A stretch of 64,000 nucleotides of DNA from Eutreptiella sp. 'Long Island Sound 2002' (lineage: Eukaryota; Euglenozoa; Euglenophyceae; Eutreptiales; Eutreptiaceae). Below are positions 1-64,000 of this stretch, piece after piece (position 1 is the stretch's first letter; every line of letters begins with the position of its first letter). The stretch spans positions 56,905,919 to 56,969,918 of the forward strand of contig OZ038385.1 in the NCBI GenBank assembly GCA_964036045.1, given 5' to 3'. A program made the position numbers and the translations under genes. The notes beneath the pieces were generated by a model. That model was not told the DNA's origin. It saw nothing but the letters and a program-made list of their open reading frames with translations, and made no database searches.

Positions 1-510
1 ATCGCTGCAACCTGAAATTCAAACCGCAGCAACCCATCGCTCATGCGATGGCCCAAGCCAAGACTGTCGTGCGTCAAGCATGCAAACATGCACCTCCACG
101 CGCCATTGCACATGAAAATGCTTCTCGCCTGCAGAAATGCACAGCACTGCCCATTTGCCACACCCCTGCGGACGGGTCACCAAACATGCATTGACAGTTG
201 ATATACAGCGAGGTTCACCCAGTTTAGGGAGCACGGACGGAAACACTATCCCCCACGCCTTCACATCTCGGGCGAAGCATGTCCATATTCGCATGCAACC
301 GATGCTTGGTCCTTAACAGCCAAAGCCAGGCAGACCATGGGCCAGACTTGGCAACCCACGGGGGCTGGCGCCAGCCAATGTGTGACCCCGAGGGGTGTTC
401 GACAGTTTGGGGGGCTGTAGGGGGGGGGGGGACCCCACCCCCCCCCCTTCGTTGAGCCAAACCCAGCACCTTTTCCGGCAGGCCCCGTCCAAGCGCGCAA
501 ACACACAAAG

Positions 511-837
511 CTAACAAGATGCACTGTGAATGGTGATTGTTTTGCTGCACTGCAGCACTTTCATAGCAGTACTACCTTGGTTTGGCCCAGAGAGAAGAGC
601 AGGGAGAACAGTGGGCAGAGCCGGCGGCGCAGCAGGCTTCGCCTTCGGTGGCAATGGGGCCCGGAAATTGTCAAAGGCTTGCAACACCTTTGTTTTCTCT
701 TCTTCGCTGCACCCGGCATAGTCATGGGACACACCAGGGTGCACTTGTGCCATGTGGTGTGGCATGGCGTAGGTGCAATGCCATTTTCGGCAATCAAGCA
801 CCTTGCAGCGAACTGGCAAGTTGGTGCTAGGGTTCAT
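511..837 (-). CDS. C2H2-like zinc-finger open frame, 108 aa
   Basis: Near the N-terminus, CKVLDC followed by MPHHMAQVH gives C-x4-C-x11-H-x4-H, a plausible C2H2 finger. An acidic SEEEKTKVLQAF stretch and a Pro/Ala-rich tail follow. It lies inside the inverted-repeat segment beside the minisatellite, so it may be a mobile-element remnant. No intron or partner exon seen. Confidence 0.4.
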   Translation of the reverse strand: MNPSTNLPVRCKVLDCRKWHCTYAMPHHMAQVHPGVSHDYAGCSEEEKTKVLQAFDNFRAPLPPKAKPAAPPALPTVLPALLSGPNQGSTAMKVLQCSKTITIHSASC

Positions 838-879
838 CGCTGTTGGGGTTGCCGCGCTGTTGAGCCGTAGCCGATGACC

Positions 880-1460
880 CCAGCCGTCTCGGGGAGCCCC
901 TCCACTTCAGAGCGGGGGACTAAATCAGAAGTGGCTACTTAACCCCTGCCGTCTCGGGGAGCCCCACCGCATCAGAGCGGGGGGCAAAATCAGAAGCGGC
1001 CCACAAGTGGGCAAGGTGGCTACTTAACCCCTGCCGTCTCGGGGAGCCCCACCGCATCAGAGCGGGGGACTAAATCAGAAGTGGCTACTTAACCCCTGCC
1101 GTCTCGGGGAGCCCCACCGCATCAGAGCGGGGGACTAAATCAGAAGTGGCTACTTAACCCCTGCCGTCTCGGGGAGCCCCTCCGCTTCAGAGCGGGGGAC
1201 TAAATCAGAAGTGGCTACTTAACCCCTGCCGTCTCGGGGAGCCCCACCGCATCAGAGCGGGGGGCAAAATCAGAAGCGGCCCACAAGTGGGCAAGGTGGC
1301 TACTTAACCCCTGCCGTCTCGGGGAGCCCCACCGCATCAGAGCGGGGGACTAAATCAGAAGTGGCTACTTAACCCCTGCCGTCTCGGGGAGCCCCTCCGC
1401 CTCAGAGCGGGGGGCAGAATCAAAAGTGGCCCAGAAGTGGGCAAGGTGGCTACATAACCT
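880..1460. repeat. Minisatellite with 65- and 85-bp units, 9 copies
   Basis: The word GCCGTCTCGGGG starts at 883, 948, 1033, 1098, 1163, 1228, 1313, 1378 and spacing is 65 or 85 bp. The long form adds a 20-bp block with GCCCACAAGTGGGC, a small palindrome. Units differ at only a few bases. Confidence 0.9.
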
Positions 1461-1813
1461 TTTTGTGCTTTTCAGCCATTTTTGAATTCTCCACAAAATT
1501 CTGAGTATTTTGAGTATAGACACATGGGGTGGAACAAAAAAGTTCCCCCCTGCCGTATGCCTAAAACAAAATCTGCGGCGCCTCCGGCGTCGACAAAGCA
1601 CACTGTTCCGTGCGACAATTTTGGGGTCCGTAGAGGGGGGGGGGGGGGTGCCCCCCCCCCCCCCCCTTTGGGGTCGGGTCCCGGCCAGGGCCAGCCCCCG
1701 TGTGGCAACCACGCTCGGCCCGCAGCTCTGGCAGGGACCAGATGCCAGAAGGGCCCCTTTGCACCGCCCTAACTCCTTCCGGCGCCCCCCCCCCCCCTCC
1801 CCCCCACCCCTAC

Positions 1814-1886
1814 CCAAATCCCGCCATCGTAGTGCACCACGCCCCGCCGTGTCGTTGCACTGACAGAGCTGCACGCAGTGTTGGTC
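1814..1886 (-). CDS. Exon 32 (tentative): domain 13 Cys segment
   Basis: It encodes TNTACSSVSATTRR after acceptor TTTTGCAG, with donor GTAGGG. The phase is compatible with exon 31, but the expected Trp segment is not found between them, so another exon is missing or this call is wrong. Confidence 0.4.
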
Positions 1887-2181
1887 CTGCAAAACATAAC
1901 GTGCAGCAGTGCAATGTATGCTGTCAAGGCCAGGGTTTTGGGCCGTGGTCTCAATTGCAATGACAATATGGCAGGTGCCAGCCGGCCACACGCCGAAACA
2001 TCAAGAGCTCCAAGGAGCCCACTATCAGCAGACCATTTGCAAAACATGGAAAACATAGCTGAGTGCACTGCCACATTGCACAAGGGAGTGGAGTAGTGCA
2101 TTGGTACACAGAGTGGATGCATGAATCTGCTGTGGCCAGAACGAGGCACATGTCAATGCAGGTGTCAGCATGTGATGGCAC

Positions 2182-2383
2182 CTGATGTAAATGGCCTCAC
2201 TGGTAGAGGTAGGCGTCTGGCTGCTCACACTCAGCGTGCAGTTGCGCCGCGTGCCGGGCGGGCCTGACGTTGGGACCACGGGGGAACTGGTGACAACCAT
2301 GAACCCCTCGAGGGTCACATTTGGGCGGTACACATACGGGACCATGTACGGTGAACTCAGTGTGATGACTAGCCCCAAGTCTC
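2182..2383 (-). CDS. Exon 31: end of domain 12 and start of domain 13
   Basis: It encodes DLGLVITLSSPYMVPYVY, RPNVTLEGFMVV, PPGTRRNCTLSV and QTPTSTSEAIYI. Phase 1 joins exon 30 exactly across a 4.7-kb intron that carries the 3.07-kb transposon. Donor GTGCCA, phase 2 out. Confidence 0.83.
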
Positions 2384-5300
2384 CTGAGAATCAGATGCCG
2401 GGCATGCAGGGGGACAGATGCAAAGTATGCCCATCACAGAGGCGGTGGATACGAGACATACCCGGGGGGAAGAGATAGAATGGGCCTACCCCGCCCCCTC
2501 CCTTGCGAGAGCAACACTAAAGTCCCAAAATTTGACGGAAACAACACCGACTGTTGCTCTGACTGGGGGGAGGGTATTTATGAAAGGCAAAATAAGACAT
2601 TCCAGAAATTAGGGAAGCAACACTTACTGTTGCTTTAACACGGGGATTGCTCTCACAGGGGGGGGGGGGGTCCCAACTGCTACTTCCAATCTAAAACACT
2701 TGGTTGCGTTTTGTGGAGGCATCCCTCAGCGGTGTGTAGTGGTGGGGGACTGTGGATGTGGGAGGGGAGGGGAAATATGGAGGGCGCGCAGGGGGAAGGA
2801 AGAGGAGGGGGGGTGAGCAAGAGTGAAATGAAAAACTGTCTGTCCCACTGCTTACGATTTCAGCATTCTGCGCTTGCAGCATCCACTTGCCTCCAGCACT
2901 GCCAGGATTTACGCGCAGTCAGTCCTAGACCGTCAAGTTTGGAGGGTGCTCTGCAGAACTTGATGTGTGAAATAGGGAATTGCAGTGGTTTCCAGTGGTT
3001 TGCAGTGAGAGTTTCCACTGGTGCACTGCAGTTCTGGGCATGTTCCCTGTGGTGTTCCTTGTGAAGTGTGTCCTCTGCAGCCAATACTGCATGCTAAAAT
3101 CCTGGGGGGCATGAAGGTAAAATAGTCTCCCAGGGGGGGGGTCTAGGCAGATAGGCTTCTCAAGGTATGTCAAAACGGGATGTTTGGGCAGCAGCCGCTG
3201 CAGCTGGATGCACAGGGTCCTGGGGACCATGGAAAACATGCATCATCACAGGAACCGAAGTGGAAGCTTATGCTGTGGGTTGGTGGGAGAGGAGGAGGGG
3301 GGGACTGCGGGAGTGCGGGGGATTGGGCAGCAAAAAAAGGCAGATCGTTTCATTGGTGCGGGTCTTGCTTTGCGATGAAGCATGTGCTGCCGTGTTGCAG
3401 CTGCGTGCCAGGGGCTTTGCGGAAAGAGGGGGCGGGAATGAGCTGTGATGACGATGCTGACCCACTCGTGTTCCTATGGACACTCTGCGGATTGATACAC
3501 AAGGAAGGAGTGCAGTGGGACGGCTAACATGCAAATACTGTTGGGTATGTTGTTCAATGCAACCCCCCCCTCACCTCCATTTGATGGGCGCGAGTGGACT
3601 GCGTAGAACTCAGGATTCCGTTGGAGTCAGGATTCATCAGGATATGTCTGCAGTCAGACCTGGTTATTGGGAACTGAAACTCAGATGCACATGTATGACA
3701 TATGAAGATGCAAGAAGGGACAAAGTGAAGTGCAAGCCGGAAACATCCATCACCAGTATTCACGGGGGGGGGCGACCCCTCGGTTCTGGACGCCAACTAC
3801 GCCCCCAACTAACTGTTGGCCGGAGGCCCCTTGGGGGGGGGGGGGGGTTCAGGGAGGGCGAATGGGGGGGGGGGTATAGGAGGGGCTGGGGGGGGGGCCT
3901 CCGGGAGGGTCGGTTGGGGGCAATTCGGGGTGGTGGTGGTGGGGGGGGGGGGTCCAGGTGGGGCAATTTGGGGTGTTGGGGGGGGAGAGGGGTCATAGGC
4001 TCCCCTTACCTCCCCTTGCCCTCCCTCTAACCATACCATCACCATAGACCTAACCCTAACCTTTGCAGCCAGCTAGTTTGGCCATGCCAGCCATGTTGAC
4101 GGGGCTGAACAAGATCCCTCAAATTTCGTTCATGGCTGCTTTTGCCACATCATTGCTCTCCATTTTGGACCCCAACACTCACTCTGACCCTAGCCTAGGG
4201 TGAGAGCTAGGGCTAGGGTTAGGGTCACCGAGCTGGTGGAACCAGTCTTGGTTTTATAACCCTTTTTATTGTCTAGGGTGGACCTACCAGGTTTAGCAGC
4301 AGCAGCAAGCAAGCAGCAAGCAAGCAGCAAGCAAGCAGCAAGCAAGCAGCACGCGCGAAATGGGGAAAAAATCAGATCTCCGTCGTGGTGCTTCAGATTT
4401 GGGTGAAATTTTGGTGGATGATACCTATGGGTGTGAAGTACAATCACACAAAGTTTGAGCAAGAAACTCAACAGTGGCGGCCGGGAACGGGATTCGCAAG
4501 TGGCGGACCTCAGTTTCAAAATCTGCAGTTTAGGGCCAAAAACAGCCATTTTTGGGCCAACACAGCCCTAGAACCCATTCAAAACGGCCAAACGAAGGGA
4601 AACGGTGGGTACATTCCACGTGCGGCTTGACTTCCCCGTGTCAACGAGCTCTTTGCGGCCCTCTAACTCCATGATATGTCCCGGAAACGGCCCAAAAAGG
4701 CCCCCACAAGCTCCAAATGCCGACAGCCACAAACCAAGAATAGGCCATATCTTTGGCTACATGGCTCAAAACGCGATTCCGAGGGCACCTACTCCACCCG
4801 CAACCCCCCACTTTTTGTGGTTTCCACCCCTCAGAATTGCCCAAAACGGACGCCTAGACCCCAATACCTAGGCCCACTAGGCTGCGGCAAGCTCAAGCCC
4901 AAACAGGTGCGTGGGTGCCCAAATGGGTCATAAGGGTCTAGTAGGGGCAAAAAGATGACTTTTTTCAAAAATGATCCTAGACCATGTGAGACGCTAAAAC
5001 AAGTGTTTTTGGACCGTTTTGAGCTTGTGGTGGCCCATTTTGGTCCTCCAAAAATCCCAAAATGCCTTGAAAATGGGCTATTTTGGGACCAAAAATGGGT
5101 CAAAAATGGGTCAAAAGCACATTTTTCCAAACCTCATCCTAGACCATTTGGGGTGCACCAACGGGTGAAATGAGCCCATTTTGAGCCCATTTGGGGCATT
5201 TTGGCCCCTCAGAAGTCCAAAAAGCCTTGAAAGTGGGCCTCGTAGTGATGGGGTTCACTTGCAAGCTGATTTCACTTTGTCAAGAGCCATCAATGTGTGA

Positions 5301-8300
5301 ATCATTCTTGATGTCCCTCACCAGTCATAGTTGATGTTCCCTCCCCCACCAGCTCGGTCCCAATATTCAGTCTTGATTAGGGTTAGGGTTAGGGTCACCG
5401 AGCTGGTGGAACCAGTCTTGGTTTTATAACCCTTTTTAGGGTCTAGGGTGGACCTACCAGGTTTAGCAGCAGCAGCAACAAGCAGCAAGCAGCAAGCAGC
5501 AACAAGCAGCAAGCAGCACGCGCGAAATGGGGAAAAATCAGACATCCGTCGTGGTGCTTCACATTCGGCTGAAATTTTGGTGGATGATACCTATGGGTGT
5601 GAGGGACAACCACACAAAGTTTGAGCCAGAAACTCAACGGTGGCGGCCGGGAATGGGTGTCGCAAGTGGCGGACCTCAGTTTCAAAAACTGCAATTTAGG
5701 GCCAAAAACAGCCATTTTTGGGCCAAAAGAGCCCTAGAACCCATTCAAAACGGCCAAGGAAAGGGAAAGGGTGGGTGCACTCCATGTGCGGCTTGACTTT
5801 CTTGTGTCAACGAGCCATTTGCGGCCCTCTGACTCCACCATATGTCCCGGAAACGGCCCAAAAAGGCCCCCACAAGCCCCAAATTTTGTGCAGATTGGCT
5901 GGCGACAGCCACAAACCAAGAATAGGCCATATCTTTGGCTACATGGCTCAAAACGCGATTCCGAGGGCACCTAATCCACCCGCAACCCCCCTCGTTTTGT
6001 GGTTTCCACCCCTCAAAATTGCCCAAATGGACGCCTAGACCCCCGTACCCAAGCCCAGTAGGCTGCGGCAAGCTGCAAGCTCGAGCCCAAACAGGTGGGT
6101 GCCCAAATGGGTCAATAGGGTCCAATAGGGGCAGAAAGATGACTTTTCTCAAAAATGATCCTAGACCATGTGAGACGCTAAAACAAGTGTTTTTGGACTG
6201 TTTTGAGCTTGGGGTGGCCCATTTTGGTCCTCCGAAAATCCCAAAATGCCTTGAAGATGCGCTGTTTTGGGACCAAAAATGGGTCAAAAATGAATCAAAA
6301 ACACATTTTTCCAAACCTCATCCTAGACCATTTGGGGTGCACAAACGGGTGAAATGAGCCTATTTTGAGCCCATTTTGGGGCATTTTGGCCCCTCACAAG
6401 TCCACAAAAGCCTTGAAAGTGGGCCTTGTGGTGAAGGGGATCACTTGCAAGCTGATTCCACCCTGTCAACGGCCTTCAATGTGTAACTCATTGGTGTCCC
6501 TCACCATTCATATCTAATGTTCCCTCCCCCACCAGCTCGGTCCCAATATTCAGTCTTGATTAGGTGTAGGTGTCAGGTTAGGAGTAGGCTGAGGGTTGGG
6601 GGTGGGCGTTAGAGTCAAGGTTGGGTCTAAGGATAGTGTTGGGGTGCAAAGTGGACAAAATTTTCCTTAGGGCACCTTTGGTGTTCATGGAGCGTCGGGC
6701 GCCTTTGGCGCCCTGGACGCCTGAGGGCGACACCTTTGGCAACTAACTGTTGGCTGGAGGCCCCTAGGGGGGGGGGGGGGGTAGTTGGCGTCCTAGGAGC
6801 CGCGGAGTCGCCCCCCCCCCCCCCTTCCGGGCCAGTATTGGGTCTGTGAAGACTGCAATGATTGTGAAGGATGGGCCAGCCATCCTGCTCCCCATTCCTC
6901 TGCGTACGCAGCGGCTTTGCAGGGCATGCAATCTTCAAGGACACTCTGGGGACAACGAAACTGCCCCATCCGCCTCATCCTGCCACAGATGTATGAGAAA
7001 AACGTGGCCCTGGATGTGATGGCAGCGCTCCAGAAATCGTTGCAGCCAATGCGGCAGAACATACCAAGGGCATCCCCTGTTGGCGTGAAGAACACAGTGA
7101 GCTGATTGCTCGTCTTGGTGAATGTGTAGCCAGTCAATGTGCAATTGGCGGTCTGCGATGTGTTGGAGGTGGGGCACGCTGTGGCAGTGGCAGTATTGTT
7201 GGGCACGTTCCATGCCAACTGGCCGAACTGTTGCTGCGGGGAGATACTCACGGTGATGACCTCATCCCCGATGGACATCCCAGACGCATCAAATGAGAAC
7301 TGGACGTATACCTGAGCAGAGGTGCCACACAGTGTACGGCACACAGTACGGAACACAACAGCAGCACAGACAGCAATGCAATTCCACGCGTCGTGTTGCA
7401 AATCTGGCATTTTGCTTCTGTCGGTCATCTTAGCTATGTGCGGCATTGCGTGCTATGTGTCGCACTGCTATGTCTTATGTTGAGCTTGATGAGCATTTGG
7501 GAGAACAAAATAGCCGGCGGAGAACATGCACACCGCGGCACAAACTGCAACATGATCTGCGCCCAGTCCAACACACCCATACTGGGCATTTCATGCAGTA
7601 ATCTGTACCTCATTTTCGACACACGCTGTCATGCACGCTGTGCATGACAGCGTGCACCTGCAAATGCACATCACAAACACACATGCACCAACATACGTGG
7701 CCTCCATAGATCACAGAAGGAGACTGCATGACCGTAACACCCAACAATTCCAGCAACGATATGGTGTCCACTGTGTGACTGGCCTCCAGCATGTACTGAG
7801 ACACCGCCCGGGTGTTGATGGGAGTGGGACCCACGGCCGTGTCCAGCAAATTGGTATACAAATGCAACTGCGTAACACTGGCAGTCAGCTGTACACCAGT
7901 CAAATCGCAAACGTATTCTGCAGGGACAGGATGCAGGGAGGAAGTGCGATGGCATGACATACGTAGAGGAAATGCAAGGAAGACCGAGGGACAGGGCCAA
8001 TTTATTCGCTACCTACGCTACTACGCATCCTCCTCCCATGTGCACGCAATCCCAGGTTGGGACGCTGACAGCAATTTACACAACACGCTTAACCCTCAGA
8101 CAGATGCACGTGGGACTGGGAACCCGTTACAGCAGCATTCACTGGAAATCACATCGCAAAAATAGAAATGAGTTGCAGTCTTGTGACCAGAAACAACCCT
8201 TTTTCCATGACCTCTTGCCCACTGCTCGTGGCTCGCAAACGTCATCTTGCATTCTTCACCACAACAACAGGGGACAGTACGGGCCCTGCCCAGGGGAGAG

Positions 8301-11300
8301 GGGGCGGGGGTGGGCACACACAGACCGGAGATTGCAAGCAGGCAAATATCTGCAAACTGCCTGTTCTGCATCTGCATTCTGCCCAGAAGAAAGTAAAAAG
8401 GGTGGAAAGATTTTCCACCAGATTCTTTCGTACTTCGACGTGAGTTTGTTTCACTTGCAGTCCCCAATGCGCTGTGGGAAATTTCGCAGCCACAGGCTGT
8501 GACCCTGCCTTTGGTTTGGACGTGCTCTGTTGAAAGTTTCAGTGGCCTTGTGGATTGCACGGCGAATTCCCAGGAGGCCCCAGGGCCCATTTATTTTCGT
8601 ACAGCGGCCCGCGTGCGAAATTCGCGCACAACTGAAACGCAAAACTTCCGACAACCAAAAATTCCCTTTGCGAAATCCCTCCCCCACTGCCCGTGCACAA
8701 CCATACCTTTACAGACGCAGTGGTACTGTAGATTGTGGGGCTCTGTCGGAGCCCCGCCCCCGTTCAACAGGTGCAGTGGTGGGCCTGCACAATGCGCGCG
8801 CAGGTCGTCTTTCAACAGCGCCCCGTCCGTCTGTGACGTTCGCTTCTCACCTGAAACAATCTCTTCTTTGAGAGCGTCTGTTTGGCTCCTTCCCCCTTCC
8901 CGTGTATTGGTCCGGTCTCCTGATGTCACTGCTTCCGCAGTTACGACATTTTTGGGGGGAGCGGACTGTCCAGAACTTTGGCTGTTGATGCTGCGCCATG
9001 GGCCGGGCCTGAGACGCGTGGCCGTTTCTTTTTTCTTTAGGCTCCTGTCCTGACAGGGGCGTGTGGGCCGACACTCTGGTGTGCCACCTGTTGCCCTGAG
9101 TCCGGTGGCTGGCGTGGTGTCTCCCGACAAGGCCTGAGGGTGAGCATGTGCGCCCGCCACTCCGACAACCGCACGATCAGGATTGCAGGTGGTTTTGGAA
9201 AGGGGGCGCATGCCTGAGCTCTGCAAGGCACAGGCTGTCGCAGCGGTGCTGTTGTCGACGAGCGAGAACTTCACGCCGTCGGAGGCCGGAATGTTGGTGG
9301 CATCCACATACAAAGTGGCATTCCCAGGACTCATTCGCGTGGTGGACATGGACAGCACGATGTGCCGCGCAGTGCCATGCTTCGCTTCGTACGGGGACAC
9401 CTGCAGTGGGTCGGGACACAGTCAGGCCACAGACAGCCGCGGCCAGAAGGGAGGCCGCAGCACATCACAGTGCGTCGGGTCAGGGCCCATAGGTGGCGCA
9501 TGGGCTCAACAGAAACCTTTTGCCTTTCCAGGATGTCTCGCTCGCCGGTAGAACTGAAGTATAAAACGGACAAGCGTGTTGCCGGGCCGACTTACGGTCC
9601 GGCCGCTGTCAGCCGAACCCCTGTCCAAATTATTGCGGCGCAGGCTACTGCGTAGCGACCACCCAGGGTGGGGGAGGGGGAGGGTGTTACTTTGGGCCTT
9701 TGTTGGGGGTCGCCCACTTATCCCATCCACCCACCCACCCACCCACCCCGACCCCAAACGGTCCCCCCCATGGGGGCGGGGGGGGGGGGGTTGAGCTGAG
9801 GGTTCATGTTATGCCCTACCATCCCGCGTAATGCACACAAAGGGAAACGTGTAGGGCCAAGAAGACTTCAAAAATGCTGTACCCAACAGGATGCATAATG
9901 TGCAGACCGACTCAGCTCGCCCCATTGTCTGAGATTCAAAATGGGGGTGGTGTGGTGCAAGAGTTTGGCAGAAACTCAAGGTCAATTAAACATCCATGGC
10001 ACTGCTGGGGGTTGCAGCTAGCGTTGGTGATTGACTGTGTGATAGCAAGGTAGCCGCTGTGGTCCTTAACCAAGCACAGTCATGGGATGTGTTTTCAGCC
10101 AATGCATCTGCACTTCATATGTAGCGCGCCAACTCAGTGCCGCCTTGCCCAACCAAACCTCAACACCGCGAGACGGTCATCCCTACCCATGCATGGGGAA
10201 TGGTGTGTTCGAAACTTAGCATTCCTGAAGAACACGTCATGCCACACCAGCATGCACAATACACAGGAGAGATCGCGGCCCTCCGTCGCAACTTGATTCA
10301 CAAATTGAAATGTGACATATACTGCAGACTTCAACCATTTGACCGAGTCGTGCCAAACCCAAACCCAAGACATCCCAAAGCAGACCCCTCGCTCCCGATG
10401 GCTGTTGGCTGAAGCCAAATTTGGGGTTCAACCCACCCATCCCTCTCTCTATCTATCGCCCCTTGGGGGTTAGGGCCGCTGGACCACTCAGCCATGGCCT
10501 GTTCCGGCGACCCTCTCCCTTCATACCCCTATCCCTTGCTGCCCCGCTCCTGGTGCTGCGCGGCACATCCCAGTCCATGAGGAAAAACCAATGGACCACT
10601 GCACGATGCTCCTGAGCAACTTGCAGTGGGTGGTATCCCCAATCCTGCAGCAGCTTGGACACCGCAGTGGGTGTTACTGCAGCACACCGTCCCATGCATA
10701 CCACTGATGTGACTGTTGGGCTTCCGATGAGGGTAGTTGAGAAATTGTACGTGTAGTTCAAGAAGAACTTGGAGCTCAACACCACTTGCACGCTCATTGG
10801 ACCGGACATGGCAAGTGGAGCCGTGACGAACACAATGACAGTGCGGTTCAGATGGCCCACGGTGCACACTCTCACATCCGTTCCACTTGTGGGAGCGGCG
10901 CACAGTGTTCCGCTGTCCGTCATGAGTGAGCCTGCACATGTGGACGGGAAAGAGGGGGGCGAGGAGTAGGGAATCAAGAATATGGAGAGTAGCTCAGGAC
11001 ACAGATAGAGGGGACCCAAGGAAGCACTTGGATGAGAAAAGATGGGAGGGAGGGATGCACCTGAGGGCTGAAAGAGAATTCCAAGGTAGGTGGGGGCAAG
11101 GCCTGGCCGTCAGGGGGAGACAGTAGCGGTTTGAGGGGGAAAATCGGACGCCCATGCTTAACACCCGCCTTCTGCAAAAAGATTCAGGGGGGGGGAGGGG
11201 GGTTGACTGGTAGCTTTTTCTGCAGCCCCCCAGCCCCTCCCCATGCACACTCACGATATACGTAACAAACGGGCGACAGCTAAGAAGCGTGCAGCGATCA

Positions 11301-14300
11301 AGAAGGCCAATTTGCACAGTTTCTCGTCAGGCACAGTCAGAACAAAAGCATGCACACTCCACCCCATGCACACTCACATGCCTGGACTTGGCAAACAGTG
11401 GTCTTCCGGCATTTGGCCAGGTATGGGTGGGGCTGTGTGCTTCTACGGGGAAAGACATGGGGTATGGGTGGGCTGACCCTGCATTTGTGCAGAAAATAAA
11501 ATCTCTCAGTTATGGGGTTTGTTCGTTTTGGAGTTTCATCAAATGGGGGGGGGGTCACTGCATACACAACACAGGTCAGTGTGCACTGTTTGCCTGGGGC
11601 AGCGGCCCTTCCTCAGGCATGGAGGTTGAGTACTTTATTGGCTCATCTCATGAAGGCGGACAGACAAAAACCTTGGTCGTTGTTGCACATACCAGTAACA
11701 ATGTTGCAGCACAATCCTGACAGCCCTAGCCACATATAAAACATAACATTTTGGGTGCCCATTTTCCCTGACTTTGGTGGGAGAGTGTTTGCAGGGGGTG
11801 CTCATTTGTCCAACACTTTGTTACAGAATGTTTTTGGGTGATACAAAAACCTCTGATACACGAGGATCTACAGAACACAAACACGCACAAAGGTAATTAG
11901 CAAGAGAGTGTGGGGTTTCCATAGTATTCCCTTGCAAATGAAACAACCCCTGTTCCTCCCTCCAACCACAAAGCTGTTTTTCGTACTACCTCCGACCCAA
12001 AGAAAGCTTTTGTGCAGCACATGCTGACCCCCTGCGGCATGCAGTTTGGGTAATTATCCTAGACCTGGAGCAAGGGAAATTGGACTTCCCCCCTTTTCGG
12101 TTTGTTGATGTCTAAACGATGTATCGGCACCTTTTGGGCTTCCTTTTCACCAGTAGTGTACAGGTACCCTGAAACATGCCCATGAATTCTTAATTTAGCA
12201 TATTGCCTCCACCCTGTGGGCATTCTCTTCGGTAAACAGTAAGAGCAGGAGGGCGCCCCCGCACTCCGGAAGCCCCCAAAATGGGGTGTCCGTCCCGCCA
12301 AGAAGGTCCAGACCTCCCATGGATCGAATTCCCCGATGGTCCAGCTCCCGACGTGCAGTCTGTGGGATGCAACCAACAGCATCCGGTGCCATGCAGTGTG
12401 TATTGGATGCAACCCATTGCATTTGATCTCATGCAGTCGCTAACCCTGGTCACAACATCAGAAAAATTACCGGCTTCGGATTGATAATTTCTTCCCCTAC
12501 CCCAAAACCCAAAATGGCGAAACTGGGCAAAGAGGGTTGGGAACACGGCCTTTTGCATCCTACCGGTGATGTTCGACCACAACATCTCGAATCCTACCTC
12601 TAGGGGATTCAGGGTCCAGACACTGCCAAGAGCAACTGAATGTGCAGAAGAGACTGCCTTGCCAGCCTGCATTCAATGACTGTGCGAGCCACTTGATGTT
12701 TGTGACTTGTTTTTTTTTAAAAAAAAAAAAGAAGCTGAAGCGTTCGAGCGGGCCCCAGCCAGGCCTGGGCAGCGCTGGACGCGTGCCCTTTTGCACCCGA
12801 AATCGTTTTGGCACCTTTGCGGCCAGTTTCTGTAACGAAACCAGCGGAAGTGGTGCTTTCCGGACTGCACGTGGACCATACACTCAGCGCAGACAGCTGG
12901 ATATTGTACGGGACAAGGCTCACGGGATGTGCAGTTCTCGGATCTGAAACATTCGGTCGTCTGAATAAATACGCGTGACGCTAGGACCTGTGGCGTCTTC
13001 CCCAGCCAGTTCAGAGTTAGGCCGTGAAAATTGTGCTATGGGAAAGTGGGTGGCAGCACAGTCTTGGCAGCATTGATACGGTATAATGTGCCTGCTGTGG
13101 TGCAGGGCAGTGACTGTAACAGTGCAGCACACGCATTGCCACGGCAGGGCAGGGCAGGGCAGGCTAAGGGAGCATTTGTACGGGGCATGTAGTTGCAGCA
13201 GTAGTACAGGTGCGGTAGCAGCAGAAATGCGCTGCAGCGTGTCAACAACCTCCCACGCAGCAAAACACACAGACCTTGCGCCAACACTTGTGTGCCGTTA
13301 GAAGTGTTGGAGGCGTTCACCGTTTCGTATACCGCGTAGGTCCAGGTGACGTGCATCGACGGGTCGGACACGCTGACAAGCATCTGCCCATCTCCGAGGG
13401 ACGGGCCACTTGCGCTGAAACTCAATACGATGGGAATCAGCTCAGCTGTTGTAATGCTTCCGGGCTGCACTGGGGCTGCAGGATTGTCAAACGTGCCCTG
13501 ACACACAAGCGGATGTGCCAGAAACAAACGTGCACGCGCAGGTACCTGCCATCACTGAACCGTGGGCAATAAAGCGGCCATCAAACCGCTTTGCTTGCCT
13601 GGCCCAGCGAAAACCAAAACGAAAACGAAGACATCTGGGTCCTCAAGGATCACAGTGATGTTGGTATGCCACGAGGCCATGCATGTGTGAAGGGACCGGC
13701 AGCAAGACAGGGGCACAAACCAAACTCGTGATCTCCACGAAATCCAATGTCGGGAACGTGGAATCCGTGGCGACGGTGTACGAAATGTTGGAGGGTCCCA
13801 CCAGCGCATCCGAAGGCACAATCCGCAGAGACACTGTGGTGGCATTTGGGCCAAATCGAGTGTTGAGCAAACTGCAGACGAAGACTGAGCCCGACAGTGG
13901 GCACACGGTGCTGCAAAGAAAGAGCAGTGTTCATGTTGGACTGCAGCCGCGTGACGAGGGGCACTGCACGATAGGGACTTGCGGAATAGAGTCGGGAAGC
14001 TAATGACTGACGATCCTTGTGCTCTCACCTTCGCCAGCCTTTGGACTCTGCTGCAGGAATTCTGGTTGCAGCGACAGCTGCAGCTGAAGGCAGGGGCAAG
14101 CAGCAGGACTGTCCGTCACGGAAAAAAGAAACCGTTCCGTTTCGGGATGTGGTGTGCAATATGTTCACGGCAGCATACAACGTATTGCAGAAGCAATCAT
14201 TGTGGACATGGTGTTGCACTAGCTGCAACTGGATGCAACGGGCAAGGGAGCCGTGTCCGAATGTGCCATTTACTGTCATGTTTTGGGTGCACTGGCTCGG

Positions 14301-17300
14301 ATGTCGTTGCTGTTGCGTTGTATTGAGGTTTTGAAACTCTAGATATCTTCATTCTTGTAGAAGGGGGGTTTACAAGAGAAAAACGAAAAACACGACCAAC
14401 ACTCACACGCGGTTCAAGGGTCACGCATTCATTTGAATACTGCTCGGGCCCACCTTTGTCCAAATGATCGCCCTCCTCCAACCATCCCTGAAGATTGCAG
14501 TGGAAATGGCAAAGTCCTCAAGGGACATCACAAAAAAGCCTCCAAAAGGCACCCTGCAAAGCAGCATGAGGGGCAGAAAGCAGTGGGCACCTGTTGCCCA
14601 TTTCCATGGTCACGCTCGCAACGCCAGCAGCATCCACTTCAATCCGCTCGCCACCAGTAGTGACGCCACTGGTATTGATGGACAAATAGAGGTCGCGGGC
14701 AGTGCCATGGACAGCCACTGGCTCCGATAGTGCAGACGCCACGGACAAATATCCCAGCACCGTGACAGGGGGACTGAACGTGTTGCTGACGTAGGATGTC
14801 GCTTGGATGGCGAAGCTGAGCTTCCCCATTGAACGATACTCAGGCCTGTAGTGCGGGTGAAGCTGCTTTGCAAGGGGGCGGTTGGCGAACAGGTACCTCT
14901 TGAGGCGCAGCAGCTTGGAAGAGCAAGCACAATGACTCATATCCTCAGCAACTTGTAACTCCATGACTCTGCACTGGGCAACATTTGTCTCAGCACCAAG
15001 GCTTTTCGTAGCAACGGGGGGGGGGCGGTGAAATGAGAAGGGCAGGCACCCACAGCACTCGACCTTCCCCCAAGGGGGGGGGGGGGCGGCTCAGCTCAAG
15101 AGGCACCCACCCAGTCACCGACTGACCAACACAAGGGAAAATATAAGGGGAAAATTTTTCATGCGCCTTCGGCGCCAGGAATGTAGCCCTTCCCCTCAAA
15201 ACCACCAACCCACGCTTGCCCCGCCCCTCCGGGTGTCTATCAGAAGGAGGCACCCACCATTTTGAAAAAGGCAGGCACGCCCCCCCCCCCCCCTCGGGGT
15301 AGGGTAGGCGAGGCACTAAGAAAAGGCCTGCTCAGCACCTCCAGCTCCCTCACCAGCGGCAAACAAACTCGGGAGCAACTCTTGGCCTCTACCACCTTCA
15401 ACAACCAGGGCTTAGTCACACATTCGAAAGGGTGCGGCCTGCACTGAGACCTGTAGAACATGTAGATCCTGTTGCCCGTCTGGTTGTACTGCATGCCCAG
15501 AGTGCATGACTTCTCCAGCCCAGTTCCCGTGCAGGAGGTGGCGGTGGTGGAGTCATTCACTGTGCTCCACATCAAAACGTCGTTGGCCGCCAGCACAGTT
15601 CCCATGATGACCTCCCCACCGATCGACACGCCCGATGTGTTGAACTCCAGCAGCAGCGACAAATTTCCTGAGCACAAGGAGGTGTACAGCTGGCGCAGAC
15701 CTGCCGTCAAGTTTGCGGGGGGCACAACCGGGACTGGGAGACGCTGAGCGAAGATGGTCACAACAAGGGGGACTGCCAGTCATCCGTTCTAAACAACCTC
15801 CTGCAGTTGCCTCGACACTGCAACACACTTCGGACGGTCAGGTTTGATGTACGTTGACGGCTGGCTTTTCGGCGGATTGGCCCAGTTCCTGGAATTTGTG
15901 ACCCACGCCTCAACGGGGCAGTCATGGAGATTTTTCTCCGCAGCCCAGTGGCACCTCACAGCCGTGCACCTCCTTGAGTTGCTTTGATTTGGGGGCCTTG
16001 TCGAGATTTCTTGTCTTTGTGGCTGCAATCCCATTCCATACCAGCAAATGAGTGCAATAGGCCCCACTGACTCCAGCAATCGCTTGGAGTGGACTATGCC
16101 TACAATTTGGCCAGGATTGCTCTGTGGGGAGTATCCTGACCATTTTCTTGTGCGCCACAACGGGAACCCAGCAGCCCTGAGTGCCGCCACGTCTTTTCCT
16201 CTGGTGTGCAACATTGTCCACCCGCCTACGCCCAGTGTAGCCCTGCTCCTTGGCGCGCTATTCTGTCAATTGTCTTGGACCTACTTGAGCTCCTACCGCT
16301 CGGGGCGTGGTGTCTCAGGCAGCCAAACATAAACATCTGAAGAGACCAGAGGCAGGCTGCAGGACCCATCAGTTTGTGTAACACAAATGGCCCAAAACAA
16401 CGTTCCTTTGGTAAAATTCATTTTTCTGAACTTGGGCTTGGGGGGGCGCTCCGGGAGGGTCGGTTGTGGGGGGGGGGGGTCCAGGTGGGGCGATTTGGGG
16501 TGTTGGGGGGGAGGGGGGTCATAGGCTCCCCTTACCTCCCCTTGCCCTCCCTCTAACCATATCAAGACTGAATATTGGGACCGAGCTGGTGGGGGAGGGA
16601 ACATCAGCTATGACTGGTGAGGGACATCAAGAATGATTCACACATTGATGGCTCTTGACAAAGTAAAATCAGCTTGCAAGTCAACCCCATCACCACGGGG
16701 CCCACTTTCAGGGCTTTTTGGACTTCTCAGGGGCCAAAATGCCCCAAAATGGGCTCAATATGGGCTCATTTCACCCGTTTGTGCACCCAAAATGGTCTAG
16801 GATGAGGTTTGGAAAAATGTGTTTTTGATTCATTTTTGACCCATTTTTGGTCCCAAAGCAGCCCATTTTCAAGGCATTTTGGGATTTTCGGAGGACCAGA
16901 ATGGGCCACCACAAGCTCAAAACGGTCCAAAAACCACTTGTTTTAGCGTCGCACATTGTCTAGGATCATTTTTGAGAAAAGTCATCTTTTTGCCCCTAAT
17001 GGACCCTGTTGACCCATTTGGGCACCCACGCACCTGTTTGGGCTTGAGCTTGCAGCTTGCCGCAGCCTAGTGGGCCTAGGTATTGGGGTCTAGGCGTCCG
17101 TTTGGGCAATTCTGAGGGGTGGAGGGGTTTGGGCCGTTTCCGGGACATATCATGGAGTTAGAGGGCCGCAAAGAGCTCGTTGACACGGGGAAGTCAAGCC
17201 GCACGTGGAGTGTGCCCACCGTTTCCCTTCGTTTGGCCGTTTTGAATGTGTTCCAGGGCTTTTTTGGCCCAAAAATGGCTGTTTTTGGCCCCAAACTGCA

Positions 17301-20300
17301 GTTTTTGAAACTAAGGTACGCCACTTGCGAATCCCGTTCCCGGCCGCCACTGTTGAGTTTCTTGCTCAAACTTTGTGTGATTGTACTTCACATCCATAGG
17401 TATCATCCACCAAAATTTCAGCCGAATCCAAAGCACCACGACGGAGGTCTGATTTTTTTCCCATTTCGCGCGTGCTGCTTGCTGCTGGCTTGCTTGCTGC
17501 TGCTGCCGCTGCTAAACCTGGTAGGTCCACCCTAGACACTAAAAAGGGTTATCAAACCAAGACTGGTTCCACCAGCTCGGTGACCATCACCATAAACCTA
17601 ACCCTAGTCTTTGCAGCTAGCAGATTTGGCCATGCCAGCCATGCTGATTGGGCTGAACAAGATCCCTCAAATTTCGTTCATGGCTGCTTTTGCCACATCA
17701 TTGCTCTCCATTTTGGACCCCAACACTCACTCAGACCCTAGCCTAGGGTGAGAGCTAGGGCTAGGGTCACCGAGCTGGTGGAACCAGTCTTGGTTTGATA
17801 ACCCTTTTTAGTGTCTAGGGTGGACCTACCAGGTTTAGCAAGCAAGCAGCAGCAAGCAGCAAGCAAGCAGCAGCACGCGCGAAATGGGAAAAAAATCAGA
17901 TCTCCGTCGTGGTGCTTTGGATTTGGTTGAAATTTTGGTGCATGATACCTATGGATGTGAAGTACAATCACACAAAGTTTGAGCAAGAAACTCAACGGTG
18001 GCGGCCGGGAACGGGATTCGCAAGTGGCGTACCTTAGTTTCAAAAACTGCAGTTTGGGGCCAAAAACAGCCATTTTTGGGCCAAAAAAGCCCTGGAACAC
18101 ATTCAAAACGGCCAAACGAAGGGAAACGGTGGGTACACTCCACGTGCGGCTTGACTTCCCCGTGTCAACGAGCTCTTTGCGGCCCTCTAACTCCATGATA
18201 TGTCCCGGAAACGGCCCAAAAAGGCCCCCAAAAGCTCCAAATGCCGATAGCCACAAACCAAGAATAGGCCATATCTTTGGCTACATGGCTCAAAATGCGA
18301 TTCCGAGGGCACTTATTCCACCCGCAACCCCCCACTTTTTGTGGTTTCCACCCCTCAGAATTGCCCAAACGGACGCCTAGACCCCAATACCTAGGCCCAC
18401 TAGGCTGCGGCAAGCTGCAAGCTCAAGCCCAAACAGGTGCGTGGGTGCCCAAATGGGTCAACAGGGTCCATTAGGGGCAAAAAGATGACTTTTTTCAAAA
18501 ATGATCCTAGACAATGTGCGACGCTAAAACAAGTGGTTTTTGGACCGTTTTGAGCTTGTGGTGGCCCATTTTGGTCCTCCGAAAATCCTAATATGCCTTG
18601 AAAATGGGCTGTTTTGGGACCAAAAATGGGTCAAAAATGAATCAAAAGCACATTTTTCCAAACCTCATCCTAGACCATTTTGGGGTGCACAAACGGGTGA
18701 AATGAGCCCATATTGAGCCCATTTTGGGGGCATTTTGGCCCCTCAGAAGTCCAAAAAGCCTTGAAAGTGGGCCTCGTGGTGATGGGGTTGACTTGCAAGC
18801 TGATTCCACTTTGTCAAGAGCCATCAATGTGTGAATCATTCTTGATGTCCCTCACAAGTCATAGCTGATGTTCCCTCCCCCACTAGCTCGGTCCCAATAT
18901 TCAGTCTTGATTTAGGGGTAGTGCTGGGGTGCAAAGTGGACAAAATTTTCCTTTGGGCGGCTTTGGTGTTCATGGAGCGTCAGACTGTGGAGACTGTGGA
19001 CTCCTGAGGGCGGCACCTTTGGCAACTAACTGTTGGCTGGAGGCCCCCTAGGGGGGGTGGGGGGGGTAGTTGGCGTCCCAGGACCCGCGGAGTCGCCCCC
19101 CCCCCCCAGGAACTACAAGCACCATTTCAAGTCAGGTCAGACCTGTGCGGCTGGCAAACAGCCTTGTCAACAATCTTTCAGGTTCAGAGGCGGTACTATG
19201 GTTGTCAGCCGTTCCAATGAATCCCTGCCCTCCCGTCCCTGTGGCTGCTGACCAACTGGACATTCCCAGGGGACTCTCACCGCGTTTCCTACTCAACAAA
19301 GGCGCAGGGATCAGAGAGAAACGGAACATCCTCTCATCTACGGCACTGTACAGACAACCACACGCCTGTACTTGTGACAGCAGTGGCATGTGCCCCTGCT
19401 GACACCAGCACACGCATTGTACCTGCCCCCGCAGGAACTTCGACAGTGGAATATCCCCAAAGGACCGCGGTTGCCTCCCCCAACGAACGGACATCCACAA
19501 AGAGAGACTGGGGGGCCACGCTGTAAGCCTCCACTTGCGCCTGCAGCGTGAAGTTCCCAACGAGCGAGTCCAGGGGATACGCCAAGAGGTATAGATCTTT
19601 GCCGGTGCTGTCGAAATGGAAGCCCACCAAATTGCAGAAGTAGTGGGTGCCATTCGAATCACAAGCCGTCGTTGCGTTCTCACTGGAATGCGAAGGGGGG
19701 AGGCGGATGTGCAGGGCTCATGCGGAGGGCGATGCAGGACCGGCGGGCCAGTGGAAGGGAGGGGTCTTGCACTCGGGCTGGTGCATATCTGACGGAAAGC
19801 GGTCAAAAAAGCAAACACAATGCTCGGCTTTTCGAACACTCGAATCACACAAAAGCGCCGGTGCGAAAACCCCAGCAGCGAGGCACACGTGCACAGTAAA
19901 ATCAGCACCCTCTTGGCTGTCCACGTGCCCTGCCCACGACCGCAGTTGTGAAGCCACCAACGGCGCCTGGGGGCGAACTGACGGCGGTTTGGGGCCAACC
20001 AACAGTGGCCTGAGGCCAAAAGACGGCGGTTTGGGGCCCACTGTTGGCAACTAGACTCGACGGTATTGTTTCTATAATGAATAGACTGCAAAAATGATGC
20101 CAAAAACCAAAACGCTACACAACAATGTTGGCGGTGGAGAGGCCGGGGTATCAGAGCCAGCCGGCCATAAAGTTCAGTACAACCTATTTTCATGTAAAGC
20201 CTTGTCCCCCTAACAAAGCAGGGCTATCCTTATGGAAAAAATAAGAGGGTTCGTAACGCCAACAGAAATGAACATTCACGGAGATGCTCTCTGCTTCATG

Positions 20301-23300
20301 GTCAAGACATGGGCAAGACACAAAACCAGAGAAACAGTATTGAACAATGTTTAGCAGACTAAATGACGGACGCAATCACACGCACCTGATTCCCCATCGC
20401 AAACCCCTTGCTGCATCAATCAAACTATTGCTGACAACAATGGTCTCGCCACTGGTTGTCGGGCCATTGGTGGTCACTGTCATTGAGATATTCCGCACGG
20501 TTCCGTGCAAGGCCTCCACAGGGGTGACCACGGAACTGAGGGCAGTGATATCTCCTGCACAGAGAATGAGTACACCAGGTGCTCATCAAAGTGGCTTGCC
20601 GAGGGTAACTCGCTTGAGAGGCTGCGTTGCAGACGTTCAATGGCAGAATGGCGCACAGTAAAACATCCGGCATACACAATATGGAACGGTGCTGCCAATA
20701 ACACGTACATACACACACACGCACACACACCGAGAATGCTGGCTCCCAAGGCCTGGGTCCAGTTTGTAAATGCATACGCACTGAGCGTGAGATTTCCAAC
20801 GGATCCAATGAAACTGGTCGCAGGATCAAAGAACAAATAGAAAGTGTTGGTGGTGCTGTACCCTGAAGACGCAAGAAAACATGATCAGGCTGGCTGTTGA
20901 GTTCCTGGGCCATGAGGCGTGCATGGCCGTCACACTCCTCGTAACGACCACCTGCAACCGCTGCAAGGAACGTAACTTCGAGTGCAACACGCACAATTTA
21001 GCATACCGCTTGCCGTCAAATCACACGTCATCACACCATACTCGGTGCTGGGGCACGAGGTTGCAGTTGCAGAATTGTTCACTGTGTTCCAACGGAACTG
21101 CCCAGTATGGTGACTCGTCAGTACAATCTGCAACAAGGAAGAGGGCCACCGCATGAGACACAGCAGTACTATGGGGGTGGTTTCTAAAATTCTGAATGCA
21201 TGTGTGGGTACGGGTGTGGGTGTTAGAGTACAACATTGAAAAGTTGTTTGCATGCTGTGCCACATAGCCAAAAATGATGGGATCACAGGCGCACCGCAGG
21301 ATTTGGGTTGCATTGTTTTTTACTAGATTGCTAGGCTGTTTCAAACATCCAAGACATGGAAACCGGAAGAGGCAAATTCAAGAGGAGGAAGCAGCACTGC
21401 ACGTCAAGTTCTCCCCAACCCAAAGTCAGGTTTCCGCGGCCATTGACCATTGCAAAGTCCTAGCTTTTACCCATGGGCATAGTTCCAACCAAAGGTCGTA
21501 ACGAACACAAGGTGGGGCCTGTTGGGTATGTTGGAAAGACGCCGATCTTTATTCCAGAGCATGGTCGTATAGCAGGGTTCTTTGGTCATTCCACTCGTAT
21601 CACTTCTTCCCTGCGTTGCAGATAACAGGTCGCAGCATCCCATCAGTACGCCCTTTGGCACTCCAGTCCAGCCGTGCCCTGCCGCAAAACGCGGCGACGT
21701 TGTAACCGTGATCCTCTATTTTCGCTTTCAAGATAGATGGAGTGGGAAGAAAAGGCAAGAGGCATACAATGCTGCACAGACAGCATGTTCCACACTTTTT
21801 CTGAACACTCCAATGGCAACTCTGTGTGAGTTTGTAAGACAAGCAGCCATAATGGCGCGACAAGACCGCGAGGTGAGTCCAACTCTGGTTGATTTTTGAC
21901 GAAGAATTCAATAACAATGTGCGTTCCTCCGCGTTTCCTGTTTGTGTGGCCTGGTGGTGTTTAGGTTAGGGCACGATGTATGGACCCAAAAAGATGAGTT
22001 GCATTGCCTGTCTTCAGACATTATGACAAATTCATATGCTCTGCAGATATCCTGCATTTCGGCAGGGGGGGGGGGGCCTCCCCCATGGACCCCCTGCCCC
22101 CCCCCCCCTAGACCCCCTCCCCCCGATGTGCAGTGTCATCGGGAGCGCCATCGTGCGTCACCCCTGGCGTCCTGTGAGCCTTATGATCGGCCCCCAAATC
22201 CCTCATCATCCAATGTTGTTGGCGGAAATGGTGCCATAGAAAGGGGGGAAATAAATGTGTTTCTGTCATGGAAAAGCAACACAGAAACCCTGCAGAGAAC
22301 ACCCAAAGGTGTATCACCTCCACACCAAGCTTGGGGTGCCCGTTTCACTTCCATGTACACAAACCACAACAAGCGCCAGGTAGAAATGAAAAGAAATGGG
22401 GGATGAGGTTCTTGGGGTCCAAATAATATTTGCACCTAAACAAGACATTTCCACAATTGTGATTACTCGCTACGGTTCTGATTTTTCCGGTTTCATGCAT
22501 GCTTGCTTGCTACTTGCTGCTTGCTGTTGTTGCTCCTGCAAATGGTAGCTGCACCCTACACCTTAAAAATACCCTTAATCTGAAAAACACCAGTATGCAC
22601 AAAGTCCCCCCCTCGCACCAGTTGCATTCTGGATTCCCACCCAGGAAGGTGGATGCCCGCGGCAGTGCGGATGCCCACAGTAGTACGGATGCCTGCTTGT
22701 CACAGCAGAAGGTTCAAAGGCGAGAGGCCAATAGGCGCCGCCACAGGCTAACAGAGCCAATCACCAAGGCCTTGTGCCAAACCCCCCCACCTTTCCCCCC
22801 CCCTACCCCGGGACCGCCCATGCCCGTTCTGCACACCGCGCCTCGCGGCAGCGCTTCGCACCTTGGAAATGATCATGGGTGCACGGGTAAACGACGTGAT
22901 CGGCCAATTTTTGGGAAGGGGGCCCTTCCCAAATATTGTCACTTGGCATCTACAACATCCCGACAGTGTCTACAGACCGCGTGTACTTGTAGCAGACCAC
23001 GTCTACAGACTACAAACCGCCTTGGTGTGGTGCAAGGGTAAATGTACACCCCCCCCCCCTACCCCCCCTCCCCTTACCCCCCTATCCCCCCCCCCCCCCC
23101 GTGGTGTGGTGTGGTGTGGTGTGGTGTGGTGTGGTGTGGTATGGTATGGTATGGTATGGTATGGTATGGTATGGTATGGTATGGTATGGTATGGTATGGT
23201 ATGGTATGGTATGGTAATGGTATGGTATGGTATGGTATGGTATGGTATGGTATGGTATGGTATGGTATGGTACGGTACGGTACGGTACGGTATGGTAATG

Positions 23301-26300
23301 GTATGGTATGGTAAGCAAGAACGTTGGTGGCTTGAATATGATTTGCGCCCCCCCCCCCCAAATTATGATTAGGAAGCCCTGGCCATGTGTTACAGTCTCC
23401 ACATCAATGGTGGTGAGCAGCCTCCAAACTTCACTGTCACAGGTATGACTAAAGGTGCAGCATGCTAGCACCGGCATGGGAGGGATGCCCAGGTGCAGCA
23501 GCAGCACTTGTAACGAGGAACAACTGTGTTTTCCCCACATATCGCAGGAAATTGCCCCCCTTGGGGGGGGGGGGGAGTTTCGGGGGATACTATACCATAC
23601 CGCATCATGATATAAACGGGGGGGGGGCAACAAGAGAAATGGGGCAGATTTGAGTTGGCTCTTGCGGTTTTGACGTGCTTGGTCATGTTTTGTGGAGGCG
23701 TGCCTTTCGGCTGTGTGTGGTTTGTTTTTGCAGAGGGGTTGAATGTGGTGGTGGAGGGTGGGGGGGGGGGCGTCTTTTGAGCGGGGGGGGAGGGGGATTG
23801 AAGGGGGAAGGAGGGGGGGTTTTGGCCAACCCCCCCATTTTTGCGCACCCAAAATGCATCACAGCAATGTTTTCCCCTTTTTGTGCAGGGCTTGTGTTGC
23901 AAAAATGGATGGTTCATTCCTTGAGGGAGGCTGCCTTCTGTGCTACATTCCACGCATCCTTCCTAGCAGCACTCTTTCTACCATCATGGTCACACAAACA
24001 TAGAACAGAGGGAACAATTTCCCTACTTTCCATTGCCCGGGGAGCGTGTGAAGCAAAAAACCATTTTGCCATCAATGAGTGTCTAATTTTAAAAAATGTG
24101 TGGACAGGCAGAAAGAAAGCAATAGTGAACAAAGCACGTACTTGAATGATCCACTTGGAGGTGAAGCACGAAGAGATGAAGGAACAGAACAGGAACAAAC
24201 AGAAAAGGAAGGACAAATGTGAGAAAACTAGAGGGAGAGCGCCCAACTAGGTCCTACCCTCTTAGGCAGAGGAGGGGTGGATGCCGAAGGTCTCCTGCAA
24301 CATCCCTTGCAGGTGGCTGCTGAAGTGAGCTAAGTGATCCCCTAGTATCAGCGTGCTATGCCTAAGAGGGTTGTGAAGACGTTGAGACCACGCTGATACC
24401 AGGGTACCCACCTGCAGGAGGGTGGAGGTTTTGGGGGGGGGAGCAGCATCTAGCGTCAGGGCAGAACATAACAAGAATGACACTGCCCACGTTTTCACTC
24501 TGCCAGGTTGTCTGCCCAGCCATCACAACCATGACCAGGCCAACCCCTGGCAACACTCTCTCACAGTGGACAACGACCACTCACTCGCAAGCAATCATGA
24601 CAGACCAAGGGCCATAACTGAAACTGGCCCAACAAGACAAGAGGCCAGAATAGAGCACAACAAACCAGAGAGGAAAGGAGAATACACGCAAACACCCGAA
24701 AAGGCAATCTGCCCTGACCTTGACTCCAACCTGAAATTTTGCCTCATTGGGAGGGGGGGGGGGCCTTGCACCCCCTCCATTTAATTATTCTGAAGATGCC
24801 CTTGCGGGGGAGGGCATAATGGCGGTGTAGGTTTACCTGTTTGCACTTCCAGTTTAACGCTCTCAGTTCTGTTTTGTGGAGGTGTGCTTCCAGGCTGAGT
24901 GTGGTTGTGAGGAAGCAGCAAGAGGGTTTTTGGGTGGGGGATGCAGTTTTGTGAGTGAGTGCAGAATGCCTGTCCCACTCGCAATTGCAGCTGTTGGCAC
25001 TTCCAGAACGTAGGTCTTGCAGGGTGCTCTCTGACACTGATTCGGGAAATTGTTACACAGGGCTAGAGGCAGGGTGCTCTCTGACACTGATTCGGGAAAT
25101 TGTTACACAGGGCTAGAGACTTCTGGTTCACCAATTGTTCCACATCAGTGGTGTGCTACATATATACATGTATATATGTGTTTTACACTGCCCGTGCCGT
25201 TCTTCCCCCCACCTTCTGCACTGCTGACCTGGTACCGTTGATACCTCTGAAATATCCACCAAACATTACACTAAGATGCGGTGGGTTGAGGGCTTAATTT
25301 TTTCCTCTTTGCTGTGGTTCCCCAGCCACATCTCCCTTGGGTGTATGCAGCACTCTTCAGGTTTGCAGCATACTAGCCCCATGGTGTCCACACCGCTGAG
25401 GGCACACGCAGGCCTGGCATACAATCCAACCAAACTCCCTCCTGGCCCAATAAAAGCCCTGCACTGCTCCGTCTGATTGCACCACATATGCCTCATGGCA
25501 CTTCTGCCTAATCCTCAATGCCCCTTACCAACCCTCAATAATCGTACACCAGCAGCTCTACCAAAAACCACACACCTTTTCTGCTCCAGTGGAGGGCTGC
25601 GTGATTGAAAAGGACAACTTGTAGTACAGTGTCAATGCAGGGGCAGTGTTGGGCACAAAACCAGTGACGGCCTCGACAAATTGCACATTCGTGAACTGTA
25701 AGACAGAGTTGAGGCGAGGACTTCACCAGGGTAAACAACCGGGTGCTTTAAACCCCTATTTCATATTCTCTGCCGAGTGAATCGTTCGGCAAATGGGCGT
25801 GCTATTCTTCTGCAAACCCCTTTGTCTGGGTGTTTGATTCTGCCTACTTGAACTCACATATAAATCTTTAGGGTTGCAGGGGCTGTAGAGGGTGGCCAAA
25901 ACATGCAGAGGGGCCTGAGGGGTTGTTACCATCGAGGGTTGTCAGATTCGCGGACCATCAGGAGCCGTGGAATCAATTGAGAAGCATGCATATACTGTGA
26001 TGTACCCAGAGGCAACTGACCATGAAGGTTGCAATCAGGTGGCAGCATATTTCATATTCACACAAGGCAGCAGGACTGTGATCCGAGTTGGAAGTTATGG
26101 GTGAGGGTTGCAGCGCTAGCAGGGGATGGTGATAGTCGCCATGTTATCGCAGTATTCGCTGTCTAGCATCCGTTGTGCAATCTGAGACCGCACTACAGCA
26201 CAGATATGGCACAGAGGAAGCTGGTCTGGCAAGGGGCGTACCAAGGGGGGCGGCCTGTTCGAATTTCGATACCCAAGCGCGTTGAAGAACTTTTGGGAGT

Positions 26301-29300
26301 CCGGAGGGGGGGGCACCCAGAGGGAGTGCTAGGAGGTTCCCCGGGGGGCGTAAAGGGGGGGGGGGGGGGTCAGGCGCCTCTGAACAGTTGGGTTTGCGGC
26401 CCAGGTGGCCTGACTCACGCACTGCCCCTAGTGACGCTGTGAAATGCAGTGCCACAGTGTCACCCCCTGCTTCGGTTCTTGGGAGGCATGAGAAAGAGAA
26501 TACTGGATCTTTGAAACATGAGCAAGCGGAATGCACAAAAGCAAGGGGGGGAGGAACAAGTGAGGATATGTGTTAGTGGACACCAGAGGAGAAGGAAGCG
26601 TTGAAACTAGGCAAACTCTGCACTCCTCCTGAAATCTCAAATGTATTCTGAGCATTTTGAGTGTACACACATAGGGTGGGAAAACATTTTTACCCCATGC
26701 TGTATGCTCGGAAAAAAATTCACTGCGCCGGCAGTTTTCCCCAAAATCTCAAATGGCAGAACAACAGGTACGAGCACTTTTGGGGGTCTGGGGTGGGGTG
26801 GGGTGGGGTGGGGTGGGGTGGGGTGGGGTGGGGTGGGGTGTCAAAATTCGAACAGGCCACCCCCTTTGGGGCGTACAGACACATGCCCATCAACAGCAGG
26901 TGCAACATCTTGACAAAGCACACCTCCCAGTTGCCGTACAAGAGTTGGCTCAATGACGAAGTTGCCATGTAATCGGCTACAACTTGCAGGTCAATGTAGA
27001 ATGCATCCAGAGAGCTGTGCGGCGGCAGATATGCACTTGGGTGGAGCAGGCACATACCAAAGTGTGGTGCAGACATGGACACAGGGCATCATAGACTGGG
27101 TCCAAAGAGAGGGGGCACGGCTGCCTACATTTGTGAGTGTGTAGCGCAGTGCACATAGTGTGCAGTGTGCAGTGTACATACAGTGTATATAGTGTAGTCA
27201 CATGGAGATATTCCCGGGAGGTGGGAAGCTGAACACAAGTTTTGGTTTACCTTCGTTCCTGGGTTGACTACCCACTGTGCATGCATTGCACCACACACGC
27301 TGCACACTTGCACACTGTACCAGCACGAACACCACGGGCGGCAAAGCTTCCAGAACACCATTGTGAGACTGCCAAATGGTCCTCAAACCCATCAAGAAAG
27401 CTTTTTTGACCCATGCTTGATCTTTCCATTTCCAGGCATTTTTGGATCTGATTGAGGCAAATTGGGCTGTTCTCATGCACCAATATTCATCTTCTTGATG
27501 CCTCTTCTTCATGTTTTGAAAAATTGCCATTGCTGCCTACGTGTGGTTGCAAACTAGGATTTTTTTGTTTGGCTTTTCAGGAATTAAGCATGCGTGCTTT
27601 ACAACGCCGTAGGTAAAGAGAACCCACCCTTCATAACACATGCAGCTTCCCCTGGCCATTCAAAAACCCATTGGCAAGGACGCAAATAAAATTAGACATT
27701 CTTTTCCATTTAGCCTTTTTGCCAGTGGTACAGCTTTTTTGATGGGCAGTGGTACCTTGGGCACATCATTGGAGTGATTAGTAATTTTCATGTACAAATG
27801 CTCATGAAATCCTCAGGGCATCGTGCTAAATTTAGGTCAAAGAGGGGCATCGGTTTGACCGGTGCTTGCCAGTATCACCTCCATTGCTGCTTTCTCAACC
27901 TCATTGCACTTGACAATATGTGGGCATCAATCTGAGTCGGATCAAAATGTGACCACCACGGTTTCATTGTCTTTTCTTTTCTTTCCTTCGTTTCTTGGGC
28001 CTTTCTGTCCGATCTCCTAAAATCTCCCCAAACGTGATATTGTCCGCCTACGGCAGATGATGCCTTTTTTGCTGGTGTTCACTATGGGTCTACATTGTCT
28101 TCCACAAAGCCCCACAACTGAATGAATGAATGAATGAAATGCCTCACCACCTCTTCGTTCATTATGCAATGCTGTTGGATGCTAGCATCTTGTCATTAAT
28201 CTAGACTTTGTGTGGGGGGGTTGGAAGTGGACAATGCAAGCCCCTCGGCAATCTGCCATTTGCTTCTGGCGCCACTGAGGGGTGGCGCAGTGTCAGAGTC
28301 CGCTGCTGCGCAGGTGGTCCTGTTGTTAGGTCTAGGCTCCACATCCACACTGCCGTTGCCCAAGATGCCGTCGAGCTGGCATACCGAAAGAGGAGGGCTG
28401 AAGGCATGGGAATTCTTTATCAGCTGGTTCGGGTCTGAACACTGCATGCTGCTTCTGGTACCCTTGTGTTCATGAATGATGGCATGTCCATTCACCCGTC
28501 AGTGGCACTTTGGAGGCCGGGCATTGTGCGCATGCTTTGTTTCACTTATGGAGGAGTCACCAGGGAAATGGGCCACAAAAGCTTGCTACCAAATGTGCTT
28601 ACGGACCAGCTGGAATGGTGTAAAAGTAGCGATTGTATTTCCTGGACACGAAATCTTGCAGCCCCCCACAAAAAAAACCCGCTTCTGCTCGGTGCTTATC
28701 CGAACAAATAGCATCAGGCGGCGACTGGTGTTCAAGCCACATACGTTGGTCACTCACTGTATTTACTGTAAGGGCTGTACTTACATGCCTCACTCAAGAT
28801 GCGCTGTTTGGAGTCAGGTTTTACCTGGTCAGTGGAGTCAGCAACAAATCAATGGATTTTGGAGTTGTGTCGAAATGAACGCCGGTCAACTCGCAGTAGT
28901 ATGTACCTGAAGGCAAGCGAGCACAGTGGAACAAAGTGTTGTCTGCATCAGCAACCTCAAAACATGTGCCAAGAAAGAAGGGTAGTAAGACACTGACACG
29001 CAGCGTGGCCCACTGCAAGAAATGTCCAACCACCCCAAACTCCTGTTACCGTGCAAACCCATGTGCCTCGCCCCCCCCTGCCCACGGCCAGCACAGGGAG
29101 CAGGAAGGGTCACCTGAGACAGTCAGCCACACTCAGGGCTCAGGAGAACGCTCTGAGTGAGTGTTCACGGCCCAAACCGCATGTACTATCCAATGGGTGA
29201 AGCATCCCAGTCTCCGCCTCAAAGCATGCACAAACACAGGTTCGCATGCGGGGGGGGGGGGGGGGATAAACAAACGGCGCAAAAAAAAAACAGTCCTTTG

Positions 29301-29384
29301 AGTGTGGGTTTGCCTTGTCAGACCGCAAACAACAAAATTTTCGCCAGTGGGCGCATTTCGGGAAAAAAATGGACACTCAGAAAC

Positions 29385-29436
<52 letters not shown>

Positions 29437-31526
29437 GCGTGCACACACACACGCACACACATACGCACGCCTGCACGCACGCACGCACACGTGCCCGCAA
29501 CGACGCATATTTGCTTTGCTCGAAAATCAGGCACTCAGATCATACTTGAATGCAATGTACATGGGGTCGCTGCGCCTCCAGCAATTTGATAGCTCACACC
29601 GGCGGAGGCACTCACATGTGTAGCACTGACCAGCAGCGTCTCGCCTGCTTGTGTGGGACCATTTGCACTGTGAAGACACAGCAGATGCATCTACTGTGAA
29701 CAACGTCAGCGATGTTGCGAAATAAACAAATGGCACAACCCAAACACCTCTGGTTTTCACTGCGTCCCGAGCCCCCTTGCAATGTACCTCGTGACTACCT
29801 GCAATGTACGAGTGTGTGCCCTACAGCAAGCAACACCCCCACACCTGACATTCACGGTCAGTGTTCTTGGTGTTCCAGGTTCACCAATCATTGGTGCAGC
29901 ACTGACAACGGCATCGAAAATACCTGAGGCACAAAGTGAGGCAACAAGAACGTCATGGCTAAATCTTGAAAATGCTAAAACGAGGTCCAACGGGGGCGCA
30001 CCATGCACTGTGCGCAAGTTCAGCCGTTTTGGACCTCCAATCAGGAGTAAGGGGAGCGCAGGCCACCGTAAATGCATTGTTGTGCTTTGATCCCCCTCTT
30101 TTTTCAGTGGGGATGTGTAGATACGCTGGGCGAATGACACTTGAGGCAAAGCTCCAAGGAAGACGAATCAGCCGCAAGGAAATTCAACACCACTGCCTCA
30201 GCCGGCCGCGCACGCCTGACCCAAAGTTCCCAAGCATCCCCTCCCAAAGATCCATTGTTACTCGCATAGTGCGGGCTGGATCACCTCAAGCATTTAAGGA
30301 GCTGCGTCCTCATATGGTACGTTTTTCTCTTCAGCTTTTGGCCCCTGCATGTGGTTGGTGGGTCTTGGGGTGGTTCCGGTACAGTCACTGATGACGGGCG
30401 CTTGCGCATGTGCTGTACGGAAACACTTTAAATGGTGTGACAGATCTTGTGTTGCCTCCCTGCCATGGTGAAGAGCAGGTTGGTCGGCATGACTCAAGCG
30501 TGTAAAAGATGTCTGTCATTTGAGTTTGATGAATCTGGTGTGCTATGGCAGTGCACATGGCTGTGTGTAGTGGCAGCCGAGACGAATGTCACGAGAGGCC
30601 AGTGCCACTACTGGAAATGTGGGTCAGTAACGGCGAGAGAGAAGAAAGGCCAACCAATCAAAGACGCGTTCGTCATCCAGACGTACGGTGTGAAATACTG
30701 TGCCTCCATTGAGAACGTGATGTCCAATGCGCCGAGGGCAGTGGCATCTCTCACGAAGAAGAAATAGATGGTATTGGCAGTGACCTGTGCAGAGGCAGAA
30801 ATATGCTATTGGAAAATCCAATTACTGGTTCTGCCAACAAATCCGAATACCCCCCCCCCCCCCCCCGCATTGAAGGGGATTCGCTCCTCAAAAGACGAAA
30901 CGTACGTGCACCCGGAAATCCCGACCGGCATACTCGTCCTCCAGCCTTTGTGGTAACCCCCCTTCTGCACGAGAAATCGTCTCTTGTGAATCTTGTGGGC
31001 CACATGCGATGCACTACCTTCGATTGGTCTGGCACGTCCAATATTCACACTTCATTCAATCTCTTATTCCACCTGGTCCTGGGGGGTTTCAACAGCAAAT
31101 GGTGCTGGAGATATTGTTGTTCCTTCAACAGAAGAAGGACAAATCACAAACAATCCTTTTCCACTTGCGCACTCCGCCGCATGCTCCCGCCGCCGCTTCG
31201 TTACATTCCCCCAAAACCTTGAGATGGGCGACATGGGGGAGTACGCACCAGCGCTCAAGGGCTTGCCAAGGATTCACTAAGACGCCGTGCTACTTCGGAA
31301 CCATTTGTGATTTATCGCAAAACCAGATTCCATCGACCAACGCCAAAGTGCCAAAGTGCTGTGCTGGCATTTCAGATTGCGGATTGTTCCTTATCAGTGG
31401 TGAGCAGTTCCGATGACCTTGGCAACTTCCACAGCGATCGCTGGCATACGACATCTCGACGGCTCTGTCGCAGCAATATTGGGATTTCGCCTGGAGCACT
31501 CGCTGCTCTTTCCCCCCTCTGTGTGC

Positions 31527-31566
<40 letters not shown>

Positions 31567-34500
31567 TGACGCCCAAGCATTCCAATCATTGCTCAAACTG
31601 CGAGGTTCAACATTCCTACATCCTACATCCATGTGTGTGTGTGTGAGTGTGTGTGTGTGTGGTTGCGCAGGGGCTTAGTGTCATGCAACCAAAAGCTCAG
31701 GGATGACCTGAGGCATGGTACCTGTCGGGCAAGAATGGATATGAGCATGGAGAGGCATGCAATTTGCATACGTTCATGGGCGAAATGCTTGCTAGATCGC
31801 AGAAGAAGCGATTGGAGCTCATCATTGTGCAGTTGGATGCCGTCTCGGACATGTTGTGGGTGCTCCAGCGCACAGTACCGCCAATCAGGGTATTCGACCA
31901 CTGCACTACTACGTATCCATTGGTATCAATTTGCTGCGTGGTGTTGAACATCAGGGCCCAGGCCGCAACTTGGGACACAACCTGCGTGGGCTGAAGAGAA
32001 AGAAAAGAAACGATGGTGGCAACAGGGAGGCACGGGCATGGGGAGGGGACATATTGTGTGAAAGAACACACGGAACAAAAAGCAAACGTGTCGCAACAGA
32101 GAAACTGCAACCCAAGTTGCAGGCTGCGATTCATTCCCCGAGCTGCAGGGTGGGTGCAATGAGGGGTTCTGAAGCTTGCACCAAAAATGAGCGAAACTCT
32201 GTGGCTGGCAACACCAATGTGATCCAACATTGGATTGTGTTGCACAGCCCCGGCTATTTGGCCTGAAAATGCCCTTTGAGTCCGCGTTGGGTCCGTTGAC
32301 TAGAACCCATACATACCTGGAACAGCATGGAGCACACACGAACAACCCTCACCTGTGGCTGAATGCTATGGTGCTTGCAATGCTGGAGCAACACTGCCAG
32401 GCAAAAATTGACACGTCCAATAACCAAACAAAGTGACGTTTCCCCTTCCAATAAGGGACCTAATTCGACTGTGGTTTGGAACATGCAGGTACGGCTTCTG
32501 CACACCCTGGCAGAGCAATTCCATACAAATGCCCAGGAGGAAAATTCAAGCACAACAATCTGAGGCATATTTCTCTGGTGGTCACTCCACAAGATGTATA
32601 GAGACATCTCAATTTCTGAAAATGGCACACAATCCTTTTCCGGTCCAAACCACTGGTGCGTCAGAGGACTACTGACCCCTGCACTATGATCAGTCAACAA
32701 CATCTCCTCTTGCCCACCCTCTAACAAGGCGGATGTACCTCAATCAACATCACATCCACGAACCGGCCGTACTGTGATATCGGAATCATCAACTCTCGGA
32801 TTGGGAGAAAATCCGCGTGCACTTCCACATCCAAGCTGCCGTCCCCTGACGAAACGAAGAAACTCGCTTCCTCACCCTTCATACGCTACCGCAGCAGAAA
32901 CTGTATTCAGCTCATTGGAACATACTGCTGGCGTTGGGCCACCGATGCGGCTGCCTAGAGCTGAGTTTTACAGAGTCCCGCAACAGATGTGAGTGGGTCC
33001 TTGTGGCAGATGTGGTTGTGTCCGAGCCGCACATCAGATATGGCAAACTTCTATCTACTGAGGCACATGGACTTTCAATTGCCTATGGAGCGCCCCTGCC
33101 AAAGGGCTCAAATATCCGGTGACCAAAACCACGCACATGAGTACCTGCAGCTCCAACCGCCGTCGTAATTGTGCAACCTTTCCAGCTGCACAACCGTGTA
33201 ATGCCCCATAATGGCCGGCCATGGGAACCACAGTACTGACGGGCTCACCCCATCAAATATGACGTTTCGGGCCCCGGACCGACCGGGGCCCAAAGCGCGG
33301 CCCTCAGTGGGTTTCGGAGGTTCGGCCTCTCCCAAACAAAGGACCGGGTGGCCCTGCCTATGGACCACAAAGCCGACTCTTTTGTGTGCCTTGCTGTTCC
33401 CGCGTGTCCGGGAAAAGGGGCGGGTTTTCACCATCAAGGCTCCATCCGTGTGTGTTGGGGGGGGGGTAAGAAGGTCCAAGCTCAGTCCGCCACGCAGTCT
33501 GTGCCTAAACCCAATGCAGCACCACTGCCATAAACCACAACGGCGGAGTAGGTTTACCAGTCGATACATTCGGGTTTACGCACTGGTACAGGGGTGCATG
33601 CGTTTTGTGGAGACGTGCCTCCAGGCTTTGTGCGGTTGTGGTGATCTATGTGTATGGGGAAAGAGCAGTACAGTGCGTGTTGTGATGTGCAGAGTGCACA
33701 GCGTGCAAAAGGCCAAATGCTCGCACACGTCGCACCAGCTCGGTCCCAATATCAAATCTTGATGATCCTTGGGGTTTAGGTTAGGGTCAGGGGTTGGTGG
33801 CAGCCCTCTTTGCACGTACTCTCAGGAAAACCACACATCTATCATATCAGCAACATGTAGTGGACATGCACGTATCGGGGCCAGACCCATAAAATGTAGT
33901 GCAATGTGCCCCATCAATCTAGCCCCCTGCTCAAATGCTCCAAGACCTTGCTCTCGTGTGCCCACAAAAAGCCATGAGATATGGCGTAACCCTACCGAGG
34001 CAAACTGCAATGTAGTAAAATCTTACTGTGGCATATTTTGCCCTCTCTGGCGTCTGCCTCAGTGGGGCGTTTATGAACTTGTTCGAGACTGATTTGGTTC
34101 GAATCGAATGCGAATCCGGGAATAAAATGGCGTGTGGCAAATAAGCGCTCTGGCCATGCCGCAGGTCGCTTCTCACACTATTGAATTCGGCTGGGGTTTC
34201 GCAGCCTCAATCTGCCTCCGATGCCCAGTGCCTGCCCCGCCGCTCTACCTCCCTAGACACCCCTTATTGATTTTCTGCCCATTTCTGACCACACGAATCC
34301 TCCCCTCCTCTCATAGCGGAAGTGTCGAGCAGATACCATAAAGGCCAGCAATCCCGGCTGGGGTCGCCTTCAAGGCCACCATGGTGGCATTGTGTCCAAA
34401 ATGATGCCCGAACAAATCGCACACATAGAATTCTCCAGCGCGTCGACACGAGGTGCTGTTCGTGCCGTTGTTGATGGTCCAACTGACACCATCGGCCGTC

Positions 34501-37500
34501 ACTGGAGGGAAAAAAGCACAAATGGTGGGAAAATTCATTCACCATCACTCACTTGAGATCAGCGACAAAATATATCTTACTGATCAAATTTCGCTTGCAT
34601 GGCACGATGCACAACATGCACCTCTACGAAGCATACGCCAAAAATTGGCCCGTGCTCGCCTCAAGCAAAACTTGAACACAACACGCGGTCCCCATCGTGT
34701 CTTTTCGTCACAACGCGCACCAAAGACTCCCAGGTAGGAAGAATGAGACGAAAAATATCGCTTTTCGACTCGCTTGATCTGAGCTTGCTAGTGCCAATAT
34801 GTAAACTGGTACACCTTGCAATCTTGAGCGCAAGGAGTTGGGAGGCAATCATGTAGAGATCGATTTCTGGCATTACTCGCTGTCACCACCATCACCAAAA
34901 ATAAAAACCGACAGCAGAGCAGAAGAACACGAAAAAAAAAAGCATTGCAAGTTGTTGCTTTCCATTGTTTGCGGCTCTTAGCGCCCGCGCAAGCCCACGC
35001 GGGCGGAAGCGCCCAATAGTCTTTGTTGTGGTATCTGCTGGTGCTTTGGACTATGATTCTCGAGATCCTAACAAGCCCCCCAAAAGCTGAAGGTTTGTGC
35101 AAGCTACACTCGGTGCTGGTTTTCTGCTTTTGCCTATGTCATTCCGGGGTCGCCGCTCAAGCCCGGTCTCCTCGCTAGGCTATCATGGGTCAACCAGCTT
35201 CCGTTGGCCTGGGGGGCACTTTATTCGCCATGGCACAAACGTTGGCTGTGGTTTGCGCATTGCCTGCAACCCCCTTTCAAGTAGAGGCGGGCTACGTTTT
35301 CGCTGGTTGCTTGGGGTCATTGATGTCGTTGGCCTCGTTGTATGCGGCGACCATGGCCTCATTCTTGATCGGCCAGTTTCTGGCGCGCAGTTGGGCTGAG
35401 ATGATTGAAAAGCGGCCTTTTCTTATTTTTAATGTGCTATGCAACATAACATAGGAATCGGTATGTCACAACCAATGCTCCCCGTCCTCTCGGTGTACAC
35501 AATGCCTACTCACTCACAATATCCCCTGCGAAGCTCGCAGCGCGAGTCGGGTGGGCGGTACATACCAGCGTACCAATCATGTTTAGCCCACAACATACCG
35601 TGACATAGATAGCACAGCCACACGAAACAAATTTCATTCCAACAACTCGACAGTAATAGCAGCGACATTTGCCAGCGTTGCCATAATGCCGCGCGAGTTC
35701 CGTGGCACAACACCTCGAGCAACCCCCCCCCCCCTTTCCCCAAGGCATGGGACGGCAAGGGCCCTTGTAGCATGCATTCCCACCCTTTAAAAGCCCATGG
35801 CCTCATATAGTGCACGGCCTGCAAAATAGAAGAGAATCAAAACTTGGTTGAAGCCCACCGAGGAACGCACATTTGTTTGCAGAAGAAAAGGCAAAAAAAA
35901 CCCCTCGTGTTCCTCGTGTTTTTTTCTTGGGAGTAGTTGCGCCGAATGGCCGGGAGATTGAGGAGCATCACGAGTCAGCGTTTATCATGGGGCGTACTTG
36001 TATTTGGTGTGTGTAAAATTCATCGATTTACAAGTGTGCGAGCAACAATCGAAGCTGTCAATGGCAGACGTTGGTATGCTGCTGATACATTTCTGACGCA
36101 CACCACCCTATCACTGTTTGAGGCTAAATTCGGGAGCAACGTTCTTGTATTTGGTCGATTCCATCGATTTAATAGTTTACAAACAACAGTTGACAACTGT
36201 CAATCACAGACACCAGTACGCTGCGGATACAATTCTGACACATCAAGGAAAAGACATGGGCAAGTGGCGAAAGCCCAATAGGCGCTGCCAGCTTCAGACA
36301 GCAATCCATCCAGCCCCCCCCCCCCCCCCCCCGCAACGGAGGTCCCCAAGAGCGTTGAAAAAATGTTCAACACGAGAACGGAATCAATCCACCTGTGTGT
36401 GGGCAAACACACCTCCTTGAGCTCTAACAAGCAACGCTTCTCCAGACGTGGTTGGCGCACTTGCCGAAATGAGCATTGTTATGGTCCTCAGGTCGCCGGG
36501 AAGGGCTTCAAGCGGTGTGACAGTTGTTGTGACATTCAGTTGCCCTGTTGACACGGTGCACAATTAGGTTGTTTAAGACCCCAAAGTTGGCTGTCGTTGC
36601 GAAACGCACTTGCGATTCGACATATCGAGAAGGTGCACACCGATGGCGGTGACATTCGGAGTATAAACATAGTCAGTCCAAGTGTTTGCCTTCAAGGTGA
36701 ACTCAAGAGGAAGGGCCCCGGTGGTCGCATCTATGTGAGCGCAATGCACACGATTCAGCCGTGTTCGTAAATTTTTATACGACGCAACACTTCCAACGAA
36801 CCCGAAACGTTGCTGCAGTGTTAGTTTGCTTTTGGTAAAACGGCTGCAACTTGATGCCACTTACTGCATGTTCGAAATAGAATTGGCCCAATTCTGGCAT
36901 CCTGCGGAATTTGCCTTAGGTAGGGTATACTTGCAACGGCAGTTCACACGATGGACATTTTCATCCAGACGACACGTTTGCTTCAAAAGGGTGCAGCTCG
37001 TGCAGGGTGCAGCTTCCACTTCAAGCCAGTGAGTATGCACATGGTGGACAGGGCCCCAGTAAAGAAAAGCTCGAGCAAGAGCTAAGCCGTGCGCGGGGCC
37101 TGTCAACGTCGACAAAATACTGTGCCTTTCTAATAATAAGGTTGACGTGTGATCCCGCAGTGTGGTACGTGTTCCAATTTCAAGTGGAGCTGGCACGTAT
37201 GTTGCGTTCGTGTTGAGTTAGGCAGCATGTTTTCGTGCACTGGCGCAACATAGTGTCACTGATCACGTGGAGCATTAAGCACACCTGCTCCGTACCACAA
37301 ATAGACAGTAGACGGGGTGCCGGCGTTGAACGTCATTGAGCTCAAGTCACACTCTACAGAAGAGGCAAGGATGACACTCCCATATCTCAATCTCCCATCC
37401 CAAGTACAACAAAATATTGAAAACCGATGCAAGCAGATTTTCCTCAGCCGATACCTGTAGCATTTGAGCCCGCGTTCGCGGGGCAACCGTTGGCCGCAGC

Positions 37501-38034
37501 TGAATCGTTTGCAGCGTTCCACTTGAGTTGGGCTCCCTGCGAAGAAAGGTTTCATGAGCATAATGTTGCCCACAGTGTAAGTCATTAGTGACGCTTTCAA
37601 CTGGTCAAGCTGGTCAAGCTGGTCAAGAACACAAGAATTTGGTACAAATAAAGAAGCCAAGGGTGGCACAGCTGCCTCACTTAAATTGAACCAAACCATA
37701 AACAAGTCATGAGTTCAAAGTGCAGGGCCAGGACACACACCGAAGGCATTTGAGCACTCAATAGACCGCCCGCTGAGCTGGAGGAGGTGTCGAAAGTAAG
37801 TGAAAATTGCAGCTCACTCTCTGATGACAAAGAGTTGAGGACGATGGAAGTTTGTCAGAGGACCTTATAGCCTTGCGCAAAGCGTTCCTTACAACAACAG
37901 TGTTTGATAGCACAGAACAAACCTGTTTGAGCCAACAGATTTGACTGAGTGACAGCTACATTCGTGAACTCTGGAGCCACAGGCGCAAGGAGCGTCAGAA
38001 CCACAAGTAAGGTCACCCTGCATGCTGTCCCCAT
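2182..38034 (-). CDS. Giant multi-exon gene for a secreted tandem-domain protein
   Basis: About 30 small exons on the minus strand chain together with matching splice phases and give roughly 1,460 residues. The first exon carries a signal peptide; the rest is about 13 copies of a ~110-140 residue domain. Each copy shows a loop like P-T-T-S-G-E, a segment such as VSWTINNGTNSTSC or FRWNTVNNSATATSC, a second Cys 7-12 residues later followed by [DENTS]-L, then beta-like strands ending near a Gly at the next domain. Asn-X-Ser/Thr sequons are abundant, and no transmembrane segment is visible, so an extracellular or cell-surface role is inferred. I do not recognise the domain family and assign no function. 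Gaps remain in three domains (around 10.26-9.40 kb and 7.74-7.31 kb, plus the weak exon at 29.15 kb). The 3' end is not reached; the gene probably continues left of the window. Confidence 0.82.
2400..3760. other. Intron 30 of the giant gene, left part: no gene seen
   Basis: No exon or recognisable protein. It holds G-rich tracts (2,655-2,670; 2,745-2,815) and one copy of a dispersed ~40-bp repeat (2,706-2,745). Confidence 0.5.
3753..3760. repeat. Target-site duplication CCAGTATT, left copy
   Basis: Identical 8-bp word directly outside both ends of the 3.07-kb element. Confidence 0.6.
4227..5378 (+). repeat. 1.15-kb interspersed unit, copy A
   Basis: It starts ACCGAGCTGGTGG and ends with its inverse CCACCAGCTCGGT, then CCCAATATTCAGTCTTGAT. 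A (GCAAGCA)n tract lies near the start. The rest is rich in GGCCCATTTT-type words and has no conserved frame across copies. Confidence 0.8.
5379..5396. repeat. Interstitial TTAGGG-type telomeric repeats
   Basis: Three TTAGGG-like units sit exactly at the junction of copies A and B; shorter AGGGTTAGGG or CCTAACCCTAACC runs occur at 4,041-4,062, 4,215-4,226 and 6,560. Confidence 0.6.
5397..6560 (+). repeat. 1.15-kb interspersed unit, copy B
   Basis: Direct tandem copy of unit A, separated by TTAGGGTTAGGGTTAGGGTC; same ends and internal order, with scattered substitutions and a small insertion near 5,885. Confidence 0.8.
6832..6839. repeat. Target-site duplication CCAGTATT, right copy
   Basis: Matches the left copy at 3,753-3,760. 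Confidence 0.6.
7065..7311 (-). CDS. Exon 30: domain 12 core
   Basis: It encodes VQFSFDASGMSIGDEVI, LAWNVPNNTATATAC, ANCTLTGYTF and TVFFTPTGDAL. Acceptor TCTGCTCAG, donor GTATGT. The start is phase 0 while exon 29 ends phase 1, so one short exon for the start of domain 12 is missing between 7,312 and 7,740. Confidence 0.83.
7622..7654. repeat. Perfect 14-bp inverted repeat, 5-nt loop
   Basis: CACGCTGTCATGCA and its exact inverse flank CGCTG, inside the intron between exons 29 and 30. Confidence 0.85.
7741..7917 (-). CDS. Exon 29: domain 11 second Cys and end
   Basis: It encodes YVCDLTGVQLTASVTQLHLY and AVSQYMLEASHTVD. Acceptor CCCTGCAG, donor GTGTTA. Phase 1 on both sides. Confidence 0.8.
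7918..9213. other. Intron between exons 28 and 29
   Basis: 1.3-kb GC-donor intron. No protein recognised; a small hairpin around GGGGCTCTGTCGGAGCCCC lies at about 8,738-8,757. Confidence 0.5.
9214..9400 (-). CDS. Exon 28: domain 11, first half
   Basis: It encodes VSPYEAKHGTARHIVLS, TRMSPGNATLYV and VKFSLVDNSTAATAC. Acceptor CACTGCAG. The donor is GC (CAG|GCATGC); the resulting phase 1 matches the next exon. Confidence 0.8.
10265..10321 (-). CDS. Exon 27 (tentative): domain 10 Trp-like segment
   Basis: It encodes YVTFQFVNQVATEGRDLS, aligning with FRWNTVNNSATATSC though Trp is Phe. Acceptor GTCTGCAG. The lower end (donor GTGTAT) is a guess. Confidence 0.42.
10527..10644 (-). CDS. Exon 26: domain 10 start (divergent)
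   Basis: It encodes HPLQVAQEHRAVVHWF and VPRSTRSGAARDR, spaced like other domain starts but poorly conserved. Acceptor TGCTGCAG, donor GTATGA. Phases 0 and 1 fit both neighbours. Confidence 0.5.
10702..10931 (-). CDS. Exon 25: domain 9 Cys pair and end
   Basis: It encodes SGTLCAAPTSGTDVRVCTV, NRTVIVFVTAPLAMSG and FFLNYTYNFSTTLIG. Acceptor ATGTGCAG, donor GTATGC. Phase 1 in, phase 0 out. Confidence 0.8.
10932..13274. other. Intron between exons 24 and 25: no gene seen
   Basis: 2.3 kb with short open frames lacking homology, G-runs at 11,188-11,200 and 11,545-11,555, and a T9-A12 palindrome at 12,711-12,731. Confidence 0.5.
13275..13497 (-). CDS. Exon 24: domain 9, first half
   Basis: It encodes VLSFSASGPSLGDGQM, MHVTWTYAVYETVNAS and ends VLAQ; several sequons. 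Acceptor TGTGTCAG, donor GTCTGT. Phase 0 in, phase 1 out. Confidence 0.83.
13721..13910 (-). CDS. Exon 23: domain 8 core and end
   Basis: It encodes STVCPLSGSVFVCSLL, TTVSLRIVPSDALVG and TFPTLDFVEITSL. Acceptor CTTTGCAG, donor GTTTGT. Phase 2 in, phase 0 out. Confidence 0.83.
14591..14845 (-). CDS. Exon 22: end of domain 7 and first half of domain 8
   Basis: A 255-nt exon encoding KLSFAIQATSYVSNTF, LSEPVAVHGTARDLYLS and NTSGVTTGGERIEV. It crosses the domain boundary without an intron. Acceptor CACTACAG, donor GTGCCC; phase 2 on both sides. Confidence 0.85.
15068..15305. mobile_element. Short intronic element with G-run terminal inverted repeats
   Basis: Left end CCTTCCCCCAAGGGGG with a long G-run matches the inverse of the right end (C-run then CTCGGGGTAGGG). 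The 235-bp segment lies wholly in the intron between exons 21 and 22. It resembles a miniature inverted-repeat or introner-type element. Confidence 0.45.
15451..15667 (-). CDS. Exon 21: domain 7 core
   Basis: It encodes LEFNTSGVSIGGEVI, LMWSTVNDSTTATSC, KSCTLGMQY and RIYMFY. The acceptor TGTGCTCAG at 15,667 is chosen because it restores phase 1 with exon 20; an upstream acceptor does not. Donor GTCTCA. Confidence 0.85.
16561..17582 (-). repeat. 1.15-kb interspersed unit, copy C (inverted)
   Basis: It begins ATCAAGACTGAATATTGGG and ends CCACCAGCTCGGT; it reads as the inverse of A, B and D and is somewhat shorter, missing an internal part near 17,110. Confidence 0.8.
17585..17767 (+). repeat. 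Spacer repeat between units C and D
   Basis: Near-identical to 4,042-4,226 of the first composite (TTGGCCATGCCAGCCATG, then CCATTTTGGACCCCAACACT, then AGAGCTAGGGCTAGGG). Confidence 0.8.
17768..18911 (+). repeat. 1.15-kb interspersed unit, copy D
   Basis: Full unit with the same terminal words as A and B; closest to A over the GCAAGCA tract and the AACGGTGGGTACA region. Confidence 0.8.
19423..19682 (-). CDS. Exon 20: domain 6 core and start of domain 7
   Basis: A 260-nt exon encoding ENATTACDSNGTHYFCNLVG, NFTLQAQVEAY and VLWGYSTVEVPAGA. Its Ser-Glu-Asn junction completes the sequon begun in exon 19. Acceptor CATTCCAG, donor GTACAA. Phase 2 in, phase 1 out. Confidence 0.85.
20386..20554 (-). 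CDS. Exon 19: domain 6, first half through Trp
   Basis: It encodes DITALSSVVTPVEALHG, VTTNGPTTSGETIVV and GLRWGI. Acceptor CTGTGCAG, donor GTGCGT. Phase 1 in, phase 2 out. Confidence 0.85.
20731..20862 (-). CDS. Exon 18: end of domain 5
   Basis: It encodes YSTTNTFYLFFDPATSFIG, then NLTLSAYAFTNWTQALG. Acceptor GTCTTCAG; the donor lies at the edge of a (GT)n tract. Phase 1 on both sides. Confidence 0.82.
21007..21127 (-). CDS. Exon 17: domain 5 Trp-Cys-Cys core
   Basis: It encodes FRWNTVNNSATATSC and VMTCDLTAS, the clearest example of the motif. Acceptor TTGTTGCAG, donor GTATGC. Phase 0 joins exon 16 across a 4.45-kb intron. Confidence 0.85.
23101..23312. repeat. Pentanucleotide array (GGTGT)n/(GGTAT)n
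   Basis: About 42 units: a GGTGT block, then GGTAT, with GGTAC variants near 23,270-23,290 and two 1-nt phase slips; preceded by a C-run. Confidence 0.95.
25021..25119. repeat. 50-bp tandem duplication
   Basis: AGGGTGCTCTCTGACACTGA begins at 25,021 and again at 25,071, followed by the same 30 bases. Confidence 0.9.
25576..25695 (-). CDS. Exon 16: domain 5, FTNV start and SG-loop
   Basis: It encodes FTNVQFVEAVTGFVPN and LSFSITQPSTGAEK in exactly 40 codons. FTNV is shared with domain 1. Acceptor TCTTACAG, donor GTGTGT; phase 0 on both sides. Confidence 0.8.
26419..26502 (-). pseudogene. Orphan exon copy of the SG-loop module
   Basis: It encodes CLPRTEAGGDTVALHF and TASLGAV, matching NGPTTSGETIVV of true exons, with acceptor GATCCAG and donor GTGAGT. 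Its phases (1 and 1) do not fit exon 15 (ends 0) or exon 16 (starts 0), which join each other directly. No other module of a domain surrounds it. I infer a duplicated or captured exon. Confidence 0.5.
26787..26840. repeat. (GGGGT)n array
   Basis: About 11 uninterrupted GGGGT units adjacent to the right inverted end. Confidence 0.95.
26924..27014 (-). CDS. Exon 15: end of domain 4
   Basis: It encodes SLDAFYIDLQVVADYM and ends LLYGNWE. Acceptor GCCGCACAG, donor GTGTGC. Phase 2 in joins exon 14 exactly; phase 0 out. Confidence 0.68.
27015..28824. other. Intron between exons 14 and 15
   Basis: 1.8 kb. Open minus-strand frames at 28,210-28,375 look partly coding but do not fit the splice phases; a GAATn tract lies at 28,120-28,138. 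Confidence 0.45.
28825..28906 (-). CDS. Exon 14: domain 4 second Cys segment
   Basis: It encodes TYYCELTGVHFDTTPK and IDLLLTPLT. Acceptor GCCTTCAG, donor GTAAAA. Phase 1 in, phase 2 out. Confidence 0.75.
29150..29185 (-). CDS. Exon 13 (tentative 36-nt exon): domain 4 Trp segment
   Basis: A short stretch encoding HAVWAVNTHSE fits phase 1 on both sides between exons 12 and 14 and carries the Trp and V-N-T. It lacks the first Cys and uses a weak donor, so it is only a proposal. Confidence 0.3.
29381..29490. repeat. (CA)n-(GA)n-(CA)n compound microsatellite
   Basis: CA repeats, then about 10 GA, then CA/CGCA repeats, in the intron between exons 12 and 13. Confidence 0.95.
29600..29667 (-). CDS. 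Exon 12: domain 4 SG-loop
   Basis: It encodes ANGPTQAGETLLVSATHV, a near match to TNGPTTSGETIVV of domain 6. Acceptor TCTTCACAG, donor GTGTGA. Phase 2 in, phase 1 out. Confidence 0.8.
29845..29923 (-). CDS. Exon 11: start of domain 4
   Basis: It encodes IFDAVVSAAPMIGEPGTPR and LTVNV, matching the VTPVEALHGTVR region of domain 6. Acceptor GCCTCAG, donor GTGTGG. Phase 1 in, phase 2 out. Confidence 0.75.
30655..30784 (-). CDS. Exon 10: end of domain 3
   Basis: It encodes VTANTIYFFFVRDATALG, then DITFSMEAQYFTPYVW and NASLI. Acceptor CTCTGCACAG, donor GTTGGC. Phase 0 in, phase 1 out. Confidence 0.82.
31527..31662. repeat. Two (GT)n tracts
   Basis: (GT)n at 31,527-31,568 and 31,632-31,662, in the intron between exons 9 and 10. 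Confidence 0.95.
31772..31990 (-). CDS. Exon 9: domain 3 start to second Cys
   Basis: It encodes PTQVVSQVAAWALMF, TVRWSTHNMSETASNC and FFCDLASIS in 73 codons. Acceptor TCTCTTCAG, donor GTATGC; phase 0 on both sides. Confidence 0.82.
32739..32845 (-). CDS. Exon 8: end of domain 2
   Basis: It encodes DGSLDVEVHADFLPIRELM and ends FVDVMLIE. Acceptor TTTCGTCAG, donor GTACAT. Phase 1 in, phase 0 out. Confidence 0.7.
32846..34336. other. Intron between exons 7 and 8
   Basis: 1.5 kb without a recognised gene. It holds a dispersed 40-bp repeat (33,600-33,642), a solo terminal piece of the 1.15-kb unit (CACCAGCTCGGTCCCAATAT at 33,735) and a TTAGGG-like word next to it. Confidence 0.5.
34337..34501 (-). 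CDS. Exon 7: domain 2, Trp-Cys-Cys core
   Basis: Acceptor TTTTTTCCCTCCAG, donor GTATCT. One exon holds VSWTINNGTNSTSC and FYVCDLFGHHF, which are two exons in domain 1. Phase 1 joins exon 6 exactly across a 1.9-kb intron. Confidence 0.82.
35185..35454 (+). CDS. Possible VTT/TVP38-type membrane protein exon, nested on the opposite strand
   Basis: An 89-aa frame inside the intron between exons 6 and 7 of the giant gene. After a hydrophobic start it reads LPATPFQVEAGYVFAGCLG, then a hydrophobic stretch and FLIGQFLARSWAEMI. This resembles the A-G-x-x-F-G and G-R-x-L-x-R signatures of the SNARE-associated VTT (TVP38/TMEM64, DedA) family. It is much shorter than that family (about 200 aa or more), so it is at most one exon. 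A possible donor GTGCTA follows FLIFN. No partner exons found. Confidence 0.33.
   Translation: MGQPASVGLGGTLFAMAQTLAVVCALPATPFQVEAGYVFAGCLGSLMSLASLYAATMASFLIGQFLARSWAEMIEKRPFLIFNVLCNIT
36413..36544 (-). CDS. Exon 6: domain 2, first half
   Basis: It encodes QLNVTTTVTPLEALPGDLR followed by ISASAPTTSGEALLV, the typical domain start and SG-E loop. Donor GTGTGT. The 132-nt length fits phase 1 to phase 1. Confidence 0.8.
36641..36730 (-). CDS. Exon 5: end of domain 1
   Basis: It encodes DATTGALPLEFTLKANTW then YVYTPNVTAI, closely matching DATALGALDITFSMEA of exon 10. Acceptor ACATAG, donor GTGTGC; phase 1 on both sides, so the domain boundary is a symmetric phase-1 junction. Confidence 0.78.
37285..37353 (-). 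CDS. Exon 4: domain 1, second Cys segment
   Basis: Acceptor TTCTGTAG, donor GTGTGC. It encodes ECDLSSMTF then VYLWYGA, with the conserved C-D-L. Phase 1 on both sides. Confidence 0.75.
37455..37536 (-). CDS. Exon 3: domain 1, Trp-sequon-Cys segment
   Basis: Acceptor TTCTTCGCAG, donor GTATCG. It encodes AQLKWNAANDSAAANGC, with the conserved Trp and first Cys. Phase 0 in, phase 1 out. Confidence 0.78.
37741..37820 (-). CDS. Exon 2: domain 1, SG-loop segment
   Basis: Acceptor ATCAG, donor GTGTGT. It encodes ELQFSLTFDTSSSSAGG, the counterpart of the loop strand in later domains. Phase 1 in, phase 0 out; the length of 80 nt fits exactly. Confidence 0.72.
37923..38034 (-). CDS. Exon 1: signal peptide and start of domain 1
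   Basis: It starts at ATG (38034) with MGTACR, then a hydrophobic core VTLLVVLTLLAPVA and a likely cleavage point near APVAPE. EFTNVAVTQ follows, matching the FTNV start of the domain in the exon at 25,695. Two in-frame upstream ATGs (38040, 38055) are alternatives. Donor CAG|GTTTGT, phase 1. Confidence 0.75.
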
Positions 38035-40079
38035 CAACATTGCACAAGGCAACATTGAGGCAGAAAGCAGAAATGTGGCTCTGAAAGTTACAAGCAAACA
38101 CGTGTGACAGAACACGGACTTAAGTATGTCAGTCTAGAGTGGCGCTGTGCAAGAATTCCTCTCTATATGTCCAACTCCTCTCTCTGTTTGCACTGAGGGC
38201 GAGAGGCGAAGTTGTCATCTGCCCCCAAACCATGAAGCCCCAACCCACCACCCTTTGGAAAGAAAATGAATCCTTTCCCCATACTCATTAACGTTGAGGA
38301 AGGAGTGACAGGTTCTCTACACGATACCAACCAACCGTGCATTTCCATGGCTCTGCTGAGTGGAAGCTGGCCGGGGGCCTGTACAAAGCTGAAAGGTGAG
38401 GCAAGTCGGATAGCGACAGGATTCCTGTCTCTCTGCAGCTCTGCGACGGTCTTGTCGCGATGTCCCGCAGGGAAGCTTGAAAGATGTTATTTTTAATCTG
38501 GAAATGCAGAGCTTCAGAGGCGCATTCCGCACTTCGTGTAGGGGTGGACAAGGGCTGTTCAGGAAGTTGCGGGTGAGTTTCAGCGCTGCGGCTGAGTGCA
38601 CGCTGCCTCCGGATGCGTGCTCAGTGACCAACCCAACCCATCAACAATCTCAATCCTACGAGTCAACCAGGTCACTATTCGGGAGTTTGATCCACTCCTA
38701 AGTATGTATGGCTCCTTATGATACGGTGAAACCTACACTAGGGTTGTAAGTGAAAGATGACCCATGGACAAGCTGTGAAGCTTCAATTGTCATAATCGTT
38801 GCATATTTTACTCAGAATTGTTCATACATGCAGACTTTCCACCGAAACGGACAACAACACCCATGTCATGCAAACCAAAACTAAAAAATTTATTTATTCG
38901 TACTTAGTTGTACACATATAGGGGGGCTCAAGGGGGTTGGTGGTTTTGAGATATCGGACTTGCCCCCCCCCAAGGGTCCCAAAAGCTTCCATTAGATGTA
39001 CATATGTCATTTCAACTCCCTCCGCTCTTCGCGCGTCCCCGGTTTGGGCTCGGGACCCGCTCCCCCTTTTTGCACCCCCCCCAGCCTGCACAGCCATCTG
39101 GTAGGGTAGGGTTCTGGAACCTTGTTTTCGCTATATCTTGGGCTTACCGCTCATGAACAAGTCATCTAACCACCTATGGATGCGGAATTGCAAACAGCAC
39201 GCACATGAAACAAAGCAAGAGCACCACAACACATTTGCGCCACCATTTTTCGACATATGTTGAATAACACAGTCTACTGGAACTCAGGCCCAAAGATTTT
39301 TGGGTTCGGCTTCCGGGAGCGGGTGCTTTGGCGTGATGCCGGTGCACCTCGACAGTAGGAAGATTTCTGCCTTACACCCTAGCACAAAGCAAAAATTCAG
39401 GATCAAACTTGCTGATGAAAGTCCACCACTGATTGTAGGTCCATGGCATAAAAGGCTAAACAAATGACCCAAAAATATGCACAAGTCTTTGGAGCATAAA
39501 ATACATGAAAAAGATATGTTTCAGTGGTTTCTGGGCCTTTTACTATCACCAAAGTTCAGTTCTGACCTTTATCTCTTGAACTGCCCACTCAGTAAGACTG
39601 GCCATCATGGAGCCATTCATGTGCCCCATCATGACCCATCATGTCATTTCTGCATCATGATCTGATTATGAACAATTAGACCTCTGAGAATCGGCCTGTC
39701 ACCATCATCTTCCATCATTCTTCTGATTTACTGATCATCTTCACTGTTCATGCAGGACAATCTTGGATTAGCAGCATCATGCTGTACATTCTGGGATCTG
39801 GATGTGGATCTGGATTAAAGTAGGGAATTCACTACCAGAGTTCAGCTTAATAACTGAATGCTCATATAAATAGGCATGTTCGCAAAACGAAACAGCCTGA
39901 GTGGGTCCATCTAACTTCCCCCCTGCAGCGCTGCAAGTCCTGTGCGTGCGTCGCAAAAAAATATAACCCGTAGATGGGCTCACCACATGCATGCACGGTA
40001 TCCTTACACCCATTTCTTGCTTTTGGTCAGACCTTAGGTGCTCTGGAATAGCGCATGTGAGTTGCGCGTGTCGTTTGGG
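38035..40079. other. Region 5' of the giant gene: no gene seen
   Basis: No convincing coding sequence or recognisable core promoter. A CATCATGATC-rich stretch lies at 39,600-39,770. The promoter of the giant gene presumably lies in the first few hundred bases. Confidence 0.4.
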
Positions 40080-40891
40080 GTCGTGCTCAGTCAAGCTGTT
40101 TGCGCGCGCCGTCCTTCATCGCCATGATTTGTTCGTTGCGTAGGCGTGGAGGCGTCTGACACCTCCTTGAGCAGCTTTGGGTAGCGCGTACCTTGAATTC
40201 CACGCGTTGATCCCAATGTCTTTGTCGCTGTAGGCAGTCAGGTTGATCTTCTTATACTCAGTCTGCAGTTAGGTGTAGTAGAGGTACTTGGTACTCATCC
40301 GTCTCTCCCTCGTGCTCCGTCACTGTCGTAGTAAAGGGGACTGGTACGGGCAAGTTGCTGAGGTGGACCTTCGTTAGCATCGCACAGATCGCGTCGTGGT
40401 TTGCGTGTTTGTTTAACAAAATCGCTGTCATCCTGCGAGCGTCCTTCGATCCACTTGGCAGGGTGTAGTCACCGCACTGCCGTGATGGCCGTTGTACTGC
40501 TCAGAAAGGTCAGTGTGCGTGTGTTGATTCGCTCATTGGTGAGAAGGGAACGAAATGATTGATTCGCATAAGGTGAAAAAGATGTCACAAGGAGTAAAGG
40601 ATGTCACTGTACACCATTCCCACTCGGCATTCACCGTTCGCTTAGTACCTGGGTGCGTAGGCGTCTAACCCTGGATACAGTGACCAGGCGCCCTACCTAC
40701 CCAGAACCTCGCTGGCGGAGTTCGCTGTTTTCAGCGTGGGTTTCATAAAATTTTTTGTCGTACATCCTCCCCCCCAGTCTCTCACACTCTTCTCTTCCCT
40801 TTTTCTCTGTCTTGCTCTCTCTCTTTCTTCTGGCCTTTCTGTTGGTTTGGGTTCTTGAGTTCGTGCGCGACAGTTGGTTAGAGGGACGCAA
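40080..40891 (-). pseudogene. Decayed protein-coding remnant, unknown family
   Basis: Reading leftward, several protein-like stretches occur in shifting frames: RMYDKKFYETHAENSELRQR, SFRSLLTNERINTRTLTF, then DARRMTAILLNKHANHDAIC and NLPVPVPFTTTVTEHEGE, then KKINLTAYSDKDIGINAW. The frame changes and stops between them indicate decay. I do not recognise the protein; it could be from a mobile element or virus-like insertion. Confidence 0.35.
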
Positions 40892-40980
40892 ACTCCTGTT
40901 CTGGCACTTTAAACGATACCTTACTGCTGACAGTAGTGCCGTGACTTGTATGGTTTTACAGCTTATTTTACAAGGGAGTC

Positions 40981-41685
40981 ATGGACCGTAGAAAGTCGAC
41001 CGGTAAAGGCGTGCCCAAGCCTAAGCCCAAGCCTAAGCCCAAGCCCCTACCAAAACCAGCCAAACCCTACCCCAAACTTCCCCCTGCACCCAGTGCCCCC
41101 AGTGGACAGTCTTTGTCCCAGCCCGTGCCCTTTTTGCACGTGCTGTTGCCACTGCCAGCACCGGCACCCCCGGCGGTACCCCCGCCGCCTCAGTGAGCAA
41201 ACGTGCCGCTCCCTGCGGCTCTGGCGCCGCCGCCAATGCCACCTCCTTCTTTTTCTTCTTCTTCTACTTCTGGTGCATCTCTTGCATTTGCATCTCCTGC
41301 ATCTACCCTTGAGTCGATCTACAATTCTCCGCTCTCCCTCTCCGGCACTCCGCCTCCCCGCATCCCTCCTCCCCTCACCAACACCCGCATCCCCTTCCCC
41401 CGCTCCCATCTGCCCGTCCAGGCCCTCTTCGGGCCTGGGCGCCAGCTGGAGCCCGTCGGCCGTTGGGCAGTAATGCCCAACTCTGATGGGCTTCGGCTGT
41501 ACTGGGCAGATGCTCAACTGGACAGCGCCCAGCTGAGTGAGCCTCGTTGGCTGCCGGGAGCGGTGGACCCAGGACTGGTGCCGGAGCCGCATCAGCAGCC
41601 ACAGGCGCAGGCGCAGCCGCAGGCGCAGCTGGATCAACAACCACAGGCGCAGCCGGATCAACAGCCGCAGGTGCAGCCGGGTCAA
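40981..41685 (+). pseudogene. Pro/Gln-rich open frame split by an LTR element
   Basis: It starts MDRRKSTGKGVPKPKPKPK and is Pro-rich, with one in-frame TGA at 41,194. It continues through a Ser/Pro region, a more globular stretch (GRWAVMPNSDGLRLYWADAQ) and Gln-Pro-Ala repeats. At 41,685 it is cut by the LTR element; matching Gln/Pro repeats resume at 44,802-44,900 and contain a TAG. It could be a retroelement gag-type N-terminus. The opposite strand is also open (Asp-Pro-Ala-Ala-Pro repeats), so the coding strand is uncertain. Confidence 0.4.
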
Positions 41686-42068
41686 TGCAATAGGTTTGGC
41701 ATAGAGAGGTACACGAAGCCATAGTAATAATAGCGCAGGCCCCCGACAGAAGCGCGATCACGCACAGCGCAAGCGCAGTGCCAGCACAGAAGTGATGAAC
41801 AGAGTAAAAGAGGACTGTACAATAAATGTCGTATGTTGCAATCTGTTTCATTATTCTGAATACAATGCATAACTGTGTTGTTGTTACTTGCAGTAACAAC
41901 AAGATGTTCAATTGATTCTGACGGACAAGATTATCCAAGTGTTCGTGGGAGATTGGGATTGAAGGATTTCAATTTTATTATGAAAAACAAAATGCCGCTA
42001 ATAATAAAAATCTCTGTTTGCAGGATTGCGGAGCAAAAAAGATAGACGCGAGGTCTGTTAGAATAATA
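41686..42068 (+). repeat. 5' LTR of the non-autonomous element
   Basis: TGCAATAGG...GAATAATA; nearly identical to the 3' copy. It contains AATAAA at about 41,820. Confidence 0.85.
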
Positions 42069-42263
42069 ATCTTGTTGTTACTGGGCTGCCGAGGATTCTG
42101 CTATGAGGAGTGACAAAGAGGACAGCGCCAGCAGAGTACGGGGGACAACCCAACGACCAAGAAGAGGTCACCGCTGAAGGAGACACCGTCCAGCCTGCAG
42201 CGACTACGGCAAGCAATAGCTGAAGAGGTTGGAGAACGACGCATAAGCGCGGCGGTCGGACGT

Positions 42264-42743
42264 TTGCGTAACATGCAGGTATGTGGTCACGGCCCAACGC
42301 CACATGTTGCCTCAGAGCGCCGCCAGCGACAGGTGCAGGAGTTTGAAGGGTTTTGCGCTGACAAAGGCGCACAGGCCCAGTGCTGCCAATATGACTGTGC
42401 CTGTCATGAAGAGTGCCATGGTGCTTTGGCTATGATCCACGGAGGAGTCCTGCGTTGTTTGGTCACGAAGAACATACTGGTGCAACAGACGACAACGCCC
42501 AAACGGCCGCCATTGGAGGGGTCGCTCGAAGACTTGATTCACAAGCAAGCACGGCGGCGCTACTGGTATGAGAAGTTAACCGCAATCAACCACGTGGCGG
42601 CGAAGGAGATACAACGCCAGATGGAGCAAGCACAAGCAGAAATCACCCTGCATCAACGACGGCAATCCAAGAAGTGGGTGGGATTCTACGGGTTCGATGA
42701 GGAGCACGAGGATGAACGCGAAGCGCCGGACGAGAGTACATGA
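42264..42743 (+). CDS. Unknown 159-aa frame inside the LTR element
   Basis: Charged, partly coiled-coil-like protein with a Cys-rich patch (AQCCQYDCACHEECHG) and RYWYEKLTAINHVAAKEIQR. The frame is open back to 42,111 without an ATG. GTATGT at 42,279 and GCGACAG at about 42,332 could define a 54-nt in-frame intron. A short tandem repeat follows at 42,720-42,850. I do not recognise it; a degenerate gag is possible. Confidence 0.35.
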   Translation: MRNMQVCGHGPTPHVASERRQRQVQEFEGFCADKGAQAQCCQYDCACHEECHGALAMIHGGVLRCLVTKNILVQQTTTPKRPPLEGSLEDLIHKQARRRYWYEKLTAINHVAAKEIQRQMEQAQAEITLHQRRQSKKWVGFYGFDEEHEDEREAPDEST

Positions 42744-44413
42744 GCTCCAGACATACAGCACGAGAGTACATAAGTCCAGGAAGCGCCGGACGAGCGTACC
42801 CGAGCTCAAGACACGCAGCACGGAATTACACCAGTCCAGGGAGCACCAGGTGAGAATACTAACACCAGGGACCTGCCACAGTTCCACGCGGTCCACACAG
42901 TGCGCCGACGCCATCATCACTCCAAGGGACGAGGACGCGAGCGACAGCCTCCACAGGGTTGACATAATGACAAGTTCATTGTGCAGCACCCTCCACACCG
43001 ACTTCCACGCTTTACCGAAAAAGTTCATTTCGACTTGATCATCACATTGCTGAGGTACGACCGCCGCGAGACCAAGGATTGTGATTGGGGCGTGAACCCC
43101 ATGTCTGCCTTTGGACGCGGAATGGTCACGTTGTAAGCGAGAGCCCGGGCCAGACTATGGATTGTGATTGGGTGCCGACTAACACGCATACACGCACAGG
43201 AAGGCGAGCCCCCCTTTCTTTATGCCAAGGCCCTCGCCACGTCTGACGACGCCGGATAGCTGGGGCAGAGGAACGCCTAAATGGGTGAGGAGAGGAGACA
43301 GCGTCACCCTTGGGGCTGGAGCTAGGTATGCCTGCAGAGGGCCCTGCTTTTTGAGCCGCGCTGAAGTGTGCCTAAGGTGCGACGACGGCCCATGGATGGC
43401 TGCGCACCGAGACAGCTCCCATCAGGGGAGCCGGGCCATGGCAGGCAACATCGCAAAGCGGCAAGTCGCGGACTGAAGTGGGGATAGAATTCACCCCAGG
43501 GATTCACCAGTACCAGTGACCATGGCCATGACCGCCACGCGTGTGAGACGGACCAGCAAACAAACATCCGGTGGGACTGGATGCCTGGGAAGCTTATGAC
43601 CGACACCTACCTGTATTGTGCACACTCCAGCGAGCAACAAACCTGGGACTACAACGAGAGGACTCTTGGTCTCTGTGGGGGTTCAACTACGCCAATGAAT
43701 ACACTGGACATGGGGTTCGCCTACCTGGAGCTGCCTACAACTACGCCAGCACACACGCCCATGTCTGCCTGCTTTGGTCCTGGTTAAGCAGTAATGACCT
43801 ACAGGGTTATAATTTTGAATCTTTGAAGCCACACTTTTTTTCTGCAGCCGCGCCACTGAGCACTGCACGCTCTTCCGGCGTTCACATATTATTATTATTA
43901 TTTTTTTCCAACCTCCACAGGAACCTCCTATATAATTTTTGCATTGTTTCAACATCTATCTGTCCGAGTTCGAGGAGAGAGCATGGCATACAGGCATGGC
44001 CTGGGTGTATATACCCGGAACCACAAGGCCAGCAATCCAAGCCAAGGCTGTACATGGTACAGTGGGCCGTCAGCAGAACTATGAACGGATGTCCAGAAAT
44101 TGGTGCAGGATATCCTGAGTTTTGTCTGCAGGGTTGCCGGGTCGGGTGAGTGTTTTTTTGTGTGATTTTGTTGACACAGCAACAGTGAAATTGCTGCGGG
44201 GTAAGTAGTAAATACCATGTCTTAGAGTAGAAGTATAGAGAGGGGTACCCACACCCACAAGACAAACCGGGTGGTGACGCCCCAGATGCTGAGAATAATC
44301 TGAGTGTCTATGTGCAGGTGAGGTCCATGCAAAACCTATATATCTTTTTTTCAGCACACATCAACACCACCCATTTTTCACTGGGTGGTGATAGTTGTGG
44401 CTTGGGAGGGGAG

Positions 44414-44796
44414 TGCAATAGGTTTGGCATAGAGAGGTACACGAAGCCATAGTAATAATAGCGCAGGCCCCCGACAGAAGCGCGATCGCGCACAGCGCAA
44501 GCGCAGTGCCAGCACAGAAGTGATGAACAGAGTAAAAGAGGACTGTACAATAAATGTCGTATGTTCCAATCTGTTTCATTATTCTGAATACAATGCATAA
44601 CTGTGTTGTTGTTACTTGCAGTAACAACAAGATGTTCAATTGATTCTGATGGACAAGATTATCCAAGTGCTCGTGGGAGATTGGGATGGAAGGAGTTTAA
44701 TTTTATTATGAAAAACAAAATGCCGCTAGGAATAAAAATCTCCGTTTGCAGGATTGAGGAGCAAAAAAGATAGACGCGAGGTCTGTTAGAATAATA
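44414..44796 (+). repeat. 3' LTR of the non-autonomous element
   Basis: Same ends as the 5' copy, with a few substitutions (for example TCACGC versus TCGCGC). Confidence 0.85.
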
Positions 44797-44962
44797 GTCA
44801 ACAGCCATGGGCACAGCCGGATCAACAGCCATAGGCACAGCCGCAGGCGCAGTTGGATCAGCAGCTGCAGGCAGGTGAGGAATGCTCCGAGACGGTGTCC
44901 GTGAACGTGCTCGATCCTTCGCCTGTGGAGTCGGCTAACTCGGGTGAAGAGTCTTCAGGTTC

Positions 44963-46790
44963 TTACTTGTTGTGCTTTTCGTGGTCCTTCTTACTCTTGA
45001 TCTCCGCTAGTTTGAGCACTCTCTGCAATTCGTTGGCGTGGCAGTAGTCCCAAAATACCGAACTCACGTTTCCTTGGTCCAAAATAAACGCCGTGTAGGG
45101 TTCCCACGTTGCCTCTGCCATAGAGTAACCCTCCCACTTGACCAAGAATCTCCAGCCATGCCTGTACTTCGAACGCAGAATAGCTTACACCTTGTAAAAA
45201 TCCTTTGCCTTCATCTCCTTCGTGTCCATATCCGGCAGCTGTCCTTCTCCTTCAGAGACCTCCGCGCTGCCGAGCTCCGACGTCATGTCCTCATCTTGAT
45301 CGTCGTTGAGCTCATCCTCCTCAGCCGCCACTTCGTCGTCGAAACCTTCCAAATCCAGGTCGTACTCGTCCATCAGGGTGTACCTCTTGAGGAAAGGGAA
45401 GCCCACTTCAATCTCTCCCCCAAACCTCGGGCTTGCGCGTACTTTAACTGAACTAGGACCCACATCCGTGACCATAAAAGGACCAGGGTAGGTCTAGATC
45501 GTTCTTTTTCCAGCGCCGTACCCTCCTGTGGTGCACGAGTACCATGTCTCCGATTTGGTATTTGACGGGCTTGCGCCCACGGTTGCTGCGTGTGTTCTCA
45601 CATTCTCTAATCCTCTGAAGCAGTTCTTTGGCCTTGCTTGCCAACGTCGCTTGCTTCTCCATCCACTCTTTCACCTTAGGATTCGCGTCCTGCGGCGTCG
45701 GGAACTCCATGTGGAAACCAGGACGACCGAAGAAGAGCTCGTGCGGTGAGAAACCAGTACGCGTGGACACCTGGTTGTTCATCAGGTATATTGCGTACGG
45801 TACGACTCTCAACCAGTTCCTCCCCTTCTCTTGCGCCATGAGGATCCGCATCACTGTTTTGAAGGAGCGGATTTGCCTCTCGCAGAGCGCGTTCTTGGTG
45901 CGTAGATAGGGCGTACCGAATTGTATCTCGCAACCAAGTGTTTCCAGTACTCCCCGGTACCAGTTGCCTGCTGCTGTTAAGCGCACGTCCTGATCAGAGT
46001 GGATGACCTTCGGTAAACCATAGACTTGTACCCATTCTTCAAACAAAGTCTTCAGCACGGTCTTGCTGTCCGCCTTCTTGTTCATAGGGAAGACCCTTGC
46101 GAATCTGGAGAGCCTGCACGTGACCATCAACGCAAAGTTCTGCCCGGCATAGTGGGGCAGGTGCATGAAGTCGAGGTACACGACAGAGTTCACCATATGA
46201 GGTATGGGCAGGTTTCCCATTTCTCCGCGATCGACTTGACTGTTTGGTTTCCCCAGAATGCAGTGGCAGTCTTTCGTCACTTCGGTCATAAGTCTCTTCT
46301 TCTCTGCCTCATTCTTGTTGCAGTGAAAGTGGCGGTCGAAGAACCATAAGGACCTCTGCACTGCAGGATGACCGTTGACCGTGTGGCTCCATCGAAGTGT
46401 TTCCTCGAGATGGGATTCAGGTACACAGACTCGGTCTTCCTTGTACAGCGCGTCTTTAGTCATTGCCCACTGTTCGCCAGCGATCAGCTTGACCTGCCCT
46501 GGTTGCAGTTGCTTCATAATCGCAGTGTAATCCTTCAACAGTTCCTCCTTTCCCCACTTCTTCTGCGGTTGTGTGGTCTTCATGAACAGGTCGAGCTGCA
46601 CATCCATCTTGGCGAACGCGTCCTTTGCCATTTCTTCGGAAGATCGCCCCAAGCGTTCATCGAACGAGTTGCGGCTCAGGTAATCGCTTAGCTCGTTCTT
46701 AAGTCCTTGGATGTGGTGAACGGCTAGTCGTAGTTGGGACAGGAATACCCACCATCGCCGTAGTCTCTTTAGAAAGAAGTCCTTGATTTA
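44963..46790 (-). pseudogene. 5'-truncated, decayed Ty3-type pol (RNase H end, integrase, chromodomain)
   Basis: Reading leftward: an RNase H tail (RRWWVFLSQLRLAVHHIQG, LSDYLSRNSF), an integrase zinc region, D in VVYLDFMHLP, D in VIHSDQDVR and E in NALCERQIR, then the GDMVLVHH stretch. Frames shift near 45,490, and an in-frame TAA lies at 45,185 before the chromodomain (HGWRFLVKWEGY, ATWEPYTAF). Same family as the pol at 61-64 kb. Reverse transcriptase and protease are absent. Confidence 0.8.
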
Positions 46791-49756
46791 TGCCCTAGAT
46801 ATTTTGATGATGTCCTGCAGGTTTTGTAGTTGAAAACCCAAACCAAAGCAGCAAGTAGAGCAAGAACAGGATGTGGATCGAATCAATGATTGGTTTTGGA
46901 ATCCAGTGTAACACAGAAGGGCTGTAGATAGACAAAGCAGGTTTATACACAAAGATTCAATCACAAATGGATAATACAAAAGATTTTATATGAAAATTGG
47001 TCTGACTCTTGCCTCAGAGGTTGCATTAGGCACTTCATGTGCACTCTTTTGGGTGTAATGGTGCTGGTTAGGAATGTAGGGCACAGATGTCAGGACCACA
47101 CAGAAAATGACTTGGCAAAGCAACTGAATTCAGAAACAGTTACAAAGTAGGACCACAATAAGTGGTAGAAACAATTGAGTATAGGGGTCTTGGGGTGGGA
47201 GACCACTAGGCTTAACCTCCAAGGCCTAAAGCATGAGATGCCTGTTTTATTTCGGTATATCCTCCATGAAGGAAGGTACCTCCGCTCAGCCGAGTGGTAG
47301 GGGTGAACTTCATGGGGGGCTAGGGTCACAACCCTAGTTACTTTGAGAAAGTGTACTTTAGGCAACAAACGAGAGATAAAAACACTTAAGTTTGTCTTAG
47401 CATCAACAAAAGGGTTTTAAGGGGGGCTTGGCCTGGATCAAGCCCTCCAAGAAAGACATGGCAGTGACTTTTTCTTACTCCCCCCTGGAGTACTAGTTAG
47501 CTAAGCTAGTAGGACCAAGGAAAAAGGCTCAAATATTCCCAAAATTACCTCAGAAAATGCATTAAACTTACCAAAAACATCCTCATCACTTCATAGAAGC
47601 CTATCACACTGTAGGTACCCTTGAAAAACAGTGTAATGTACCGTGAATGATGTCCCTTCGATGGGGCATTCCTCAAAAGACGCCGGCGTGTGACGAAAAC
47701 TTTTGGAAAAGGTTTGGGGGTAGTGGGGTTTGAACCCAGGACTCCCTCCCTAGAGCACATATGCTTGCCCACTAGGGTACAGCCGAACGCTCTAATGCGG
47801 ACGGCTATCGCTGTATAAACAGCGTTTTAGTATACGTCCTGACCAAGGTCCAGGGCGGAGCAATACTCCCAATGGAGGACACAAACCTCCAGGAGCTGGA
47901 AAAAATAGAAAATGTAACCAGCAGGGAGTGATTCCTGCGGTTTAGCGGAAGGGGTTGCGATTTAGCAAGTGAAATCGTTAAAAATCGACGAAACCACGCG
48001 GGAAATCGTCATTTTTACACATAACTCAAAGTCGCAGACAAGCGCAAAGGAAGCGGACTCCAAGAAAAGGGTTGCGCAAGCGTAAACGGCTTTTGAAAAA
48101 GAAGGTATGAGCCGTAGTTTTTAAAGTTTTAAAGGAAATTTTTGCACAGTTGCATCAAAATTTTTATAAACTTTAGAGAAAAGTCTTCAAATTCAACCCA
48201 CACCACAGAGCAGGTCAACAACCCACCTCTCAGGTATGTCAGTGTTATCTCACACGCATGCATTGCGTTCGTGTTGGTTGTTTCGTCAAAACGTTAGGGT
48301 TGTCAACGCTGTGTTCGTTGGGGGGGTCGGGTGTTCCTCCTCGTGCTCTGCACAGGTCTGCACAGGAATGAAAGGTATGCGATGCGAATGGAGCGCGCAG
48401 CGCGCACGTAGGGTTAGAATATGCGCTGTGCTCGCGATGCATGTGCCTAATCGAGGCATTCACACGCTGTGACGGCTTACCTGTACCCCAAATTCACCCT
48501 TGTTTTCTTCTTCACAGGTAAGTAAAGAAAGCGTTTGTTCGTGTGTGGCCGTGGCGTTAAAGTAGGGTTGCTTAAAACGCTTAGGCTTGTTTTGTGTCCG
48601 CTTCTTTCGGCATCCACACGATGCATGGTGAGTAAGGTAGGTTAGCCCAGGAGGAGCTCACCTCCTGGTTGAGTCAGTGTGGATATGGTTAAGCCTCCCT
48701 TCCCTGCGTGCACATGATGCATTAAAGGGTAGGCCACGCGAATTGCGCACGGTAAACCTTGTTTAGGTTACCCAGAGGCTCCTCGGTACGTTCTTTAAGA
48801 GAACCTGAGGAGTCTCTTAACGCTTGCTTGCTTGACAGGGGAGCTGATCCTTCAGCGTGTTTGCGGACAGTGTATTATAGGTCACACTGAAAAGCGTATA
48901 ATACGTGGAGTGTGGCTTGGTTCCTCCGCCGCAAACACCCCTTCATTTGCCTCTGTTGTACAGGTGGGAGAGGTTCAGGGTGATTGGTGCACGCCGCAGC
49001 TGCCTTCGGCGGCTATACATTTTTCTGCCCCAGCAAAACAGGGGCGCTGATCACAAATCAAATGACTGTGCCTCAGCCAGGACTGGCGAGGGCAGTTCGA
49101 CTTCAACGACATCTGCGCTGTGCATGCAACGAGAGCACCCCTTCCCTCCAAGCCCTAGCAGGGGAAACGCGTTGTGGCGTCCCCTGTTAGGCCACAGTTG
49201 CTTAGCAGCGCTGTGTTCTCTTGCCTTCTTCACAGGAGGGTCATTAGGACCTGAGAGATCTTCGACAGCAGCACCCAGTAGCGTGTGTAGGGGTTGGGGT
49301 CAGCAGGCCTGGCAGGAGTTGAGTGCAAGTGATGAGTGCTCACCCTGCCTTCGAAGGCCGGTGCTGGCGTTAGTGAGTGTAGTGTAGTGGTGTCTCCTGT
49401 CCCGCGTGCTTTTGCTCGTGGGCAGGGGAGTGCGTTAGCTTTTGGCCTGTAGCAAAAATGGGCGTTTTGTATGCCCTTAGCACACTTGGCCACCCCTCCC
49501 CTCTAGTAGGTAGGGCTTTTGCCGTCTTCCCACAAGGATAGGCGCCAGCACAGAAATTGGGCGCCATAGGAGTGGTAATAGTACCTGATTAGGACCTTCG
49601 GTCCGACGTCAGCGAAGCCCGGTCTCCGGGAGCCACGCTGGGGAGAGAAGTGAGACACACACAGACATACGTAGCACACATAGGGGTATGGTAAACCCTG
49701 TAAGGAAGGGTAGAACCCCATGGGTCTGGACCAGTCAGGGGTCCTAACTGTGGGCT
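46791..49756. other. Gene-poor stretch left of the young Ty3 element
   Basis: No coding region supported. It contains a tRNA-like Pol III promoter sequence on the minus strand and AT-rich stretches; 48.2-49.7 kb has short low-scoring frames only and may be remnants of retroelement untranslated or LTR sequence. Confidence 0.45.
47706..47795 (-). repeat. tRNA-like (SINE-head) sequence
   Basis: On the minus strand TACCCTAGTGGG resembles Pol III box A (one mismatch to TRGCNNAGYNGG), and GGTTCAAACCC about 35 nt later resembles box B in a T-arm-like hairpin. The acceptor stem and anticodon arm do not fold well, so a tRNA-derived SINE is likelier than a functional tRNA. Confidence 0.4.
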
Positions 49757-49761
49757 CGCTT

Positions 49762-50294
49762 TGTAAGTGCGGCTAACCCCCATCTGCTCAGATTTTCACA
49801 GATCTGCCCCAGATTAACTACATTTTGGTCATTTTCTTTGCTTCGGCGGAATCGCCGCCTCGCAGCTCAGTCTCAGGATCAGACCTATATATTTCTGAGA
49901 TGCCGGATCTGATTCCGCGGTCCATTCCCCGTAAATCCGCCGCGTTCCGATCATTTAGCTGGAATCGCCATTTGCCGCTGACGCGCGCTCGCGGGCCAGA
50001 TCGGCCAAATATTTTTCACAATTGGATTTATTTAAATCTTTTCAGACAGATATGGACACTCAGATGTGCATAGAATAATCCGCATCAATTTTCTTCATAG
50101 ACTGGGATTTTCTGCCGGATAACACTCAACATGGATCTTGCTTCCGTTGTTGCTGCTCTCGCCTCTGTTGGTGTCCGAGTCTCCGGTTCTACCCCCAATA
50201 GCAGCGTTCAGGTCGACTCCTCGCGTGCCTGCCCCACTGGTCTTGCCGGCCCCGAGCCCTCCGGCACCTTCCACGACCCAGGGCAGCACTTTCA
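49762..50294 (+). repeat. 5' LTR of the Ty3 element
   Basis: TGTAAGTGCGG...CACTTTCA. A TATA-like TATATAT lies at 49,886-49,892. The gag ATG at 50,131 falls inside this LTR. Confidence 0.95.
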
Positions 50295-53163
50295 TGGTAG
50301 CACAGGCTACCTGAATGTTGTTCCTTTGGTGTCCCAACCACAGTTAGCTCCCCAGTACGGCCCCGTAGACCCCGCCGCTCCTGGAGACGTAACGATTACG
50401 CTGCCATGGTGCTGCGCGAACGAGGCCTTGAGAGGAATGCCTTGCGCAAGCCCAAGCTGCCCAAGAAGGACACAAATCAGCAGCTGTGGGGACCCAAATT
50501 TTCATAATCCCAGTCGAAATTGGCCATCAAGCAGCTGGAATCTCCCAGCCTACGACGATGGCAACGCTCCGGTAGACCTTACGGAGTTGGCAGGTACCCA
50601 CATTCCTTACCAATGTCCAACATTCGAGACCATCGAAGCCGACATTGACGACATTGAGATGGGTGGTCCAGGTGAGGTACCTAGCTATAATCGACCAGCC
50701 TCTTGGGCACAATGGGACGACCATTTGTCTTCAGAAGTGACCCGTAACCTTGAGGCGCTTGAGGCCCTTTGTCTATTAGCCACGTCTAAGCTGATAGGAC
50801 AAGAAAGAATCGCCTCTGATTTTTTAATGGAATATTTTTTCCTTCTTCAAGAAGAAATTAATACCAGGATGTGGTGGCGTTCTCAAGAAGATGACTCTTT
50901 TGCCATTTTTTTGCAGATCTGGGAGGCAAGCCCCTTTCCGAAGGAGAAGACCAAGGCACCTGTTGCCGGGCCCTCCGCCCCTCATCCCCCTGTTTCCATC
51001 CGCGACGATCTAGCCGCTGCGGTTGAGGAAGGAATTTTAGAGGCAGCCAGGCAGGCAAGCCTAGAAATTAGGGCTGAAGGAGCTCCCCAAGTGGACTCCT
51101 GGCTGCGGACCACCGAGATTAGCGGTCCGACAGCCTGCTCGGGCCCTTCAGGACACGGTATGTACTGTCCTGCCGACTGCTCCTGCAGATTCCAGCAAGA
51201 TACTGAGCTCCAATTGCTCAAGGATCAAATGCAACTCATCATTCAAACGCTGGGAATTAAAGATCTTTTCAAGACGCACATGCGGTCTGAGGGCGCATCA
51301 TCGGTGGAACAAACAACAGAACCGTCGGAGGAGGCGACAGAAATTTTTTCGATTGCTCCTTCGGTGGACTCTAAGACCACCGACGCAAGGATCAGCAGGA
51401 CCAAGCTAAAGGAAAGGGTTACAATCTCTCGATCTCAGAGTAGGACGGCGAAGGCTAGGACTGAGGCTCAGAATGCCAAGCGAACTGCCTCCCGTACTGC
51501 CCCTCCTGCTGCTGATTCCAATGCATTAGCCCAGCTGTTGCTCGCCCAGACCCTCGCCGGAGCTGGTGTGGCGAATGATGCCGCCAAGGTGTCTGCCATT
51601 ACGGCCGGTGTTGGGCTGGATTCGCTTCTTAATCCCACTTCATTGCGACTTCGTCAGGTTGCCAAGCAACCGAAGTATAATGGAAACCCCAGACGTTGGC
51701 CTCAGTTCCAACGGGAATTTAAACTGTGGGTTAAGACTCAAAAACTCCAAGATGATCAGTTCCTGATGGCCCTCTTGGACTGCCTTGAGGGAGCGCCGGC
51801 CAACACTTGGCTCAGGACCTGGAGTGATCGTGAGGATTCAAGTTCCCCCCTTACCTTTGATGAGGTGTGGGAACAGTTGGAGGTACGTGGATCCCGGCTG
51901 CCAGAGGACCATTACCACCAGATGTTGAAGAATTTTCCTTCATTCTCGCGATTAATCTTGCACGAAGTGCAAGACAAGAGACAGCGCTTCTGGAATTTAG
52001 TGGAAGAATCTGAACATTCAGGCGAAAAATTTTCTAGTGCCGAGCTGAAAAGTCTGATTTTTGACAAGATCCCCTCAGAAACTGCCGCCACCCTTCGGAA
52101 TAAACAGTCCGAAGAAAAGGTCAAGACCTGGTGGGCGGAGGTCGATGGCTTCGATGCCTCGGCCAACAGGTTTTCCGTCAGGGAATCACTTCAAAAGTGT
52201 TCCCCCACGTCGTTTACCAAGGTGAAATTCACTGAAAACACGTGGAAAATCAAGTTTAATGAACACGAGGATCGGGACTTGTTTGTCCAAGTCCTCAATA
52301 GGGGAGTAAGCTTCCATGGCCATCGCCTGAAGGCCAGAAACTGGGTGTTTTCGTTCACCCCGAAGGAATTGTGGGAAGAGGTTGAGCGGCTCGCTGACGC
52401 CGCCAATCAAAATTTCCATGAGGGTCTTGGGGGAAACAAGAATACCCAGCAAAACACCCAAAATGGGGCCCAAAAGGGCAACAAAAAGGTGAATGACACC
52501 CGGAATGTTCAGGATCACTGTAGCATCTGTCTTCTTTTAGGTTCTACGAACCGAGCTAAGTCGCATTCTACTGGTAATCACCGATGGTCTCCTTACGATC
52601 ACAAGGTGATTGGTGAAAATATCAGTAATCCGCAGAATTCAGACAGGAATGACAGACAGGTGCATGGTGGAAAGGGGGGAAAAGGGAATTCGCCCCCCTC
52701 CGGTGGAAACAAAAATACTGGAGGCCCTGGCGGGTCCCAAGGCACAGGAAATCGGACTCCATCCGGCTCCGGTGGGCAGCCGAACGGCCAGAAAAATCCC
52801 AATGGCAACGCCGGAGGCGGAAATCGAAATCCAGGCCAAACCCCTCAATCCGGTACAAACAAAGGAAATGCTCAAGGATTCCAGGGTAAAGGTAAGGGAA
52901 ATCCTTCGGGAACCCCTTCTTCTGGTAAGGGCAGAGGGCGTGGCGACGGTGGAGGTCCATCATCCGGCGGCCGTGGCCGTGGACGTGGAAAGGGCAACCA
53001 TCGTGTGGATCAGGTCTCAGGTGCAGATCAGGTGTCCGATGCGGATCGAGATTATGTCGAAACTGCCCTGAATCCAGCAGATGATCCGTTCCAAGATGAG
53101 TGGATCGACGAATCAGGCTGTGTTCACAATGTTAACGCAGCCACTGGAGGTCAGAACGCCTAG
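50131..53163 (+). CDS. gag: Ty3 element gag polyprotein, 1,010 aa
   Basis: Structural protein expected to form the virus-like particle. The first 54 codons lie in the 5' LTR and the frame then runs through the primer-binding site. A capsid-like region around residues 510-700 has PKYNGNPRRWPQFQREFKLW and a Leu-rich helix set. CSICLLLG then H-x4-H near residues 797-818 could be a zinc-binding site, not the usual CCHC knuckle. Residues about 835-985 are Gly/Asn/Arg-rich, ending in RG repeats, which suits RNA binding. The frame ends at a single TAG (53,161), and the same frame stays open into pol. The length is long for a Ty3 gag. A later Met is possible as start, but the LTR-encoded part is intact in both LTRs. 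Confidence 0.85.
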   Translation: MDLASVVAALASVGVRVSGSTPNSSVQVDSSRACPTGLAGPEPSGTFHDPGQHFHGSTGYLNVVPLVSQPQLAPQYGPVDPAAPGDVTITLPWCCANEALRGMPCASPSCPRRTQISSCGDPNFHNPSRNWPSSSWNLPAYDDGNAPVDLTELAGTHIPYQCPTFETIEADIDDIEMGGPGEVPSYNRPASWAQWDDHLSSEVTRNLEALEALCLLATSKLIGQERIASDFLMEYFFLLQEEINTRMWWRSQEDDSFAIFLQIWEASPFPKEKTKAPVAGPSAPHPPVSIRDDLAAAVEEGILEAARQASLEIRAEGAPQVDSWLRTTEISGPTACSGPSGHGMYCPADCSCRFQQDTELQLLKDQMQLIIQTLGIKDLFKTHMRSEGASSVEQTTEPSEEATEIFSIAPSVDSKTTDARISRTKLKERVTISRSQSRTAKARTEAQNAKRTASRTAPPAADSNALAQLLLAQTLAGAGVANDAAKVSAITAGVGLDSLLNPTSLRLRQVAKQPKYNGNPRRWPQFQREFKLWVKTQKLQDDQFLMALLDCLEGAPANTWLRTWSDREDSSSPLTFDEVWEQLEVRGSRLPEDHYHQMLKNFPSFSRLILHEVQDKRQRFWNLVEESEHSGEKFSSAELKSLIFDKIPSETAATLRNKQSEEKVKTWWAEVDGFDASANRFSVRESLQKCSPTSFTKVKFTENTWKIKFNEHEDRDLFVQVLNRGVSFHGHRLKARNWVFSFTPKELWEEVERLADAANQNFHEGLGGNKNTQQNTQNGAQKGNKKVNDTRNVQDHCSICLLLGSTNRAKSHSTGNHRWSPYDHKVIGENISNPQNSDRNDRQVHGGKGGKGNSPPSGGNKNTGGPGGSQGTGNRTPSGSGGQPNGQKNPNGNAGGGNRNPGQTPQSGTNKGNAQGFQGKGKGNPSGTPSSGKGRGRGDGGGPSSGGRGRGRGKGNHRVDQVSGADQVSDADRDYVETALNPADDPFQDEWIDESGCVHNVNAATGGQNA
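50295..50311 (+). promoter_or_regulatory. Primer-binding site, initiator-Met tRNA type
   Basis: TGGTAGCACAGG follows the LTR directly and differs at one base from the complement of the 3' end of common eukaryotic initiator tRNA-Met (TGGTAGCAGAGG). It lies within the gag frame. Confidence 0.7.
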
Positions 53164-54923
53164 GGGAGCCACGAAAATCGCCCCTCCCCAGGCGATTTCA
53201 GGCATGATCCCCAGATTCCAGATCGACCATTACTTGATGTAGGGTCGCTTGTCTCCTCTCCCCTGGATCCGACAGCGGATCCTTCTGTTGTAGTGGACGA
53301 GGTTGGTGTACAGTCCAAGCACAGGGCCCGTCAGTTTGTCACAAAGCTGTGGGTCTCTGATTGCAAGGGAAATTTCCACCTCGCCACTTGTTTGTGTGAC
53401 AATGGATCAGAGGTAAATCTCCAATCCAATTCTTTCTTACCCGACGACTGCGTGTTTGAGTCGCCTCATCCTGTTACCCTCGAGGGAGTTTCTGGACATT
53501 CTCTCGCAGGTGGGCAACGCGGTTGTTATATATCAACTCATTTGGTCGCTCAAGACCTTTGGGAAGAAGGTAATGTGGAGGAAGTTGTCCTTAAGGATGA
53601 CTACTTCTATCGTGCCGACATAAAGTATGACCTTTACTTGGGCCATCCTTGGCTTCGCAAGAACAGGGTAGCGCCCGTAGGTCATCAGCGTTGTTTTTTG
53701 CTGGAGTCAGGTCCCTTGGAGCGTCCTGAATTTCGTTTTTTGCACGCAGGGTTTAAAAGTGCAGAAGAATTTTTGAAGCAAAAGGTTACACCAAAATTTG
53801 GCGAAGATGTCACCATTGCAGAGGTGAATGGGAGTGCCGATTACTCCCGAGAGTTAGAATGTCTTCGTAGGGACTCCCAGCCACGACGCCCTTCGCGCTG
53901 GCACTCTTCATCCTACAGAGTTGTCGACAAATGGCGCGATGCAATTTGTGAATATTTTCATGAACACCATTCCTTTTGGCCACAGTATGATGCCTTTGCT
54001 AACCGTGAGAACAAGCGCTTTGACAAGCATTTTCGTGACGCTTGGACCCATAAATGGGACAAGAAGTTATGGATTAATCCTCCGTTTCACTTAATCCAGC
54101 AGGTTATCCACAAAATCAAGCAAGATAAAACCCAGGCGATTTTAGTTGTGCCCTTGTGGGACGACAAGCCTTGGTTTCAGGAATTACAAGACATTTGTGT
54201 AGATTACATCGAACTTCCCAGGAAGATTAAGCTGTATGCCAGGGACGACACAGGTCCCCTGCCACAGCGGTCCTGGAATTCGCTTGCATTCCTGGTGGAT
54301 GGAAAGCTTTCTGACTCTAATTCTGCTGATTCTGGTACTGATTCCTGTGTTGGGTCTGAATCTGAGGTTGAGCGTGGTACTGATGATGAATCTATTTTTT
54401 CTGATTTTTGTCCGTCAGATACCCAAGGTGATCCAACGTCAAATGGATCCGCCTCGTCTCCCTCTTCCCCAATACGATCGACATCGAAAAGAATCTTCAG
54501 TACACGGGCGAAGAAAAATTTTAAATCGCGCCGCAAATTCAGAGTTTTTTATGAAAAATCCCCTGTGGAAGCTTTCATAGATCCTTTCGAGGAGCTGGAT
54601 CACGAAGATAATCTCTGGAATGTCGACACTCGACCCACCTATCTTCAAGAGGCAGTTGATACGGACCTGTTTAGGGACATCCGTAAGAAGATTCTTCCTG
54701 CCAAGGCCGAAGAAGTCGCCAAAGTTTTTTCGACAGTAATTCCTGGCGATCAGGTGGACACTGAATTGTGTTCCAAGTCAAGAGAAAAGATTTTTGAGGA
54801 ACGGAAGGACACAACCCTTTCGGGGAAGTTGATCAAAGACCCCCCTGTCCGTGGGCAGTTCGGTGAAGCCTTCATCGAGCTTCGTGAAGGGTACAAAGCG
54901 AAGAAACAGCGCCCTTATGAGAA

Positions 54924-54964
<41 letters not shown>

Positions 54965-54969
54965 ACTGA
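53164..54969 (+). CDS. pol: Ty3 element pol, N-terminal part: protease and methyltransferase-like segment
   Basis: Same frame as gag, directly after the UAG, with no ATG near its start, so readthrough is the likely expression route. The aspartic protease has CDNGSEVN (active-site D-x-G at about 53,398) and YDLYLGHPWL. At 53,915-54,230 a separate segment reads DAFANRENKRF, KLWINPPFHLI, AILVVPLWDDKPWF. NPPF matches the catalytic motif of amino-group DNA methyltransferases, and the layout recalls similar segments in DIRS-type elements. An acidic linker follows. The frame runs into a T35 tract (54,928-54,962) and ends at once. Confidence 0.82.
54928..54962 (+). repeat. T35 homopolymer inside pol
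   Basis: 35 consecutive T break the pol frame between the acidic linker and the reverse transcriptase. It may be a real expansion or a sequencing or assembly artefact. Confidence 0.95.
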
Positions 54970-57900
54970 ACGGCGCCTTTTGTGGCTGGCCAGAAATGAG
55001 AACCATGGACATAAACATGAGATCCTCAGAAAAATCATCGAGAGAAATCTCAGACAATTTGGTTGGCTCGAGGGTTGTATGACCAGCGAATGGTGCTGTG
55101 CACCCTTCACAGTCCCGAAGCCGCCGCCTGCAGACCAGAACACCATTGATGGTTGGCGAATGGTTGTTGATTTTCGCAATCTCAACGCCGAAACCAAGGC
55201 GGATTCGCACCCCCTGCCCCTCATTGAGGAGGAAATCGCCAAGAGGGCAAGAGGTCGTTTGTTTTCTGTGCTGGATCTCCGTCACGGCTTTCACCAAATG
55301 CCGTTGAGGAAGGACAGCCGACCTCTCACCTGTATGTGCACGCCATGTGGCCCAGTCCAGTGGACGGTCATGCCCATGGGCCTGAAGAACGCCCCTTCGT
55401 TTTTTCAAAGAATGATGGAGGATGTACTTTTTACAGCTCATCCTGAGCTTCGTGCCTTCGTGAGTGTGTACATAGATGACATCATCATCGCGACAGAGGG
55501 GGAGGGACTGACCGAAGCCGAGCTGGTGGCCCTACATGAAAAGCAGCTGAACCAAGTTTTGGACATTGTTGATGCCAATCAGCTGATTTGTGGGCCAAAG
55601 AAGGGAATTTTTTTTTTAAAATCAGTCGAATTTTGTGGTTCTCTCCTAGAGAATGGCACCCGACGACCCAGTCCAGGGAAGCTCATTGCTATTCAGAAGT
55701 GGAAGCGCCCTGAGACGATCACGGAGTTGAGAGGATTCCTGGGTTGTTGCAATTTTTACCACACTTTTGTGCCGAATTATGCCAAATTTGCTGCCCCCCT
55801 CACTGAATTATTGAAGGTAGGGAGAGATGCGGGCAAGGCAGGTTCAAAGGTTCGTGTCAAGTGGACTGACGAGTGCGAGGAGGCCTTCCATCACTTGAAG
55901 GCGGCCCTCTGCGAAGTCGCCACGTTGCATGTGCCGCAATTCGACCGACCCTTCTACATAAGAACCGACGCTTCTAGGTACGCGATCGGAGCTGTCCTTG
56001 AACAGGTTGATGAAGCCACCGGCGATCATTACCCTCTTGCATTTTGGTCTCGGAAGCTAGCCCCACGCCAAATGCAATGGTCGCCGCGTGAGCAAGAAAC
56101 CTACGCCATCATCTGCGCTCTAAAAAAGTACCAATCGTGGGTTGGCACCAATCGAGTCGAGGTCCTGACGGATCATCGATCTCTGGAGTATTGGGCCACT
56201 GAACACATTGATACTGTCGCGAGCCCAGCTGGTCGACGGGCCAGATGGCAGGAATTTCTCAGTCTGTTTGACCTCCATGTGTCGTATTTGCCTGGAAAAC
56301 ACAACACGGTAGCGGATGCTCTGAGCCGATGGGCTTACCCCGCTTCAGAGGGGCTGCAAAGTACCAACATCCATGGTACGGAGCAGGACCGCCACGTCGT
56401 GATCGAGTGGGATCAAGAGGAAAAAAAGCTCCTCCGACGTGAATGCATGCAATGCGCAGTTAAACAGCATGCATTGCCGTGTCACGACATCACGGCCTTC
56501 TCAGATCCGGCGCATGCTCATGAGATCTGCACCAAAACACTGAAAGTCGTGGAGAAAGTCACCGATCCCTCCTCAGGGAGTGTGAAACGGTTTGACTATA
56601 CCCGACGAGTAAGTCGATTTCGGTTGATCCAGGGCATTAAGCGTCGAGATCCGGCCAAAACTCCACCCCTGCCGAAAGATTCCCTGATCATCCGTGACTG
56701 GACGTCCGATTATCTGCATGATCCCATGTTTAAAGAGGTCTTTGGAAATCTCAAATCCAAAGATGCTCACAAGGATGGGATTTTTTCGGAGTATTCGTTG
56801 GATGGGGGGAAGCTGTGGATGGAGGGTAAATTGTGCGTACCAGACGCCCTGGCCCCCCGAGTGTTAAACTGGTGGCACAAATGGGAGTCCCCCCGCGCAC
56901 ATGGTCGTCGATTATGGTCGATGATTAAACATAGGTTGTTTGGCTCACGGCTATATACTCATTGCATGAAAGTAGCCGCCGGATGTGCCCAATGTGCTGT
57001 CTCGACGCCCCCCAGCGCGAAGAAGCACGGTCATCTGAGACCACATCCTATTCCGGAGCGCCTCTTTAACAGAGTCACCAGTGATTTCTTCTATCTCGGT
57101 GAACTCGATGACGAAGAGTGCCATTGGACCAATAAAAAGATCAATGGTGTGCTCCTTATTCAGTGCCGTCATTCTGGCTACATGCAGGTGTTGCCTTGCA
57201 ACATCGAGTCAATGACTGGCAAGGCTGCCGCCAAATGGTGCGCGCAGACCTGGATGGGAGGTTGGGACGTCCCATCCGAGGTGGTTACGGACTCAGGCAA
57301 AGAGTACACCTCCGAATGGTGGAGGGAATTATGTGCTCGCCTTGGAATCCACCACCTCAGGTGTGAAATCCACTCGCATCGAGCGCTGCCTGGCGAAAGA
57401 GCCGGCCGCTCAATTATAAATATGCTTCGTAAGGAGCTCGCGAGTGAGAAGGATTTCCACTGGCTTGAAGTTCTCTTCGCATTGCTTCGCCGTTACCACA
57501 ACACGCCTTTGTACCATGGCCTTTCTCCAAATGAAATTGTCTTTGGACGAAAGAAGTGTTGGTGGAACATGCCGTTGAATAATCCTCGCCCTTGTAAGGA
57601 TGCTTCGTTGTTTTTGGACGACGTCCAACGAGCAGATAAAACTGTCTCGAAATTAATCGAAAAGCATCAAGCTGACTGGCTTTGGGTTCAGAATCAAGGC
57701 CGAAAAAACCCCCACAATTTTGAAGTCGATGATCGAGTTTGGCTTCGAAAATCCGAAACCACCCTGGACGGAGATGACAAGCTTCTTCCCTTGTGGGAGG
57801 GGCCATTCGCTGTTACAGCGCGTCTTGGTGAGAACAGGTGGAGGATTCGTGTGGATGTCAGCAGGGAAATTGACGTTTCGGGCGATCGCCTCAAGAGAGA

Positions 57901-58432
57901 GATCCCCTCCCCCAAGGATCGGGTCAAACCCCTTTTTTGGACTTCGAAAATTTTGTCAGATCGGGTCATCGAAGGGGGGAAGTACGAACTCAAGAGGATT
58001 GTTGAAGCAAGACGTGACGCCAAGGGCGAATGGGAATTTCTGTGTGAGTGGAGGGGCTTTGATTCCAGTCACAACAACTGGGAACCAGCCCAATCTTTTG
58101 TCCATGGATACACCAAGGGGTTCATCGACTTCTTGAAGAAGCACCCCGAAATTGGAGTACTCCTGACAGACTGTCTGTCGAAACCAGACAGACAAGTGGA
58201 GAGCGACGGAAAACGACCTGTGGTGAATCGAGATCCAGCCTTTTACGGCCCTCAGCAGCCACATTCCAGGGCTGATCCGTCGATCCCCCCTCCTGCGGTC
58301 AGGCCAGCCCAGGAGCCAAATGAGGACCAAGCTTCGAGTTCGGCCGCTGATTTGCAGCGCCCAAGCCGTACGAGGGCACGACCAGACAGGTTGGTGGTCA
58401 CATGTATTCGTGCTTGGCCGAATTCGACTTGA
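54963..58432 (+). CDS. pol: Ty3 element pol, C-terminal part: RT, RNase H, integrase, chromodomain
   Basis: Continues pol in another frame after the T tract; this frame is open from 54,851, but the part before the tract is a shadow. Reverse transcriptase: WRMVVDFRNLN, MPMGLKNAPSFFQ, YIDDIII. RNase H: IRTDASRYAIGAVLEQ, LTDHRSLEYW, VADALSR. Integrase: H/H with CAQC zinc site, D in TSDFFYL, D in VVTDSGKEY, and E in LPGERAGR about 35 residues on. Chromodomain at about 57,983-58,142 (FLCEWRGFDSSHNNWEP), which in this family can steer insertion to particular chromatin. A Pro-rich tail follows. All catalytic residues are present. Confidence 0.92.
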
Positions 58433-60069
58433 AAGAACCACATTCTGCTCAATCCACTGTTCATTCTTTCTGTTTATGTCATGATGTGGAGAATTGCGAA
58501 TGTTTGATAATTTGACGTCAATCAATCAACTTTTCTTTGGTCTCCGTTCGGTAGCGTATCGAAAGTCGAAAGCCGAAAGCCACGGAGTGTGCTGCCGTGT
58601 TCAGAAAAAACCAAACTCAGGCTTAATTCAGGCAGATTCGGGGTAATCTTGTCTCTGTTGGTCTGTGCATCTTTGGAATTTGGCTACTCGTGCAGATGGA
58701 AGCAAATGTACATAGTAAAAACGCTGGCCAGCGACATTCACCCCTACAGGCACCCCCTGTAGTACTGGCTGCACCAGATGCGACGCCAGGAACTCAGATC
58801 TTACCTTCATTTGCCGTGATGCGGAAGCCAAAGTCCAGATTCAGATCCAGGATCCTCAAATTTGCCTTGAATTTCTCAGGTTTGTCCATCATTCTGCCAC
58901 TGTTGTGCAAAAACCAGACGTCAATTGTTCAGACAACCTTCACATAGGAGCTCTAGGGACTTCTAACAGCAACCTCTGAAGTCCGTAAGCTTCGTTGTAT
59001 TTTTGGCACACGCCAATGTGAGCTCAATCCGAATTGGAACTGTCGAAAATGGTGAATCCAAGTGTCTTGTGGGACTCAATCGAAAGATGTGCCTTGTCCA
59101 AGTCGATTGACACCACCGCCACTGTAAATTCGGTGTCTCTCAGTTATATACTGTCAGTAAAGCGCCTTCAGCGAACCTTCGGCGCGTTACATGCCAAGGA
59201 TCCAGGGCTATCATGTCCCATCATGATGCATCATCACATGATCCACATTTTGATGGAATCTGTTGGATGCTCGCGAACCAACGTGCCGGAAAGCACAATT
59301 GAGCTGAATAAACGACAATATATATTAACTTTAGTCTAAACGAAGGTGTTAGTAGTTTCAGTTGTAGACATTCCGCTTCATGTCACCTTCATCTTAGGGA
59401 ATTTCCTGATTTTAGGACAATTTAGGTTGATTTCCTTGTCATCTCCTCTCATTCCTCGAAGATCTGTCGACGGCTTTGCCTAACTTCGTTGACGCTTATG
59501 ATTTTCTGTGCACTTAGGATCTGTAGACTACATTTGTATTTGTTTTCCCTCTCTGTGATTGCTTCATCTCCTTCATCTCTGCTCAAATTAGTTCTCAATC
59601 TTGTCGAATCTTGTGATCATCCACCAGATGCGCCAAATCTGAAGCACATGCTGCACTTTTCAGAACGAGAAAAGCGGGAATAACACGATGTAGAGTTCGG
59701 CGAGGACACCGTAGCGTGCCCGCGACAGCGAAACTGTGCCAGAGCGCTGAGATGTCACTCCATTTCTTGATCCCCCCACTCCATCCACCAATAATCTACC
59801 TCATTCTCAACCAGTGCATGGTTTGGTATCGATTCTCGATACGTTTACATGCTTTTTAGCCCTTGACCTAATGTTTTACTGCACGGAGGACTGTTCGTCA
59901 CTCCTCATTCTGTTTCATTTCAGGTCCATCCATCCTGATTCAGTGCCAATTCAGCCCAAATCAGGTCAGATCAAGCAGATTTCGCCCCATCGAGGCTACA
60001 TTTCTATTTTTTTCTGGGATTTACCCGCACTACGTTCTTCGTTGACGTAGCGACACACCCCAGTGTGTT
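58433..60069. other. 3' untranslated region of the Ty3 element
   Basis: 1.6 kb between the pol stop and the polypurine tract. Only short frames, none recognised; ATATATATTAAC near 59,320 is AT-rich. Its length is unusual and could house an accessory frame or RNA signals, but none is evident. Confidence 0.6.
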
Positions 60070-60082
60070 TTTGGAGGGGGAG
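60070..60082 (+). promoter_or_regulatory. Polypurine tract
   Basis: GGAGGGGGAG immediately precedes the 3' LTR, the position used to prime plus-strand synthesis. Confidence 0.85.
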
Positions 60083-60615
60083 TGTAAGTGCGGCTAACCC
60101 CCATCTGCTCAGATTTTCACAGATCTGCCCCAGATTAACTACATTTTGGTCATTTTCTTTGCTTCGGCGGAATCGCCGCCTCGCAGCTCAGTCTCAGGAT
60201 CAGACCTATATATTTCTGAGATGCCGGATCTGATTCCGCGGTCCATTCCCCGTAAATCCGCCGCGTTCCGATCATTTGGCTGGAATCGCCATTTGCCGCT
60301 GACGCGCGCTCGCGGGCCAGATCGGCCAAATATTTTTCACAATTGGATTTATTTAAATCTTTTCAGACAGATATGGACACTCAGATGTGCATAGAATAAT
60401 CCGCATCAATTTTCTTCATAGACTGGGATTTTCTGCCGGATAACACTCAACATGGATCTTGCTTCCGTTGTTGCTGCTCTCGCCTCTGTTGGTGTCCGAG
60501 TCTCCGGTTCTACCCCCAATAGCAGCGTTCAGGTCGACTCCTCGCGTGCCTGCCCCACTGGTCTTGCCGGCCCCGAGCCCTCCGGCACCTTCCACGACCC
60601 AGGGCAGCACTTTCA
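60083..60615 (+). repeat. 3' LTR of the Ty3 element
   Basis: Same length and ends as the 5' LTR; the one visible difference is TTTGGC here versus TTTAGC. Confidence 0.95.
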
Positions 60616-60620
60616 CGCTT

Positions 60621-61048
60621 GTCCCCAAGGAGGGAAGACACACCTTGCCTCATAACACCTTGCTTGTCATTCCCCCCTGGTGTAGTAAGCCACCGTTCTT
60701 CGTTGGCTCTCCAAGGTCATTACATTAGGGCAGTACCCATGCAACACATGGTCAACAAGGCACACACTCGCTGGGTGGCTGCAATCCTGATAAGCGGCCA
60801 CCTGGCTCACGCTGGAAACCATAGGCATGGGTCTGCAGGGCACAGACAGGGTCAGTGCAGTGCTCAGTAAGCAGTAGTCTGTGAAAAAAACCAATGGCCT
60901 TCGGCCAGGGAGTGGTTGTCACGGGGGGCTAACGGTCCTGTCCTGCGATGCAATGCGGGGCAACTGTGACAACTGCTCTTACACCCATACACAGGCACGT
61001 CTGCAGAAGAGTGCTCACTGCACCTGTCAGTAGACTGACACAGGGAGA
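60621..61048. other. Sequence between the young Ty3 and the decayed pol
   Basis: No gene seen. With the left flank of the young element it formed the pre-insertion site, probably the 3' region of the minus-strand pol. Confidence 0.5.
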
Positions 61049-64000
61049 TTAGTTTTGCTTCTTACGCTGGGACATAGTCTCAGCACGGGTCAGGAGCTGT
61101 CCCTCGTTGTTCTCAACGAGGTAAGTGCGGAAGATGGGGTTGATACTCCCATATGGTTGTATGAAGGCTGACATAGGTTCCCAGGTCGCCTCAGATAACC
61201 CATAGCCATCCCACAGGGTTAGGAATTTCCATCCCTGTTTATACTCGTGGCGTGCAATACCTGCAACCACGTGGTAACCATCGACTGCCATCTCATCGGC
61301 AGTCATCTCTTCGAGTTCGTCTGCCTCCTCTGGACTGGCAGCGTTCTCTAGGTCTATACGCTCAACCTCACTGTCGCTGAGGCGCCACTCATCCCAAGAC
61401 AAGTTGTCAGGGGAGTGATAGTGCCTCAACTGTTTAGGTGCACACAGCAGTTCACCACCTAGACGTGGACTGCACCTGACATGGATCCTGGATCCATCTA
61501 TCCTGATGATACGATAGGGTCCAAAGTAAGGGTCCTGTAGGCAGTTACGTGGCCAAGAGGGTAGGCGTAAATGGTGTACCAAAACAAGGTCACCAACCTT
61601 GAAGCTGGCAGGTCGCCGTAGGCGGTTCCGTCGGCTCTGTTCACGGTCACGAATGTGTCTCAGGTTAGTACCAGCCTGGTTAGCCAGAGACTGCTTGTGT
61701 TCCAGCCAATCTCCCACAGGGCTCTTGAAGTCCTCAGGAAGGGGGTTTTGAAGAACCAAGCAGGTCGCCCTCCATGGAACAGTTCGTGGGGGGTGAAACC
61801 CGTAGAAGAGCTCCGCTGTGAGTTCATGGTCAGCACTGCCCAGGGCACTAGGCGTACCCAGTCCTTGGTGCGCTCCTGTTTCATCAGGATTCTTAAGTTT
61901 TGCTCCACCACACGGTTCTGTCTCTCACAGAGAGGGTTAGACGTGTGGGTATAGGGCACACCTGTGGTTACCTCCACGTTGAGGGCATTTAGCACTCGTT
62001 TGTACCACCCAGTGTCACTGCGGATGCGTACATCTTCATCAGAGTGCACCTGCTTAGGTGCTCCATAGGGTTCGAACCATTGTTCGACCAACATTTTCAC
62101 AGTCTGCTCACCTGTGATTTTCTTATTGCAAGGGAACACACGGGTGAAGCGAGATAGACCACAGGTGACCACTAGGCAACTATCATAGCCGCCAAAGCGT
62201 GGTAGGCCGTGGATGAAATCCACGTAGAGAAGAGAGTTAGCACAATAGGGTATGGGTAAGCTGGAGATCAGGCCCCTATCCCTACTGTCGGCCTGGTTGC
62301 TGGCAAGACAGCCACAAGCATCCACAATGGTCTGCATACGCGACCTCAGTTCAGTCAGGGTTAGACTAGAGTAGAAACACTCACGGAAGAAGTCCACTGA
62401 GCGATTAGCGCCAGTGTGACCAGAACTGAGATGGGACCACTGTAGGCACCCATCCAGTCGTGCCTCAGGCACCACAATTCGGTCCTCGTAGAAGAGGTAC
62501 TGATTGTTTTTATACCACTGGTGCCCGTCAATGACACGGGGTTCGAGACCAGTGCTGAGGGTTTGGAGAATTTCTTCATACTCTGACTGATAGTCGGTTA
62601 GACTCCAACCCTCCAGGTCAAGCTGGACATCCATACGCTGGAAAGCCTCTTTGGCGAGCGCCTCAGAGCTCTCACCAATAAGCGCATCGAAGTTGTTGCG
62701 CGATATATAGTCAGACAGTTCATTCTTAATCCCGGGGATATGATGCACTGTCAGCCTGAACTGGCTCAGGTAAGTCCACCACCGTTTTAGCTTTGCTTTT
62801 TCTGGTGGTGGGCCCTTCTGAAAAGACTTCACAGGCTCCTGGTCACACAGCCCGACAATAGGGTTAGATCCCAGGAGTCGGGATTGTGACGATAGCACCA
62901 ACATACCGGCCAGGAGTTCCTGGTCATCGGTGCTGTAGTTGGAACGCGCTTGGTTCCATTTCCAATTCCAGTGTCCTAGTGGTACCAGTCGCCACTCACT
63001 GGTAGGATAGTCATGTTTCAACGAACCATCACGGTTCAGTCCAGTAGTACGATAATGGCAGTGGGTTAGTTCAGCGGGGTTAAGCTCCTGCCATTGGTAG
63101 ATCGTACCACCCCCCCCTACATCACTGGCATCAGTGATCAGGACTATCTCACCCTCAGGGCGGGGCACTCCCAGGCAGTTGGAGGAGGCAATCTTCTTCT
63201 TCAACTCCTGGAAACACTCTTCCTCTCTGGAGGTCCACCTCCAGGCAGTAGTTTTCTTGATCAGGTCAGTGAGGGGTGCAGGGGAGTAAGTAAAATTGTT
63301 AAAGTTGACGCCGATAGAAATTACAGACGCCCACAAAACTCCTCACATCGTGTAGACCCTTCTTAGGGTCATCGCGAATCTGCATGTCCTGTAGGGGCTG
63401 CATCTTAGACGCGGCGGGTTTCCACCAGCCATACCCCACGTCGAAACCCAAATACTCCATCTCCTCTTTCATAAACTCACATTTTTCGAGTTTGATTCGG
63501 AGATGGTTTTCTTGACAGACAATGAAAAATTCACGGAGGAGAAGGACGTGGTCCTCTTTGGTATTAGTACCCAAACTCACGTCGTCGATGTGAGCCTCCA
63601 TTTCTGCACCCCGAGAAATCAACTCTTGTACTAGAGGCCTGCGCCTCAGTATGTACAAAATTTTGTTCATAAGCTCCTGGAAGAGCGCTGGGGCATTAGC
63701 CACCCCAAAAGGCATAACCTTCCACTTGAAGACACGACCCTTAGGGGTTATAAAGGCCAACAGCTCCTGAGCTGCGGCGGTTAGGTCCACCTGCCAGAAA
63801 CCAGAGCGTTTGTCCGTTTCGGTCTTATACCTGCATTTGGCAATACGCTCCAGGGTGTTTTCCATGTTAGGAATACTCCCTGAGTGGTTCTGGGTTTTCT
63901 TGTTGACCTCACCATAGTCTACAACAAGACGTAGGGCAGTCGACCCGGGTTTGGCAACAAGGAAACAGGGACTGCAGTGATGGGGATAGTCCCCGTGTTT
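61049..64000 (-). pseudogene. Decayed Ty3-type pol, runs off the window (RT, RNase H, integrase, chromodomain)
   Basis: Reading leftward from the edge: reverse transcriptase (SPCFLVAKPG, LRLVVDYGEVN, VMPFGVANAPALFQEL), where the usual YxDD is HIDD; RNase H (LITDASDVGGGG, ELSDYISRNNF); integrase with D in LLYVDFIHGLP, D in VHSDEDVR and E in NPLCERQNR; GDLVLVHH; then a chromodomain (WKFLTLWDGYGLSEATWEP) ending QRKKQN. Two frameshifts are evident, near 63,310 and near 61,740. The 5' part is beyond the window. Same family as 44,963-46,790 and distinct from the young element. Confidence 0.88.

Follow-up and report, generated by a model that had tools for sequence, protein, structure and literature searches.

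A predicted intron-rich gene of Eutreptiella sp. and its relation to two giant repeat-bearing open frames

IPT/TIG domains are beta-sandwich modules, and the ML domain is a small secreted beta-sandwich with disulfides that occurs in single-domain proteins. Titin-type Ig/FN3 arrays make up proteins of thousands of residues. Giant surface proteins also occur in bacteria: Giant1-5 of Apilactobacillus kunkeei are reported to be extracellular proteins of 3,000-8,000 residues (PMC12863079).

We analyzed a window of 64,000 nucleotides (C8:56905919-56969918) from Eutreptiella sp. 'Long Island Sound 2002' and searched the genome in which it lies (2.28 Gb, 2205 contigs). The explanation that we find best, and moderately probable from the sequence, is that an intron-rich gene begins in the window and encodes a large glycoprotein, secreted or at the surface, that belongs to a small family of giant surface proteins. 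Members of this family share with titin-type arrays and with Giant1-5 a length of thousands of residues. They differ from both in that the repeat matches no Ig, FN3 or adhesin family, in the signal-peptide-like start and spliceosomal-type introns of the window gene, and in the multi-pass hydrophobic region and leucine-rich tail with which its paralogs end. Surface proteins made of tandem beta-sandwiches are already known; what looks new is the domain itself, the number of copies in uninterrupted frames and the pairing with this membrane part.

Exon chain and repeat units in the window

By joining exons in phase along the minus strand, we predicted 28 exons (38055..2182), with every phase compatible and a joined length of 4355 nucleotides or 1451 amino acids. 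It is rather likely that they form the 5' part of one intron-rich gene. The sequence-only reading had proposed a single minus-strand gene of about 30 exons that ended at 2182; the single, phase-joined gene stands with the count corrected to 28, whereas the end does not, as the predicted gene continues past the window into a fourteenth copy of the repeat.

The joined exons are free of stops in the gene frame (p ~1e-19 for 1451 open codons at the stop frequency of the introns), whereas the alternative frames contain 71 and 26. All splice sites of the 27 introns are usable: 26 are GT-AG and one, directly after exon 25 (9214..9400), is GC-AG. The introns are up to 4.7 kb long, and their acceptors consist of a pyrimidine run followed by CAG/G. 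Third-position G+C in the gene is 0.64, versus 0.52 in the introns. The start codon is preceded by an in-frame stop. The first 35 residues, the only strongly hydrophobic stretch of the 1451, resemble a signal peptide, as had been claimed. The donor consensus of these introns, AG/GTRTGY, is unusual, with T at +4 and G at +5.

The exons are listed below, with units numbered D1 to D12 and the basis of each call in brackets (chain, the exon chain; 200-copy HMM, a profile whose copies come nearly all from the two giant paralogs, seeded with window units).

Exon 1, 37923..38055, minus strand: start codon, signal-peptide-like stretch, residues 1-44 (chain, hydrophobicity, upstream stop)
Exon 2, 37741..37820, minus strand: start of D1, class A (chain)
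Exon 3, 37455..37536, minus strand: D1, Trp, sequon and first Cys (chain, 200-copy HMM)
Exon 4, 37285..37353, minus strand: D1, second Cys (chain, 200-copy HMM)
Exon 5, 36641..36730, minus strand: last part of D1, linker (chain, 200-copy HMM)
Exon 6, 36413..36544, minus strand: first half of D2, class B (chain, 200-copy HMM)
Exon 7, 34337..34501, minus strand: D2, both Cys (chain, 200-copy HMM)
Exon 8, 32739..32845, minus strand: last part of D2, linker (chain, weak HMM match, E 0.008)
Exon 9, 31772..31990, minus strand: D3, class A (chain, 200-copy HMM)
Exon 10, 30655..30784, minus strand: end of D3, linker (chain, 200-copy HMM)
Exon 11, 29845..29923, minus strand: start of D4, class B (chain)
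Exon 12, 29546..29667, minus strand: middle of D4, first Cys (chain, 200-copy HMM)
Exon 13, 28825..28906, minus strand: D4, second Cys (chain, 200-copy HMM)
Exon 14, 26924..27014, minus strand: last part of D4, linker (chain, weak HMM match, E 0.029)
Exon 15, 25576..25695, minus strand: start of D5, class A (chain, HMM match)
Exon 16, 21007..21127, minus strand: D5, both Cys (chain, 200-copy HMM)
Exon 17, 20731..20862, minus strand: end of D5, linker (chain, 200-copy HMM)
Exon 18, 20386..20554, minus strand: first half of D6, class B (chain, 200-copy HMM)
Exon 19, 19423..19682, minus strand: second half of D6, both Cys, linker (chain, 200-copy HMM)
Exon 20, 15451..15667, minus strand: most of D7, class A (chain, AlphaFold2 model mc63aeda6394b)
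Exon 21, 14591..14845, minus strand: end of D7, linker, start of D8, class B (chain, 200-copy HMM)
Exon 22, 13721..13910, minus strand: second half of D8, both Cys (chain, 200-copy HMM)
Exon 23, 13275..13497, minus strand: first half of D9, class A (chain, 200-copy HMM)
Exon 24, 10702..10931, minus strand: second half of D9, both Cys, linker (chain, 200-copy HMM)
Exon 25, 9214..9400, minus strand: first half of D10, class B, first Cys (chain, 200-copy HMM)
Exon 26, 7697..7917, minus strand: second half of D10, second Cys, linker (chain, 200-copy HMM)
Exon 27, 7065..7311, minus strand: most of D11, class A (chain, AlphaFold2 model m499f31afd9d7)
Exon 28, 2182..2383, minus strand: end of D11, linker, start of D12, class B (chain)

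The window thus holds not about 13 copies of the domain, as first counted, but 12 units of ~120 residues: 11 complete ones and the first third of D12. Many are interrupted by introns. When each unit was held out and scored with an HMM of the other 11, it reached 18-89 bits and, in 12 of 12 cases, outscored all of 2000 shuffled versions of that unit (best 7-17 bits). At E<0.3 the 200-copy HMM matched the window 25 times, in every case on the minus strand; of these matches, 24 lie on or overlap model exons, and one overlaps exon 12 from another frame.

Every complete unit has exactly two Cys, spaced 9-12 residues apart. The protein contains 25 Cys, and those beyond the pairs lie in the signal region (two) and in the cut-off D12 (one). 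Its 41 N-glycosylation sequons, compared with 16.8 +/- 3.5 in 5000 shuffles (maximum 30), bear out the glycosylated ectodomain proposed earlier, as a high potential for N-glycosylation. The repeat had originally been described by its succession of Trp, sequon and Cys. This pattern has 16 matches on the minus strand of the window, of which only six, the examples first given, are inside the gene, and so is not by itself proof of a repeat; moreover, of the 11 complete units 8 have a Trp ahead of the first Cys. Unlike the motif, the alignment of units proves the repeat.

Other elements occupy parts of the window. A Ty3/gypsy-type LTR element at 49762-60615 has 533-bp LTRs (49762-50294 and 60083-60615) that are 99.8% identical, and was therefore recently inserted. 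It contains an unassigned ORF (50101-53163), a frame with a sub-threshold match to Dam-like methylases (53164-54969) and a reverse transcriptase-RNase H-integrase-chromodomain frame (54833-58432); the overlap of the latter two contains a run of 36 T. Gypsy-like fragments on the minus strand carry an integrase-like match just below the cut-off (45453-46787) and RNase H domains with an integrase-like match (61660-63342). Direct and inverted copies of a ~1.2-kb dispersed repeat, 88-97% identical and some with short CCCTAA runs, are found at 4035-6577 (intron 27) and 16553-18921 (intron 19). We also noted a tandem array of 65-bp and higher-order units (877-1459), ~42 copies of the pentamer TGGTA in intron 15 (23102-23313), and a 383-bp direct repeat (41686-42068 and 44414-44796, 97% identical) around ~2.3 kb that is perhaps a small LTR element.

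Giant paralogs in the same genome

The domain was found at two further clear loci, on contigs C15 and C3, each dominated by one very long open frame:

C15:15427153-15479391, minus strand: open frame of 17,413 residues, stop-to-stop
C3:20414820-20454296, plus strand: open frame of 13,159 residues, stop-to-stop

These frames, within which exon starts are not fixed, are 39-52 kb long and alone correspond to 1.87 MDa (C15) and 1.42 MDa (C3). An iterated HMM (E<=0.05) counted 102 copies in the C15 frame, 70 in the C3 frame, and 8 and 13 more in two frames upstream of the latter, giving 193 at the two loci in addition to those of the window gene. More copy-bearing frames lie further upstream at both. 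Searching the genome with one giant copy yielded 122 matches at E<=0.01, none of them outside these two loci. As the search missed the window's own exons, intron-rich relatives elsewhere could escape it. Weak matches to window units occur at C9:15794303-15794845 (E 0.0036, in a frame of 1292 residues) and C3:157867548-157868303 (E 0.037, in a frame of 3446 residues).

Exactly two Cys are present in 75 of the 102 C15 copies and 49 of the 70 C3 copies, most commonly spaced by 9 (36/75 and 30/49, respectively); the remaining copies have three to five, and one has none. Both Cys are invariant in an alignment of 50 copies, drawn from the 74 of 172 that score >=100 bits, span >=106 residues and lie whole in the chosen loci. 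Comparison of the window and giant repeat profiles gave a probability of 99.6 (E 7e-25). For 10 of the 11 complete window units, the best giant-copy match has an E value of 2e-9 to 1e-19; for D9 it is 2.6e-4. As the window units are homologous to the C15 and C3 copies, the window gene is an intron-rich member of the giant family. We consider it fairly likely that this is a small family of giant surface proteins within one genome.

The window gene is divided into 28 small exons and has dispersed repeats in two of its introns (19 and 27), in contrast to the uninterrupted frames of the giants, and its 3' end was not found in the 66 kb downstream. It might also be a decaying relic of a giant gene, split by insertions and silent. 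A decaying gene is hard to reconcile with 1451 stop-free codons, with usable splice sites at all 27 introns, with both Cys in 11 of 11 complete units and with the raised third-position G+C. We consider a relic very unlikely and continue to favor an intron-rich family member.

After the repeats, both giants have the same order of parts: Cys-containing domains with a VCY motif, TIG domains, a run of EGF domains, hydrophobic segments, a Pro-rich stretch and a leucine-rich tail. The VCY domains, a second repeated domain recognized by eye at residues ~13100-13950 of C15 and ~8773-9640 of C3, come after most of the main repeats and before the TIG/EGF part. TIG scored 59.9 and 53.0 bits (cut-off 20.9) and EGF_Teneurin 38.4 and 29.4 bits (cut-off 24.3). 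There are six to seven hydrophobic segments in C15 (16652-17021) and six in C3 (12394-12761). This membrane part resembles TRP-type membrane proteins (PF06011) with a DUF7630-like stretch, below the cut-off (24.1 bits and 20.0 bits versus 28.5; E 1.9e-5 and 3.5e-4 over 132 and 259 residues). We know of no counterpart in the TRP family to an ectodomain of ~70-100 repeats. An EF-hand-like loop follows the membrane part, at 20.5 bits in C3 (cut-off 25.4) and by eye in C15. The leucine-rich tails look very similar; LRR_6 reached 18.8 bits in C15, below its cut-off of 23.4, and the C3 tail had no LRR family match at E<=1.

The membrane region of the giants matches 47 places in the genome. Eight of these lie within further open frames, 3770-8233 residues long, and thus giant proteins of this membrane type are common in this genome; the relatives are perhaps a large family of giant membrane proteins. 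Among the 47 places, the repeat was matched at C15 and C3 only.

Two classes of unit and comparison with known families

Along the window gene, odd-numbered units (class A) alternate with even-numbered units (class B). Identity is 19-34% within class A, 22-37% within class B and 13-23% between classes (4-27% in comparisons that include the partial D12). All 12 units score higher with the HMM of their own class than with that of the other. A tree of the 11 complete units separates A from B with support of 100/99, and the split is present in all 200 bootstrap trees; the branching order within each class is unsettled. The two class profiles are related to each other (probability 97.3). Since A and B alternate, the real repeat unit is a pair, of which the window has six. 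The A/B junction intron is in phase 1 in pairs 1-3 and the B/A junction intron in phase 0 after pairs 1, 2 and 4; many other introns vary between units. The shared junction introns, together with the class split, point to growth of the array through doubling of an A-B pair.

Strict A-B alternation was not seen among the copies of the two giants. When the complete units were compared with 172 giant copies, copy 64 of C15 was the best match for all five complete class-B units, which thus trace to one giant copy. The adjoining copy 65 was the top match for one of six class-A units (D5), and the others matched various copies. These scattered class-A matches, like the weak LRR scores, slightly reduce our confidence in the overall reading. 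The window array may have grown by doubling an A-B pair whose B half resembled copy 64 of the C15 protein.

In keeping with the earlier statement that the domain could not be matched to a named family, none of the four joined window pieces or six giant stretches (1250-2200 amino acids) reached a curated Pfam cut-off. The best Pfam E value was 0.048 for the 12 window units and 0.0035 for 50 giant copies (RepB_primase, in one copy). NCBIfam and PHROGs gave nothing convincing for the repeat (best E 0.047 and 0.025). Searches of 5.8 billion predicted proteins, within the length limits of the search tool and with eukaryotes possibly poorly covered, returned only the window's own ORFs and no outside relative.

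AlphaFold2 models of exon 27 (82 amino acids, most of D11; mean pLDDT 81.0) and exon 20 (71 amino acids, most of D7; mean pLDDT 85.8) each have five strands, without the strand or strands encoded in neighboring exons. Across the five models per run, confidence ranged from 81 to 69 and from 86 to 50, respectively, and structural matches were weak. A beta-sandwich is a plausible prediction for the fold of the unit.

Such a fold is also what one would expect if the repeat were an ML, IPT/TIG or other Ig-like domain that has diverged beyond the reach of sequence profiles. ML (PF02221) is the nearest Pfam family for the giant stretches: one of 1349 amino acids scored 20.5 bits against it, under the cut-off of 22.7. 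Of the 50 giant copies, three gave weak ML matches (best E 0.009). IPT/TIG (PF01833) is represented by the true TIG domains after the repeats in both giants and by a single match among the 12 window units (E 0.076); it had no match at E<=0.1 in the six giant repeat stretches, and, unlike it, the repeat has a conserved Trp and two Cys that are mostly spaced by 9-12 residues. We consider membership of a known superfamily possible but less likely than not.

Downstream course of the gene and proposed role

Beyond the window, we read further exons of the gene by hand:

About C8:56905738-56905531, minus strand: next exon, which completes D12, ~180-390 bases before the window start
About C8:56902121-56902017 and 56900808-56900504, minus strand: exons with D13 and the start of a fourteenth unit

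No further repeat copy was detected down to C8:56839919 (200-copy HMM, E<0.3). The sequence-only reading had called the product secreted. The signal-peptide-like start agrees with this, but anchoring at the cell surface is probable for the family as a whole, since both giants finish in hydrophobic segments followed by a leucine-rich tail. A purely secreted product, soluble or part of a matrix, would make the window gene a short offshoot of the giants that lacks the membrane part and encodes a coat protein or binder. Consistent with this, no strongly hydrophobic segment follows the start, a tblastn search for a giant-type tail in the 66 kb downstream returned a single repeat-unit match (E 0.057) and no tail, and the membrane-region search had no match on C8 near 56.9 Mb. 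However, with introns of up to 4.7 kb the gene may extend past the 66 kb examined, short tail exons may fall under the score thresholds, and there is a faint blastp resemblance (best E 0.29) between a candidate exon at about C8:56890773-56890537 and the giants' VCY domains. We regard a purely secreted protein as rather unlikely. The product of the window gene could be a receptor, shorter than the giants, or else a coat protein or soluble binder.

For the preferred reading, a surface glycoprotein of the giant family, the two Cys of each unit would form a disulfide and the modules would stack as a glycosylated rod projecting from the cell. At ~4 nm per module, a figure from Ig-type domains, the rod might be tens of nm long for the window protein and several hundred nm for the giants. 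It could bind other cells, a coat or prey, and in the giants binding or pull might be relayed to the membrane part and the EF-hand-like cytoplasmic loop. The giants' succession of ectodomain, TIG/EGF part, membrane part, EF-hand-like loop and leucine-rich tail is what a receptor for adhesion or force would have. It fits the adhesion or recognition suggested at first, and we take adhesion or long-range sensing to be the most likely role, with about an even chance; the structural claims we hold more firmly, at better than even.

A bolder and rather doubtful proposal is that a lineage-specific disulfide-bonded beta-sandwich domain was amplified to ~100 copies per protein. The 52-kb frame (1.87 MDa) would then be among the longest uninterrupted coding regions, the giants might be the longest-reaching microbial adhesion or force receptors, coupled through a TRP-like part and EF-hand to calcium signaling, and the window gene would be a shorter, intron-rich spin-off that arose as one domain pair was doubled repeatedly.

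If our reading is right, this Eutreptiella has a new extracellular domain family, to which the two giant loci contribute 193 copies and the window gene its own units, and two proteins no shorter than ~13,000 and ~17,000 residues, to our knowledge among the largest known. The family would offer a clean case of the origin of giant repeat proteins, with uninterrupted frames of 39-52 kb beside an intron-rich, pair-doubled array, and the architecture shared by the paralogs would allow the idea of long-range adhesion or force sensing to be tested in this organism.
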